Part shown: positions 1-64,000 of the stretch, piece by piece
Numbering within the stretch: the first letter of the stretch is position 1
Layout: each line of letters starts with the position of its first letter
Origin: Branchiostoma floridae
Taxonomy: Eukaryota; Chordata; Leptocardii; Amphioxiformes; Branchiostomatidae
Direction of reading: 5' to 3'
NCBI RefSeq assembly: GCF_000003815.2
Contig: NC_049985.1
Span: forward strand, 15,778,134-15,842,133
Length of the DNA: 64,000 nucleotides
Made by a program: the position numbers and the translations under genes
Notes under the pieces: model-generated
The model's database searches: none
What the model saw: the letters and a program-made list of their open reading frames with translations, nothing else
What the model was told of the DNA's origin: nothing

Positions 1-256
1 ATTGCAGGTTGAACTTTAAGTTCTCCTTGAAGTTAACCCAAGTAGCATCTATTGTAGTTACAGCAAAGCGAGTTTCTAAACTATATCGATATCAGATTTA
101 TGCAAAATGTAATACATTGTTTAAGAATATCTAAGTGGTGTTTTTGTCATTGGAAAGTAGGAAACAACTTCCTGAATCGTTTGGAAATACTGTATTTTTT
201 TTCACAGCGAGCACTGATTGATGGTCAGTTTTCCTGCAAAAAGTGGGTGTCTGATG

Positions 257-296
<40 letters not shown>

Positions 297-310
297 GGGG
301 GGGGGGGGGG
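257..310. repeat. (CA)n microsatellite followed by a 15-base G run
   Basis: About 18 CA units from 257 to 293, directly followed by AGA-type bases and an uninterrupted G run at 296-310. The lengths are likely polymorphic and sequencing-error prone. Several long ORFs across it are artefacts of the repeat. Confidence 0.95.
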
Positions 311-424
311 AGACAAAACGACATGGCGACCAAAGAGGATAACAGCGAGGCAAACCGTGAAAACCACGGGACAGTATAGGAAGACGAACAAAGCACCCCA
401 GAAAGACCCAGCCATGCATTTTAG

Positions 425-569
425 TAATCTCCAAGCAGATCCTATAATACGGTAGCATAAGAAAGCATCAAATTCTGGCCTAGGAGTGTGTTTCACTCCT
501 AGGCCGGCTTTACTCCTCTGTCAGCTTTTGATACTATCTTATGCTACCGTAGTATCTGCTTGGAGATTA
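425..569. mobile_element. foldback MITE with near-palindromic arms
   Basis: The ends are exact inverted repeats, TAATCTCCAAGCAGAT at 425-440 and its complement ending at 569. The arms continue imperfectly through the GGTAGCATAAG / CTTATGCTACC pair. The centre has its own hairpin (CCTAGGAGTG...CACTCCTAGG, 480-504). No coding capacity. Confidence 0.8.
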
Positions 570-898
570 GGTTAACACCTCTCGTTACACAATAGTTGGC
601 AATTCTAATGCTTTCAAATTAAGGTTAGCCGGTTTGTTTTTGGTTTCCCGCTGTTTTAGGGGCATGACGGATCGTTACTTCCAGTGCAAGACGTTGGCTT
701 GTGTTCATCGTGAACTCTTGGCCCCAAGACAGAAACGTTTACTGCGCTAATGTGACAGAATTGGATGCCAACACGAGTAACATGTACATAAGAAAGTGTT
801 CTACCACAAATCCTCTCCAATTTGTTAGTGTGAGTATACATTACAGGCACCAAGCCATAACTTGTAATGGAGAGACGACCAGAAGAAAATACAATCGA

Positions 899-1092
899 GA
901 TAGCCTCTACCAGGCTCCACAGATGGCTGGAAAAATAGTAACGTTACACATTGGCCGAATAGACAGATATAACATAGGTCACAAACTGTACACCTCGGCC
1001 AGCTAAATCCTCTGGCATGCTATCTGTCTATTTGGCCAACATTTATCATAATACTTTCCAGCGACCTGTGGAGCCTGGCAGAGGCTACAATC
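899..1092. mobile_element. inverted-repeat element with ~70 bp arms
   Basis: The left arm begins TAGCCTCTACCAGGCTCCAC (899) and runs to GAATAGACAGATA; the right arm is its complement, ending GTGGAGCCTGGCAGAGGCTA at 1092. A spacer of about 50 bp separates them. Looks like a non-autonomous terminal-inverted-repeat element; superfamily not assigned. Confidence 0.75.
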
Positions 1093-1148
1093 AAGGCAAC
1101 AAGGAAAGAAATGGCTCCAAGACAGGTACTCTATCCCGGAATCAGGAC

Positions 1149-1812
1149 GACTCGGACCATTACTAACTCGGCCCATTGAAAATCTGGTCAACTCGGACCA
1201 CCCCCATGTACCAGTCGGACCAAATTACTTAACTTTAAAAAAAAAGTTAATTTGACATTTCTTTGTACATTTGTACTAATATTATAAAGATTGTCCCCAG
1301 CTGCTACTATTAGAACGTCAGAAATTTCCTGGCCATACAGAGTCCCTTTGATCTGGTATCATATGTGCCGCAGGCGCCGGCGATATTAAAACCGCGATAT
1401 TAAAACAAAGTGGACACGGTCGGCTTGAAAACAATTCTTAATTAGCAATTAATCTTCAACAAGAATGACTCATACTCTGATCAATTCCCACATCTTATTT
1501 GTCTAAAGCTATTCCGAAGAGCAAGTAATGATAAAGTTTACTACTGTCCTCCATTAGAAGCGCCTCACACCTATCCACGTGTCCACACACGCTACGTATT
1601 TCGGGGTCAACGACCTGATGTGCTCCGCCCGGAATGCCGAAAGTTCCGATGAATTCCACAATCCAATCAATCCAACCTACAGTTTTCTCATTTCAGAGTA
1701 TATACATATAAAACTAGTGTTGGGGATTACATTTTCGAAAAAAAAATCAATTAAATAGCTGTCCAGGGGGATGGTCCGAGCTGTCCCGGTAGATGGGCCG
1801 AGTTGACACAGT
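1149..1812. repeat. sequence bounded by inverted CTCGGACC/CTCGGCCC motifs
   Basis: The left end has ACTCGGACCATTAC, AACTCGGCCCATTG and CAACTCGGACCACCCCC; the right end (1769-1812) has GGGGGATGGTCCGAG and GATGGGCCGAGTTGAC. The arms match only in part, so this is a decayed inverted-repeat element or a nested pair. The interior shows no gene. Confidence 0.4.
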
Positions 1813-2373
1813 TGTGTATTGATGTGTGTAGTAGCACAAAGTGGCTATTCATTATGAGACCGTTCCCAACATTTTTCATGTCTAAGGAGATTTAGAAGGC
1901 GTCAAATTGTGAGAATTTATGATCAAAGATAAATAAGCACATAATTTATAGAACAGTGATGCACATTCTTTAAAGTCTCGCTGAGTCTTTTCAGGTGCAC
2001 CACCCTCAAGGGCATCCGGTTATATTGGCTGTCAACTATCATTTACTCATCCTCTTTCATGTTCTGTTGTCCACTAGGATAACTTAAAACAAACAAAGCT
2101 GCCCCTGTACTTGTGTAAACAGGACTAATCGTGTTTTCTACCTCAGTAGCGCTCTCAAGAGTCTCATTATACTATTGGAATGTTTAAACGTCACTTGTCA
2201 AGTCAAGCATGGGCAAAATGCTTTACACAAAGCCTTAGTAAAGAGAAAACGAGATTTAATTACATAGTTAGGAGCACTGGGGTCACAGAAGGTCACACCT
2301 AGTGGTCATAAATGGAAAGACGCAGTGCTGTGACCTTGAACAAGGTGATGCATAAAAAAACTGTTGTCCATAG

Positions 2374-2517
2374 CTAGCCATTGTATTCCAACAAAATAGG
2401 TATAGTTGTCCTGAAAAGTTGATATGACAATGCACCAATGAGAAATGTCAAAATCACGCCCCCCCAATTCCTCCTTTGTTTGGTAGCTTCAACGCATTTG
2501 CCGTTTTTCACCTTCAT
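2374..2517 (-). CDS. possible small single-pass membrane protein (47 codons)
   Basis: From ATG at 2515-2517 to the stop at 2374, the ORF encodes a basic N-terminus (VKNGKCVEATKQRRN) followed by one hydrophobic segment, GGVILTFLIGALSYQLF, and TTIPILLEYNG. The frame stays open upstream to 2640 without an ATG and is Ser/Thr/Arg-rich there, so the ORF could be the last exon of a longer gene, possibly with a targeting sequence. I do not recognise a family. No promoter or splice evidence was found; it may be chance. Confidence 0.25.
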   Translation of the reverse strand: MKVKNGKCVEATKQRRNWGGVILTFLIGALSYQLFRTTIPILLEYNG

Positions 2518-2640
2518 GTTTGTTTGATAAAGTACTTCTGACCTTCGTGAGGTCAACGACCGAACCTGCAAACCCTGACTGTCGGTGGTGTACACTGGGC
2601 TTGAGAATGTTAGAAACGGCGACGTAAAACGCTTACACAA

Positions 2641-4798
2641 CCTCCAAACAATAGCACAAATTGAAACTTAACGTTATAAGTTTCAAATATATATTTCATC
2701 AAAGCCAAAGGAGTTACACGAGAATTATTGCTCAATGATCAACAGGCTGTCTCGCTGTTTGTAAGAAAATGTCGTATACGTTAGAGCAGAAAGTCTACGC
2801 ACATTATTCTTCATCCATATAGGGTTACTCTCATCTCTGTAGTTTTTCCCTTCATCTGTACGTTGTTTGGACATTTTTGTTTTCCTCCGGATCCGTCACA
2901 TACAAAAGAATGTCTAAAATTGACCTTGCAATTGCTTTTACAAAGGTTACATATGATCGGCAATCTTCGAAAAGGAATTGAAGGATATGATTTTGGTTTA
3001 ACTATTTGAAAAATGGCTGTCGTTTTATACTTTTCTCATTGTGTGTAGTAATTCTTGTGGCACAGAATGGTGGATCAAAGTGAACCTCTCACCTTTACCT
3101 GAAGATTCGGGTTTGTTTGGATATTGGATGTTTATTGGAGCACTTGTACCAGAGAAAAGGGTATATCGGGGATTCTTTTCAATCAAATGCCATCATCGCT
3201 CGCTATGGACATCCGAGATGAACATAACCGTTAGTAAGTTTGCTATACAATGTAGGCGTGGGATGCATTTCTTGTCCCTGTGAGACTTTAGTGTGCCAGT
3301 AGACGAGAGGGTGGAGATGGAATTGCACACCTCTCTTTCACCATAAAAAGTCATGTGCAGGTCAGGCAAACATTTTGCCGAACCCACCGGCAAGTGACTG
3401 TTTGCCTGCTCAGCTATCGGAAAGTCGACAGGAGAATCCGAAAACAATGTAGGGATAAACTTGCCACGCAATCTGCATGATACTCTAAATGTTATCCTTT
3501 TTACAAGAAGATGCAAATTTGTTTTCATTCATCAAAGCAAAAAACAAACAAAAAACAATCAGAGTTAAGTGCACCCTGGTGAACAATAGCCACAGGGTCA
3601 TTTATTTTGATTTATCGATGTGTAAACACAGGTGGCTAGACTTACAGGGATCACGTTACCTCTGGCGTTGCGCAGGTCAAACCTACAACAGGCCAGAGAG
3701 AGGAAGATCAAACTGGTACGAGGCGCCGTGACAATGTAACAGGTAGGATTCTAGACCTGTGATGTAGAAATTATGCAATCTGACAGGTACGTGTGGGGAA
3801 GGTTTAGTCAAACGTAGGCACAGAACAAGGGAAATTTAAAGTTTCGAACTACGTATGTGTCGCTACACTTCCAAGGGTAAAGTTAGCGTAGGGCGTACAT
3901 GAGTCGTTCGGAACCTTACGCGGAAACGAGGGACATTATGCTCCCAAGATGGGGAGCATAACTATAAAGTACAATGCATTATCTCACCTAGATGTCCATC
4001 AGAATTCATATCATGGCGACGCCCTTTTGAAAATCAGGAAAGAAGCGAGAAAAAACAGGGGTACGACAGGAGCTAAATCGGTGGTAGGAGCTGTATGTGT
4101 CGTCTCAGGCGGTCCTCAATGTAGGATAATAACGAAGAGACAGTATGAAACTTTTTGGCGAGAAATTCGGAAAGAAGTAGGTAGCAGCTCAATTGTCCTT
4201 GCTTTCTCTCTCTCTCTCTTGACATCACTGGTTTTCGTAAAGCGTCGACTGCAATAAAATGACTGTAAAGATTCGAGGATCTATGCACATTGATGCACTA
4301 TGCACTTTATCTATAGTATTATTGTGTCCCCAAACATGAGTTATGCCTCTTGCTGAAGCCTTAAGACCTTTTGATGAACGACTCTCGTAGTGTGTACATG
4401 GCAACTGCCAAGAAGAGTTGCTGCCATTTTGCACTGAGCTTATTCAAGGCACGTTTTCATAAACAAAGACAAGCTTTTGTTCCCTGCCATGGCCCAACAA
4501 TGTTCCCCGGTAACCAAGTACACGTTTGTATTTATGATCAGCCAACGATGGCAGGCGGAATCAATGGCGTCATGTACTTAGAAGAACAACTAAAAAGACA
4601 ACCATTGAGGAATATTACCGCCTCGACATTTCCTTTTTGTGTCGACATCTTTCCGTTACATTATTACACATTAAAAAACAATCTAAGAGTTAGATGCTAT
4701 GGCTACGCCCTATAAATTCCTTGTGAATTTACTTTCAGACAGCTTTGCTTATCAGTCATAATTTCTTAATCCTTAATCCAGGAGAGGTGATCAAAGTC
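2641..4798. other. intergenic region upstream of the TPR-TIR gene
   Basis: No ORF here looks like a real exon: the 80-114 codon ORFs have no recognisable motifs. A splice acceptor-like ccag at about 4781 just before GAGAGG and the ATG suggests that a 5' UTR exon lies somewhere in this stretch, but I could not place it or a TATA box. Confidence 0.4.
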
Positions 4799-7439
4799 AT
4801 GTCGCATCTAAAAGAAAATCCCTCCTTTGGAGAGATGGACGTACAATTGCAAGCTGATACTTCAGTCGTTACTGAAGGTAAGTCTCTAGCCTTGACATAC
4901 CCTGCGCTGGCAAGGGATAGACATTATCATCATATGAGAACACTTTTGTTTTGAGTAAGTGATTTCTGAACTTAGATAGGGACGATTTAGAACCTTTGTG
5001 TATAAACTCCACCAGTTGTAGATAATTGCCCACTGTTGTTTTGACCTTTGAAAGAAAATATGTACTAAAAACAACCACTTTGTGATTTATTCAGGTGATA
5101 CCAATAAACCAATCTTGGAGCACAAGCCTGGCCACTTCCATCTACCACTGACCATACTGCGTCCATCTTCGGACAAGCGAGACATTCAGTTGAAAAAAGA
5201 GAGGCTTTCAGATCAACTCAAGAACCCAGATGAAGTTGAATTTACAAAATTTGCTCTCCTAAACTTCATCAGTGCTTTTGAATATGCCTTACAGCATACA
5301 GAGGAGGCAAGGGAGACGGCTAAACAAGTTTAAGAGAAGGATCCAAATAACTTAAATGCTCTTGCAAATTTGGCATACATAAACAGAGAGTCGGGTCTGG
5401 AAAGCCAAGCAATACCACTGGAGACTACATATAATAATGTATTAAAGCAAGATAACAGAGATATAACAATGGCTTGTGTGGCACGCTCAATGGCAGAGCA
5501 GGCATTTGCCCTAACTTACAACTGCTTTGACAAAGATGAAGATGATGAAGGTACAGAGCAGACTGAGAAATTTCTCCAGGCTGAAAATCTTTATCAGAGT
5601 GCTATCAGAATTGGAAATGCAGTTGCCCAGGCCCGAGAGAAAATGACATGGTCATTTTTCAGAGCATTCAACAATAAGAGAATCCTTTCACAATACCTTA
5701 CCGTTTCAGTTCACAAGTATGATGAGGAAGTGAAAGAAAAGATTACTACAAATCTGGATAAAACTATTGCTGGTTTTGCTGAAGTTCTACGTCAAGAACA
5801 TACTCCACTGTACAAAGCACAAGCACTTGTCTACATGAGATGTGTGATGTCCAGGACAGAGCATGCAGTGCAGCACATGTATCTTCAAGATCTACAGATA
5901 GATATTACAAGATCTAAGGAAGAAGTAACAGCCTTTCTACAAGTGTGGCCAGTCAAGTATGCCATAGATTTAGTGAAAAATAATCATCGTGTTCTGAACA
6001 CAATGGCTCTTGCACTGAAAAGTGAAAATGCTGCAGAAGCAGAAGCTACAATACAAGTATCCTTGAAAACAGAGAGTGATCCTAACATCAACTGGTATGG
6101 CTACCTATTAAAAGGAGAGCTTGCCTTGGAGAAGTACAAACGTACCACAAAGGAACATCCCCAGAGTAAGGGAGACCCAGATAACATTGAACTTTTGAAC
6201 AGTTCTATATCAAATCTAAAAACATGTTTGGAAGGTATGAAATCATCAAGAAACTATAACGTGTTAGGAGAAGCCATAATGAAGTTAGCATTTTCAAAAT
6301 CTTGCACAGTCCTCCATACAGATGATAACAGGGAGACCGAGGCTAATACGCAGCTGACACAGGCACTCCACTGTTTCAATGAAGCTCTTAAAAAGGACCA
6401 CGGGGCAAGACATCCTACAACACACAGTCTCCGTGCTGAGTGCTTAAAGCACCTTGGGGAAGAAAAGCAGGCAGTGGAAAGTTGGAAAAGGGCTGTTGAA
6501 TTGGATAGGGAGTCAACCACATACTGGGGAAACATCAAATCACTGCTGGCTATGCTTCTTAATCAATGCAGAGAGGTAAAAGACGCCAAAGTCAGGCAGC
6601 CGGCTGTGGCAGAGACAGCCTTCTTTTTGAGGGTGGCACTATCCAAGTATCATCTGGTCAGCAACAAATTTCTACCCAAACTTGTGAAGCAGTTTCCTGA
6701 GCAATTTCTGCAAACAGCTGACTACTTTAAGACCACAAATGACTTTACTATGGCAAGGAGAGTTTTGGACTATGTTAACCAGGTGAGTCAAACGTTCAGA
6801 TGGCCTCCACCTCTCAATCAGGAGATTAAAGAAAGAAGGCGGCGAATAGAGCAAGAGGTAGATGAATGTGAAGAAGCCATTAAAATGCAAGAGCCAGGAA
6901 GCATGGAACATGAGCAGACAGCTGCCAGTGATGTGAGTAAGAAAGGAGCAATAGGAGGGGAAGTCCTAGAGGAACGTCTCCCAGCCACTGAAGAGCAGAA
7001 AGAATACATGCCACCAGAAGTAGAGAATGCCAAGAACGCCAAGGGCTTTGACTATGACTTTTTCGTCATCCACAGTGCTAAAGATGCAGAGTGGGTAAAC
7101 TACACCCTCCTTTCTAAACTAGAGGGTGAACATTACCTTAAAGGTTGCATTGCTGATAGAGACTTCCAACTTGGAAAATATGTTCTAGACAATATCACAG
7201 CAGCCATAAAGAAAAGTGCAAAGGTGCTGATCATCATCACACCAGATCTTGTACAAAGTAAATGGTGTAAACATGAAATGAAGGAAGCACTTCATGCGAA
7301 GGTAGAGGAGGGCACAGAGTCAGTCATCCCCATTCTCCTGATGGACTGTGAGGTTCCCAATGAGCTTAAGAACATTACATACTTGGATGCACGGAAGCAC
7401 TTCGACTGGGAGCACCTCTTGCGAGACATTCAGCAATGA
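4799..7439 (+). CDS. TTC22-like TPR protein with C-terminal TIR domain; frame interrupted by one in-frame TAA
   Basis: Two exons, join(4799..4877,5095..7439), with donor CTGAAG|gtaagt and acceptor ttattcag|GTG in matching phase. The 807-codon frame is open except for TAA at 5331-5333 (codon 106). The N-terminus resembles vertebrate TTC22: KPGHFHLPLTILRPSSDK and NNLNALANLAYI match PGHFHL and NLNAWANLAH there. TPR-type helices follow (for example HLGEEKQAVESWKRAVELDR), then a charged linker near codon 603 (KERRRRIEQEVDECEEAIK). Codons about 678-807 form a TIR domain. TIR proteins act in innate immune signalling or as NAD-cleaving enzymes; the TPR part would be a scaffold. A 5' UTR exon may lie upstream, since ccag|GAGAGG sits just before the ATG. 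It may be a pseudogene, a null allele, or carry a sequencing error at the TAA. Confidence 0.85.
7047..7436 (+). other. TIR domain of the TPR-TIR protein
   Basis: Box 1 is FDYDFFVIHSAKDAEW, box 2 lies around ADRDFQLGKYVLDNI, and KVLIIITPDLVQSKWCKHEM carries the WCxxE signature (Trp codon 7263-7265, Glu codon 7275-7277). In SARM1-type TIR enzymes the catalytic Glu lies in an equivalent WxxxE context. The end, ARKHFDWEHLL, resembles the box 3 FW region. The WC form and box 2 look closer to TLR/MyD88-type TIRs than to plant or bacterial ones, so adaptor function is as likely as NADase activity. Confidence 0.9.
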
Positions 7440-9161
7440 AAACATTGTACCAAATAAGTAATAAGAATTCAGCACATGAGATTTATACCAGCCCTGCAAT
7501 TGCATAATTTTCACAATTTGGTCACACAAAAATATGATAAAGATACTGGTAAACCAATGCGTCATACTAATTACAAGCGCTAAACTCAAGAGTGGTTTAA
7601 TTTTGTTCTGCTGTAGGACAACATCGATATTTTCAGCAAAGCTAGCAGCACAGTACCATTATTACTACTACTACACATTGTATACCTAGCACTATACTAC
7701 TGCTAGTGGCACAAAAGCCCAATGTACAAATGTATATGGTATTTCTAGCATGTGGTTTCTCAAGTGACTTTATTTTGACAGGTCTGAGATTGTGCCCACA
7801 ATAATAACATTAGACAAAGATAGTGTAAGATCTCCAACTTTATTCTTACTCAAATCAAAAAATATTCTGAAATCTTCAAGATAACCGTTGCTATCATAAC
7901 CTTGTCGGCTTCAGAAAGAGGAGCTATCTTACATATGCACATCAACTTGATGTAGAAACTGTAGTACATGTATAAGGTGTCTATATCCTTACAATATACC
8001 TGATAGCTCTGCAAAGAGAAGCACTAACTCCTGATTACACATTGATTATTAAACTCTGTGCACAGTCTTTTGTCTAGTATTACATGGCTCTGTGACATCT
8101 AGGCGTAAACTAATAGAAAAGAAAAGATCAGATTCTGTAAACCAAATTGCAAGCTAATGGCTGAAAAAGCAACAAATAACTGTAACATATTGCTGGCTTT
8201 CTATGACTACATGTAAACATTTCCTGCTCAACACAAACCATTACAGAATTGAGCTTCTCTGGAAGTCCTGCGATGTAGTGTTGGAGGAAGTAACACTGTT
8301 TGTAGATGTATGGAACCTGGGAGCTTAGGTCAACTCAGGTCAGCTGTAACCATGGAAACAGGGTGATTGACACATCTGTTGCCACGTTACACCTGATAAA
8401 TCTGTGGCACTGTTGAGTTTTGCAGATGAAGTAGGTTGTCATGGTATGTACATTATGAGTATGAGCATGGATGCCAGCAATTCTCCATTGCACAGGCTGT
8501 ATTTCAGCTGACAAGCAGCAGGGTCATAGGTCATACCGTCTACACAGGGTGTGGTCACTATACAGTTGTGTACAAAGTCTGCTCACAAACTGACATGTAG
8601 AAATCTTAAAGGTCTGATCTATCGAGTCTACACAGCGGAGGTAAGTGGAGATAGAAATCGAGATATGTCTACTAAAATAGATCTTCTATTTGTGTTCTTT
8701 TCGTGATTTATACAAGTTTAGAGGTGTTTTTCTTTTTACTTTCTACAGTAAAGGTATAGTCACCTTGATACAAAGAGAAAGAGGAGCCTCTTAGTAGTTT
8801 ACACTCTTGACTCTTTTCCCTTGGCTTTAAGTACTTTGAGAAGTTACAATCTTGCCTCGGTTCAAGAAGTTCCACATATATCCATGGATTCTTGAACACT
8901 TGGCATATCAGTGACAATCTTTATCTACTCATATAGATTTTTGTATAAAAACTTCCAGCCATCGTTGTTGGAGTCAGAGTTCTTGACTGCAGCTGTACAT
9001 TCGACTTTACAATCATGCACTTCTCACAACTCTGTTAGTAGTATCTTTTCTTTTCTCCAGAGCTCTGATCAGGTCTCTATAAAGACTCTTGTGACCATTG
9101 AAGGAGTGAATATGTCTGCCTGATTTGTTCAGAAGGTAGCTGGGGTATAGTTGTGGGCTCT
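7440..9161. other. tail-to-tail intergenic region and both 3' UTRs
   Basis: Lies between the TGA of the plus-strand gene (7439) and the TGA of MYCBP2 (9162). It contains no credible coding sequence. ATTAAA at 8048-8053 is a possible plus-strand poly(A) signal. TTTATT at 7839-7844 and 7769-7774 are possible minus-strand AATAAA signals. If both are used the transcripts would overlap. Confidence 0.5.
7839..7844 (-). terminator. candidate MYCBP2 poly(A) signal AATAAA
   Basis: TTTATT on the plus strand gives AATAAA on the minus strand, about 1.3 kb past the MYCBP2 stop. A second candidate is at 7769-7774. Motif only; not proven. Confidence 0.3.
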
Positions 9162-12100
9162 TCAGAAAGTGTGGGCATTTCTGCACACACCACAGCCGAG
9201 AGCGAACTCTTCCCCTGTGGGGGGGTGGGTGACGTGGAGAGGACACTCATCCCCTTCCAGCTGTTTCCCTCGGGGACCTGCAAACAAGAGAGATATCATC
9301 AAGTTAGGGCTTTGATGAATGTATGTATTGAAAATTTGCAGGGCTTTTGAATTTTTCCCAGCAAAATTTTAGACTACAACCTGGTACTAGTTAAGCTTGA
9401 TCCTAGGTATCATACATTCACAAAAGCAATTTTCCTTTCATGTCAGCTTCTCTCTACGCTATCCTCCATCACTGGAAAATACATCTAGGTCTCTTTCCAA
9501 TCTAAGCCTTCTGAGACATGTGTATATACACATTAATACCTAAAAAATCTCACACTTTCAACAGAGCCATGGTCTGGAGAATAGTCGCCATAATCAAATA
9601 CCCATCATGGTACAACAACAAAAAAGAAAGAAATGCCACTGTAGTTCCAGAACAAATTGTAGTGCCCAAACCCACACTCTCTTTCTCACATCAAAATCTA
9701 TCTGCCACAAAAATTTTGAAAGTTATTGCTAGCCAAAATATCCAGAAACACAGACAGACAGACACACAGACAGACACACCAAAAAACAAAACAAAACAAC
9801 CCTTGTCACAGACTCTGAGGTAAAACTAAGGATTGATGCTTTACATGTGCCCACCTGCTGGACAGTGAGGTAGTTCTTGTTTGGGGATGTTGGTGACCCG
9901 TTGGAAGTCGTCGTGGCAGGGGTTACAGAAGTGAAAATAAAGATTACTGCCATCCTTACCTGCTGGACAGTGAGGTAGTTCTTGTTTGGGGATGTTGGTG
10001 ACCCGTTGGAAGTCGTCGTGGCAGGGGTTACAGAAGTGAAAATAAAGATTACTGCCATCCTTACCTGCTGGACAGTGAGGTAGTTCTTGTTTGGGGATGT
10101 TGGTGACCCGTTGGAAGTCATCGTGGCAGGGGTTACAAAAGTGAAACTAAGGATTACTGCCATCCTTACCTGCTGGACAGTGAGGTAGTTCTTGTTTGGG
10201 GATGTTGGTGACCCGTTGGAAGTCGTCGTGACAGGGGTTACAGAAGTGGGTGGTGCCGAAGCAGAAGAAGACAGCGACGGAGCAGCAGTACCGACACTTG
10301 TACTCCAGGAAGTCTGTGCCGTGCTTGGGACACATCTGGGGGGAGAACAAGTGTTATCTGACTGTATGAATAATGCATGACGTTTTAAAAATTTCAGTAT
10401 TTACCAAATTCTTATGGGAGATTTGTAAACTTACGCTAACAAGTGTACACATGTTCTGGGGCCAGTAGGTGCTTATAACTATTGTTGGAACTAGAAAGGC
10501 CGACATTTGCTTGAGAGCAAATACAGCATATTTCAGCCATCTCCCTCATGAAACAATAGGCCTTGAGGTCGTTGACCCCTTTGGCCATTGGAAAATGACC
10601 AAAAAAATCCCAAATATATCATTTTAAAGTAGTCCATGCCAAAAATTATACATGGGTCATTTGAATAGATATCTAGAGCACCCCTTTACCAATTTACGGG
10701 TCATTAGGTTGTAAATCGAGGGAACAGGAGCCAAAAATGTCCAAATTTTGTCAAAAAATTGCCATAAAATCGCAAAATTAAGCATTTTGTTGTACCGTAT
10801 GGGAAAACTTTTATTGAATTTATGTGCACATAATTGAAGGGCACTTTTATACCAACTTTCAGATCATTTGGTTGTAAAACGAGGCTACAGGAGCCAAAAA
10901 TGTCCTTTTTTGGTAAAAAAATGGCCAAAAATCGCAAAATTAAGTATTTTGTTGTACCGTATGGGAAAACTTTTATTGAATTTATGTGCACATAATTAAA
11001 GGGCACTTTTATACCAAATTTCAGATCATTTGGTTGTAAAACGAGGGAACAGGAGCCAAAAATGTCCTTTTTTTGGTCAAAAAATGGCCAAAAATCGCAA
11101 AATTAAGCATTTTGTTGTACCGTATGGGAAAACTTTTATTGAATTTATGTGCACATAATTGAAGGGCACTTTTATACCAAATTTCAGATCATTTGGTTGT
11201 AAAACGAGGCTACAGGAGCCACAAATGTTCTTTTTTGGTCAAAAAATGGCCAAAAATCGCAAAATTAAGCATTTTGTTGTACCGTATGCCAAAACTGTAA
11301 TTGAATCTAGGTGAGCATATGATCAAGGCACCTCTGTACCAAATTTCATGTCATTCGGCTGTAATACCAGGGTACAGGAGCCCAAAATATACATAAAAAT
11401 TGACAAAAACCTCAATAAAATCATTTCAAAGGCAGATATGAAAAAAATGAAAAAAACACCTGAGGGTATTGGCTTACTCTACCTTTGTGCCAAATTTCAA
11501 GTCAATCGGTTAAAAAATGGCGGAGTTGATTCGATTTGAAGATTTGACAGGAGAAAGAAAGAAAGAAAGAAACACTAGAAAGGCCGACATTTGCTTAGGA
11601 GCAAATACAGCATATTGCAATCCATCTTCATCCTTGAAAAAATCCCAAAATTCAACAATTTGAAGTAATGTTTGCTCAAAGGGAAAATGAAGTACTGTGG
11701 GCACTTGTCCTACACACCTCCATGCCGAATTTTAGGTCATTTGGTTTCAATATAAGGGCATGGGAGCCAGAAATATACATTTTTTAGTTTAGAATGGCTA
11801 AAAACCCCAAAATAACTCATTTTATAATTGCTCTATGAAGAAAGTGTTGATGGGTCCTGTTGTCATATGTCCTATTTACCTTTGTACCAAATTTCAGGTT
11901 AGTTTGTTTACATACAAGGGCATAGAAGCCAAAAATATACATTTTTAGTCAAAAATGACTGAAACCCCCCAAATAACTAATTTTTGAAGTGATCTATGAA
12001 GAAAGTGTTAATGGGACCCTGTGAGCATATGCTCAATGCACCTCTGTACCAAATTTCAGGTCATTTGGTTTCTATACAAGGGCATAGGAGCATAAAATAT

Positions 12101-14145
12101 ACATTTTTAGTCAAAAATGACCGAAAACCCTAAAATAACTCATTTTTGAAGTGATCTATGAAGAGAGTGTTGATGGGACTCTGTGGTCATATGTCCAATG
12201 CACCTATGTACCGAATTTCAGGTCACTAGGTTTTCATACAAGGGTATAGGAGCCAAAAATATACATTTTTTGTCAAAAATGGCCAAAAACCCTAAAATAA
12301 CTCATTTTTGAAGTGATCTATGAACAAAGTGTTGATGGACTCCTCTGCTCATATATCCAATGCACCTATATACCCAATTTCAGGTCATTTAGCTTTCATA
12401 CAAGGGCATAGGGGCCAAAAATAGACATTTTTAGTCAAAAATGGCCAAAAACCCCCAAATAAATAACTTTTGAAGTGGTCTTTGAAGAAAGTGTTGATGG
12501 GTACCTGTGCTCATATGTCCAATGCACCTCTATACCAAATTTCAGGTCATTAGGGTTTAATACCAGGGCACAGGGGCCCAAAATATATATATTTTGTCTA
12601 AAAATGACCAAAAACCCTAAATATCAAAATTTCTAAGGCCTCTATCAAAAAAGTGAAAAAAACACCTAGGGGTATTTGCTATCCCTACCTCCATGCCAAA
12701 TTTCAGCTCATTTGGCCCAAAAGTGAAAAAGTTTAATCGACTTGAAGATTTTGACAGGAGGAGAAGAAACCAAGGAAAAACAATATATTGCAATCCCATA
12801 CTATGTATGGATTGCAATATAATTACGAATACAATATATTTCACCATACCTATGGTATGGCTGAAATATAATAATGTACATCTGTCAGCACTTATATGAC
12901 ATGTTCTATATCTACTTGGCTCATTGCTGCTTTTAAAAGCTGATGAAAATCACAGCTAAAAATTCATACATGAACTTGTCAACCTCTAATTATATTATGA
13001 ATGTATTGGTATGAAATATTCAAGGAGATAGAAAATCACTTTTGGAGAAATTTAACTGATTGCCAACTAAAAAAAATTGCATGAAGTTTCATTACCAAGC
13101 ACAATGGGGTCTAATAGTTGTAGAGGTCTCTGAACGATTGATTCGAAAATTTCGGCGGGTCCACTTTTTAGTTAGCAAACATTGTAATTTGTAGCATCTC
13201 CATAATGTCTTTGTATGTAAATGCTGTAGAACTGACCTGTGCCCTGGAGACATCTGAGCATGCTCCACACACCAGCTCTGCAGGGTCGTAGTCCTCCCCC
13301 ACACCAGCCTCCTGGTCACACCGCGCCTCACCTCCATAGTATGCCTGGATGGGAAGTACAATGTACATGAAACTGTGTCTTGTTCTAGTGTGTTGTTCTT
13401 TGTACACAAGTGTTTCACATGGCTGGTGTTTCACTGACTGTCACCTTCCAGATGATCAGCTTGGCAAAAAGAACTTTGTTCTGCAGTAACTTACATGAAC
13501 CAACTTAATAAAACTATTCATATGAGTGTATATATAGCATATTCTTCAATCAAATACCTTGAGAATGGAGAGAAAAAGAAGGAGACTCATACATTTGTAA
13601 CATTAAGGAAATCAATATAATCTTATTATTTATTATAATCTTCATAAACGTATTTGTAACATTAATAAGATACAGGAGATACTGAAGTGAAATAGAGACA
13701 GGGCACACTAAACAAACTACTAACGGGGAGATATAGGAGGGAGGGGAGCTTCCAAAAATCCTAAGGAGTAGAAGAGACAATGGCCTACCTGGTAAAGATC
13801 CAAGAAATTTTAATTGGTACTATGGGTAAGCATTTATTATGTATTGCAGATTCCTAACGCACTCTACAGTGAACACAGTGTAAGCTATACCACGTTCATT
13901 GTAGATATTTAAAAACAGATGTATGTCTTCTATACCTTGTTGCACTTGTAGCAGACGTAGTAGGCATATCTGTTCATGGCGTAGCCTGCGGTATCGTTGT
14001 AGAACCTGGCCCCAGGTGTGGTGATGGCCTCACACTGACTCAGCCCTTCGTACTCCAGTCTCATCAGGGCTTTCCTCTTCACATCGTCATACAGGGCCCG
14101 GATAGGTGCCAGGAGGTCCTTCAGGGTCGGGTGGTCAATCTCACA
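9162..14145 (-). CDS. MYCBP2: MYCBP2 tandem-cysteine (TC) catalytic domain and C-terminus (4 exons)
   Basis: Exons 13936..14145, 13237..13344, 10170..10335 and 9162..9277. By comparison with human MYCBP2, where Cys4520 and Cys4572 relay ubiquitin and esterify Thr/Ser, both are conserved: Cys in YYGGEARC (codon 13318-13320) and Cys in [12 protein letters not shown] (codon 10261-10263). The residues around the acceptor site are also present: Glu of DYDPAE, Phe-Gly after the second Cys, and His and Phe in CHDDF. The protein ends [17 protein letters not shown] with TGA at 9162-9164. The 10170 donor and adjacent coding sequence are repeated three more times in the following intron. Confidence 0.97.
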
Positions 14146-17100
14146 CTTAAGGGGGGATATGGAGATGAATGAGTATTATATCGATCAAGAATATTAGGGA
14201 TGATTGATTGTACTAGGAGTTATTTGACCACAGGCATGAAGGGCTGTGTAATATTTTTAGTTCTTTCAAAAACCTTTTTGGCACAGGTATTCGGTACATA
14301 ACGCTAGTTTACCTTTATCTGCCCGTAACCTTTATCTGTTGTATATAAAATCAGAGTATTTAGGGATATCATCAAGTCAACAGACCGCTGTTTCAGACTA
14401 GAGTGCTATGAAAATATTGCAAGTTCAAACCTACGTCCGTCGACTAGATATCCTTAAACACTTTGTTTTTAAAAACAACGGATATAGGTTGCCATGTGGA
14501 TAAAGGTGAACTACCGTATACATGTACTTGGTTCCTCACGAAACATATCTCTTCATAACTCTTGTCATTCCCAAAATATTTTCTGATCTTTGGTCCCTTA
14601 CAAGACATAGCTTAATTACTATCATCCACAAAGATGACCAGAACCTAATGTAAGGTAACTTAATATAAGCAGTCTGCAACATTGCACACTGAATAATTAA
14701 CTGGGTAACAACAATACCATAACTTAGAATGATGGCACTAGATATATTTTTTTGACAAGTGTAGAACTTTGCATCCTGTAACATCCATCCTACAATGACT
14801 GAATATCTTGGTACTAACCTTACAGATGGGACAGAGAGAGAATCCGAATGAGATACGTGGCCCCACCCACTTCCTCTCCAGGACATTCCTACAGCAGTGC
14901 TGGTGGAACACGTGGCCACAGATCAACTGTGCAGGAAAAACATGCTTTTTAAAACAAGGAATAGTCTGTAATCTTAATCTTTGCTTGAGTGAAAGTGATA
15001 TTGAACTGTCTAATAAAGTTCTAATGAACTCAATGACCAGTTGATCTACTTGCACTCTTCCACTGCTGGTCATGGCATAGAAGACAGACAGCACATGTAC
15101 ATGTATATGCACAGTAGATATAGGCTCAGTGTACCTGGGGAATTCAAAATTCCCCTAGCTCTTTTCAACAACCACAATGTACAGTGAATTAAAAACTGCA
15201 ACCTTTTCAAGTAGCCTATATGTTGGGTGAGTGACAAAAGACTGGATTCGAACCCGGAACCTCTTGGTCCACAGACAGGGTTCATAACCACTGGACTAGA
15301 CACAATACAAACAAAGACTATGATGATGATTACCTGTATGGCAGGAGCAGCAGACAGGGCCTCGGTAAAACACACCATACACATGTCATCAGCGTCCTGC
15401 TTCAGGGTCATCCCATCTGCACCCTTACAGCCATGGAGGCACGGCAGACACGTGTCCTCATCCTTCACACCCCCGCAAGGGTGCCCACATGGTAGGGTCC
15501 TGGTGCAGGCATTTCTGGCATGTTCCTGAACGAGTGAGGTGACACGGACTGTTAGTAAAGACTTAGCATCAGGGCCAGATTTGAATTTCTATCAGTCCTA
15601 CACATTGTAAATAGGAGCCCATGTAGATTATTGTTGTTAACCCTGTCATTTCACGTTTACAAAAAATACATACATTTATATCAATTTCATGTCCTGAGGC
15701 TTAGATGGACGGATTGAAATTTTTGTTTGTCCAGACAAGGAAATTTCTGTCCCAGTATGGCAGGATAGGTAGACGGTCCCGTTGTCTATGTACTACATAG
15801 CAGCTTACTCTTCATCATCTGGTGACTCTCCCAACTCTATCAGAAACATTTGCATGGACTTATAGGTGTGATAGTCAGAAGGCAATGTGGCCAATAGCTT
15901 CTTTAGCAAAGGAAATATTGCAATACAATACAGCTTTTATGCTTATAATAGATGAACTTGAGGTATTGATTTACAAACTTGAGCTGTTTTGCTGGGCTGA
16001 AAGCACACTTTTTATATATCACCCATGATGGTAGTGCATAAAATATAACTTAACATGTTTTTAATGACAGTTTACTACTTCAGAATTACTTTGTCTTCTT
16101 GTTTCAAAATTTTGCTGCACCGACCTGACACTCTGGGTCTGCACACACGTTCCCTATAGCCAGTAGACCGGTGTTGCTACTCGCACCACAGAATCTACAG
16201 GTTCCTGCTGAGGCACTCGATGTCATCTTACCTGTCATGGCACGGCAACAACATCATGTTAGAAAAACTTAATAGCAAACAAAATAAATACATGTAGTAC
16301 ACAAATGTCCTTTTTTATGGTCTAAAATTTCACAAGAAAGAAGCTCTACGTAGGATTTTGCACTCAAATTTGTACTGTTGTTGACATAATGTCTGAAATA
16401 AACTTTTGGGGTTTTACTTACCACATAGAATGATAAAATCACAAAGTATTCTAGTGAAAAATATATAGGACTAAGCAGAAAGACTGAATCTAAGTACTCT
16501 TCTTTGGTATACTTTTACTGCAAGTGCAGTGGATTTTATAACGAATTTTGAATTTCATATGATCAGGGTAAGAGTTTATTGACATGAAACTATCTGAAGG
16601 GTTTTGTTTGACTCCCACTGGCCAGTTCCTCTCCTAAAACTCAAGGCAGTTTTTACATTATATTTAACATAAGGTGACAAATGGCTACTGTAGCAGACTG
16701 GAGGTTAACTCACCCCCGTTCCTCTCCCTGAACTCGACCATGGCCTTGAGAGTCTTGCTGTCGGCCAGAGCCATGACCCAGAACAGCTTGGTGCGACCAC
16801 ACCCCTCATGGAGGTCCACCTTGATGGACTCCTCCTCCTCCTTAAACACCTGTGTGTGTGTGGGGGGGGAGGGGGGGGGGGCTCGTCTTAATATCCATTC
16901 ATACCAGCTATAGTTTTAAATACATACAATTGTACATTTCACTATTAACAAGAAGTGAGAAGAAACCATTGTTGATGGTTATCCCTCTTAACTTGGGAGT
17001 CAATACACCTTTCTCACGTGGCGGCCATGATAGGTCTAAAATGAGGTCAATGAGGCAAACAGACAAAACTTATTTATAAAATCAGCACCCATTTAGTTTT

Positions 17101-20100
17101 CCCCCAAACCACACAGATTTTCACAATATAAGATCAGACAATTAAACATTATAACTAGTGTTAGCAATTTAGAGTAGCGTAAAACAGAACAAGGTATATT
17201 CACTGATGACTCTCCAAACTCAGAATGAAACAGCAGACTGACCTGTCTCTGGTGCTGCCTTGTTTTCCTGTGGAGATGGAGGTACCTGTCACACTCTGCA
17301 CACAGGTTCCCACAGTCACTGCACAGGATGATGGCCAGGGTCTCCCCATCATCATGGTTATCACAGGTGGGCTGGACAAGCACAGAAACTATGTTATTAT
17401 TATTGTACTCGAGTGTCAAATCCAACCTCTGAACCCGGTATCTAAATTTTGAACAGTAATGCACAATAAGTGCATTCAAATCATTCAATGGAAGCCAATG
17501 CAATACAACTTTGAAGCCCATAAAAGTGAGGACCTGTCCAAATCACCCATGTTGAAAATTCTCCTGACCAAGGTATGACATAATACATATTATGGCAAAT
17601 ATAGCACAACTTGAACTTGAGCAGCTAAAGGTAACTGCAAACACACTAACTGTAGCAACAAAAAGTGCCATAGCAAACCTCACCTTCTGTTTGGGCTGCC
17701 CATCTTTCCCCACCCACTGTCCTGATGACAGCCTCTCCACATGGTCCTGGTCTAACACACACAGGGAGGCGAGAGCCAGCCATAGCTGTGGGTACAATAA
17801 ACACACTATTATCAACATGCTCTGTGTTGTACAATATAATCTTGGCCATTGAAGACAAGGGAAAAACAACATCATCATCATTAAGACTTGGCCTACTTGT
17901 CTGACTACAAGGGTGTTGTACTGATCTATGTGAACTTGAGGAGCAAACACCAATTACATGTACATAAAATAGGTCCATTTAAAGTTTATGTAATGTAAAA
18001 TTTGTTTCAACAGCAGCAGTACAGTTTGCTTACAGTTGCTGTGTAGAGACACTCCTGAGGCTGTCTCTGTTCTTCCTCCATCTTGGTCAGTGTCATGATG
18101 CTCTCTGCTACAGCACTCTTAGTCACCCTGGCCCACTCTTCTGACAGTTTACCCTGTAGTAACGGATCAAAGAATGATCATTAGCAGCTGTACAAAATAC
18201 AGAGCCATTTAAAAGCATAGAGGAACATAGGGAGAATTTGCATGCAGATAAAATTACAGTAACTCATAATTAGATGAAGCACCTGACTCGCATGGGAGAT
18301 CTCAATGTTCATCACACTACCTGGTAATACGTTAACTTTACTAACTTCTGTTAAATGTTAACTCCTGAATGGTTTGCTACAACTTTAATTACATAATAGA
18401 TGAAAGACAAAATTTTTAAATCCTTCAAAGCTTTACAATCATGAAAAGAGGAGGCACAGACACCCACAAAAGTTGCATACAATCCCCTTACACAATACAA
18501 AATTTGTATACATTTGATTGATACATTTAAGTGGTGTCTCTTCAACATATAACAGACAATGTGTAGATTGGAGATAAAGTCTGCACTGACCATTGACATG
18601 TCCTTGACCAGTCTGATGATGAGCTGGGCGATGTCACTGGGGACAGAACCTCTCAACCACCACCTGCTGCTGCTGTTCTTCACTCTGGGGGCACATTCAC
18701 AATGTTTAGACTCTGAAACAACCAGAGGGGCGAGTAGAACAGAAAGAAACAACATCCCGACTCCCGGGATTCGAACCCGCGCCGAACCCGGGCAGCCGGA
18801 TCACAAATCGGACGTGCAAACCGTTCGGCCAAAAGGCTTAAGCCGTTAGGCGTCTTCGGTTTAGCAGTCCTTGAACACCACTGTTACAACTCATATATCT
18901 GTCTGCAATGGTAAAGAGGAAGCTAATATACTATAACTGAAATATACAATGTATGTAACATCCCCTTTACACTAAACGTAGTACACTGAGAGACCAAAAG
19001 TTGCTTGATAAAATTCTTAGAGAAAAAAAAGACATTTTTTACATTTTGTGCTATGTTATCTCTTAAACCATATATCATGTAACGTTATCATATTCCAGTC
19101 ATAAATTTAAGGATCACACAAGTCCAAAGATCACTCACCGGTTGCTGACTGATCACCACACATTGGGAAAGAGGCCTAATGATCACTAGAACATGTTTGA
19201 CTGTAAAATGGTTATTGGTTTAAAATCAAACCCTACCGTGAGTTCAGAGCTGTGGCTAGTGATATGGAGTTGACTCCCTTGCTGGCTGCCTTCTCCACCA
19301 GCCCCCCTCCCCCTTTGACCTTGACCTGTACGGACAGAGCCTTGGTGATGCAGCCCAGGAACACGTCCAGGATGCCCTGGGTGTCCTTCTGCACGTTCTC
19401 AGGCTTGTAGCTGGCCTGAGTGAGGATGCTGATGTCTGTGGGGGGGAGGGATGTGATGCCCAGGATGTTGGCTAGCTGTTGTGGGGGAGCTTCAGGCAAA
19501 ACTCTTCTCAGTAGAGAGGCAACCTGGTGAGAGAATTATGGAGAATGTATTGTTAGATCTCAACTACATGTTTTGTGAAGTGCTGCAGACTAATAGTAAC
19601 TGAAATGAAAGGCAGAAATGAGCCATGCTATAATATTTGCATCTGGTAATTTCATAACATCGATGGAAAGCTCTAGATGAGTACCCATGAGGACCTGACT
19701 TTGTAATTAATTCTTGCCTGTCAATACAACATTGGACTAGAACCAAACCAGGCTTCAAATTCTTCAAGATCCTATTACATCATTCCACCTCACTCTGCAA
19801 TATTTGTAATATTTGCAGAATCTGGATATGGACTGCAGAATCAAACCAACGACAAACAAACACACCAACGGATTACAATACCACAATTTTCTTAAAGGGA
19901 ACAAATAAGTATAATGACAAAAATTTAAAAAAAAGAAGAAGAATCCATTCACCTGTCTCTGCACCCTAGGTGTACCAGTGTGTAGCAGTGACAGAAGATC
20001 CTTCATCAGTCCTAGTTGTTGTGCCAGGTATGCCCTCCCCACTGTAGACCCACTCAGGGCCAGCACCATGGACAGCAGCTCAAAGCAGTACGTGTCTGCC

Positions 20101-23100
20101 AGTATCAGCGGCTCGGCAGGCTTGGGCTCCTGCGTCGGCGTGCCTGCTTCCGTCTGCGACGACAAGTTCGCCTCCCACTCGTCTCGGACCCTTGCCGTCT
20201 CCATGGAGATGGCCTGGACAATGTGTGCACACACCTGCTTCTGTAGGTTGGTGAGCTTGCTCCTGCTGAACAGAATCCCGACCATGTGTTCTCTCAGATC
20301 AGACTCTCCCTTCTCCTCTGCCTCGGAAGCCTCCTTACTGTCCGGTTCTACCAGTCTGTCCTCGCTGGAGATCAGTTTCCCGAACACCTGCTTCGTCAGG
20401 AGGCGGAAGACTCTCAGAGTCTCTGCCTCACAGTTCTTCTGTTGGATCACCACAGGGGCCAGCTGGTTCGCTTCAACTATAGCCTTCCCCACGTCCTCAC
20501 CTAGCACCTTGATCTGCCTGACTCGGAGACTGTTGTCAGGCCCCTTCAGTTCTACCTTGATCACTCGACAGTAAGGGCCTGGTAGGTGACAGTGGACCCA
20601 ACCGACGTGGCGAGGCTCTAGCTCCACCACCCTAATCTTGCTGAGGTCTTCGGTGGCTGCTCCTGCACTAAAGATCACACTTGTAACCTTGTTGGCTAGA
20701 TCTCTGGTATTGTCGATGTGGATGTACACCATACGCGGGACGCTCCCCCGGCAGCACGTGAGGGTCAGGGACTTGGTCTTGTTCCTGTCCTCGTCACCAG
20801 ACTCCCAGAACGTTTCTGTGGACCCGTCTGTTAGACTGGCAATCATGGCTGTTCGACTGGAGGCCTTCAGTTCTATCTGAGCGGTGATGTCACGCAGGCA
20901 CTCTACTGTGTAGTTTACCTACAACAGAGGAAAGTCCAGTAAATAAATCACACACCACAATGTTTACTTTCTAGATAACAGAAATGAAACATTTCACATA
21001 TTTACTTTCAGCAAACTTTTCTTCATTACCAAAGAACAAAGCAACTACTTTCTTTTTGCAAAAACTCTATAGCATGCATTCTACAAAAACCTTTAAGTTA
21101 GTGATACCCAGGAGGCCAGGCTTAACGACTACCAAATACCTAATAAACTTCATACTGTAATGCTGTTAAATTTGTGTTTGTGTTTGTTGCAGTTTTAGTT
21201 TTAGTTTTTTGGTGACCTCTCTATCTACATGGCACTATAAGCCTTCCATTGCATTACTTCAGTACTACAGAATCATTTCAGCAGACTTACTGCAAACTTA
21301 AAACACCTCAAAAACCTCCATGTACATTTGTATTAGACCTTCAAGTACATGTACATGTAGCTCATAGAGAACCTTTTTTTCATTCCTATAATCTCTAGAC
21401 TTTAATGACCATATGACTGCAAAGCAGATATGCCATCTAGCTGCTGACAGAAGGGCATGGAAGAAACTTGATAATGATGACTTCTCTTACCTGAGTGACA
21501 GCTGTAGACGACCCGTCTCCCATGGAGGCAGAGCTGGTGCTGATGGTCTCATCTCCGTCCCCCTCGTCTGACTTGGACAGAATCTGGCTGATGTTGTTGA
21601 AGACGTGGCTGCGGTGCAGGAACATGTGGTCCGCGGGTCTGAAGCGCAGGCAGTAGCAGCGCATGGCGATCTGCTGCAGGGCCGAGCCGTTGGGCAGGAC
21701 CATCATGATGTCCGAGATGGTCTGCAGGAGGTGGTGGAAGGCCTGGGGGAGGGGGTACACGGCTTCCCCTGCCACGGTGATGTCTGACAGGGGGTGGTCA
21801 CTCACCGTCGTCTCACGGTCCTGCAGAGATGGACAGAGTGTTCAGAACCAAACCTACATTCAAGAGCTATGGTCCCCAGAGCAGACATTCATGCTGTTAC
21901 CTCCACTGTAAAAAAGGTGGTAAAAAGAGCTTTATCTGGTACACGAGTTCCATATTCCATGGAGATAACTTGTCTGTGATCCCAATTCTACATTGTACAG
22001 ATTTACCTGTACCTTCAAGTTTCATGCACTGCCTATTTGAAGCTTTAGCATGCTTCCTGTAACTTGATGGTACTGTAAGTAGACAAACTTCGGGTTTGAG
22101 GTGGGGATACCTCCGGATCCAGACACCACTTACACTTGTACAAGCATGCATAGATGTACTGTCACCTGACGCAACATACAGCATGGACAGTCTTGATAAA
22201 ATAAATACATTCTTTGACTACCCTGCACAACACATGGTGGCAAGGGATTTGGGAACTCCTGACACAGGGGTGGACCATTTGCTTTCCAGGGGAAACAAAA
22301 TTGGACATAACATTTTCCTTGAAATTAGTTGGGAACAAAGACAAGGTACAGCCAGATTATATTGAAATAGGAAGAATCCCAAATCTGCGGCACCCATTTA
22401 CAGACAGGCTGCACACATTTTGCCTGTATGCCTAGTCTGAAGTTCTCTCAATATTCCAATGATTTTCCCCCGAGGTCCAGTGGTCCACCCCTTACCTCAA
22501 TCTTCAGCAGACGCCTATTCTCCAGAGCCCTCCTGGGCACAACGTCCTCAGGAATAGGCTTCTGGTCTGCAGGCTAGTATGCAGGTAAGGTAAGACAAAC
22601 ACCAACCTGTGACCAACCTGCGATGCTCTAAAATTGCATGCAGTACAGCAAACACTATAGCGAGTTAGGGGGTACACGTACAGTTTTGAGGGACAAGACT
22701 TTTGGGGCATTGCGTGTCCTGTAACCCAGCCAGAGGCAAAACAAAGGTAGTGAAAGACAGTATGACTGTTTCAAATGACTGACACAATCACAGTTACTGT
22801 GACAATTCAGTGTTTTAAATCCGAGAGGCTGTAAAAATTGAAAGTAAAGAGAAGAACAACTTTATAAAATTATGTCTTTTCCTGGTTTTATTTTTGGTCA
22901 AACAAACAATTTCAAACAAGAAGGGTAGTAAGATTGGATATGATTTCCACAAACCCCTGTGCCATGGCCAGAAATGGTGTGGGATGTGCGTGCCAATCAG
23001 AAGTAACTGAATGTGCTATCATAACATCAGGTTATGCTGCCTGGGTTTCCACTACGTACATCATTTTCATTGCAATTTTAACAAAGGTTTGCCTCTCAGG

Positions 23101-26100
23101 AAACACTCTACTGGACACAAAATCATTCCATGCAAGTGTTGGGTGAAGGTTTAGCATTTGTATTTTCTACTGTTGAAAGTACATTTGTACATCTCACATC
23201 AACCACTTCATGCTCACACTGAAAGTCAAAACATTTTCAAAAGACTTGCTTTCAGGAAAAACTACTCAGTACTTCTATTCAATGCTTGCGCAGTTACACA
23301 AGTGCACAGAACTCACCACGTCTGCTTCCTTCTTTCTCTTCTTCTCCTCTGGCTCCTCTTCCATCTCTAACTCGATGACAGGTGGAGTGAGCGACGCCAC
23401 GAAGAACCACAGCAGGTCGTGTAGGCAGGTGGGCTGGGTCACACTCCGCAGTAACCAGTTCAGGGCCTGGGGAGGGGGGCAGGGGAGCAGGTTACACTTT
23501 TATCACAAGTTGATGTTTTGATGTGATCACAGCAAAATCTAAAAATAAAACAGCCGAGGTCCACATTCTCACAAGATAGCATTAATTGATAGTTGAAGTC
23601 CTTTTTGCACTATAGATGGTGCAAAGGGCAGCACCCATCTTAATTTTAGGGCCTTGCGTCACCTATATTCTTTGCAATCCCTTTGCTTGGAAAAGTGAAA
23701 GTGTGGTGGTTTTGTGGCCTTGTTATTACCTTCGCCAAGAACATTATATTTTTGGTTATGCCGTAGTATTAGGTGAGTCTTAAGTCAACAGTATAACTGA
23801 AGAACCGATTGATGGATCTTAATGATACCTGGTTGTTGAAAGGAGAGTCAAGTTCGAAAATGGTTTACCTGCTGTTTTCTTACGTTACAGAAGTGTCTGT
23901 GTATGAATTTTGTTAGTTTGTTTTGGATCCATTGCGACCCGTGATGACATCCCTGATGTCCACGTTCAAGGTTCAACGTTTGTGGACATTACTCAAGGTT
24001 AATTGGAATGGATGAAATGGAATTTCTAACTGCTACAAACACACGTTCATGCAGTCATTCAGTTCATGCTTTTGGGGTACTAGGAACTCTTAGTAATACA
24101 GACCTTAAAGTATTGAATAAAGCCATGATTATTTGGCAAATGGATGTGTTCGTGGAACTCTAGTTGTATCTGAGACACATTTGCAAGCCTACCTCCATGG
24201 CATGAACCCTACATGCAGCCTTGCGTAGAGACTGTCTCATGGCGACCTCTAACCCCTCCAGGTCATGACGCTGGATGATGAACGCGATGACGGGCCACTG
24301 GCGTGCCTTGTCTCGCAGGTCCCGCTGTTTGGCCCTACTCTCTACCAGTCTGGCCAGCTGGGACGATGGGTGGCGTAGGAGGGACGACCCACTCTCTGTG
24401 GGATACAATAAATGCATTTTAAAACTGCTTACTTTTGTGGGTAACAATGTTCGTTATTCACAACCAGAAAATTATGGCTAATGTATCGGTGATCATCTGT
24501 CACCTTCTTCAAGCCGATGATAATTCTACTTTGCAATGGAGCTAAGGTGTTATCCAGTCATTTACCATACTGAAATCATTCATGAATCTCCTACTTTGGT
24601 GCAGACAATAGCAAAAAATGGTGCAGTGTGAATTGTGAGACAAGGACATGAAATCTCTTGGTGACTATTTCAGATATTCATTGGCAAACTTACCCGAGTT
24701 TCCACTGACAGTTCTCCTGCGGGACGACCGTAGTTTCAGGCTTCCCATACCACTGTTGTCCAAAATCTCCACCTCAGAGGAAGGTATAGTTCCTTGCATA
24801 GATATAGACCGCTGGAATGGCACCCTAGGACTCAGCCCCTCCCCAACGGGGCTGGAATCTACACTCATGGGCCCGGCGAACACCAGGTCCTCCTCCTTGT
24901 GAGGACTGGTATCTGGGGTGATCGATATCGTCCGCTGAGGGGTGCCAAACGAGTCCGATCGGAACCGGTTCTCCTCACGGAAGAGGTTGTCGTTGAAAGA
25001 CATGGGACAGAGGTTGTGACCCTGTTGAGCGGCAATTTGCTGTAGGTACAGGAAGGGAACGGAGGGGAAGTGGGCGTGGTCAAGGTCACCTTCAGATACC
25101 ACCGGGAGTTCGTGCCTCAGGAGCTGTCTCCTGGACACTGGGCTCTGAGCCGGGATGTGCGGTCCCATCGCACTGCCAAAGTTCAACAGAAAGAGGGCAT
25201 TGTTTTTCATGATGTTATGGGCCTCCATTGGTGTCATTGTTCTTGGTGGCTTCAGCGGAATGACTCTCTTCTTAGCCTTCTTCACTTTCTCTTTCTGTGC
25301 CGCCTTCTTCTCCTTGAGATATTTGTCCCTACATTTCTCACACATCAGGTACCAGCTGCTCCCTCCTACGCCTCCGTCCCCACAGTTCCCTGCCCACCCC
25401 CCACAGTAGTTCCCCCCGCTGTTATACCCCATGCCTGCTGCATGTTTGCCACAGCCAGGGTGAGCCTGCTTCATGTGGTATGTGACTGGGTGGGGGAACG
25501 TCCCTCCACACAGCTCACATGCTGCATCCTTCTCCCCTCCTGCCACAAACGGTGCTCCTGCAGCCTCGCCAAACAGGTTACCTCTACCCTGTTGTTGTTG
25601 CTGCTGCTGTTGTTGTTGTTGTTTACCCTGCTGCTGGGGCCACTTCTCTTTCTTCTTCTTCTTTTCACGTTCCTTCCGTTCCTTCTTGTTCTTCACCAAC
25701 TCAGCAGGAGAGGGTAGGATCACCTGCTGTGTTGCCATGTTGAGAACAAACGCCGACACTTCTTCCCAAAATGAAACCAAGTGCTGCAGAGTTAGAGGAA
25801 GCTGAGGCTCCTTCTTTGTTTCTGAACTCTTGGCCACCTTACTCGGTGACACTCCCCTTGAGTCGTTTACCTTGCCAGCTACTCTCTTAGGGGATGGCTC
25901 AGGATTGACTAATGCATTGATGTTAGAGGGAGCTTCTCTTTCAGCCAGCTTTTTCAAAGCTGAAGTCAGCTCCATGGAATGCCTATTTTTCAGTCTAGGG
26001 TCCCTGAAGTCTTCCATCTCTGACGACACTTGCTCCTTGGTCTGACCTGAGCTTGCTTCTTTTGTGAGGTTGGGGTGAAACTTGAGGAAGGAGGCACATG

Positions 26101-29100
26101 CCATCGCATCATGCACAATCCCCTCGTGCCATAGGAAAGCAGCAAACACCGCTCTCATGCACTCTGCCACAGAGGGAGAGATCGCATCTTTCACAGGCTT
26201 GCGAGAAAGGGACAGCTTGGGTTTAGCACTGGGTATTTCCACAGACGGCTTTTCCTTTGGAACGGGGGACATGGCACGGTCTCGTTTATTCCGAAGGTGT
26301 CGTACTGTCCTTTCCTTCCTTCCCAGTTTTGGGGAGACCCGTTCAGCCTCCTCTCTCGGTCCCCCCAAACCTATGGTGAATTGTCCCTTGACATGTTCTT
26401 TGACAGAATCATTTGGAGGGGGAGTTGCTTTCCTAGTTGTAGGGGGAGAAGAGCTCACGGGTGGGGGAGGGGTTACGCTGGAAGGTCGAACAGCCTCATC
26501 TGTTCCATCGGCTCCACTGGGAGGATGTCCATTCTCAACAACAGCATTGCTCTCCTTTGTAAGAACAATGACATCATTTGCAGGCTTTGCGTTATGCTCA
26601 GCTGTCTCAACAGTCTTGGTAGCATGGGTGTCAGGGGTGCACGTGTTGACTGTGGTAGTGGTGAGCGATTCTCCGTTGGACTGCCTTGTGGAGTCCTCCA
26701 GAGAAAGAACTCTTTCCTTGTTGGGAATGATAAGGCTGGATCTCGGAGATGGAATTCTGGACACATGGACTGTACATTCCGTTCCCTTTCCAACCTCATG
26801 CACAGTGCAGTGGGCTCTCCTGGACAGTTTTGTTTCTTGTTTCACGGCATGAACCTCGTCATGCCTTCCATCTATCACTGCTGATGAACCTTCTGTCTTC
26901 CTAAGAGGACCTGTACTAATGATGGGAGCTTCAGCTTTTGCCTTGACAGCTTCTATCCTACTTCTAGGTACATCTGTTTTCCCTTTTATGGAACCAGTCC
27001 TGCCAGGGGAAGAGCAGTCTGTGTGGGATTTCTGGTGATCTGATCCGGCTCGTCCCCGGGGAGACTTGGAGCGACTCCTCAAATCCACAGTCACCTCCCT
27101 GTGGATCTTCCCAACAGGTGACTCGGAGCGACTCCTGGCCGTGGCGTCCGACTTGAGAGAGCTGATAATCCCATGTTTGGGCCCCTCCGCCCTGGTCTTC
27201 CTGAGGTCTGGTTTAGGAGGTAGCTCTGGCCGGGACTTTGGAGAATCAGCCCTCGTGCCATGCTTTTCTGAGTCACCGTGTGACTTGGAGGAATCAGAGT
27301 CTGCTCTATGCCTGTCCTTTCTCTGTAGTCTCGGTGATGAGGATTCAGACTTTACTAACGGAGAACTGGGTCTACTTTTAGGGGATTCAGATGGCGAGCC
27401 AGATTTTGACCTGGGAGGGGATGCCCCCTTCCTTGGGATGGGTATCCCAGAGTTTCTAGTCCTACTAGGTTTTTTCTCTGGCTCTGCTTTGATCACTTCT
27501 GGTGCAGTTTCCTTCAATTCCACAATGACATCTCCCTTCTCTTTGCTACAGGATGGTACAGTGTTCTCCTTCTCTGAATCAGAAGAGCCGCCCTCCCTTT
27601 TCATGCCTTGGTTGGGTCTCCTCTCTTCAACGTTGTCCCCTTGTTTGTTTTTCAATGGCAGTCCGTCTCGGGTGGGGGAGGGGGTGGGTTTCCTCTCCTT
27701 GGTGGGGGGAACTGATGAAAAGTAGAAGTTTGGGGTACCTGGGAGGGAGAGAAAGTGAAAGGTGAACACATTTGTTTACAAGAAAACTCAAATCAGCATA
27801 CAAAGACATTGCAAAAATGGATGTCAAGTTGAAACTGTACTAGCTATAGGTACCAACTCTGCATAAGCCCCCCCCCCCCGACTATTGTAATCAATTCTTG
27901 GTTGTCTTATTTTGCCCATAGAAACCAAGCATTGAGCATCCAATCTGTATTACCCATCTGTCTACTGTGACCATTTTTCAAGTCCTTTCAGTGGTTATTG
28001 CAGACAGGTTACTGCAATGCCACAAACTATTGCAAATCTAAGTCATTAATTTGATTTGCAATATATATTAGAGCGCAACAACTACCCTTCAACCGAGACG
28101 GGGGCCGATACCGACTACCTGTGACCCATTGCAGATGACACACTTCCATTTCAGTCATGTACAATTGGATTTGTGTTGTTTCAACTGTACAAAGATCAGA
28201 GGACTGATCAAAAGCTTTCTGGTAAGATCTTTACCATATGTAAAGAAAGAGCATGTAAAATCTCTACAAATGTCATGACTTAATATCTTAAAACAGTATA
28301 TGTATACGTGTATGATATGATTTAGATACATGCTGACCTGTTAAATCCACAGCTGCCCCGAATACGAATGGGTCTGGAGGGAAGGCAGGTAGGTTGTCAG
28401 CCTGAGCCAGGGGGATCCCAGCTCCTGCAGTGTTACCATACATGTCCAACACCTCCAGCTTAGGGTCGGGTCCAAACACTGATGGGGAGGATGCTGCGTG
28501 GGACAGACATGTGGGGAAATAAAAGTTTAAATTTCTAGACATCTTGGCATTCATTTGTGAATGTTCGTATCCAGGGTTCCGTCCTTTGACGGAATTTTGC
28601 AGCTGGGGACGTAAAAAAATTCTCCTCTGTGACAGACAAAAATTGATAAGTAAAGATATGATAAAACTGTCTCCATTGTGTAATTTTTCACCAAAACAGA
28701 TGCCATTGAACAGCTTAGTCTACCAGCAAAATTTACACCTCAAAATGCTTCAAAGGGTTTCAGAGGGTCTGGATTTCAAAATTTTCCGGGGAACATGCCC
28801 AAACCCCCCCTAGGAATGTCACGCGACCTCTTGCGCCTTGGGTGCTTGATAGGATTCAATACTGAGGGGACGGAAAATGATTTCAGGCTGGCTACAACCC
28901 TGGTTGTATCAATGTAGAATCAGAATTATATAGACATCGTCAAATGTACAGTCAGCAAGGAGTGTCCCAGCAGCAAGCACCATCGAAACCAAAACTGCTC
29001 AGGAAGACCACTTTGGGGACTGTTAAAATCTATGTGGATATATGTAGTCACTGTCACTGGATAGGATTCTTAATGCTTGGGACCACCACATGGTGATCAC

Positions 29101-32100
29101 ATGGTAAGGACTGGCAGTCGACTAGTCATATATATAATAAATGTAGTAGTGGCCATATGTGCAGGTTTGACACACCATTTAATCTTTAAAGGGCTTTGAA
29201 CAGTGATCCAAGAGAAGGTGATAGAATTATTACATCATGGTTGTAATACTTTGATCATTGCAAACTTTTAGAAACCAATGGTATTGATATTGTTGGCAGT
29301 AGCATTTTAAGGTTTCATGTTGGTAAGCTAGTTGCTGTTTACTGCAAAACATAATTTTTTAAAACTCATCAGTTTTGTCTGTTCCTGCTTGTTGAAAAAA
29401 GACAAACACAACTCCTATACCCACTATGGAATTATCAGGTTAACTTTGTTTACATGTACATGCATGACCCTTATTCCCTGTCACATTATCCATGATCTTC
29501 GGGTGTATGGATGGAAGATCGGCCACATTTAAGATTGACAGAGGGTTGCGCCTATTTTTCATCTGAAAACTGTCCCTGTCACATATGAGCCATACTTTGT
29601 ACCTTGTACAATTGTTGTGCAATTAAGTTATTATTATAAGCGATGCTCAGGCGCAAAATCGTCGTTTGATAAATTTTTGCCAATTGTGACAGGAGTATTA
29701 CCATTGCCCAGGTGAAAGGAAATTTTTACAGTTATAAAATATCTTTTTATCTTTTCTTAAACATTAAGTTGCGGAAACATACCAGCTGCTGCAGCATTAT
29801 CAGTGGGTTGGCTGAACCAGAAGTTGGGTGGAGTGACTTCAGCCCCTCTGAAGTCGAACCCCTTTGCTGACGGAGTCGTTGGACCAGAACCAAAAGGTGA
29901 GGAGAAAGGAGAGGGCGAGAACAGCGCCAAGCTGTCCTCCCTCTCGCTACTGAGCTCGGACTCGTGCTTGAGGTAGGTGATGTCGTTCTTCCCATGTGCC
30001 AGCGACCACGCCTCTCCCTCGTCACTCTCGCAGTACTGCTGCGTGCTGTGCTTGGACAACCGCACCCAAGTACCGTCAGAGTTACTTGTCTGAAAGGCAT
30101 GTGACATGTCAACAGTCAGTATTTCAAATGCCACACAGTCACGTACAAACAGTTCAGATATCTTCTATCTTCAGTATACAAGTGACCAAAGTACAATTCA
30201 TATTTCTTTATTCTTTGATATGCAAACACATCACCTACATACAAAATAAATTGCTGACAAGCTTGGCCATGTTGAATGTTGAAATCAACCATTATGGTAA
30301 TGCTTATTTTCATCCATCGGCAAAGCCTGACCTTCTCAATTCCTGTTGGTTTGCTACACAGTACCAGCATATTACTGGTAATGTTGTACAGCTCTCAGGC
30401 AAACACCTGATACTATGGCCTCTGGATCGTCTATTCTCTTTTCTACAGTCATTTGGCACTGGAACAAATCTGCAGTTCTTGGCACACTGTGTGTATTCAT
30501 GAATGTCAGAACATATCTTTAAATGTAACAGTGTTGTCCTTTTATTCTCTCCTTACACTCACTGACAGGACTACCCAGTACTTTCCTCTACCACCCAGAC
30601 CAACCTCTTCTGTAGCCGTCAACTGGTTACCGAGCACCAGCATGCCGACAGGCGTGGCCCTCAGACTGGGCCGACACCTGACATTGTGGCCTGAGGCCCC
30701 ACACTTCACCACTTGGTACATCCCTGGCCCACCCTTCCGGCCCCGCACCTTCTCCATCAGCTCGGGCAGCTTCCGGGCGATCCGCTCCTTGATGATCTCA
30801 TCAATGATAGACTTGGGCTCCTGTGTCGGGGCAGATGGAAGCACACTTTCAATGTGATGGAACCTCTGCATATACTGTAAGTGCAGAAATGTTCGCGGTG
30901 GTTTAATGTTCGCGTTTTTGTGGTGGCAACTGCACCGCAAACTTAAACCCCCCGCGAACATTTTTTCCTTAATAGCTTTTGACTACAGTCTATGGCGCTA
31001 GCGCGAACTGAAAACCACTGCAAAAACTCCATTTTTCCGCTTGCGCGAAATTAAATCCCAGTGAACTTAAATGCATTTACAGTAATACGTTTATGAAGGT
31101 TAGACCAAGGGACAGCTCCTTGGTTAGACATCCAGGTTAACAATAACTGACTCGTTCTGCCACATACAAATGTACTTCATTCTAGTGAAGAAGATTGATG
31201 GATGTCAGTCAAAATGTCAGGAAGTAATCTCCATATCTTATCCAGTTGTAGATATTGAACTGTTTGTACATATCAACTATAAGTGTCTCAATTGTGAGAT
31301 CCTCCATGGAAACAATCTTTAGATAATATACTGTACAATTCAGTGACCAGGTCTACATAATGATTACAATTATGACTTTGATGTTTAAATGTTTTTTTTA
31401 GTTTTCCAGCTGTAAATGATTTCTTCTGTCAGTTCATCCTAGAAGATTTTGATAGATGTCACTCAAAACGTCTGATTGATATGACTGTTAAGTAATAGTT
31501 ACCCCATGGGCGGGGCGAGTTTTCTGTGTATATCACCAGGCCCGCCCACGGAGGGATTTCTAGTCTCCCCGAGGGCGAAGCCCGAGGGGAGACTAGAAAT
31601 CCCAGAGGTGGCGGGCCTGGTGATATACACAGAAAACGAGACCAAGGCCATGGGGTAACTAACTTAGCCCACGGCATACTTCCCCAAAGCTTTTCTAGTT
31701 CATCAGCTTTACAAAATGTTACTTTATTTTGTCCTAAAAGTCCACAATCTTTCTTGTTATTGCTTGAAAAGCTGTGACAGACAGTGTCAGGCTGTAACAA
31801 CACAAGGTCATTAATCTTGTCAAGACCTTCCCGGGCAACGTGCCTGGAGAGACAGAAAGTCTGCTCATATTCCTCTGGGCAATTAGAAGTCAAGCATAGG
31901 ATTGGTCAGTTATCACATGACANNNNNNNNNNNNNNNNNNNNNNNNNNNNNNNNNNNNNNNNNNNNNNNNNNNNNNNNNNNNNNNNNNNNNNNNNNNNNN
32001 NNNNNNNNNNNNNNNNNNNNNNNNNNNNNNNNNNNNNNNNNNNNNNNNNNNNNNNNNNNNNNNNNNNNNNNNNNNNNNNNNNNNNNNNNNNNATACTATG

Positions 32101-35100
32101 TGGAAATTTCAACAAAAAATGGGGGGCTTCTCATTGGCTGAGGGGAAGTAGCCATGGGCTAAAATTGTTTAACCTGGAATGTCTAACCCTTACTAAAAGT
32201 TTAAATGACTTAGGAAAGAATGTATTATGGTATTCTGTGACTTCCAACCAAACTACATTGTAAATTGTTTTCCAACGCATTGCAAACACTTTTCCATTTT
32301 TCAGTCTAGAAATTCTAAAAGTAAATCAAAGAAACATTTAAAGGGACCAACTAGTACAATATACGTACAAGGAAACGACGTGTACAATTTATGTACTGTA
32401 AGTTTGTCCATGTTTCCAATGTACAGCACATAGTACGAATAAGACAAATGTACATAAAGGTGTTAGTTTAAATTTGTGATACAGCAAATGTCATTATCAA
32501 CATTCCTATAGCATACCTCAACAGGCACAAGCAAGTTCTTGCCCAGATGCTGGTTGAAAGCCAGGCACCAGGCTTCACTGTTGCCATTAGTGGGGCACCA
32601 CTGCTTGAGGGAGGTATAGTCCAACCTCAGCCAAACTCCATCAGTATTGTGGACCTATGGAGGCACACAATGTTAGTTCCTTTTTTTACTACCAAAACAA
32701 CTCATGCACTCATGCAATTTTGACAATTCCTGACAAGGTTTGTTCCGTGACACACCACACTCTTCCATGGTCCATATCATGCGTCAACCGAGAAATCCCT
32801 TCAAGTTCTCAATACAAAAATTCTTCAGAGCAGGTTGCACTAATCATAAGACCTGATGTGTAAGAATGTCAAACCTCGTCTATAAAGGTGATGGTGCCGT
32901 TTGGAGCCACGGCTCCTATCTGTTCACTCTGTAGCGATGGCGTGCTCCTAACCCGCAGACCTTTACTCTGTTGGGTTACAAACTTTCGCACCTGCAGTGG
33001 AAAGAAGGCATTTACAGAATTCTTAACTACTATATTGATAATATGTGATATCCTTTCTGACACCCTACCAAGGATAATACATAGATTAGCTTGTTACACA
33101 TTACAGATAACGTTAATCGATGAAAAATACAATACGAAAGCAATAACAATGATGACGAATCTTAATACCAAATATGCATGACCAACAGGGGCTAAAAGCA
33201 TTAAAGGTAGATATACTTAGAGTATAATATTAAGTAAACTATGCTAAGCTTTGTCTACATCTACACATCTTACATTCTTCTTCTTAAAAATGTGCAGAGC
33301 AATTTTTAGAGCTCATTCCGTAGATTGTACTCAGATGATGACATCTAATATGGGAATATTTTGTGTTAACATCAATGGTCTAAAAGCATGGCACTACCAA
33401 GAGAACACTGTTTATTTCCGTAGTATTTTGTTGTAAGTCCTTCAGTACCTTGCTTGGTTGGTGAGGCCTTGCCTGGTTTGCCAAAGATGGAGGTGTGACT
33501 CCCTGTGGTGGTTCTCCCACTTCTAGCTCATGCACCTCTCCTAGAACAAAGTAGTTGAAATCTGAGAACAGTTCTCAAAACATATCATTACAGTATTGAT
33601 TATGTTACAATTTTATTAGACTTTATATCCATGCACAAAATATAGCGCTTACCAACAAGCTTTCGATCAGTCTTCTGATACTTCTCAACTTGAAATGACC
33701 CAAGACCTACATTGTAAGTCACACATCCAGAACAAAAGTAAAGGGTCAAAGATCCTTGAAAGCTTGTTGGTAAGTACTTTATTTTGTGCACGGATATAAA
33801 GTCTTAAAGTTGTAACATAATGTTGACTACTGTCACATAGAAACTTACATTCAAATTACCGTATTGATGTATTCTATGACAATAATGGGGGTGTCTGTGT
33901 GGCGCAACGGCCAGAGCGTTGGAATCAGAATCAGTATGTCATGAGTTCAATACTCGCCCCATGCCCCTGCCCCCATGACAGTGGAGTGACGCCCACCGAG
34001 CCTCATGGCTAATCTGTCTAAAGTACGGATTTGGTGCTGCCAGTGTGACAACATCTGCACATTGCCACTAAGACTCATGAATTTTTTTTTTAATGACAAT
34101 AATCATGTGTATGGCTTTCATTTTCGTGATTTTAAGCAGAAGTAAAGTACCTTCAGTAAACATCTGTCTACATGATACTAAAAATCTGTTTAAAGATTCT
34201 CACCTATCTCTTGGCCATCCACAGTGATGTGCAGGGTGTACCATCCACTCATGGTGGGGGTCCAGTTGGCACTGTATGTGCCATCATTGTTGGCACGTAC
34301 CAACATGTTCTCACTCGGTCTGCAATAATAAAACAAGTAACATGAAAATGTTAAACTTCTGTTTAACATGTAGCTAAACTACTAGTATCAGAGGGTCTAG
34401 ATCTACTAATGTACAGAAGTTAATGATTAAGAAATTCCAGGGTATGAGCTCTAACGTCTACATCCTGAGTATGTTTTACCTTTCTTTCATACAAAACAAT
34501 CCAATTCAAATGTTCAAAAGAGCAACATAAAATAACATTTTAAAAATAAGATTAGATTTCATTTTAAGTGTTTCAACAAATTAACCTACCACAGCTGATA
34601 AAGGACAATGTACAACTGGTAAAGTACATGTGCACAAAGTGTATAATTATAAAGAAAACATGGAGCAGCACTTTTGATTTAATAAAGACCAATGTTGTAC
34701 AAGAATAACCAAATAAATTTGGCTAACGTAAACTACCAGCCCTCAGTCTGGTCCCAACCACCATGGTGTTCACATCAGTGGAGGCAGGCTAATACAGATA
34801 GCAAGTATTGGAGTTACTCTTCAAAACAGTTTTGAAATGTACGTAAGCCAGTAGTCTTGAACAGATAAGGAATTGAAGTATGGCTACACACAATTCAGCA
34901 TAGCTTCACAAGTCAGCTTACAAACATTATAAAGCATAGCTGGCCATGGTCTGCCTGGAAGTGTGTTTCAATTTGAGCAAAATACAATTTGTTGTACAGT
35001 CCTACAGAGCCACTGAGTCTACATTGGTCTCTTTTGGACTACCAACTATAAATATCACCATAAGCCATATCATTAGGTATCAAAGCTAGTTGAGATGTGG

Positions 35101-38100
35101 GGAAGACAGTTGCAGGTTGCAAAATATATAGTTCAAACTTTACAGGGGCTAGTCTTTGCTGAGAGGCAGTTCAAACAAGGATTTGAAACTGAAGGCCTTG
35201 ATACAACATTACGCCCAATCTCTTGTGTGAAAACAAACACTATACTACTGTGAACACCTGAACTTGGGTTTGATGCTTGCAGCAACTACATGTATCTGGG
35301 TCTTTTTTCTGTGTCTGACAATGATTTCTTGAAATATTTGTGGACAGGACTTTTGAAATCTTGATGTCAGTTAATATGCAAATGTCTTCCTGTCGTCCTG
35401 TCTGTCTTTTATGGTTCTGTACCCTGGACACAGATTTTGGATCTTTAAGAAAGGACTAACAGAACTATATATAATAATAATACATACATACATTTGTACA
35501 TAATGTGCAATAGCCTCGACCTACCTTCTTACAGGAGGGGAGGCAAACCTCAACTCTTCAAAGGAGTAATCTTCATATGCCTGTGGAGAAGATGTTAAAT
35601 GTGAGAACAAAAATAAATGTATCACAGCAATGTTGTCAATCAATCAATCAATCACTAAAATGGTTTATTTGTCAATCAATCAATCAATCAATCAAAAATG
35701 GTTTATTTGTCAGAAAAGGCTTCAATGTTGTCAATCAATCAATCAATCAATTAATCAAAAACAGTTTATTTGTCAGAAAAGGCGTGGCAGCCAAAGGCTG
35801 AATTATGCCCTCTTTACAAATCAAATGAAATATTGCACTACACCATCTCCTGGTAAATCACATACTTGGTAAATAATCCACCAAAAACTAGTCTGCAAAG
35901 CACTGGTAGGTGTTTAAGATATCTATGAAGACAAAGTATAGTTTACAGAACAATGTACCATAGAGGGTTCTTACCTTCATCATGGTGATAGCCACATACG
36001 ACATGTTGTCCTTCAGTACAGTTGCCTCGTAAGTTACATCCAGTTTGGGAGCGTCCACCCCACCAAACCACTTCCCTTCTGCCACCACGGTTCTACGGAC
36101 CTTCCTGTCCACGCCATTTCTGCCCAGCGGTGCCGCACGTGCCTCGACCTAGGAGAGGAGGACAATGTACTCTGTGTCTTAGATGTGTTTTGGGACATTG
36201 TGTCTCTATTTGGGACAAGTTTTTCTTCTACAGACTAGTTTAAAAATGTAGCCTAATGTACAGGGTTTGGAGGCTTTTCTTTAAAATCTCTATATAATTG
36301 TACTCTTGAAATAACGAAAAACAAGACAAGATACCGACTGACAGGCACCTGATACCACACTTCCATCCAGGGCACGTGACTTAAGCTTTGGATCATTCCA
36401 ACTTGAGAAAGATCAGAGGACTGATCAAAAGCTTGTTGGTAAGCACTTTGCTTTGTGTACAGAAATAGCACATGAAATCTATTTGAAGAGGACTACTAAA
36501 TTCTCTATATTGTATGCTTGTACCTCCATACAGCATACATGTTATTGTACATGTTAATCAAAACTTCCGACCTAACATACCTTTAGGCTAGGCACATTGA
36601 CAGGGTCCCCATACTGGTCCAAGGTGCGGATAACGATCATGGTGGGCCAGTTGCACTTCAGCTCATCCTTACTGAAGACAACCTCTGTCAGCTTAGCATC
36701 CACATAGGAGTCAGGCTGCAGCCATCTGACAAGTACACATATACATTGCATGATTATACTGTAGGGTGCTTTGTTTGGTAGAAATGTAGTGCATCTACCT
36801 GCCAATCTTTAAGAGGACAGAGAGACTATTACATAGACAGATGGGCATTAGAAAATAGCAAGAAAACAGATTAGGCTAAATCGTGTTTCATACAGAGATG
36901 CAATTAGCATCCCCTGTAACACAACTGAATTGCTGCATTTAGTCCACATGGGCAGGAACATGCAAATAAAGATCAGTTAAAACTACAGATGAACAGGAAG
37001 GGGACAATAAGCATGTTTAGATCTAGGATGTCCTGACTTTCTATCAACGGAAAAAAACAAACTGGTAGGGCCATGTGTCACAGTCATAGGACTAGTCAGA
37101 ACTTCATGTACCATGCAAGGAACTGTCCAGGGAGGAAGAAAGAGGTAAGGCAACAGGAAAGATGGTAAGATGATATCAGAGAATACTAGTAATAGGTAGA
37201 TGCTATGTGAAACACTGAAAAAAGCAGAAAACTGAAAAGGGTGGAGAAAACTGGTTGCCAAGTCTTTTGTGGTATCCTAATGGTTAGACTATAAGGCCAG
37301 GGATAGATGACAGGGTTGGACAAGTCCACTAGTCCGATTGTCCCGGGCAAGTGAAAGTGCTGTTCGGATAAGTGCATGTTCTATCCCACTTTTTCCCAGG
37401 AGTGAGATTTTGATATACATGTATTTGTTACTTTTCAGTCATGGCATCAAGAATTAGTTGACACAGAAAAATAGATCCAATAATATACGAATTCCACTGC
37501 TGGAAGTAAAAAAAACACAGAAAAATGTCATTTAAATCCGAGTAAGCGAAAAGTTGATTCGGGCAAGTGGTTTAATTATGTACTTGCTCTTGATCTCTTC
37601 TGCTTGATCTTGATTGGGTACTGGACAACGCCCCTCAGTTGGGGCAAAGCGTCCAGGGAGAGTGCCTCCTTGAACTTTGGAGCGTCTGTGATCTCCGTGA
37701 CCTCGTATGGAAGAGAGTTCCAATCTCTCACGGTTTGTGGGAAGAAGGAATGTCTGTAGCAGTCTTTGTGAAAAGGTAGAGCCTTGTAAGAATTTGGGTT
37801 TGAGTGTCGCGATTGGCGCGGTACAGGCTTTAGATGAGTTTCGACCGGTAGGGCTACTTTATGGTGTCTTGCTTTCTGTAAGATTGTTAATCTATTTGCT
37901 GTCCTTCTGTTGCGTAAAGTATCCCACCCCAAATCAGAGACAAGTTTAGTGACACTGTCATGACTATGATACGAATTTGTGACAAATCTGGCTGCTCTTT
38001 TTTGGACGGACTCTAACTTAGCAATGTGCTCTTTGTGGTATGGATCTCAGGCAGCGCTGGAATACTCTAAATGTGGTCTAACAAGGGATGTATATGCATT

Positions 38101-41100
38101 TGTTTTGACTAATTTGGGGCAGTTATAAAGATTGCGTCTCACAAAGCCTAACGTCTTGTTAGCCTTGGAAGCAATGCACTGTATGTGTTGTGACCAAGAG
38201 AGCTGGTTATTGAGCGTGACTCCTAAGTATTTGTGGTTGTTAGTCTCGGCTAGAACATGACTTCCTAGTTTGTAGTCATAGAGTTTAGGTTTACGTTTGT
38301 GGGTATAACACATAACAAAACATTTGTCCGGGTGTAATTTCATCTGCCATGTGTTTTGCCATGTATCTAATGTATTGATGTCCTCTTGTAAGAGGATGTG
38401 ATCTCTGTCACTGTTTATCTCCCTGTAGATGACACAGTCATCCGCAAAGAGACGGATGTTAGAGTTGAGGTTGTCAGCTAAGTCATTAATGTACACTAAG
38501 AACAGTAGTGGTCCGAGCACGGTACCCTGGGGCACTCCAGAGACTACCTCCGCCCACTCTGAGTGCTCTCCCCCAACTACCACTCTTTGTTTACGATTTT
38601 TGAGAAAATTAGAGATCCAGTGATGTACCTTACCCCTAATACCATAATTTTGGAGTTTTAGGAGTAAGCGGTCATGAGGTACCTTGTCAAAAGCTTTTGC
38701 GAAGTCGGTTATAATCATATCTGTTTGCGACCTGGTATCTAGAGAAAGGGCTAAGTCAGTTGTAGTTAAAATAAGTTGGGTTTCACATGAACGCTTTCTC
38801 CTAAACCCATGTTGCTTGTCAGATAATATGGAGTATTTGTCAAAATGATCCATCATCTGCCCAATAGGACAAGCGAATTTTAGAAAACTTGTCCAGCCCT
38901 GGATGAGATGAGCGGCCTAAGGATAGATTACAAAATAAAATGACAGAAAAACCTTTGAATTCTTTCCACACAAAGAAATAATTGTTGTATAAAAAAGTAC
39001 ATGTAATATGGTACCAACCTTGCGAACCTCCCCCCACTGGTGCCAGGGGTACAGACAATGAAGTCCTTGAGGAAGGCCCGTTCGTTAGACTGTGTGCTGA
39101 GGAGCAGGGTACCCTCCAGTGCCTGGTGCACTGTGGGAGGGCACACCAGCGCAAAACCCTTCCCCAACAGGGTGGAGTGGGCATCAAACACCTATGGTGG
39201 GAGATATCAAAATCGAAAGTTAAAAATACGTCGATGTAGGTTAGACATCCAGGTAATAAGATACGCCAAAAATAGTTACTCAAGCAACTGGATATGGTTT
39301 TGAAACGGTCAGACGTTTCGGATAGAATCCACTATCCTTCGTCAGTGACACTGAAGAGATCTGGAAGAAACAGGTCTTTTATACTCTAACTACAAATGAA
39401 GACAATTTCAGATGTCCAATAGGAAAGGTTGTAAGACATTTCAGACTGAAGACAATTTGGATTCCAAAGAAAACAAAGCTAAGCCAAAGTCAAGCTGAAG
39501 ACAATTTGGATTTCAAAGGATAGCAAGGCTAAGACACAGTTAATGCAACCTTTCCTATTGTCTTCATTCATAGTTAGTCAGTCTGAAATGTCTTACAACC
39601 TTTCCTATTGGACATCTGAAATTGTCTTCATTTGTAGTTAGAGTATAAAAGAGCTGTTTTTTCCAGATCTGTTCAGTGCCACTGACGAAGGATAGTGGAT
39701 TCTATCCGAAACGTCTGACCGTTTCAAAACCATATCCAGTTGCTTGAGTAAATATTTTTGGCGAAAGTTAAAAATGTTAAAGAAACACCAACAAATAGAA
39801 AAACTTCAACTGGTTCTAAACACAAGAAAGTCATTCTTTGACTCATGCACATGTAGTTTCAAATGTGGACAGATGGTCACTATTAAAAGGATTCTTAGTG
39901 ACTGTGTCAACGGAAAAAAATTTGTTAAGGGACGAGCAAAGAGTGGTCACATTGACCAGGTGGTTCTTTGAGGTGGTCAAAAGTACAGGTCTATAACTGT
40001 AGTGTTATACAGTTCACATTTTACCATTTTCCAATGTACATTTGTCATGCAGACATCTCAATAACTCTGTTAATCATATCTTTTTATAATTTTCTGCTAC
40101 TTTATTTCCACAAATCACACACCAGCTGTGCCCCTTCCTCCAGTGAGTCCATGTCCTCCTCAGCCTCAGTACTGGACACAGCAGGCAGCTGCAGATCCTT
40201 CCTCATCAGCATGGTGGCGCACATGGCACCCAGGTATGACAGCTCTTTCTCCAACTGTACCAGGACCTGAAATCATGATACATAATATGCAATCATTACT
40301 GGTGCATTTGGTATTAATGTCTTGTCGAGTGGTGTCAAATGTCCGAGGGGCTTGGCAAACGCAGATTAGGCTGAGAGGTTACAAGTTGGCATTTCTGGCT
40401 AGATATGGTGACATTGGAAAAGGCCTTTTACATGACTTTCCTCACTCCATCCAGGGGTAAAAATATGAAGCTGACTTTGGTTGGGAGGTACAAGACTGTA
40501 GAAAAAGAGAAATGGCCTCTACTTTCCAATACCGTGTCCTAGACAAAGTGGTTTAACAACCCTCTTCCTCCATTGCCTAACAAATGCAATGTGTCGTCTA
40601 CCTTTACCTAATGCTGTGTAGTTGCTTTCTGGAATAAGGACTAAGATATACGAAACTACTAACCTCTTCTGTTGTTGAGCACCACTCGTACCCCACTACA
40701 GAACACTTGAAGCCGTAGAAACACAGCTTCTCATCCTTCATGTAGTCTGAGGCAGTCTCCAGAGAGAAGGCTATTTCATTTCCTGTAGGGATGTAAAAGA
40801 ACTATCTCAATCTAAATGGAACAAAAACATTACATAGAAGTAGCATATTTCAGAATATTAGAGTCTTCATTCAGTAGTTTTCTAAGATGATAAATTAGTT
40901 ACAGACACTGTATTCAAAAAGTGCCATGCATTTACATCTGTACTTGCATAGGAAGGTGGAAAGTGTGCTATATTTTACTGAGTCACTGCATGTGTGGATG
41001 ATAATAATGCATAACTTGATGGATACAAGAATACAACCCAAAGAGGCTGTTGGATTTCAATATTGGTAGACTAAGTAAAGACATGACAAAACGGTTCATC

Positions 41101-44100
41101 CCGACCAAAGACAATTTAAGATACAAAAGGTTCTCAAGCGACTTGATAGAGTTTGCAATGGTTAGACATTTGAAGGAGTATCCACAATCTTTTGTCAGTG
41201 ACTGCTTACACAATCTTAACAGTTGTTCAAGTAGCTTTTGTGATCCTTGCCACAAAGTGCCATGTTAGCATGCTTCATTTTGTACTGATGAAGGTGACAG
41301 ACAGTCACCGAAACGTCTACGGAAGAATAAAAAGAAGCTTGTGAAAAGAAGAAGACTTTGTTCGATTGATCTACCAAACTGATGAAACTATTTATGGAAG
41401 CTTTTGTATTGTATATGTTCTTACCTGGATGTCTAACCTGCAATGATATAATAAAGACAGAATTCCTACCGGGAAGCACCACTGCTCCATTTGGCCAGGC
41501 GTCGATCCCGTGGAATTTCTTCAGCACCGACCACCAGCCGCTGGCCTGCGGGCTGTCCTCCCAGACAGCACCTTTCCTGAAGTGTCGCCCAGGGATGTAC
41601 AGCTGCAGGCTGTCTTCGGGCTGTGCTGTACCACACTGGGGGTCAAACTCTACAGCCATCCATTTGACACTGTTGGGGAAGGAGATCTGGTGGGGGAACA
41701 CAAACAGTTAGACTCTTTAACAACAGCCAGGGATTCAGCACCAAGAAAAAAACAAATCAGTGATTCTTTCATGATTGGACCCAGAATATAATAACCCTAT
41801 TTTGCCTATTTTAACCTATATCCATTATTTTTCAAATAAGATTATTTTTCAGATAAGATCTCTATACAGTGAAACCTGTCTATAGGGGTCACTCAAGGGA
41901 CTGACCAAATTTGGCCCCTATGGGCAGGTGGCCCCTATAGGCAGTATAGCCAAAAAGGTACATTTCACCACAAGCAATAAGTGACAAGGCATTCAGCTTC
42001 CGTTGGGATACTGAGTATTTATTGACAATATTATTAAGGTTATACATTTAAACTAAATATGAGTTTGAAACAAACAGTTTAATTAAATAGATTTGTATTA
42101 CTACTACTGCTACAGCACTGTAGCTGCTCCCTTATTTCTGTATAGTCAAAATGTATGTCAATCATGACATTAGAAGACAGTGTACTATAATTTAGACATT
42201 AACACTAATCTGAGTCAGACCGACACCTGCTCCGAAATCAGCCGCTAGTTGACGGGGGGAATTGCCGTTCTCGGAACGCCGAATGACCAACGTCAATGCG
42301 TGTCCCTCGGGAGTCGAAGCCTTCGACATCGTATTTCTCAGTCAAAACTGACAGACATTTGCTTGGTTCTCTTGTCTGAACACGAAGTCAGCGCCGCCAT
42401 TTTCCTTTGTTCCTAAATTCCTCGAACTGTGACTTTTCTGAGCTTGGGTCACAGCGCGCGTCTCCGGCAACTTTGCCAATCGAATAGACAAATCGTGTAA
42501 ATTCCGCTAGTTGCCGGCAAAAATTAGACGTTCAATCACTGCTGATAACAAGTTCATAATCATTTCTAAACATCAAAACGCCACAAAAACTTTCACTTGT
42601 TCAGGAAGGCTTGGCTTGACTTGTCTGCATGCGCCATTATGCCAAGGTGGTCACGTCGAAATAAAACTGTCTCTACGTAGGCTTATTTCTTTGACAAAAA
42701 TCCAACTTCGTCTAGTTCTTACGTAAAAAAACGTTGATTTAATTGATTCTTATCGTTTTTATACCATAATCATCGTATTTTGTGCTATAAATCAGAATTG
42801 TTGTTCCCACATTTTACCTTGGCAAAAATGGAGTCGTCCACTGACCCCTATTGACCTTGTTTATTTTCTGAGGTGGCGCCATCTTGGAAAATTTACGCAA
42901 ATACAATTCCGATATTTTTGGCCCGCGGAATACGGCTGGCCGCGACCGCATTCGACAGGTGACCGCTATAGACTATTTCTTAATGCTTACGTCAATGGGA
43001 AAAATCCAAGGGACCAACAAAAAGTGACCGCAATGGCCAGGTGGCCCCTATACTCAGGTGACCCCTAAGGCAGGTTTCACTGTATATTGTTTTAAAAAGC
43101 AATGGATATAAGATACTCCTCAGATTATTGTGAACTACAGAAACACAGAAGTATTGGTATTATCATCACAGAAATAATGTCATAGAATGTAGGAGATAAT
43201 GTGTTGAAATGATTCTAAGGAATACCTAAAAAAGTATGTACTATGTTGAAAACGGAGCTCTCCAACGACTACCTAGTAATTCAATGCAATCAAAAATCCT
43301 CCTAGTCCCTAATAGATGACTAATATAGCATTTAAGCTGTCAAATAAAAACAAACAAACAATTCAAAATTATGGTATTAGCCTAAACATGCTTAAAGTAT
43401 CACAACATGAATGGAAATTGCAACAAAACCACAAATTCAGCACCAAGGACAGACATCTCTCATAGGATAATGCTGAAGGAGTAAAAGTTTCTCCACCTTG
43501 TAGTGTGCCACAGTGGCAGGCTTGTACGGGTGTTCACTCTCCACCATGGCATAGTGTGCAGAGGTGGTGTTGGTGTTCCCCTCCAACAGGGTTGCCTCGA
43601 TGGACTGTGCTGATTGGTTGAGGATGGGAGGGGGCGGGGCATATCTCTGGTTGAGGGAGGCCACTGCAGGCAGGACGTCCTGGACCAGGGATAGCACCTG
43701 GACTGAGGTCTGAAAAACATGGTGTAAATGATGTCAAGGACAGGCACATCACAAGGTTAGCAAAGGTCTCTGTACACAACCAAAGAGTAAAAGCTAGCTG
43801 ATGGTTTGGGGACTGCCTGTCACCTTCCTCAGTTCAATACTGACTGGTTCTACTTGGTACTGCAGCTAGGTGTCGCTGCTGCAGAATAATGTTCAGACAG
43901 TAAAAAGCAAATGAACACAGGCATAAAACCTGCAAATGATTGACATATCTTTATCATTATATCAAAGAGTAAAAGAAAAGACTTTGCTAATGCTTTGTTT
44001 GCCATTTATAGACAATGCCGACATACATCTTGTACATTTTTATCCATATAGAAAACTGTGGTATTGAATTCAGATTGTTGGTAACCATGTTGGGAGTGAA

Positions 44101-47100
44101 AGATTTACTGAATGGAAATTGACGCCTGGATGATGATAATGATGAATGGAAATTGCAATAAAACCACAAATTCAGCACCAAGGACAGGTGACCAAAGACA
44201 AAATACAGCATTTAAATGCAAACAGTGTGGAAGTTAACGCAATGTTATCAGGTTAAAACCATCTCCCTCACCCTGGGGTCAGATGATGCCACAGGGCCCA
44301 GGTTTGCCAGTAGAAGAGGCAGCAGGGATGACAGTATGTGGGCGGAGCCAAGTATCTCCATCACTTCCATCTCTGTCATATCAATGAAAAATAACGTTGA
44401 TGTAACTCCAAAGTACCACTTCCTAAAGAATGTCTAAATTGAAAATCATTTTTAGTATGCTATGATGGACTCACATGAAGCACAAAGTCATGAACTGAAA
44501 CAAGCTACACCCTTGCCTCAAAGTTTTATATATGTATGATGATATCCTACGATATTCTATGAACAGTTTTTATATATATGTCCTGTAATTGTATGGCCTG
44601 TAATGGTCTTGTTTCATGTAAACATAATTGATTGATGATTTTAACTAGTATATTTAGAGCTCCTGATCGACATTTTTAACTTGTGTAATGTTTTATGAAT
44701 TGGAAAGTTTCCCAAGCAATTCAGCCATTGGCTGCAATGTGGCAACTGTGACTTCTGAATAAACCATTATTATTACACTATGCATTTAGTGTATTCACAA
44801 ATAGAATTGAGATGGATCAATTTGCCAATGGGATGAAAAGTTAGCAATGAAACCCTGGTAATCATGCTTATCACAGTATGATAATGACTTCACAAACAGA
44901 TACATGTACTTGAAGTCAACACTTTAAATTGGTTGCTATTGTCCTGACTAGGACAGAATCTCTGAGTACTTACCAGGCGTGACCAGAGCTCTCCTGAGGA
45001 TGTCCGTGGCAGACTTGAGCACTGCTGTGGCCACAGACAGCACCGTTCTCCTGGAGTGGGACTCTGCCATCAGTCGGCTACTCTGGGCTGCATGGGCCTC
45101 ACCCTCCTGAGGAGTTCTACAGCAAACACACAACACATCCTTCCAGTTTCCATCCAACAAACTAGTGTGAGCAGAAAGTCAGGAAAGTATTTCTCTTGTA
45201 GCCAATCTAATTCACGTGTGGAAAAGGACAACTTGGCATCACAGTTTTTCTTTCAACAACCTGTTGTGAGCAGAAACTGAGAAAGTCATATTATTAAGTC
45301 TCTTAGAATACTTTTATTGTAACCTACCTAATACATGTCACTGTAACAGGCAGAAGGCATTACTTGGTATCATAGTTTTTATTTTTACTTTTCACTGTTT
45401 TTCCCACTGTCCATTGGTATTTCTTCTTTCCTCCTATCATTTTTAAGGCTTAATAGAAGTTACTGATAAGAAAAACTACAAATCTTTTCTTTCAGCTTTT
45501 GACCAGTCTACTGCATATACCCTCCAATAGCAATCCCCAACCTCAACTTTTCAGATGAGGTATGCCATCTTCTTTTCATGAAATGCCCAACTTCATAACC
45601 TTTCAGCCAAGATCTTTCCATCCTGTTTCCACGCTCCCCTCACCTGTAGTAGAGAATGTTGGGGATCTGTCCCTTGGTCTGGTTGGTGCCATTACGGCAT
45701 GAGAGAGCTGCTGATACTTGGTATCACAGTTTTTAGACATACTTTCTTTACTTGTTCTTTTAGTGAAATGCCCAATTTCATAACCTTCCAAACAAGATCT
45801 CCCATCTTGTTTCCACGCTCCCCTCACCTGTAGTAGAGAATGTTGGGGATCTGTCCCCTGGTCTGGTTGGTGCCATTACTGCTGAGAGAGCAGGAACTAA
45901 AGGTGAAGGTCACGCCGTCCGCACTCTTCACCGTTGGCAAGCCTCCATCCCCATTGGCCGTCCTGCCGCCGTGATTTCTCACCCTCACCGCGTATTTCAC
46001 ACCCTCCTGGACAGGCAAGATGAGGATTAATGCGGGCCTCACCATCTGGACTTCACAGTTACGTATCAATCAGCACTATCTATTCCACACTCTACACATT
46101 GATGCATAGAAAAGACAGAACTTTGGGAAATGATGTGATCTACTAGTGAATGCAACTTGACAGCTCCATAGTTAATATTAATGAAAGTGTTAAACGTGGC
46201 CAGTTAAATCTCGCTACTTGAAGCACAAATCTGGGTGCTTGATGCGGCTGCTGACTGACCTTAATTGGGACTGGTCGTTCAAATTTGACCTCAGCTGCAT
46301 CATTCACACAGTCCTCTGGGTAGTACGTGCCCTTCACAAGTTCCAAGGTCGTCCATCTCTGGGTGTGGGAACCATCCCCAATGTCACTCTGGAACAAAAG
46401 TCACAGAATAATAAGTACATGTAACAGCTTTCAGAGTACGAGTAGAGAAAACACAGTTAACCACTGAGTCAGGGAGCTACTTGTAACACACATGGTGAAA
46501 TGTTATTTTTGTATAATGACTATCTATAATTGGTAGAATCCATCTCATGTTACTCTTACTGTATGCATGTATTTACTGAACAAAAAGAAATAGCACTGAT
46601 ACATGTAGGTCAAAGACGGTATAAGATAAGAAGATAAGATAAAATTTGCTGACAAAATGGTAGATTTTGTAAACAGGCTGACATTTCCAATAGCATCCAC
46701 TATCTTTCAAAAAGTGACCTAGATGATGAACTTTCTTTACAATTATGACAAATCATCACATTGTTGAAGCAATCATTTCAGAGTTTTGCTGCTTAATACA
46801 TATAGAAATTGCCAATGCATTCGCACATTTATGCAAACTGTACATCTATTAACATAGTAGACTTATCATTCCTGCATACCTCACTAGAATCTAGCAGCTC
46901 CAGTTCGTAGTCATGTTGCCCCCCTCCCCCATACAGCATGGCCCCAACCACGACCACCCCTGGCTTGTCTACGCTGAAGCAGACGGCATCGGGTGACCCG
47001 TTGCCCGTGTTCCAGCTCTTCCCCTGGCTCACTCGCGCAAACCGTGATGGCGTGCACGAGACGGGCATGGTCGATCTTTGGATTTCATTCTGTGGAAGAA

Positions 47101-50100
47101 TGAGTAGCATCAAATTAAAGCATTCAGATATTTTTATACTTTTTTGAACACTGAACTTCAACAGCATTGTACAGGTCCTAGTCTTTTCAGATGAATATTT
47201 TTATATACAATGTAGGGCACAGTTTTTACCTGCATGTATGCAGGTATGGTTTTGATGCTGGTGGGAACTTTTCGGTAGCCGGGGATGTAGGGCGCTGTAT
47301 CTCGTGAACGGATGGTGCGAGCACGACGATTTTTGGTACGTGGGTTGGGGGTGGTAGCCTAACACTCAGGTTTGATTTTGGGCCTCCTGGCGTTTGAACT
47401 TGACATTGCAGGTGGCATTTTTGGTGTTTTTGGGGCACTTTTGGCGCTGTGTGTCCGGAACGATACGCGCGATTGCAACAATTTTTGGTGCATGGGTGGG
47501 GGGTTGTTGCCTGTTGCCTAGGATTGACTTTGGGCCTTGTCGCGTTTGAACTTGACCCGGCAGGTCGAATTTTGTGTCCGAGAGGGGTGTTTCCGGAGTT
47601 ATATCTTCTGAACGGCTGGTGCTGGCGCGATGATATTTGGCACATGTGTCGGCGGTGGCTGAATAATGCTCAATTTTGATTTTGGCGCCCTTGGTGCTTG
47701 AACTTGACATTTTAGGTTACCTTTTGTGCGGGCACGGGGCGTGCGCTGTATCTCCGGAATGCAAGGTACCATTGTGTTGCTATTTGGTACGTGAGTTGTT
47801 TGTGGTGTCCTGGTGGTCAGGTTTGATTTTGGGCCTCCTAGTGCTTGAACTTGATACTGTATAGGTTGATCCTGTTTTTGTGTGGTTGGGGCATCCTCCC
47901 AATATCTGCTTGGTTTTAAAAACAGATTATGGTTGGGTGTACATGTAGAACCATCATCTGGCCTGGGCCACCTTCAATGTATCAGGTTACTTAGTGGCAC
48001 TGACAGTTTGCCAGATGACGGCAGTGTACAAGATTATATATCTGTTGGTCAGGTATAATTGGAGTTTGCTTATTACTCTTTGTGGTGTTTCTAGAGCTGT
48101 ATAGTACTGAGTTTTAAGTTTCGGTACAAGTTCCTTTACCCTGTTGGCAATCATGGTTGAACTTGAACTTAAACAGAAGAAGATGCAATTTTCTAATGTG
48201 GAGGAGAACTGTATAGAGTGTGGGCATAAGAGAAAGGTATGTGTATGATTTGTCCTGTGTTTCTTTTTGTTTCTTTGGTAATGCCATTTCCATACTGTAT
48301 ACAGGTAATTTGTTGTTTTGGGCTAGTCATATTCGCTTGGTTTTTGGGCCTGCTTAATCTATGGTACAGGCAGGGTTAAGTGGTGGAGGCTTAGCTTTGT
48401 TCTGTTTTAAATTCAGTATCGTTGGTTGCATTTTGTCGCGGCAAATATATGATGAAATTCCCCTTCTAAGCAACTGCTCATTGGTTTGCGGGGATGTTTG
48501 CTGGGTGTTTGCTCTGACTACAACAGCTTCTGAACTTTTCAAAGCTTCCATTGCCAGTAGTCTGTGTAACACAAACTCCGCTGTCCAGGGCTGTAACTGG
48601 CCCCTCCCCGCGGGTGGCGGATGTTTGGCGGGCTGCTATAAGCGAGATTTAACCAGGCTACATTGCCAGCAGCTTGCCATCTATAAATGGGATTGACAAG
48701 GACATTTTTCATAGTAAATTATGCTGTTAAATTTGGCTTAGATACTACAGGAGATTTAGGTTTGGGTTGGATGGATTGAATGAAAATATCATACCACCCT
48801 GGGGACTAACTGTTGCTGCTGCATGGGGGCTACCACTATTCATATTGTCTAATGTCTATGGAACTACAGATAAAAGTATCATTGGTCAAATTATGCAAGT
48901 AACATTCCGATGTCAAGTGAATAACACCCCAGAAATAAATCTTTAATGAATATCATTGGAAGAACACAAACCAAGGAGACTTAGCAGCTGCATTAGGTCA
49001 GTACATTGAAATAGGAAGATATTAGTATATCATGTGACAGAGTAACTACATGTGCATGGGCCATCTGAGACAAAAAAGGTAGTGTCTCAACAACTTCAAG
49101 TACTGTGGTTGGTTACATACTTAAGAAATCCAAAATAAGTAATGTTCATCCATGTCCAAACTTACAAATTCAGAAAATGGAATTTCAGAGTCAGACTTTT
49201 GCATGGTGCACAACCAACACGGTAAAAAGCTCATTTTTCCAACCACGTACCACAGACAAAAAGGCAAAAATACCCAATAGGTCTACAGAAACCCAATACA
49301 TTTCATGCAGGCCTGAGGTCTACGAACTCTTGTTTCATCTTGTGATATTTTATCTTTTTCTACCCGACTAACTATGCTGGCTATGATTAGCCACCTAATT
49401 TTTGCAAATTTTACTATCCATGACACCTTGATATAAGAATGCCTGCTGTAGGCTACTTAAATGCCTATACAGCAGTTTGGAACAGCAAAGAGCCTTTACT
49501 CTGGCAAGGAGTTCTACAGAAAGTAGCATGAGTCATTGCAGAAATGAGGTTTGATAATCTGTATGTCTAAGAAGCTATTGCTGATTGACCTTTACCTCTG
49601 AGCCTGTTGCAGCAGTGGCCAGTTCCCCCACAATAGCGGCCAGCAGGGCGCATGTGTTACACACCAGGGCATCCGAGTAGATCACTTCCTCCTGGCGACA
49701 CAGAGATAGACATAAAAACTGATCATTATGAAGAGAACATTTAATTCTCTCTTTATATCCCATGCTTCCACATTTATGACAATCCCATAAGTTAACTAAG
49801 ACAACTCATCAGGCCATACACATGTATATGGACAATGTCGAGTTAGGGACTCCATCCCACGCCAAAATAAACCATGACCAACAAAATCAGGGCTCAAAAT
49901 ACTTTTTCCTGCAGACCTGCAATGGTGCAGGTAATATTGCAAATTACCTGCACCAGACAAACTTTACCTGCACCACTCTGAATTTAGGAAGGATTGATCA
50001 TACTAGATTTTTTTAGGAACCATTGATATTTTTTTTAATACTTGATAGGCTGTAAAAGTCAATGCAGCTAATAACAATCCTCATACACCTACATCACAGG

Positions 50101-53100
50101 ACATTTATGTGTACCCCGGTAACCCAGTATATGGACCAGTGCAGGTTAAGTGCAGATAGACAACAGAAATACCTGCACAGCTCCAATATTACCTGAACTA
50201 ACCTGCATATGCAGGTGGTATTTTGAGCCCTGAAAAAGTTTGCTCAGAATCTAAGTAAAACAGAGCATAACACCATGCACAAAGTGTTGTTGCAAGAGTC
50301 GAACTTTAAACTTGAACAGACTGTTACAATATCAATAATTACATTATTACAAATAATCATTACCCAGATGTATGGTCAATAAACGTAGAAGCTTCAATTG
50401 AGGTAATCACCTACAAATGTAAGGCATTAAAAAAGACTTTGGCAAGCTATCTAAACTAAATTCGAGTCTACAATAATATTTGGTAATAAATTCCTACCCC
50501 ACTGAGCTGTATCCTGACTGGAACAACCACGATAGCCAACAGTTTGTCCAGAACCTCCTTAAAGGTGCAGTGTCCTGTTCCAGCACCCTCCAACTGTCAG
50601 GGAAAATAACATGTCAAACATTACTCCATGGACGAGGAAACAGCATGGCAATAGTGGAGGTACCAAACAGATATTACATACATTTGTACAATTATGTACA
50701 AAATAAAACAGTACATACAGGTATGACAATGGGACTGACCTGTCACCTGTGCTCCATGTGTTGTACTAAGATGGGACTGACCCGTGACCTGCATTCTATG
50801 TGTTCTACTAACGATGGGACTGACCTATGACCTGTGTCCTACTGTGTTCTACTAAAATGGGGCTGACCTCTGTTCCATGTGTTGTACTAAGATGGGACTG
50901 ACCTGTGACCTTTCCGTGTATTGTACTAAGATGGGACTGACCTGTGACCTGTGTTCCATGTGTTGTACTAAGTTGAGACTGACCTGTGACCTGTGTTCCA
51001 TGTGTTGTACTAAGTTGAGACTGACCTGTGACGTGTGTTCCATGTGTTGTACTAAGATGAGACTGACCTGCATGTGTTGTACTAAGATGGGACTGACCTG
51101 TGACCTGTGCTCCATGTGTTGTACTAAGATGGGACTGACCTGTGACCTGTGTTCCATGTGTTGTACTACGATGGGACTGACCTGTGACCTGTGCTCCATG
51201 TGTTGTACTAAGATGGGACTGACCTGTGACCTGTGTTCCATGTGTTGTACTAAGATGGGACTGACCTGTGACCTGTGTTCCATGTGTTGTACTAAGATGG
51301 GACTGACCTGTGACCTGTGTTCCATGTGTTGCACCAGGATGGGGAACCTGACGTTGTCCCTGGTTACAGGCGTGGTGGGGCTACTGTTGGAGTTGTTCTC
51401 GTCAGGACTGTTGGCAGTGGAGGGGAGCTGTGGGTCAGACTCGCTCTCCTTCAGGATTGGCAGCAGGGACGTCAGCTTCACCGTTGGGTGACACAGTGCC
51501 GCCATGACGGCTGACAGAAGCCGACCAATGCCCTCGTTCTGCTCGGAACCCTGTAATGACATTGACAGCAACACCTCTTCATGCAGGCCAAAGCAAGTAA
51601 CCACAGGGATGCAATTCATGCACAAAACATGCATGCATAGCAGATTTGGGATGCATTACATAGCTGTGCTCTTTGCATCATAAAGATGTACATTGCAACT
51701 GATAAGGATTATGGTAACATCCAAGTTCTCCAATACTGCTTACATTTCACACAATGTCATTTATATCGGATTCCTTGGTTCCAGTTGCAATGTAGTCTGC
51801 ATAAAGTTAAGGGCACAACCTGCCGTAGGTGTCTATGTGCCAAAACATGGGCAATCTTTCGGGATCGGTATCATAAGTGGTAAGTGCTGCCTCCATACAA
51901 ACTTGTAGAGAATCTGACGGATTTTGGAGCACCCAGACGCGTCATAGAACTTTACGTGCAGGCAAAACTTGCGCAACCGTGCAAGTGACGTGCGTTGAGA
52001 TACTCCCTCCCTGCTCATGCCAGTCATTCCCCACGTTTTCAGAAATGCGGACAAATTGCACGTACGGCGGGTTGGGCCCTTAGCTTAAGCCAGCATGCAT
52101 AGTGTCTCCTTTACATTAAAATTCTAACAACTATACGTTTTGAATATGACCACATTCTTATGCATGCACATCATAAGTACTGAAAATGTTGCAAGATGAT
52201 CATGCATGTCTGCTATATCACAAAGGCAACAAGAAGTATAAAACTAAAGTTTATTGCGGAAAGACCTTTGTGTCACTTTGTTCTTAGAAGCATAAAGTTT
52301 ATGCTTCTAAGAACAAAGTGACACTTGAACAGAAGGCACAAGTGCAAGGAACATTTAGTCATGAGATTGGGTTAATACTTGAGAAACAGGCAACTGACAA
52401 TGAAGATGGTTGTCTAGAGGAAATTTATGACAGATTTATCCATGACAGTGATTTGAACTGTCAGTTTTCTGCATCATGAAATATGCAATGTTAAAATTTT
52501 ACACATAGATTGTATTTTTGCAGCATACAGTACATTGTATTTGACAATGCTAAAATTTACTCCAATCCAAGCTTAAAGAAATGTTAGTTTGAAGTTATAA
52601 ACATTCATTGCACAGACTGGGACCACAGTCTGTTTAATATGTTTCTTGGAAATCATTTTGATAACATAATCACCTTATATTCTAGTTGTTGTTACCAAAA
52701 CAGGATATATTTCTTAGCCTGGATGCAAGCCTTTTCATCTTTATTCTGCTGTTTCAGTTGCTTCCCTAGCCTACAGAAACTGGCACGGAACGATATGATG
52801 ATGATGATAGCCTACAGAGAGAAGGCAGTAAAACTAAAAAGGCTGGCACCCAGGTTATGTGTTTGTTACATCCACAACAAAACACATTATTTTACACCGA
52901 TGAAGCTGCAACAGCCACACTGCATGCAACAAACATGCAGTCAGACAAGACAGAGAGTAGAAACCTAAAGGGGCTACATACGAGGCGTCTTTCCACAGGA
53001 GAGTAAGGTCTCACCGATTCCAACAGTCCCAGTAGGTCGCACAGACACACCCATTTTAGGCTCGAGGTGGGATAGAACGCGTGGAAGCAGCACGTGAATG

Positions 53101-56100
53101 TATGGTGGCATTCCTCGAGCACGCGGTTTACCAGGCGTTTGCACGAGTCGTGAGAGGATTCGCGACGACTGGGGGTGTGGGAGGGGGAGGGCTGGGGAAG
53201 GTGGAACATGTTTTCTTCACAGAGAATTTTGCGGAGCACTGCGCGTGTTTCTCCGACACATTCTGATAGCCTGGCAGATTCAGCTGGGGTCTTCTTGCTG
53301 AGAGCTGAAAGGAAAACATAGAAAATGACGAATGTATAGACATAACAACCACTTTAGATGAAGGATACATAGCAATAAGAAAATAACAAATGTGTGGCAG
53401 ATTCTTTTTAATCACTGATAAAAGATAGTAGATCCTACTGGAAAAGTCTGAACCATCACAAAACTTATCCAGTTGCTTGAGTAACTTTTCTATTGCTAAA
53501 AGATATATTTTGATTTCTAAAAAAATTGTTTATGTTATAACTTTCATCAATGAATGTGTGACCTGGATCATTGTAAAAGTGTGTCATGTTTTACTGAACC
53601 TTTTTATCACCTTTTATACAGAAAAGAAACATTTGGAACACAATCCAGTATGGAACTGGCTGAACACTGGCAAACAAAGTTGAAATCTGACTTTCCTTGA
53701 AAAACAACAACAAGCCAAACATATACCAACTGACCAACCAACATGTCTTTGACAGTAACGCTAGTTTACCTTTATCCGCGGGGTAACCTTTAGCCGTTGT
53801 TTAAATGGGTATTAAGGGATGTCAATGCCAGGGACAGTGATTTTAGATTGGTAAACAAGCTGTATTTTAAAACTATTGCACTTTCAAACCACTTTCCATC
53901 CACTTGATATCCCTAAACACCCCCTGATTTTAAAACAACGAAATATAGGTTACTCCACGGATAAAGGTGAAATAGCGTTACCGGTAACTTCGTATAAGTA
54001 ATACAAATGCATGTAACGGTAGTTCACCTTTATCTGCATGGTAACCTATATCTGTTGCTTTTAAAAGCGAGGTATTTACAGTTATCTAGTCGACGAACGG
54101 TTTCAAATTGCAATATTTTCATAGCATTCCAGTGTGAAAAAGCCGTCTGTCAATGTGATATCCGTAAATTCTCCAATTTTATATACAACGGATTATATAC
54201 CCCGTGGATAAAGGTGAACTAGCATTACAAGTCTAGGGGAGGGGTTACAAACAGAGATAGACAGGCAATGTGTTCATCCTCCTACACAGGGACATCCAAC
54301 AGCCAAACCGCCTGTCTGGATGAACCCTGCTCTTTTAACCGTCACTCTTAGTTCCTGTGCATGGACGTCACCCCCCCCCCAAAAAAAAATAGCTGTCAGC
54401 CAATCAGAGGATAGGCTTTCCGTTTTCAAAAGCTGTCTCACATGTATATGGGTAAGCTCATTAATATTTATAAGCAGGGTGGTCAGGAACTAAGGGTGAT
54501 GGTTGAAAGAGCAGGGCACATCCAGACAGGCAGTTTGGCTGTTGGATGTCCATGTGTAGGAGGATGGCATGTGTTCTGACTTACTTCCATTGGGGTACAC
54601 CTCACTGATGTACCTCCTGAGTAACCTCATGCATGCTGTACTGACAAACACCAGTCTGTCCAGGTCCAGGAGTGCTGCCGTGAAGTGGACGCCCTTCAAC
54701 CCCTGCAGCTCCTCTACACCCAGTTTGAAGGTCGCCCAACTCCACCTCAGAAGGTCAAGTAGTGATTCAAAACAGCTCTGAAATAGAAAATGTATGATGT
54801 ATAATTGTATGTCAATAGGAATACGCTATATACTGTAAGTTTATATAGTGACAAAGCTACTGCATACAAGTATATATTTGTAACCATATTTTATTCCACA
54901 GTGTTGCAGCATTATTATCAGCATTACCATTTGTGATTGTACAAAGTTCAAACAATGGTAATTTCTGGGCATTTTTATGAGAGTTAAGAGCACGTCTTGC
55001 TTAATACACTGTTGTATATGACTAATTAAAAAAGAACATTAAGGGTTGGGGGATTCCATGTCACAGTTACATGTAGCAACTTACAGGAGAAACAGATCTA
55101 GAGAAATCCCTGGAAAGGATGTGCACTGGCTCCATCTGGCACTTCACGCCATTACTGCAGTTGGAATCCAGTGTTGGAAGTCTACAAAAATATAAAAAGT
55201 TTGTGAAAATCATAAGACTTATAGTGTACATTCTTACATTGTTTTCATGAAGGATGTAAACAGTGTTAAAACTTGATAACACATACATAACACTTAAATG
55301 CCATGTTCGACTGTTGAAATGCGAAGGTAAGTCTTCCTCTTAAGGGCAGTGAGGAGGGATCATAATAAAGGCCTCACTATACTTCATACATGCTAGGCCA
55401 TCTACAGAGCATTATAGCTTGCAACTGCTATATCCAAAGACTAAAATCGGTACACAAAGACTATGGCTAAATAACTAATGGAGACAATGCAGTTAGCCCC
55501 ACCTGTACAGCAGTTGAGGAATTTGGCCAGCATTGACATCTGTGCCATTATTGGACTTTCTGGAACTCTTGAACTGGAACACCACCCTGCATTTTTTAAG
55601 AAATACAATACGCTGTAGACTCACTCTGGACTTGTGCCACCAGTCCTAATCGATAATGTTCCGTGTATTTCATACATGGCTGGCGGCTACACCATGCCGT
55701 TAACCGAATTGGCTCTCAGCATTACTGTTTCAGAACTAATCATAGAGACATAATACACTTTTGCAGGCTCGCTGGGTGATTTGTTAAACAACTGAAATGT
55801 ATGAGATTAGAATTTACATTCTTCTTGAAACTAGACAGTGTAACAGTTGCTGACGTAATCCCAACAGGTGCACAGTAAAAAAGCTTCTAAACATCTAGAG
55901 ATCTCATATGCAACATCTCCCAGTATACTGCACTTCTGTACATAAACTGTGTATACTTGTGCAGTACTGTATTTGAGATCTCCCCAACGCATCAAAGTGG
56001 TGGATGTAAAAATGTACATGCCGGTGGAAGTCCAATACTACAAAATGAATCCTTGTAGTGAAATGGACCATGGTTTTGAGTATACCCATTAACAAGTTTT

Positions 56101-59100
56101 CACAGACAATTAGGTCCTGGTTCAGGTCCAAACCTGATCCTGAATTTTCTGAACCGGTGCGGAAAGTACGCTCACCGAGTTGACCAATGCAACGGTGTTG
56201 CAGGAGGATCTAAGGTCTAAGGTAAGACACACCCCTACTTCTGATATATCTGCACTTACTGGTCATCTGTGGTCACCATAGTCTGTCCACTGGCTCCACA
56301 GTCACTGCTGGGTCCTGAGACCCTGGCCCAGCCCACGTACCAGTTGTTAGCAGTCAGCAGGATGGGCTCCTCAAACAGGATGGCATACTTTTCCCTGAAA
56401 TATTGAAACATGCCTATGTTAGAAAAAATGGCAAGAGTACAATTAAAGCAGTTCCCCTAGCAGCGTGTGTAACCCCAGTAGTATACATGCCCCAAGCAGT
56501 GTCTGTACTTCCAGTAGCGTACATACCACAAGGGCTCAAATACATGATCTACGACATTTATTTGCATTATATCTGAAAACAACTAATTATGCAGAACAGG
56601 AGAGTACCTCCCCAGAGCTGAGGTTTCTAAGAAAATACTCTTTGTCTTTCTTCACCAATGAAATATTGTCAATGTGAATCATAAGTATTTGCTAGAAGTT
56701 GGCATAATGATTGTCTTTTATTGTTAACATATAAACTATTTCAAGACACTAACATATTTTAATAACAAGCCCTACCTGGACCCACACTCATACGTCATGT
56801 CGTCAGTTTCACACAGCAGGTCACCGTCACCTTCATGTTCTCCTCCTTCAGTTCCAAGGTCAAACAGCTGAAACAGAAATGTAAGGTCAAACAGTTGAAA
56901 CAATAATCAGACCCAAAATGGAATTTTATCACTCATAAAAATCCCTTGCCACGGGTCGACCCAAAAAAGGCAAGCATATAACTAGGGCTGGACAGGCAAC
57001 CAGAAATATATATTTTTCCAGCCTAAGGCAATGTACCTTGATCTTCGCCGTGTACTCTCCCCTGCCACCAAACAGTCCAAAACCCCCGAGGATGATGTCT
57101 GCATCAGCAGTGAACCTGATGGCTTCTACAGAGTGAACTGAGTAACCCCAGCCCCCGCCATGGCCTGCAAAAAGGTGCGGCAGATATTTTATATAGAGAG
57201 ACCAGCATTTAAACTGAGTGAGTAGCCTTGACCCAATGGTGTGACATACAATTTGACCAACAAGGAGGAGTAGCTTTTAGTTAGTAGATTAGCTTGATTG
57301 GAAAATACAATACATTTCAATAATACAATTAGACTTTTAGAATAGAATAGAATGTAATGAAGGATGGACAAACATTCCTTGACAAAGACTAGTTGGACAC
57401 AAGTAAAATTCTAGAACTGGTGAAGTCCTATTTTTGCGATGGAAGTTACATTTCAACCTTGCATCAAGAGAAGAATGATTGAAAGAAATCCATTACTGTC
57501 AAGATGTTTGTTTGTTTTGTAATGTCTGTATATTCTTGTTGGAAACTTAATGGAAAATGAATAATAAAAAGATCAAACAAAACAACAAGGAAACAAAAAC
57601 GTCATTGGGAAAACAGCTTAGTCAAGCATCTCCACCAAAGGATTCTCTGTAAGTTTGTGATTACAATTAAATTTCATCCTGTGTCAAACAAAGGCTTGAA
57701 ATAAACCTACGCCATAAGACAACAACACACTAAAACTACCCCTCTAAAGACAGTAACATTTTCGCATAACACAAACGTGACACTGTGGGGTACACAGGTA
57801 AAGACAGGAAGGCCGAAGAAGCTTACTGTCGAATCTGTTCACGGCGTTGTAATCCTCCTTGGAGAATATCCTGGCCACGCTGTGCACGTCCTGCGCCTGT
57901 TCCGTCACCGCGAAGCCGAAATCCTGGCACACGGTCAGCGTATCCAGGCAACCCAGCAGGTGTAATGCACTGTGGGACCTCGTCGTCATGGCAACTGGAA
58001 CTACGGGGAGAAGATAAGAGACTTAATGGCTGTGTGTTTCAGAGATGCAGCTTTATGGGAGACAGTCAAGGAACAGGTGGTTACAGCAGATGGGTTCTGT
58101 TAACCTCACCTTATGTTGTAAATACCTTTGTTGTACAGGTGGGGATAGACATATCAAGACTTGTGTCAGGTATTAAATATTCAGCACAGTAACATGGATT
58201 ATGACACCATCATACATCTATCCAAGGTAAGCATAAGATACGTTGATGAAGGCTAACATTAGATGTCCAGGTTATAAGATACACCAAAATGATTTTCCAA
58301 AATATATGCTTGAGGAACTATAGATTGTGTAAACATACATTCAATCATAGTGCATTTTCTTCTCAAAAAGCTGTAACAGTTGCTTTTGGGTACTGAGGTG
58401 AGGCAATGGAAACAAAGTGCCAAAAGATTATTCAGATTCTCTACATTGGCTAATTCATAAGATACAAAGTTTATTTCTGTATAGAAAGTAAGGAAGTACT
58501 AACTTATGTTTGACAAAGGAGGTCACCTCTATCCCAAAGACCAAATGTCCATCTAACCTCCTTGGTCTGACTAGCTAAACAACAGTAATGGCACCATACA
58601 TGAAAGACTGATTAGAGTGTAAGAGTGAGAAATGTGAAGTACCTGTGGGCAGGACCAGCTCTGGACTGAGGAGGTTACAGGTTCCTGTTCTGTCCGACTC
58701 CTGAGGGGGGAAATCTCGCACTTCTCCTGCCGTGGCATTGTAGCACGACACCGCATATGTGTTGGGCTGGTATCTATATATTGGCAGAAAGAGTCTCAGA
58801 ACAGATTCTCCTTCCCAACTACATGTACATCTGTTTAAATGTATACAAAGTATGTATGCTGCCATGACTGTCTTTGTTGTTGAAGCAGCCAAAACTGAAT
58901 GCTGATTCACCAATATTGAAACCAAAATGTGACCATGGGCAAAAAATAGCGCCTAAAATGTTTCCTACCAAGCCATTTCCCAAGTGGACATTCAAAATAC
59001 ATGAATGTTTGCTGAATGCAATGAGGATGCAAAAGCTGTACTGGTATGGTGACTGGCCAAATATACAACAGTTACTGTGATTCTTGGCGTTTGATTGGTT

Positions 59101-62100
59101 AAAAGAGATAACTGCAGATCAATATGGTATCTTAGCCAGTGATTGCACGGAGTTGACCTTGTGAGGGACAACTTATACTGACTCAAGATTGACAACAAGA
59201 AAATACTGCAAAGAATTATCTTTTCAGAGTGTTAGTAACTCATTACTATTGAAGTATGATTTTGCAATGTGGGCAAGATAATTGCAATAAAATAAAGGAT
59301 GTCTAAATATGAGGTGACTGTTCACTTTGACACCAAATGTACAGAAGAGTTTTTTTTTAAGTACTGACCTCCAGAGAACTCCATGCATGGGATCAAGGCA
59401 CAAGCAGCTGTCTGTGAGGTCTGCCTGGTTGCCACCTGAGAAGCTGTAGAAAACAGGTGTCCTTCTGTCAGGACAGTCAACATCAGTATAAACAACTCGA
59501 GCATGCTAACTCCTGGTAAGTAACAGTGCAACGTACCTGACTGCCACAAACACCAACATACACGAACAAAATTAAATGAGCTACTAGTGAGTTTCTTGCA
59601 CAGCCTTTGTAACCCCTGATTTTCCTAATGGGTCAGCAGCTAGTCCTTACTCTTAGTGAGATGATGTCCCTGACTCAGGGAGAAGAGATGCTCTTATCTA
59701 TAGTTCTCTGTACGAGCCACCCTTCATTGGACAATTGATGATAACATCAGACTCAAGACGGATTAGGAAAATCCTTCTTTAAGTTAATATAAGAACTGAA
59801 TTAAGGGAAAAAGTGATTAGGAGAAAAACAACCTTGATGCCGAAACATTTTCAATGACCTAATAAAAACCTTGCTGCAGCATTAAAAAATCAACTATTTT
59901 GAAGATCTGTGGACGATTTTGGTCAATAATCAATCTGGCTAACAACATATTTACAATGTAGTTAATCTACATTTTGTATGTTGTGGGCAGGTTTCCCAAA
60001 GAGGAGGATGAAAAGAAGAAAGTCACACCTTTTGCACGTGCCATCAGTTTTACTGATGAAGAGTGATCGGCCTGGCACAGCTGGGCCATCACCTTCCAGA
60101 TCTACAACCACACCTGTATGGGACAATGGTGCAGAGGTGAGTCTCAGTCTTAAACAATCTACAACCACACCTGTATGGGACAATGGTGCAGAGGTGAGTC
60201 TCAGTCTTAAACAATCTACAACCACACCTGTATGGGACAATGGTGCAGAGGTGAGTCTCAGTCTTAAACAATCTACAACCACACCTGTATGGGACAATGG
60301 TGCAGAGGTGAGTCTCAGTCTTAAACAATCTACAACCACACCTGTATGGGACAATGGTGCAGAGGTGAGTCTCAGTCTTAAACAATCTACAACCACACCT
60401 GTATGGGACAATGGTGCAGAGGTGAGTCTCAGTCTTAAACAATCTACAACCACACCTGTATGGGACAATGGTGCAGAGGTGAGTCTCAGTCTTAAACAAT
60501 CTACAACCACACCTGTACAGGACAATGGTGCAGAGATGAGTCTTAGTCTTAAACAATCTACAACCACACCTGTATGGGACAATGGTGCAGAGATGAGTCT
60601 TAGTCTTAAACAATCTAATGTTGCATACAGTCAAATGTGTCCAAGATGACCACTCGGGGACCTAGAAAACTAGTCTTTGTGGACTAGTCAGGGTAGTCAC
60701 TATAGACAGGATTCGTAATGCTTGTGTCAATGGGAAATTATCTAAGAGACCATCAAAAAGTAGTCACATTGGCCAGGTGGTCCTTATGTAGAGGTTGTCA
60801 CTTGCACAGTTTTAATTGTTAGGAGTTCCAACGTTTTACTAACCATAATGATTGTAGGATCATAATAGACAACACATATTATTCATTCATGTGCAATCTT
60901 GACTAATCACACTTGCAACTTACAAAATTTAGTGTGTATAAGTTCCATTTGACTATCTAATTCTGAACTCCTTTAAACATTTTGCAGTACTACAACCTGA
61001 TGCTAAGTAAGCTATACGTGACCATAGGTTCTTACCTATGCACTTCTGGTCTGCAAACAGTGTGGCGTCTGCTAGTGTTCTTGCATTGATGAGTGACTCG
61101 TCAATTTTGATGAAGGTCTGGTCCCCTGATGCCCCCACCCACGTGGCCCTCCTGCCGAACTTTGGCCCCACCCCGGTGACCATGCCAGGCTCTGTGTTCC
61201 CTGGGTGCCAGGACCCATGTTCCCTCCCCAGTTGCCCCTTCTGTTGGAAAAAACAACACTGTCTTTTTGAATATGGAATAGAAAATGTCAACAAACACAG
61301 TAACATTGCAGATTTTATATGCTATTGCCGTACACTTGTCAATGAGAATGATCAGAGAATTGATCGAAAGCATGTTCAACTGAGCGTATGGAATTATTAC
61401 ATAAAACTCTACAGCATTTTAAACTTCAACAACATAAAGTTTCCATTTAGGATTGTTTCACCATTTTTGACTGCACTACTTTGGGCAACATCAATCATCT
61501 CAGTCTGTTCCAATACATTTACACAATATCACATCGTGAACTAAACCCTTTGGAAATAGAAACAACTTATCGTTATTTAAAATGACTTAACAGCTAAGAT
61601 GGCAGGTTTGCAACACATAGAATGACTACGAGTGTAAAAAAGAAATAAATGATACTACATAATATTGAATTAATCTATGAGTTTTGTGAATGTCTTTTAT
61701 TCACTATTGTTAATGTCTTGCTAATTCAGTTGAAGCATGCATCAATAACAATTTTTCCTGTCTGAATGCAGGACTTATAATGGATGGGGCCAAAGTTGTG
61801 GCACCAACGTTGGACCTGGGCCAAATCAGCCATATGCTGCTAGTCTACAATTAACGCTTGGTTCACCTTTCTCCGCGGGGTATCCATTGTTTTAAAAACA
61901 TTGTATGTTGGGCCATTAATCTGACAAACAGTAGTTTCAAACTGATTTATTTTGACAATGTTGCAGTTTGAAACCACCATCCAATGACTTGATTTCCCTA
62001 AATACCAAGTTTCAAAATACAACGGAATCGGCTCCCCAATGCTAAAATATGGTGAACTAACGTAACGGTTATACCATCTTTTTTGCCTCACAGCCCAATA

Positions 62101-64000
62101 ATAGTATATAATGATAAAAACTGACAATGGTGGATTGATAGATATGACAGGTTACTTACCGCAAAAGCCCCAAAAGTGTAGACGTTGCCCTGAGATGTGA
62201 GGATGACTGTATGGTTACTCCCAGCTGCCACCTGGACTGCTCGCTCGGGAAGCTCCACTCTGACAGGAAGACCCCTGTAGGAAATCACAGCGTAGATTTT
62301 GTATAATCCCACTTCAGCAATACTGTTAGACACTGTCAGGTATTAGCAACTTTTGTGTCATTCATATTCTCTTTTGAGTGACTGCATAATATACAAAAGC
62401 TTGAACTGAAACAGTAATTGCAATGACCCTACGCATCCCTGCAGACAGATCCAAGCAGATCCTGCCTGTTGCCATTGAAATATCTTACATCTGTAATGAG
62501 GGAATTAAACCTCTTTTGAACAAAAAAAAACAGACACAATAACTCCTTTATCTTAAGAACTCTATCCTATCCATTTTGACGTTTTTGCTGTTTGTATTTT
62601 AAATCCTTGCAATGCTGTACGAGGCAGAAATTATGTCAAAATAAATGCAATTTGGACTCCCACCAGGGGCTGCCATTTTGATTGTGCAATAAAGTTTGAA
62701 AGTTGAATTTCTTCTATTTCATTGTATCGAATAATTGGTCAACAGGGACCCTGCTATCTAGTACGTAAGCATGTTCAAAAATTCTATACAGAATCATACC
62801 TTCTGAATAAGCAGCCTGAGAACATACATTGTGTATATCTAATAAAGAATAATTGTGTTGTAAATGTTGTTACGTTCTACAAGTACATTGAACTCAGAAT
62901 GAGGACAATGTATGTCTTTAGTACAAGCAAGTAGCATTACCTGTTGTGGCTGTCCTTGCACCCTAGCTGTCCCATCTGATTATTACCAAAGGTATAAACC
63001 TCCCCATTCTGCAGCAAAACAACTGGCAACAAGACAAAGGACAAGACACAGTTAGAGGCATTTCTATGTTTCTAAGTGTCATTCAAGCTTGTATAGTTGA
63101 TTTTTACACTTGGACTACAAAAAACTTCCTGTAACATACACATGTACATGTTATCCTAAAGAACACACACCAACCATCACTTATCACAACAGTATCTAGA
63201 AATTAGGAGTACTCAAGAAGTCTAAAATGATAAGTTCAGTAACGAAAATCTATTTTTATTTGTAAGCTGGCAGGGTAGTCTAGTGGTTAGTGTTGTTTGT
63301 GTAGAATCTCAAGGCCCTGGGTTTCAATCCATAGCAGGGTCCAACATATCTTCTATTAGGATGTGGACGCCCCAAGAGGAGATGGGTAGACAGTGTTGAT
63401 GAATATATTACAAAACTGGACTTGCAAACCCCCTTGACAAAGGTGGATGGAGATCAGCTATCAGACCTAAACGACTTCCCGCAATGTCCAATTCATGCAA
63501 GACAGGGAACAATGGACTCTAAACTGTAAAGTGAGTGATAGTGTAGCAATGTCCTCAGACGGGACATACATGTAAAGCTAAGGTCCAGTGTTTGAGGAGA
63601 GCCCCATCTTAAGCATGTTCAAGAACTCACCAAACTAAGGAAAAGAGTAAGGGCCCCTCCTGTGCATATGGATCAATCCTATCATAGGATCAATGACTAG
63701 TCTTACATTGTATACAGCATGTACCTACTGTACAAAATTGGTGTGTTATGCCTTAAGGTGTTATATGGGTTATGGACAACAAAGAAAACAGACCATCCTC
63801 ACCTGTATGCTGTAGTCCACAGACCACATGTGTGGCAGGTATCTCCCTGGCCCCTAGTTTCACCTGTCCTGGTGCAGTCATGGCCAGCTTACCTGGGTCT
63901 CTCTCTTGGTCCCTGTCATCACTGGCATAACCATCAGCAGCTACAACAAACATAATCATGTGATCTTTACTCTGGCCTAAAGGCTAATTGCAAGGGAACA
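9162..64000 (-). CDS. MYCBP2: MYCBP2 (PAM/Highwire/RPM-1) RCR-type E3 ubiquitin ligase, 57 coding exons, 5' end outside the window
   Basis: Giant neuronal E3 ligase controlling synapse and axon development; in vertebrates it works with the F-box protein FBXO45. I assembled it exon by exon. Coding exons: complement(join(9162..9277,10170..10335,13237..13344,13936..14145,14819..14926,15334..15525,16125..16231,16714..16849,17243..17371,17684..17785,18034..18153,18591..18684,19237..19523,19953..20918,21491..21820,22496..22573,23317..23466,24193..24395,24694..27738,28338..28493,29783..30089,30605..30874,32517..32654,32875..32991,33449..33540,34204..34319,35525..35580,35975..36148,36581..36725,39019..39191,40123..40266,40664..40782,41470..41686,43497..43709,44272..44372,44974..45116,45828..46006,46260..46388,46880..47089,49596..49691,50498..50593,51308..51550,52982..53304,54585..54777,55085..55181,55503..55586,56260..56394,56776..56867,57037..57164,57827..57994,58643..58773,59369..59443,60029..60113,61036..61240,62160..62274,62941..63022,63803..63940)). 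Every junction is GT/AG and phases match throughout; the sum is 12,332 nt. From memory, human MYCBP2 has about 4,640-4,680 residues, so roughly 550 N-terminal residues lie beyond 64000. Least certain borders: the acceptor at 30874 (alternative 30865) and the donor at 51308. Confidence 0.96.
9853..10245 (-). repeat. four tandem 105 bp units spanning the donor of the penultimate MYCBP2 exon
   Basis: Unit starts are at 9853, 9958, 10063 and 10168, exactly 105 bp apart. The 10168 copy is the genuine 3' end of the exon plus donor (CCAGCAG|gtaagg). The 10063 and 9958 copies keep that donor; the 9853 copy reads gtgggc. Each repeats coding sequence for [20 protein letters not shown]. The unit equals 35 codons. 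In the exon frame the true copy reaches TAG seven codons past the junction. Confidence 0.95.
10500..12870. repeat. ~163 bp tandem repeat arrays inside two nested palindrome-ended elements
   Basis: About a dozen diverged units with a period of 162-163 bp; shared phrases are AGGAGCCAAAAAT and ACCAAATTTCAGGTCATTTG. Two sub-arrays each begin with GAAAGGCCGACATTTGCTT and a short hairpin (ATTTGCT...AGCAAAT), at about 10497 and 11578. After the hairpin the first reads ATATTTCAGCCAT and the second ATATTGCAATCCAT. The right end has two palindromes whose outer halves complement these motifs in nested order (12782-12822 and 12832-12870). No coding potential. Confidence 0.8.
14299..14518. mobile_element. 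~220 bp MITE, copy A
   Basis: Begins TAACGCTAGTTTACCTTTAT and ends GGATAAAGGTGAACTACCGTA, imperfect terminal inverted repeats. Internal ACAACGGATATAGGTT and GATATCCTTAAACAC are shared with copies at 53756, 54014 and 61852. Intronic in MYCBP2. Confidence 0.8.
14819..15525 (-). CDS. MYCBP2: MYCBP2 RING domain (2 exons)
   Basis: Exons 15334..15525 and 14819..14926. The first has a Cys/His approach region ([28 protein letters not shown]) and the first RING cysteines in [19 protein letters not shown]. The second completes the [24 protein letters not shown] and FSLCPICK. In the RCR mechanism the RING recruits E2~ubiquitin and passes ubiquitin to the TC domain. The intron between them (407 bp) holds a tRNA-like SINE at about 15236-15304. 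Confidence 0.96.
15236..15304 (-). mobile_element. tRNA-derived SINE head
   Basis: On the minus strand, an A-box-like CTAGTCCAGTGGTTATGAAC is followed about 30 bp later by the B box GGTTCGAATCC. Acceptor-stem pairing is not evident, so it is a SINE head rather than a functional tRNA gene. It lies in the intron splitting the RING domain. Confidence 0.65.
16125..17371 (-). CDS. MYCBP2: MYCBP2 B-box-like and Cys-rich exons (3 exons)
   Basis: Exons 17243..17371, 16714..16849 and 16125..16231. The first has a B-box-like Cys/His pattern: [20 protein letters not shown] then [20 protein letters not shown]. The second encodes [20 protein letters not shown] and [20 protein letters not shown]. The third has [12 protein letters not shown] and NVCADPECQ, another pair of Cys-x2-Cys-like knuckles. 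The acceptor of the middle exon lies directly against a C-run/CA microsatellite that forms its pyrimidine tract. Confidence 0.94.
16850..16881. repeat. GT microsatellite and G runs abutting a splice acceptor
   Basis: Plus-strand CTGTGTGTGTGTGGGGGGGG followed by AGGGGGGGGGG. On the transcribed strand this is a C-rich tract ending in ACACACACAG, directly in front of the 16849 exon. Confidence 0.9.
17684..19523 (-). CDS. MYCBP2: MYCBP2 exons after DOC (4 exons)
   Basis: Exons 19237..19523, 18591..18684, 18034..18153 and 17684..17785. They encode [40 protein letters not shown], a short exon with [20 protein letters not shown], then [20 protein letters not shown] and [20 protein letters not shown]. 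The 18591..18684 exon is preceded, about 70 bp upstream in transcript order, by an antisense tRNA-derived SINE. Confidence 0.93.
18757..18845 (-). mobile_element. tRNA-derived SINE head
   Basis: The minus strand shows a D-arm-like TGGCCGAACGGTTTGCACG and the B box GCGGGTTCGAATCCCG. The seven bases before the D arm do not pair with those after the T arm, so it is not an intact tRNA. It lies about 75 bp upstream of the 18684 acceptor. Confidence 0.65.
19953..20918 (-). CDS. MYCBP2: MYCBP2 DOC (APC10-like) domain exon
   Basis: A 966 nt phase-0 exon, 322 codons. It encodes a DOC/APC10-like beta-sandwich: [20 protein letters not shown], then [40 protein letters not shown] and [17 protein letters not shown]. 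The [11 protein letters not shown] motif is typical of DOC domains. After the domain come [40 protein letters not shown] and [20 protein letters not shown]. The acceptor is gttgtag and the donor CAGAGACAG|gtgaat. Confidence 0.95.
21491..24395 (-). CDS. MYCBP2: MYCBP2 exons between the disordered region and DOC (4 exons)
   Basis: Exons 24193..24395, 23317..23466, 22496..22573 and 21491..21820. They encode [57 protein letters not shown] followed by an acidic/Lys-rich stretch, a short Arg-rich exon ([20 protein letters not shown]), and [20 protein letters not shown] with [20 protein letters not shown] and a Ser/Asp-rich end. All junctions after the first are phase 0. The 22573 acceptor (catactag) is weak but is the only one keeping the frame. 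Confidence 0.92.
24694..28493 (-). CDS. MYCBP2: MYCBP2 large disordered exon with polyQ and Cys-rich zinc cluster (2 exons)
   Basis: Exons 28338..28493 and 24694..27738. The second, 3,045 nt, is by far the largest exon and encodes about 1,015 residues without an intron. Its first half is Ser/Pro/Arg/Lys-rich and predicted disordered (many RSKSPR and SPRS-type motifs). Next come the conserved blocks [20 protein letters not shown] and [14 protein letters not shown], a Lys/Glu-rich stretch, a glutamine run (25589-25636) and a Cys/His cluster: [20 protein letters not shown], then [20 protein letters not shown] and [12 protein letters not shown]. That cluster is likely zinc-binding. The polyQ tract differs from vertebrates as far as I recall. 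Confidence 0.95.
25589..25636 (-). repeat. CAG/CAA repeat encoding polyglutamine in MYCBP2
   Basis: Plus-strand CTG/TTG triplets read as mixed CAG and CAA codons: a QQQGK interruption followed by about eleven glutamines, between Lys-rich and Gly-rich coding sequence. Confidence 0.95.
28570..28905. mobile_element. possible hAT-like non-autonomous element
   Basis: The left end is CCAGGGTTCCGTCC and the right end GGCTACAACCCTGG, which pair only over CAGGGTT. Inverted GACGGA motifs lie just inside. hAT elements often begin CAGGG. Boundaries are approximate. Confidence 0.35.
29783..33540 (-). CDS. MYCBP2: MYCBP2 two SH3b-like repeats and flanks (5 exons)
   Basis: Exons 33449..33540 (Pro-rich), 32875..32991, 32517..32654, 30605..30874 and 29783..30089. 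Two homologous units are visible: [16 protein letters not shown] leading to NTDGVWLRL, and [16 protein letters not shown] leading to NSDGTWVRL, each followed by an SEAWCL or GEAWSL motif. I call them SH3b-like from this internal repeat; that is inference. The 30605..30874 exon has two in-frame acceptors 9 bp apart (30865 or 30874); the outer one is formed by the end of a MITE. The last exon ends in a Ser/Pro/Phe-rich tail. Confidence 0.9.
30875..31082. mobile_element. TA-flanked MITE ending at a MYCBP2 splice acceptor
   Basis: The ends are CTGTAAGTGCAG and TGCATTTACAG, inverted repeats flanked by TA on both sides (30873-30874 and 31083-31084), as expected for a Tc1/mariner-type MITE. The inside has repeated TTCGCG motifs. 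The left end read on the minus strand is CTGCACTTACAG and directly abuts the 30874 exon start. Confidence 0.8.
31497..31660. mobile_element. 164 bp foldback element
   Basis: The left arm AGTTACCCCATGG...TCTGTGTATATCACCAGGC is the near-perfect complement of the right arm GCCTGGTGATATACACAGA...CCATGGGGTAACT. The loop is GAGGGCGAAGCCC between TCTAGTCTCCCC/GGGGAGACTAGA arms. GC-rich compared with its surroundings. Confidence 0.9.
31923..32092. other. assembly gap (170 N)
   Basis: Run of N in the intron between the 30605..30874 and 32517..32654 exons. It does not interrupt a MYCBP2 exon, since the flanking exons join in phase. Confidence 1.
33601..33819. mobile_element. ~218 bp foldback MITE
   Basis: The left arm ATGTTACAATTTTATTAGAC...ACCAACAAGCTTTCGATC complements the right arm GATCCTTGAAAGCTTGTTGG...AAGTTGTAACAT. 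Related fragments with GATCAGAGGACTGATCAAAA and GCTTGTTGGTAAGCACTTTG occur at 36400-36470, and weaker ones at 28190-28260 and 61345-61375. Confidence 0.8.
33890..34100 (+). mobile_element. tRNA-derived SINE with body and T-rich tail
   Basis: The head has an A-box-like GTGTGGCGCAACGGCCAGAG and a B-box-like GAGTTCAATACTCG, followed by an unrelated ~110 bp body and a T run at 34083-34092. The order tRNA head, body, tail is classic for a SINE. Confidence 0.7.
34204..36725 (-). CDS. MYCBP2: MYCBP2 filamin-like domain (4 exons)
   Basis: Exons 36581..36725, 35975..36148, 35525..35580 and 34204..34319. They encode [78 protein letters not shown], then [20 protein letters not shown] and [15 protein letters not shown]. 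The [12 protein letters not shown]...[11 protein letters not shown] pattern is the typical end of an immunoglobulin-like filamin repeat. Phases 0-0-2-1 are consistent. Confidence 0.93.
35634..35790. repeat. (TCAA)n arrays in a ~60 bp higher-order repeat
   Basis: Three blocks of TCAA repeats, each followed by (A)ATGGTTTATTTGTCA or AACAGTTTATTTGTCAG. The TTTATTTGTCAGAAAAGGC spacer recurs, so the tetranucleotide has been amplified together with flanking sequence. It lies in the intron upstream of the 35580 exon. Confidence 0.9.
37313..38900. mobile_element. possible hAT-like element with inverted CAGGG ends enclosing a LINE fragment
   Basis: The left end CAGGGTTGGACAAGT at about 37313 complements the right end ACTTGTCCAGCCCTGG at about 38885-38900. 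Further GGACAAGC/GGGCAAGTG motifs lie inside. The retrotransposon ORF fills most of the interval. No clear 8 bp target duplication was found. Confidence 0.45.
37576..38856 (-). pseudogene. 5'-truncated non-LTR retrotransposon reverse transcriptase
   Basis: One frame runs from 38856 to 37576 with a single TGA (38047-38049). RT motifs are visible: [58 protein letters not shown], the catalytic FADD of LFADDCVIY, and KYLGVTLN. After the TGA the frame continues with [20 protein letters not shown] and [17 protein letters not shown], the C-terminal region usual for CR1/Jockey-type elements. TGA stands where SSAAWDP is usual (Trp). The N-terminal endonuclease is absent. It is intronic and on the same strand as MYCBP2. 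Confidence 0.9.
39019..45116 (-). CDS. MYCBP2: MYCBP2 conserved middle region (7 exons)
   Basis: Exons 44974..45116, 44272..44372, 43497..43709, 41470..41686, 40664..40782, 40123..40266 and 39019..39191. They encode the region between PHR2 and the filamin-like domain: [96 protein letters not shown] and [20 protein letters not shown]. In vertebrates this part of the protein lies near the FBXO45 and RAE1 contacts, which I did not locate residue by residue. The 39019 donor (gttggt) is weak. Introns here host a pogo-like element, a 500 bp foldback and other repeats. Confidence 0.93.
39264..39763. mobile_element. 500 bp foldback element with ~180 bp arms
   Basis: Left end CGCCAAAAATAGTTACTCAAG, right end CTTGAGTAAATATTTTTGGCG. 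The arms share GAAACGGTCAGACGTTTCGG and ACTATCCTTCGTCAGTG in inverted orientation. The centre has two ~40 bp direct repeats (GAAGACAATTTGGATT). Decayed relatives occur at 53420-53490 and 58241-58300. Confidence 0.9.
41000..41400 (+). mobile_element. decayed retroelement-like 3' segment
   Basis: Contains ACTGATGAAGGTGACAGACA followed by GTCACCGAAACGTCTAC, a tail often seen at the 3' ends of Penelope-like or related retroelements, and a short ORF with no assigned domain. Boundaries are uncertain; identification is by resemblance only. Confidence 0.3.
41867..43082. mobile_element. pogo/Tc1-like DNA transposon, internally deleted
   Basis: Terminal inverted repeats CAGTGAAACCTG (41867) and CAGGTTTCACTG (ends 43082), flanked by TA on both sides. 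The inner inverted region has GGTGGCCCCTATA motifs at both ends. A short minus-strand ORF inside looks like a transposase N-terminus. Nearby fragments with TCTTAATGCTTGTGTCAATG-type sequence at 29020-29120, 39870-39990 and 60680-60800 belong to the same family. Confidence 0.85.
42204..42329 (-). pseudogene. pogo-like transposase N-terminal HTH remnant
   Basis: ATG at 42327-42329 opens a ~41-codon [23 protein letters not shown] then [20 protein letters not shown] and IS. The pattern IRRSENG-SPRQLA-DFG-G-TQIS is the psq/CENP-B-type helix-turn-helix start of pogo/Tigger transposases. The ORF stops soon after; the catalytic DDE domain is missing. Confidence 0.6.
45573..45893 (-). repeat. 184 bp tandem duplication including the 3' end and donor of a PHR2 exon
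   Basis: 45757-45893 (true exon end, donor at 45827) and 45573-45712 (copy) match closely; the donors are 184 bp apart. The copy carries coding sequence [16 protein letters not shown] and the same CTACAG|gtgagg. 184 is not a multiple of three. Related ACTTGGTATCACAGTTTTT fragments at 45230, 45364 and 45716 show that the intron has expanded by repeated duplication. Confidence 0.9.
45828..47089 (-). CDS. MYCBP2: MYCBP2 PHR domain 2 (3 exons)
   Basis: Exons 46880..47089, 46260..46388 and 45828..46006. Diagnostic strings are [80 protein letters not shown] and [16 protein letters not shown]. This is the second of the two PHR beta-sandwich modules and is strongly conserved. The last exon's 3' end and its donor are duplicated 184 bp downstream in the intron (45573-45712). 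Confidence 0.95.
47226..47880. repeat. ~150 bp tandem repeat array (about 4 units)
   Basis: Diverged units share TTTGATTTTGGGCCTCCT, GTTTGAACTTGACATTGCAGG and ATTTTTGGTACGTGGGTTGG. Period about 150 bp. No sequence identity to the 10.5-12.8 kb array is obvious, but unit size and style are similar. GC-richer than the surrounding intron. Confidence 0.75.
48153..48236 (+). other. exon-like short ORF beside the 150 bp repeats
   Basis: ATG at 48153 encodes [20 protein letters not shown] then IECGHKRK and ends at a donor-like AAAG|gtatgt. A Lys-rich start and CxxC suggest the first exon of a transposon gene, but no downstream exon was found. Confidence 0.25.
49596..51550 (-). CDS. MYCBP2: MYCBP2 exons before PHR2 (3 exons)
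   Basis: Exons 51308..51550, 50498..50593 and 49596..49691. The first encodes [40 protein letters not shown] and ends [14 protein letters not shown]. Its donor (CACAG|gtcagt) is the first copy of a fifteen-unit 42 bp repeat that fills the following intron. A donor 36 bp earlier (CTG|gtgcaa) would also keep the frame. The next exons encode [20 protein letters not shown] and [20 protein letters not shown]. All three exons start and end in phase 0. Confidence 0.9.
49888..50232. mobile_element. hAT-like MITE
   Basis: Terminal inverted repeats CAGGGCTCAAAATAC and GTATTTTGAGCCCTG are exact. ACCTGCA motifs are repeated many times inside in both orientations. An 8 bp target duplication is not clear. 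Intronic in MYCBP2. Confidence 0.8.
50725..51343 (-). repeat. 42 bp minisatellite (15 units) spanning a MYCBP2 donor site
   Basis: The plus-strand unit is about GGGACTGACCTGTGACCTGT plus 22 bases. The first unit in transcript order is the end of the 51308..51550 exon. Each unit carries CACAG|gtcagt. The array is open in the exon's frame as repeats of [14 protein letters not shown]; 42 bp is 14 codons. Confidence 0.95.
52270..52324. repeat. perfect palindrome, 27 bp arms, 1 base centre
   Basis: GTGTCACTTTGTTCTTAGAA-GCATAAA at 52270-52296 is the exact complement of 52298-52324. The arms have no mismatch. It lies in the intron between the 51308..51550 and 52982..53304 exons. Confidence 0.95.
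52982..55181 (-). CDS. MYCBP2: MYCBP2 helical linker after PHR1 (3 exons)
   Basis: Exons 55085..55181, 54585..54777 and 52982..53304. They encode [20 protein letters not shown], a Leu-rich helical stretch including [17 protein letters not shown] and [20 protein letters not shown], and a longer exon with a Pro/Ser-rich insert ([20 protein letters not shown]) followed by [20 protein letters not shown]. No named catalytic domain. The 54585 donor lies about 17 bp from the right arm of an 84 bp inverted repeat in the next intron. Confidence 0.9.
53756..53980. mobile_element. ~220 bp MITE, copy B
   Basis: TAACGCTAGTTTACCTTTAT at the left and GGATAAAGGTGAAATAGCGTTA at the right are terminal inverted repeats; the inside matches the copy at 14299. 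Copy C starts only 34 bp further on. Confidence 0.85.
54014..54227. mobile_element. ~220 bp MITE, copy C
   Basis: TAACGGTAGTTCACCTTTAT to GGATAAAGGTGAACTAGCATTA. Same family as copies A, B and D, adjacent to copy B in the same orientation. Confidence 0.85.
54275..54567. repeat. inverted repeat, two ~84 bp arms next to a MYCBP2 donor
   Basis: The left arm 54275-54358 (ATCCTCCTACACAGGGACAT...CTCTTAGTTCCTG) complements the right arm 54484-54567 (CAGGAACTAAGGGTG...ATGTGTAGGAGGAT) with few mismatches. The spacer is about 125 bp and includes a C/A run. The right arm ends 12 bp before the donor of the 54585 exon. Confidence 0.85.
55503..57994 (-). CDS. MYCBP2: MYCBP2 PHR domain 1 (5 exons)
   Basis: Exons 57827..57994, 57037..57164, 56776..56867, 56260..56394 and 55503..55586. 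PHR domains are beta-sandwich modules named for PAM-Highwire-RPM-1 and also occur in BTBD1/2/3/6. Diagnostic stretches are [55 protein letters not shown] and [17 protein letters not shown]. The order and spacing match the vertebrate protein closely. All exons are short and separated by introns of about 170-670 bp. Confidence 0.95.
58643..60113 (-). CDS. MYCBP2: MYCBP2 exons between RCC1-like region and PHR1 (3 exons)
   Basis: Exons 60029..60113, 59369..59443 and 58643..58773. The first encodes [20 protein letters not shown] and uses a less usual donor, AAAAG|gtgtga. Its acceptor (catacag) is the first copy of a nine-unit 57 bp repeat lying just upstream in transcript order. The second encodes [17 protein letters not shown] and then the WRYQP junction. 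The third encodes [20 protein letters not shown]. Phases 1-2-2-1 connect all three without a frameshift. Confidence 0.9.
60102..60616 (-). repeat. 57 bp minisatellite (9 units) spanning a MYCBP2 acceptor site
   Basis: Unit starts fall every 57 bp from 60102 to 60558. The 60102 unit is the genuine acceptor and start of the 60029..60113 exon (catacag|GTGTGG). Seven of the eight further units keep the same acceptor; the 60501 unit reads cctgtacag. The array is open in the exon's frame (57 bp = 19 codons). Confidence 0.95.
61036..63940 (-). CDS. MYCBP2: MYCBP2 exons for the RCC1-like region (4 exons)
   Basis: Exons 63803..63940, 62941..63022, 62160..62274 and 61036..61240. The first begins two bases into a codon, so an earlier exon lies outside the window. 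Typical RCC1-repeat strings are visible: [16 protein letters not shown] in the second exon, and [20 protein letters not shown] in the third, continuing as KGQLG across the next junction. In MYCBP2 this propeller-like part is the N-terminal RCC1-like domain, linked in worm and fly to inhibition of adenylyl cyclase and GEF-like functions. The 61036 exon has a donor phase of 1, which fits only the 60113 acceptor. Confidence 0.93.
61852..62064. mobile_element. ~220 bp MITE, copy D
   Basis: TTAACGCTTGGTTCACCTTT at the left; GGTGAACTAACGTAA at the right. More decayed than copies A-C but the order of motifs is the same. Confidence 0.7.
63265..63345 (+). mobile_element. tRNA-derived SINE head
   Basis: A-box-like GTAGTCTAGTGGTTAGTGTT and B-box-like GGGTTTCAATCC about 35 bp apart. 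It is followed directly by a LINE tail (63358-63529). Confidence 0.6.
63358..63529 (+). pseudogene. LINE C-terminal fragment
   Basis: An open frame reads [20 protein letters not shown] and then [20 protein letters not shown], with TAA at 63527-63529. The GRPxxRW motif is typical of C-terminal ends of non-LTR retrotransposon ORF2 proteins. The fragment is opposite in strand to MYCBP2. Confidence 0.6.

Follow-up and report, generated by a model that had tools for sequence, protein, structure and literature searches.

Junction-spanning tandem duplications in the amphioxus MYCBP2 gene as probable lancelet mirages

Why should a single gene carry several tandem duplications that run across its exon-intron junctions, and what do they do to splicing? 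The window analysed here, a stretch of 64,000 nucleotides from Branchiostoma floridae, contains MYCBP2 on the minus strand, an identification made in a preliminary description and borne out by PDB and Pfam matches. Four tandem duplications in this gene overlap true exon-intron junctions, three of them donors (A1, A2 and A3, with last exon bases 10170, 45828 and 51308) and one an acceptor (A4, first exon base 60113). The junctions of A1 and A2 rest on human structures, those of A3 and A4 on an exon finder, phase and reading. The preliminary description had listed tandem duplications at four junctions, and all four do overlap one, but the 184-bp case, at roughly 1.4 copies, is not an array. The pattern is already published for lancelets, a point on which that description was silent: in the passages of the reports available to us, junction-spanning duplications of the lancelet Adh3, globin, troponin C and PGBD5 genes are called 'mirages', and regular splicing is described as unaffected. 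We consider it highly probable that the four MYCBP2 repeats are lancelet mirages, that is, short segments bearing the boundary of a pre-existing intron that have been duplicated in tandem, much like minisatellites, and of which the exon-nearest copy is spliced.

In a self-trained first run on the full sequence, the exon finder was misled by the arrays and labelled them coding. It was rerun with the arrays shortened; A4 was still missed there and was annotated by hand. Array A1 (9853..10248, minus strand; TRF, inspection of copies and donor scores) consists of 3.8 copies of a 105-bp unit, the full unit comprising 79 bp of exon end and 26 bp of intron around the donor CCAGCAG/GTAAGG (slashes mark junctions), and full copies are 95-98% identical. 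There are four donor copies, with last exon bases 10170, 10065, 9960 and 9855, the copy at 9855 reading GTGGGC. The predicted penultimate exon (10170..10335, minus strand; exon finder and alignment to PDB 6t7f) ends at the exon-nearest donor, and the last exon (9165..9277, minus strand; ...PRGKQLEG...NAHTF) follows the acceptor at 9277, outside the array. Joined at the exon-nearest donor, 93 of 93 residues align to human MYCBP2 without a gap; past this first donor lies an in-frame TAG, and each later donor leads to a stop after 10 protein letters. Judged by protein alignment, the A1 boundary is at the position demanded by human MYCBP2. A DNA search of the genome with 401 bases at A1 returned one matching place only.

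A2 is a 78-bp self-match at a spacing of 184 bp. The exon-side copy (45802..45879, minus strand) carries the real donor, as indicated by the self-match, the exon finder, PDB 3hwj and scores, and the distal copy (45618..45695, minus strand) repeats exon end and donor, TACTACAG/GTGAGG, at site 45644; the two differ at 1 of 52 exonic and 1 of 26 intronic bases. The exon itself (45828-46006, minus strand; exon finder and PDB 3hwj) encodes part of the PHR domain, ends in ...ILYY and matches the structure 3hwj through its last residue, the agreement with the human protein reaching the junction only.

The donor array A3 (50729..51343, minus strand; TRF, copies and scores) has 15.1 copies of a 42-bp unit with the donor TCACAG/GTCAGT, and 12 donor sites were scored. 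The exon ending within it (51308..51550, minus strand) was placed with the exon finder and the sequence, and the next exon starts at 50593. From this exon the array is in frame and open to 50852 (open frame 50852-51655). The acceptor array A4 (60100..60617, minus strand; TRF, copies and scores) has 9.1 copies, or nine units, of 57 bp, each with 43 bp of intron, 14 bp of exon and the acceptor TACAG/GTGTGG. Its copies are 93-100% identical to the exon-side copy, seven of the nine being identical, and it is open in frame throughout (open frame 59962-60630). The exon that starts in the last A4 copy (60029..60113, minus strand; ...DGTCKR) was read from the sequence, its end by eye, as was the upstream exon ending near 61036 (minus strand) with ...KCIG.

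Homology points to the copy chosen for splicing in A1 only, where it would be the exon-nearest one; in A2, homology runs up to the junction only. Three units had been described as staying in frame, and 105, 42 and 57 are indeed multiples of three, but the 105-bp frame is closed by its stop past the first donor. With 184 not divisible by three, two of the four repeats stay open, those with 42- and 57-bp units, and some use of other copies may therefore occur in A3 and A4. By a splice-score model trained partly on these same MYCBP2 sites, decoys score like the real site in 1 of 1 cases for A2, 8 of 8 for A4 (acceptor 5.9-6.1), 2 of 3 for A1 and 9 of 11 for A3. Ranked by motif score among 42 donors and 44 acceptors, the real sites lie at the 100th percentile as donor and the 80th as acceptor for A2, the 60th and 50th for A4, the 93rd and 32nd for A1, and the 83rd and 5th for A3.

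We propose that slippage or template switching would first yield a short tandem duplication, as the breakpoints suggest. For A3 and A4 it would have taken place between short direct repeats flanking the junction (CCCATC and TAGAT, respectively); inspection of the breakpoints of A1, A2 and a repeat in POLE2 (see below) revealed no clear microhomology. Unequal exchange would then expand and homogenise the array as in other minisatellites, a step to which the identity of the copies points. The spliceosome would stay with the copy nearest the exon body, as protein homology indicates for A1 and as we infer for the others, and the remaining copies, with their competent-looking decoy sites, would leave as intron. 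With the exon-nearest copy in use the protein is unchanged; a junction-spanning duplication would thus be near neutral, whereas an exon-internal one alters the protein, so that junction repeats would survive. Because real AG/GT junctions score to differing degrees as both donor and acceptor, stepwise removal of the extra copies is also conceivable.

As far as the available passages of the mirage reports go, published mirages share with the MYCBP2 repeats a unit spanning a donor or acceptor junction, copies with AG/GT signals, a copy number from two to many, and the lineage; they differ in that MYCBP2 has four in one gene, including the 1.4-copy case A2. The same passages do not name MYCBP2 among the mirage genes, and it would be an additional one, with four cases. 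They report mirages gene by gene, and the literature searched yielded no genome-wide mirage count. In the B. floridae assembly, a globin gene has 4.2 copies of a 158-bp unit over an exon acceptor, resembling the published BflGb6. Dual-specific splice sites in UBC and VCX3A, as described in the part of PMC10809524 available, are alike in having one repeated AG/GT per unit that can score as donor and acceptor; there, however, both intron ends lie inside the repeat and the units are protein-coding, and the likeness of MYCBP2 is one of motif scores.

Do junction hits exceed chance? With unit-length segments placed at random in MYCBP2, 0.9-1.3 hits are expected and 4 were observed (P 0.006-0.03), in a gene that was itself picked because of the pattern. 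When the five highest-scoring MYCBP2 arrays are placed whole, the probability of contact with a junction is 43-66% for each. In a 200-kb block of contig C1 selected by position, junctions are hit by 2 of 15 repeats where 0.46 would be expected (P 0.07) and, in a wider set, by 3 of 36 where 0.76 would be (P 0.04); these repeats belong to TTBK-like, ENPP-like and POLE2 genes. A generous exon list, with six approximate positions for hand-read exons added, raises the expectation to 2.05 against 3 observed (P 0.34). For MYCBP2 and the C1 block together, the unit-placement test gives P 0.001-0.04. Before counting we dropped the minus-strand predicted exons 206-324, 10065-10067, 37498-37499, 37584-37875, 38143-38635 and 48795-48818, together with junctions predicted within the kinase arrays (which were merged into one) and the C1 block repeats 188865 (beside an N gap) and 194749 (CA-like). 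Two repeats (A2 and POLE2) were added by hand, as were junctions for A4, POLE2, the ENPP-like gene, the kinase and the last exon; these additions tilt toward the observed count.

Frame preservation was considered as well. The chance probability that at least three of four units are multiples of three is 0.11. Among 18 junction-repeat units with readable length from MYCBP2, the C1 block, the globin locus and exon-end loci described below, nine are multiples of three (105, 42, 57, 51, 36, 30, 39, 21 and 42) and nine are not (184, 58, 167, 158, 43, 23, 61, 22 and 64). With 6 expected and P ~0.1 by our own arithmetic, frame preservation is not claimed.

The preliminary description had proposed that tandem duplication of an AGGT-containing segment creates or moves introns. 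In this model (Rogers; Gao and Lynch; Hellsten and co-workers; PMC3443670 and PMC3087553, as far as their available passages go) an AGGT-containing segment is duplicated, as in MYCBP2, and the duplicated AGGT provides both ends of a new intron (PMC3443670); the model duplicates exon sequence, whereas MYCBP2 duplicates an existing junction with its partner site elsewhere. All four MYCBP2 junctions read AG/GT, the A2 site has high scores in both roles, donor and acceptor, and the globin paper, in the part available, suggests mirages as an intermediate toward intron gain. However, each of the four introns has its opposite splice site beyond the repeat (acceptors 9277 for A1, near 45161 for A2 and 50593 for A3; donor near 61036 for A4), which speaks against the proposal. 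AG/GT is moreover frequent in MYCBP2 in general: 29 of the 51 donors and 13 of the 52 acceptors predicted for the gene have it, compared with 19 of 65 donors and 6 of 66 acceptors in the C1 block, where none of the three junction repeats carries it. Intron gain or movement thus appears very improbable. An AGGT requirement was rejected on the same three repeats, which read CCT/GT (TTBK-like), CAG/GA (ENPP-like) and CAG/TT (POLE2).

Arrays produced by collapsed or mis-joined haplotypes are, in our judgement, slightly more improbable still. Seven identical copies among the nine of A4 are hard to assemble, and the available passages of the mirage reports mention PGBD5 repeat copy numbers that vary between assemblies and one globin mirage misassembled in an older draft. 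Against such an artefact, scattered substitutions and indels separate the copies, and the same passages back the PGBD5 repeats with resequencing data and the globin mirages with trace data and two haplotypes. The MYCBP2 copy numbers given here depend on the assembly.

The mirage reading leaves room for a local duplication bias at splice sites, also raised in the preliminary description. Genome-wide, the donor word CAGGTGAGT occurs in 1763 pairs 34-64 bp apart (817 + 946) versus 2 (2 + 0) for the reversed word, and CAGGTAAGT pairs number 168 + 130 versus 4 + 4. The sampling suggests that mirages are common in this genome and that the donor word stands in tandem arrays far more frequently than its reversed form; the bias is in part supported, but one dispersed ~51-bp repeat family accounts for many of the matches listed for the word pairs. 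Family rows were set aside by eye among the matches listed, contig C1 being complete for CAGGTGAGT. Contig C1 then holds 11 other loci, of which 7 resemble exon ends, 5 of these with homology support. Arrays at exon ends are also seen for two dynein-heavy-chain exons and for folate-carrier-like, TALPID3-like, FSIP1-like and MFS-like exons. In the homology checks, L042, L045 and L046 gave no match, L039 gave only a sub-threshold Pfam match, and L043 had a Pfam dynein match and no PDB match.

Donors might be duplication hotspots at which a fold-back of CAGGT with a nearby ACCTG, or a transcription-coupled structure, starts tandem duplication more often. The pair excess over reversed words and the pooled placement test favour this idea, as do single words CAGGTGAGT and TGAGTGGAC being equally common outside arrays (3 and 3 in a 304-kb sample). 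ACCTG occurs in 8 of 13 tested non-family units versus 0.69 expected and 8 of 140 predicted donors; the 13 come from 16 non-family loci, with L037, L038 and L049, all without ACCTG by eye, left out. On the other hand, much of the listed raw excess belongs to the dispersed family, the word controls are two reversed words only with small single-word counts (1 for CAGGTAAGT and 3 for TGAATGGAC), no ACCTG partner is present in A1, A3 or A4 (0 of 3), the generous exon list shows no clear excess in the C1 block, and a repeat holding a donor word often holds a real donor anyway. We regard the hotspot explanation as doubtful, with perhaps something to it.

More speculatively, and a shade less likely again, fold-back of CAGGT and ACCTG at lancelet donors could lead through template switching to very many junction minisatellites, with arrays of dual-specific sites removed stepwise. 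Should mirages indeed be common, and the donor word so much more frequent in arrays than its reversed form, lancelets would offer many natural experiments on how the spliceosome chooses among near-identical neighbouring sites, and would also bear on whether splice sites attract duplication.

The minus-strand gene in the window is MYCBP2. Its exon translations match structures of the human protein, namely 6t7f and 5o6c (E 2e-37; E 8e-61 for the last two exons when joined) and 3hwj, and its open frames hold the Pfam domains PHR, RCC1 and ANAPC10. A reverse-transcriptase fragment (Pfam RVT_1, E 5.5e-30) lies on the minus strand in a MYCBP2 intron (window 38047-38916), and an N run in a MYCBP2 intron starts at 31923, with a total of 170 N in the window plus 40 kb upstream. 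The neighbour on the plus strand (5334-7439) is an open frame of 701 aa that has a TIR domain and matches TPR weakly.

Each of the four repeats at MYCBP2 junctions carries a real splice site, although A2 amounts to only 1.4 copies, with a 78-bp match at a spacing of 184 bp (45618-45695 and 45802-45879). The others are arrays (TRF) with units of 105 bp (A1, 9853-10248), 42 bp (A3, 50729-51343) and 57 bp (A4, 60100-60617). The A1 unit copies 79 bp of exon end together with the donor, giving four donor sites, three CCAGCAG|GTAAGG and a last one with GTGGGC. TACTACAG|GTGAGG is present twice in A2, TCACAG|GTCAGT is repeated in A3 (12 scored sites), and A4 holds nine copies of the acceptor TACAG|GTGTGG. 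The real junctions are AG|GT in all four, as are the listed decoys except one in A3 (at 50782). Two adjoining arrays with a 162-bp unit (10678-12621) occupy the intron directly upstream of the A1 exon.

In all four repeats the copy joined to the exon body is the one at the array edge. The partner splice site of each of the four introns lies outside the repeat, and intron creation by duplication of an AGGT-containing segment, as proposed in the preliminary description, is therefore not supported. Splicing of A1 at the exon-nearest donor yields 93 of 93 residues aligned without gaps to the human protein, and all three later donors read 10 residues and then a stop. Consequently, the claim that three repeats stay in frame holds for unit length only; the frame is open in A3 and A4 alone, and the A2 unit length is not divisible by three. 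Scores like that of the real site are reached by decoys in A2 (1/1), A4 (8/8), A1 (2/3) and A3 (9/11). The real sites of A2 and A4 have good scores both as donor and as acceptor; as acceptors, the A1 site is moderate and the A3 site poor. Dual-specific sites are known in tandem repeats of human UBC (PMC10809524); by their motif scores, the A2 and A4 sites may be candidates for such use.

An exon finder was trained on three pieces of sequence, namely the window, the 40 kb upstream of it and, from contig C1, a 200-kb block picked by position; unit-length segments were then placed at random. MYCBP2, a gene selected for its pattern, has four junction hits, where 0.90 are expected with 7 repeats (P 0.006) and 1.05 with 12 (P 0.012), and the C1 block has 2 of 15 repeats against 0.46 (P 0.07) or, in a larger set, 3 of 36 against 0.76 (P 0.04), some junction hits being hand-added. 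Generous exon lists give expectations of 1.30 in MYCBP2 (P 0.027) and 2.05 in the C1 block (P 0.34; joint P 0.04). The intuition that random minisatellites should rarely hit junctions was off, since the five top-scoring arrays, placed whole, touch a junction in 43-66% of placements. The C1-block junction repeats are a tau-tubulin-kinase-like exon end (...HRDIKP|) with a 17-base core in 25 exact copies over ~1.9 kb (real one counted), an ENPP-like acceptor, matched weakly, and a POLE2 acceptor duplicated with a spacing of 167 bp; none of the three has AG|GT. At the breakpoints, CCCATC starts the A3 units, with one occurrence in the exon and another 42 bp further on, within the intron, and TAGAT flanks A4 on both sides; the copies compared in A1, A2 and POLE2 have no clear microhomology.

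A local duplication bias at splice sites, the other proposal, was addressed by a genome-wide search for two word copies 34-64 bp apart, with the reversed word as control. CAGGTAAGT pairs gave 168+130 matches versus 4+4, and CAGGTGAGT pairs 817+946 versus 2+0, many listed rows belonging to a single dispersed family with a tandem unit of ~51 bp (CAGGTAAGTAAGGTGTGTTTCC...) and donor-like words (e.g. C1:20224899-20226505, C3:7451737-7453274). Several times this family forms paired opposite-strand arrays with ~1-1.5 kb between them, an arrangement that would resemble a transposable element carrying an array close to each of its ends; a copy in the C1 block (about 46851-47250) has donor words on a single strand.

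Exclusion of the family by eye left 6 CAGGTAAGT loci among the matches listed and 11 CAGGTGAGT loci on contig C1, which share one, and flanks were examined for all 16. Of these 6 CAGGTAAGT loci among the matches listed, 4 resemble exon ends, by homology for a dynein heavy chain and a folate carrier and solely by open frame for L039 and L042; the second word of L037 is apparently chance, and the duplication at L038 is intronic, adjoining an eye-read exon. On C1, 7 of the 11 resemble exon ends, by homology in L036 and L043 (dynein), L044 (TALPID3), L051 (FSIP1) and L052 (MFS), and by open frame only in L045 and L046; L049 is a genuine cornichon exon with a weakly similar second site, L048 is intronic, and the L047 and L050 arrays are longer than the stretch examined. 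L036 (C1:221300-223000) and L043 (C1:229620-230030), ~8 kb apart and both in dynein-heavy-chain exons (PDB match; Pfam AAA_7), possibly belong to one gene, like the four MYCBP2 repeats.

The 7 of 11 is by itself no proof of bias, because a donor-word repeat often contains a real donor anyway. In 304 kb, CAGGTGAGT and TGAGTGGAC occur 10 versus 3 times in total and 3 versus 3 times outside arrays. The word counts partly support a local bias at splice sites, with donor-word pairs far above the reversed word, but the counts are small and one family weighs heavily among the pairs listed.

The donor core in inverted form, ACCTG, occurs in 8 of 13 tested non-family units versus 0.69 expected (absent by eye in the remaining 3) and in 5 of 10 loci with exon-end appearance; in a comparison set it lies within 50 bp of 8/140 predicted donors and 2/24 CAG|GT donors. 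It is absent from A1, A3 and A4, the three MYCBP2 arrays examined. Together with the donor word it gives short hairpins such as CAGGTGAGTCACACCTG (C1 CAGGTGAGT loci, C5:4436089, C5:26403168).

Tandem repeats spanning exon-intron junctions are known in lancelets as mirages; the PGBD5 paper adds PGBD5 to the mirage genes and cites troponin C (PMC3902484). Among nine globin loci examined in the same genome, a junction repeat was noticed in one, a gene on contig C18, where 4.2 copies of a 158-bp unit lie across its acceptor, resembling BflGb6 of the globin paper (PMC3087553). No genome-wide mirage survey was found in the one literature collection searched. The four MYCBP2 duplications are real and ordinary in kind for lancelets, and mirages are probably more frequent than single-gene reports suggest.
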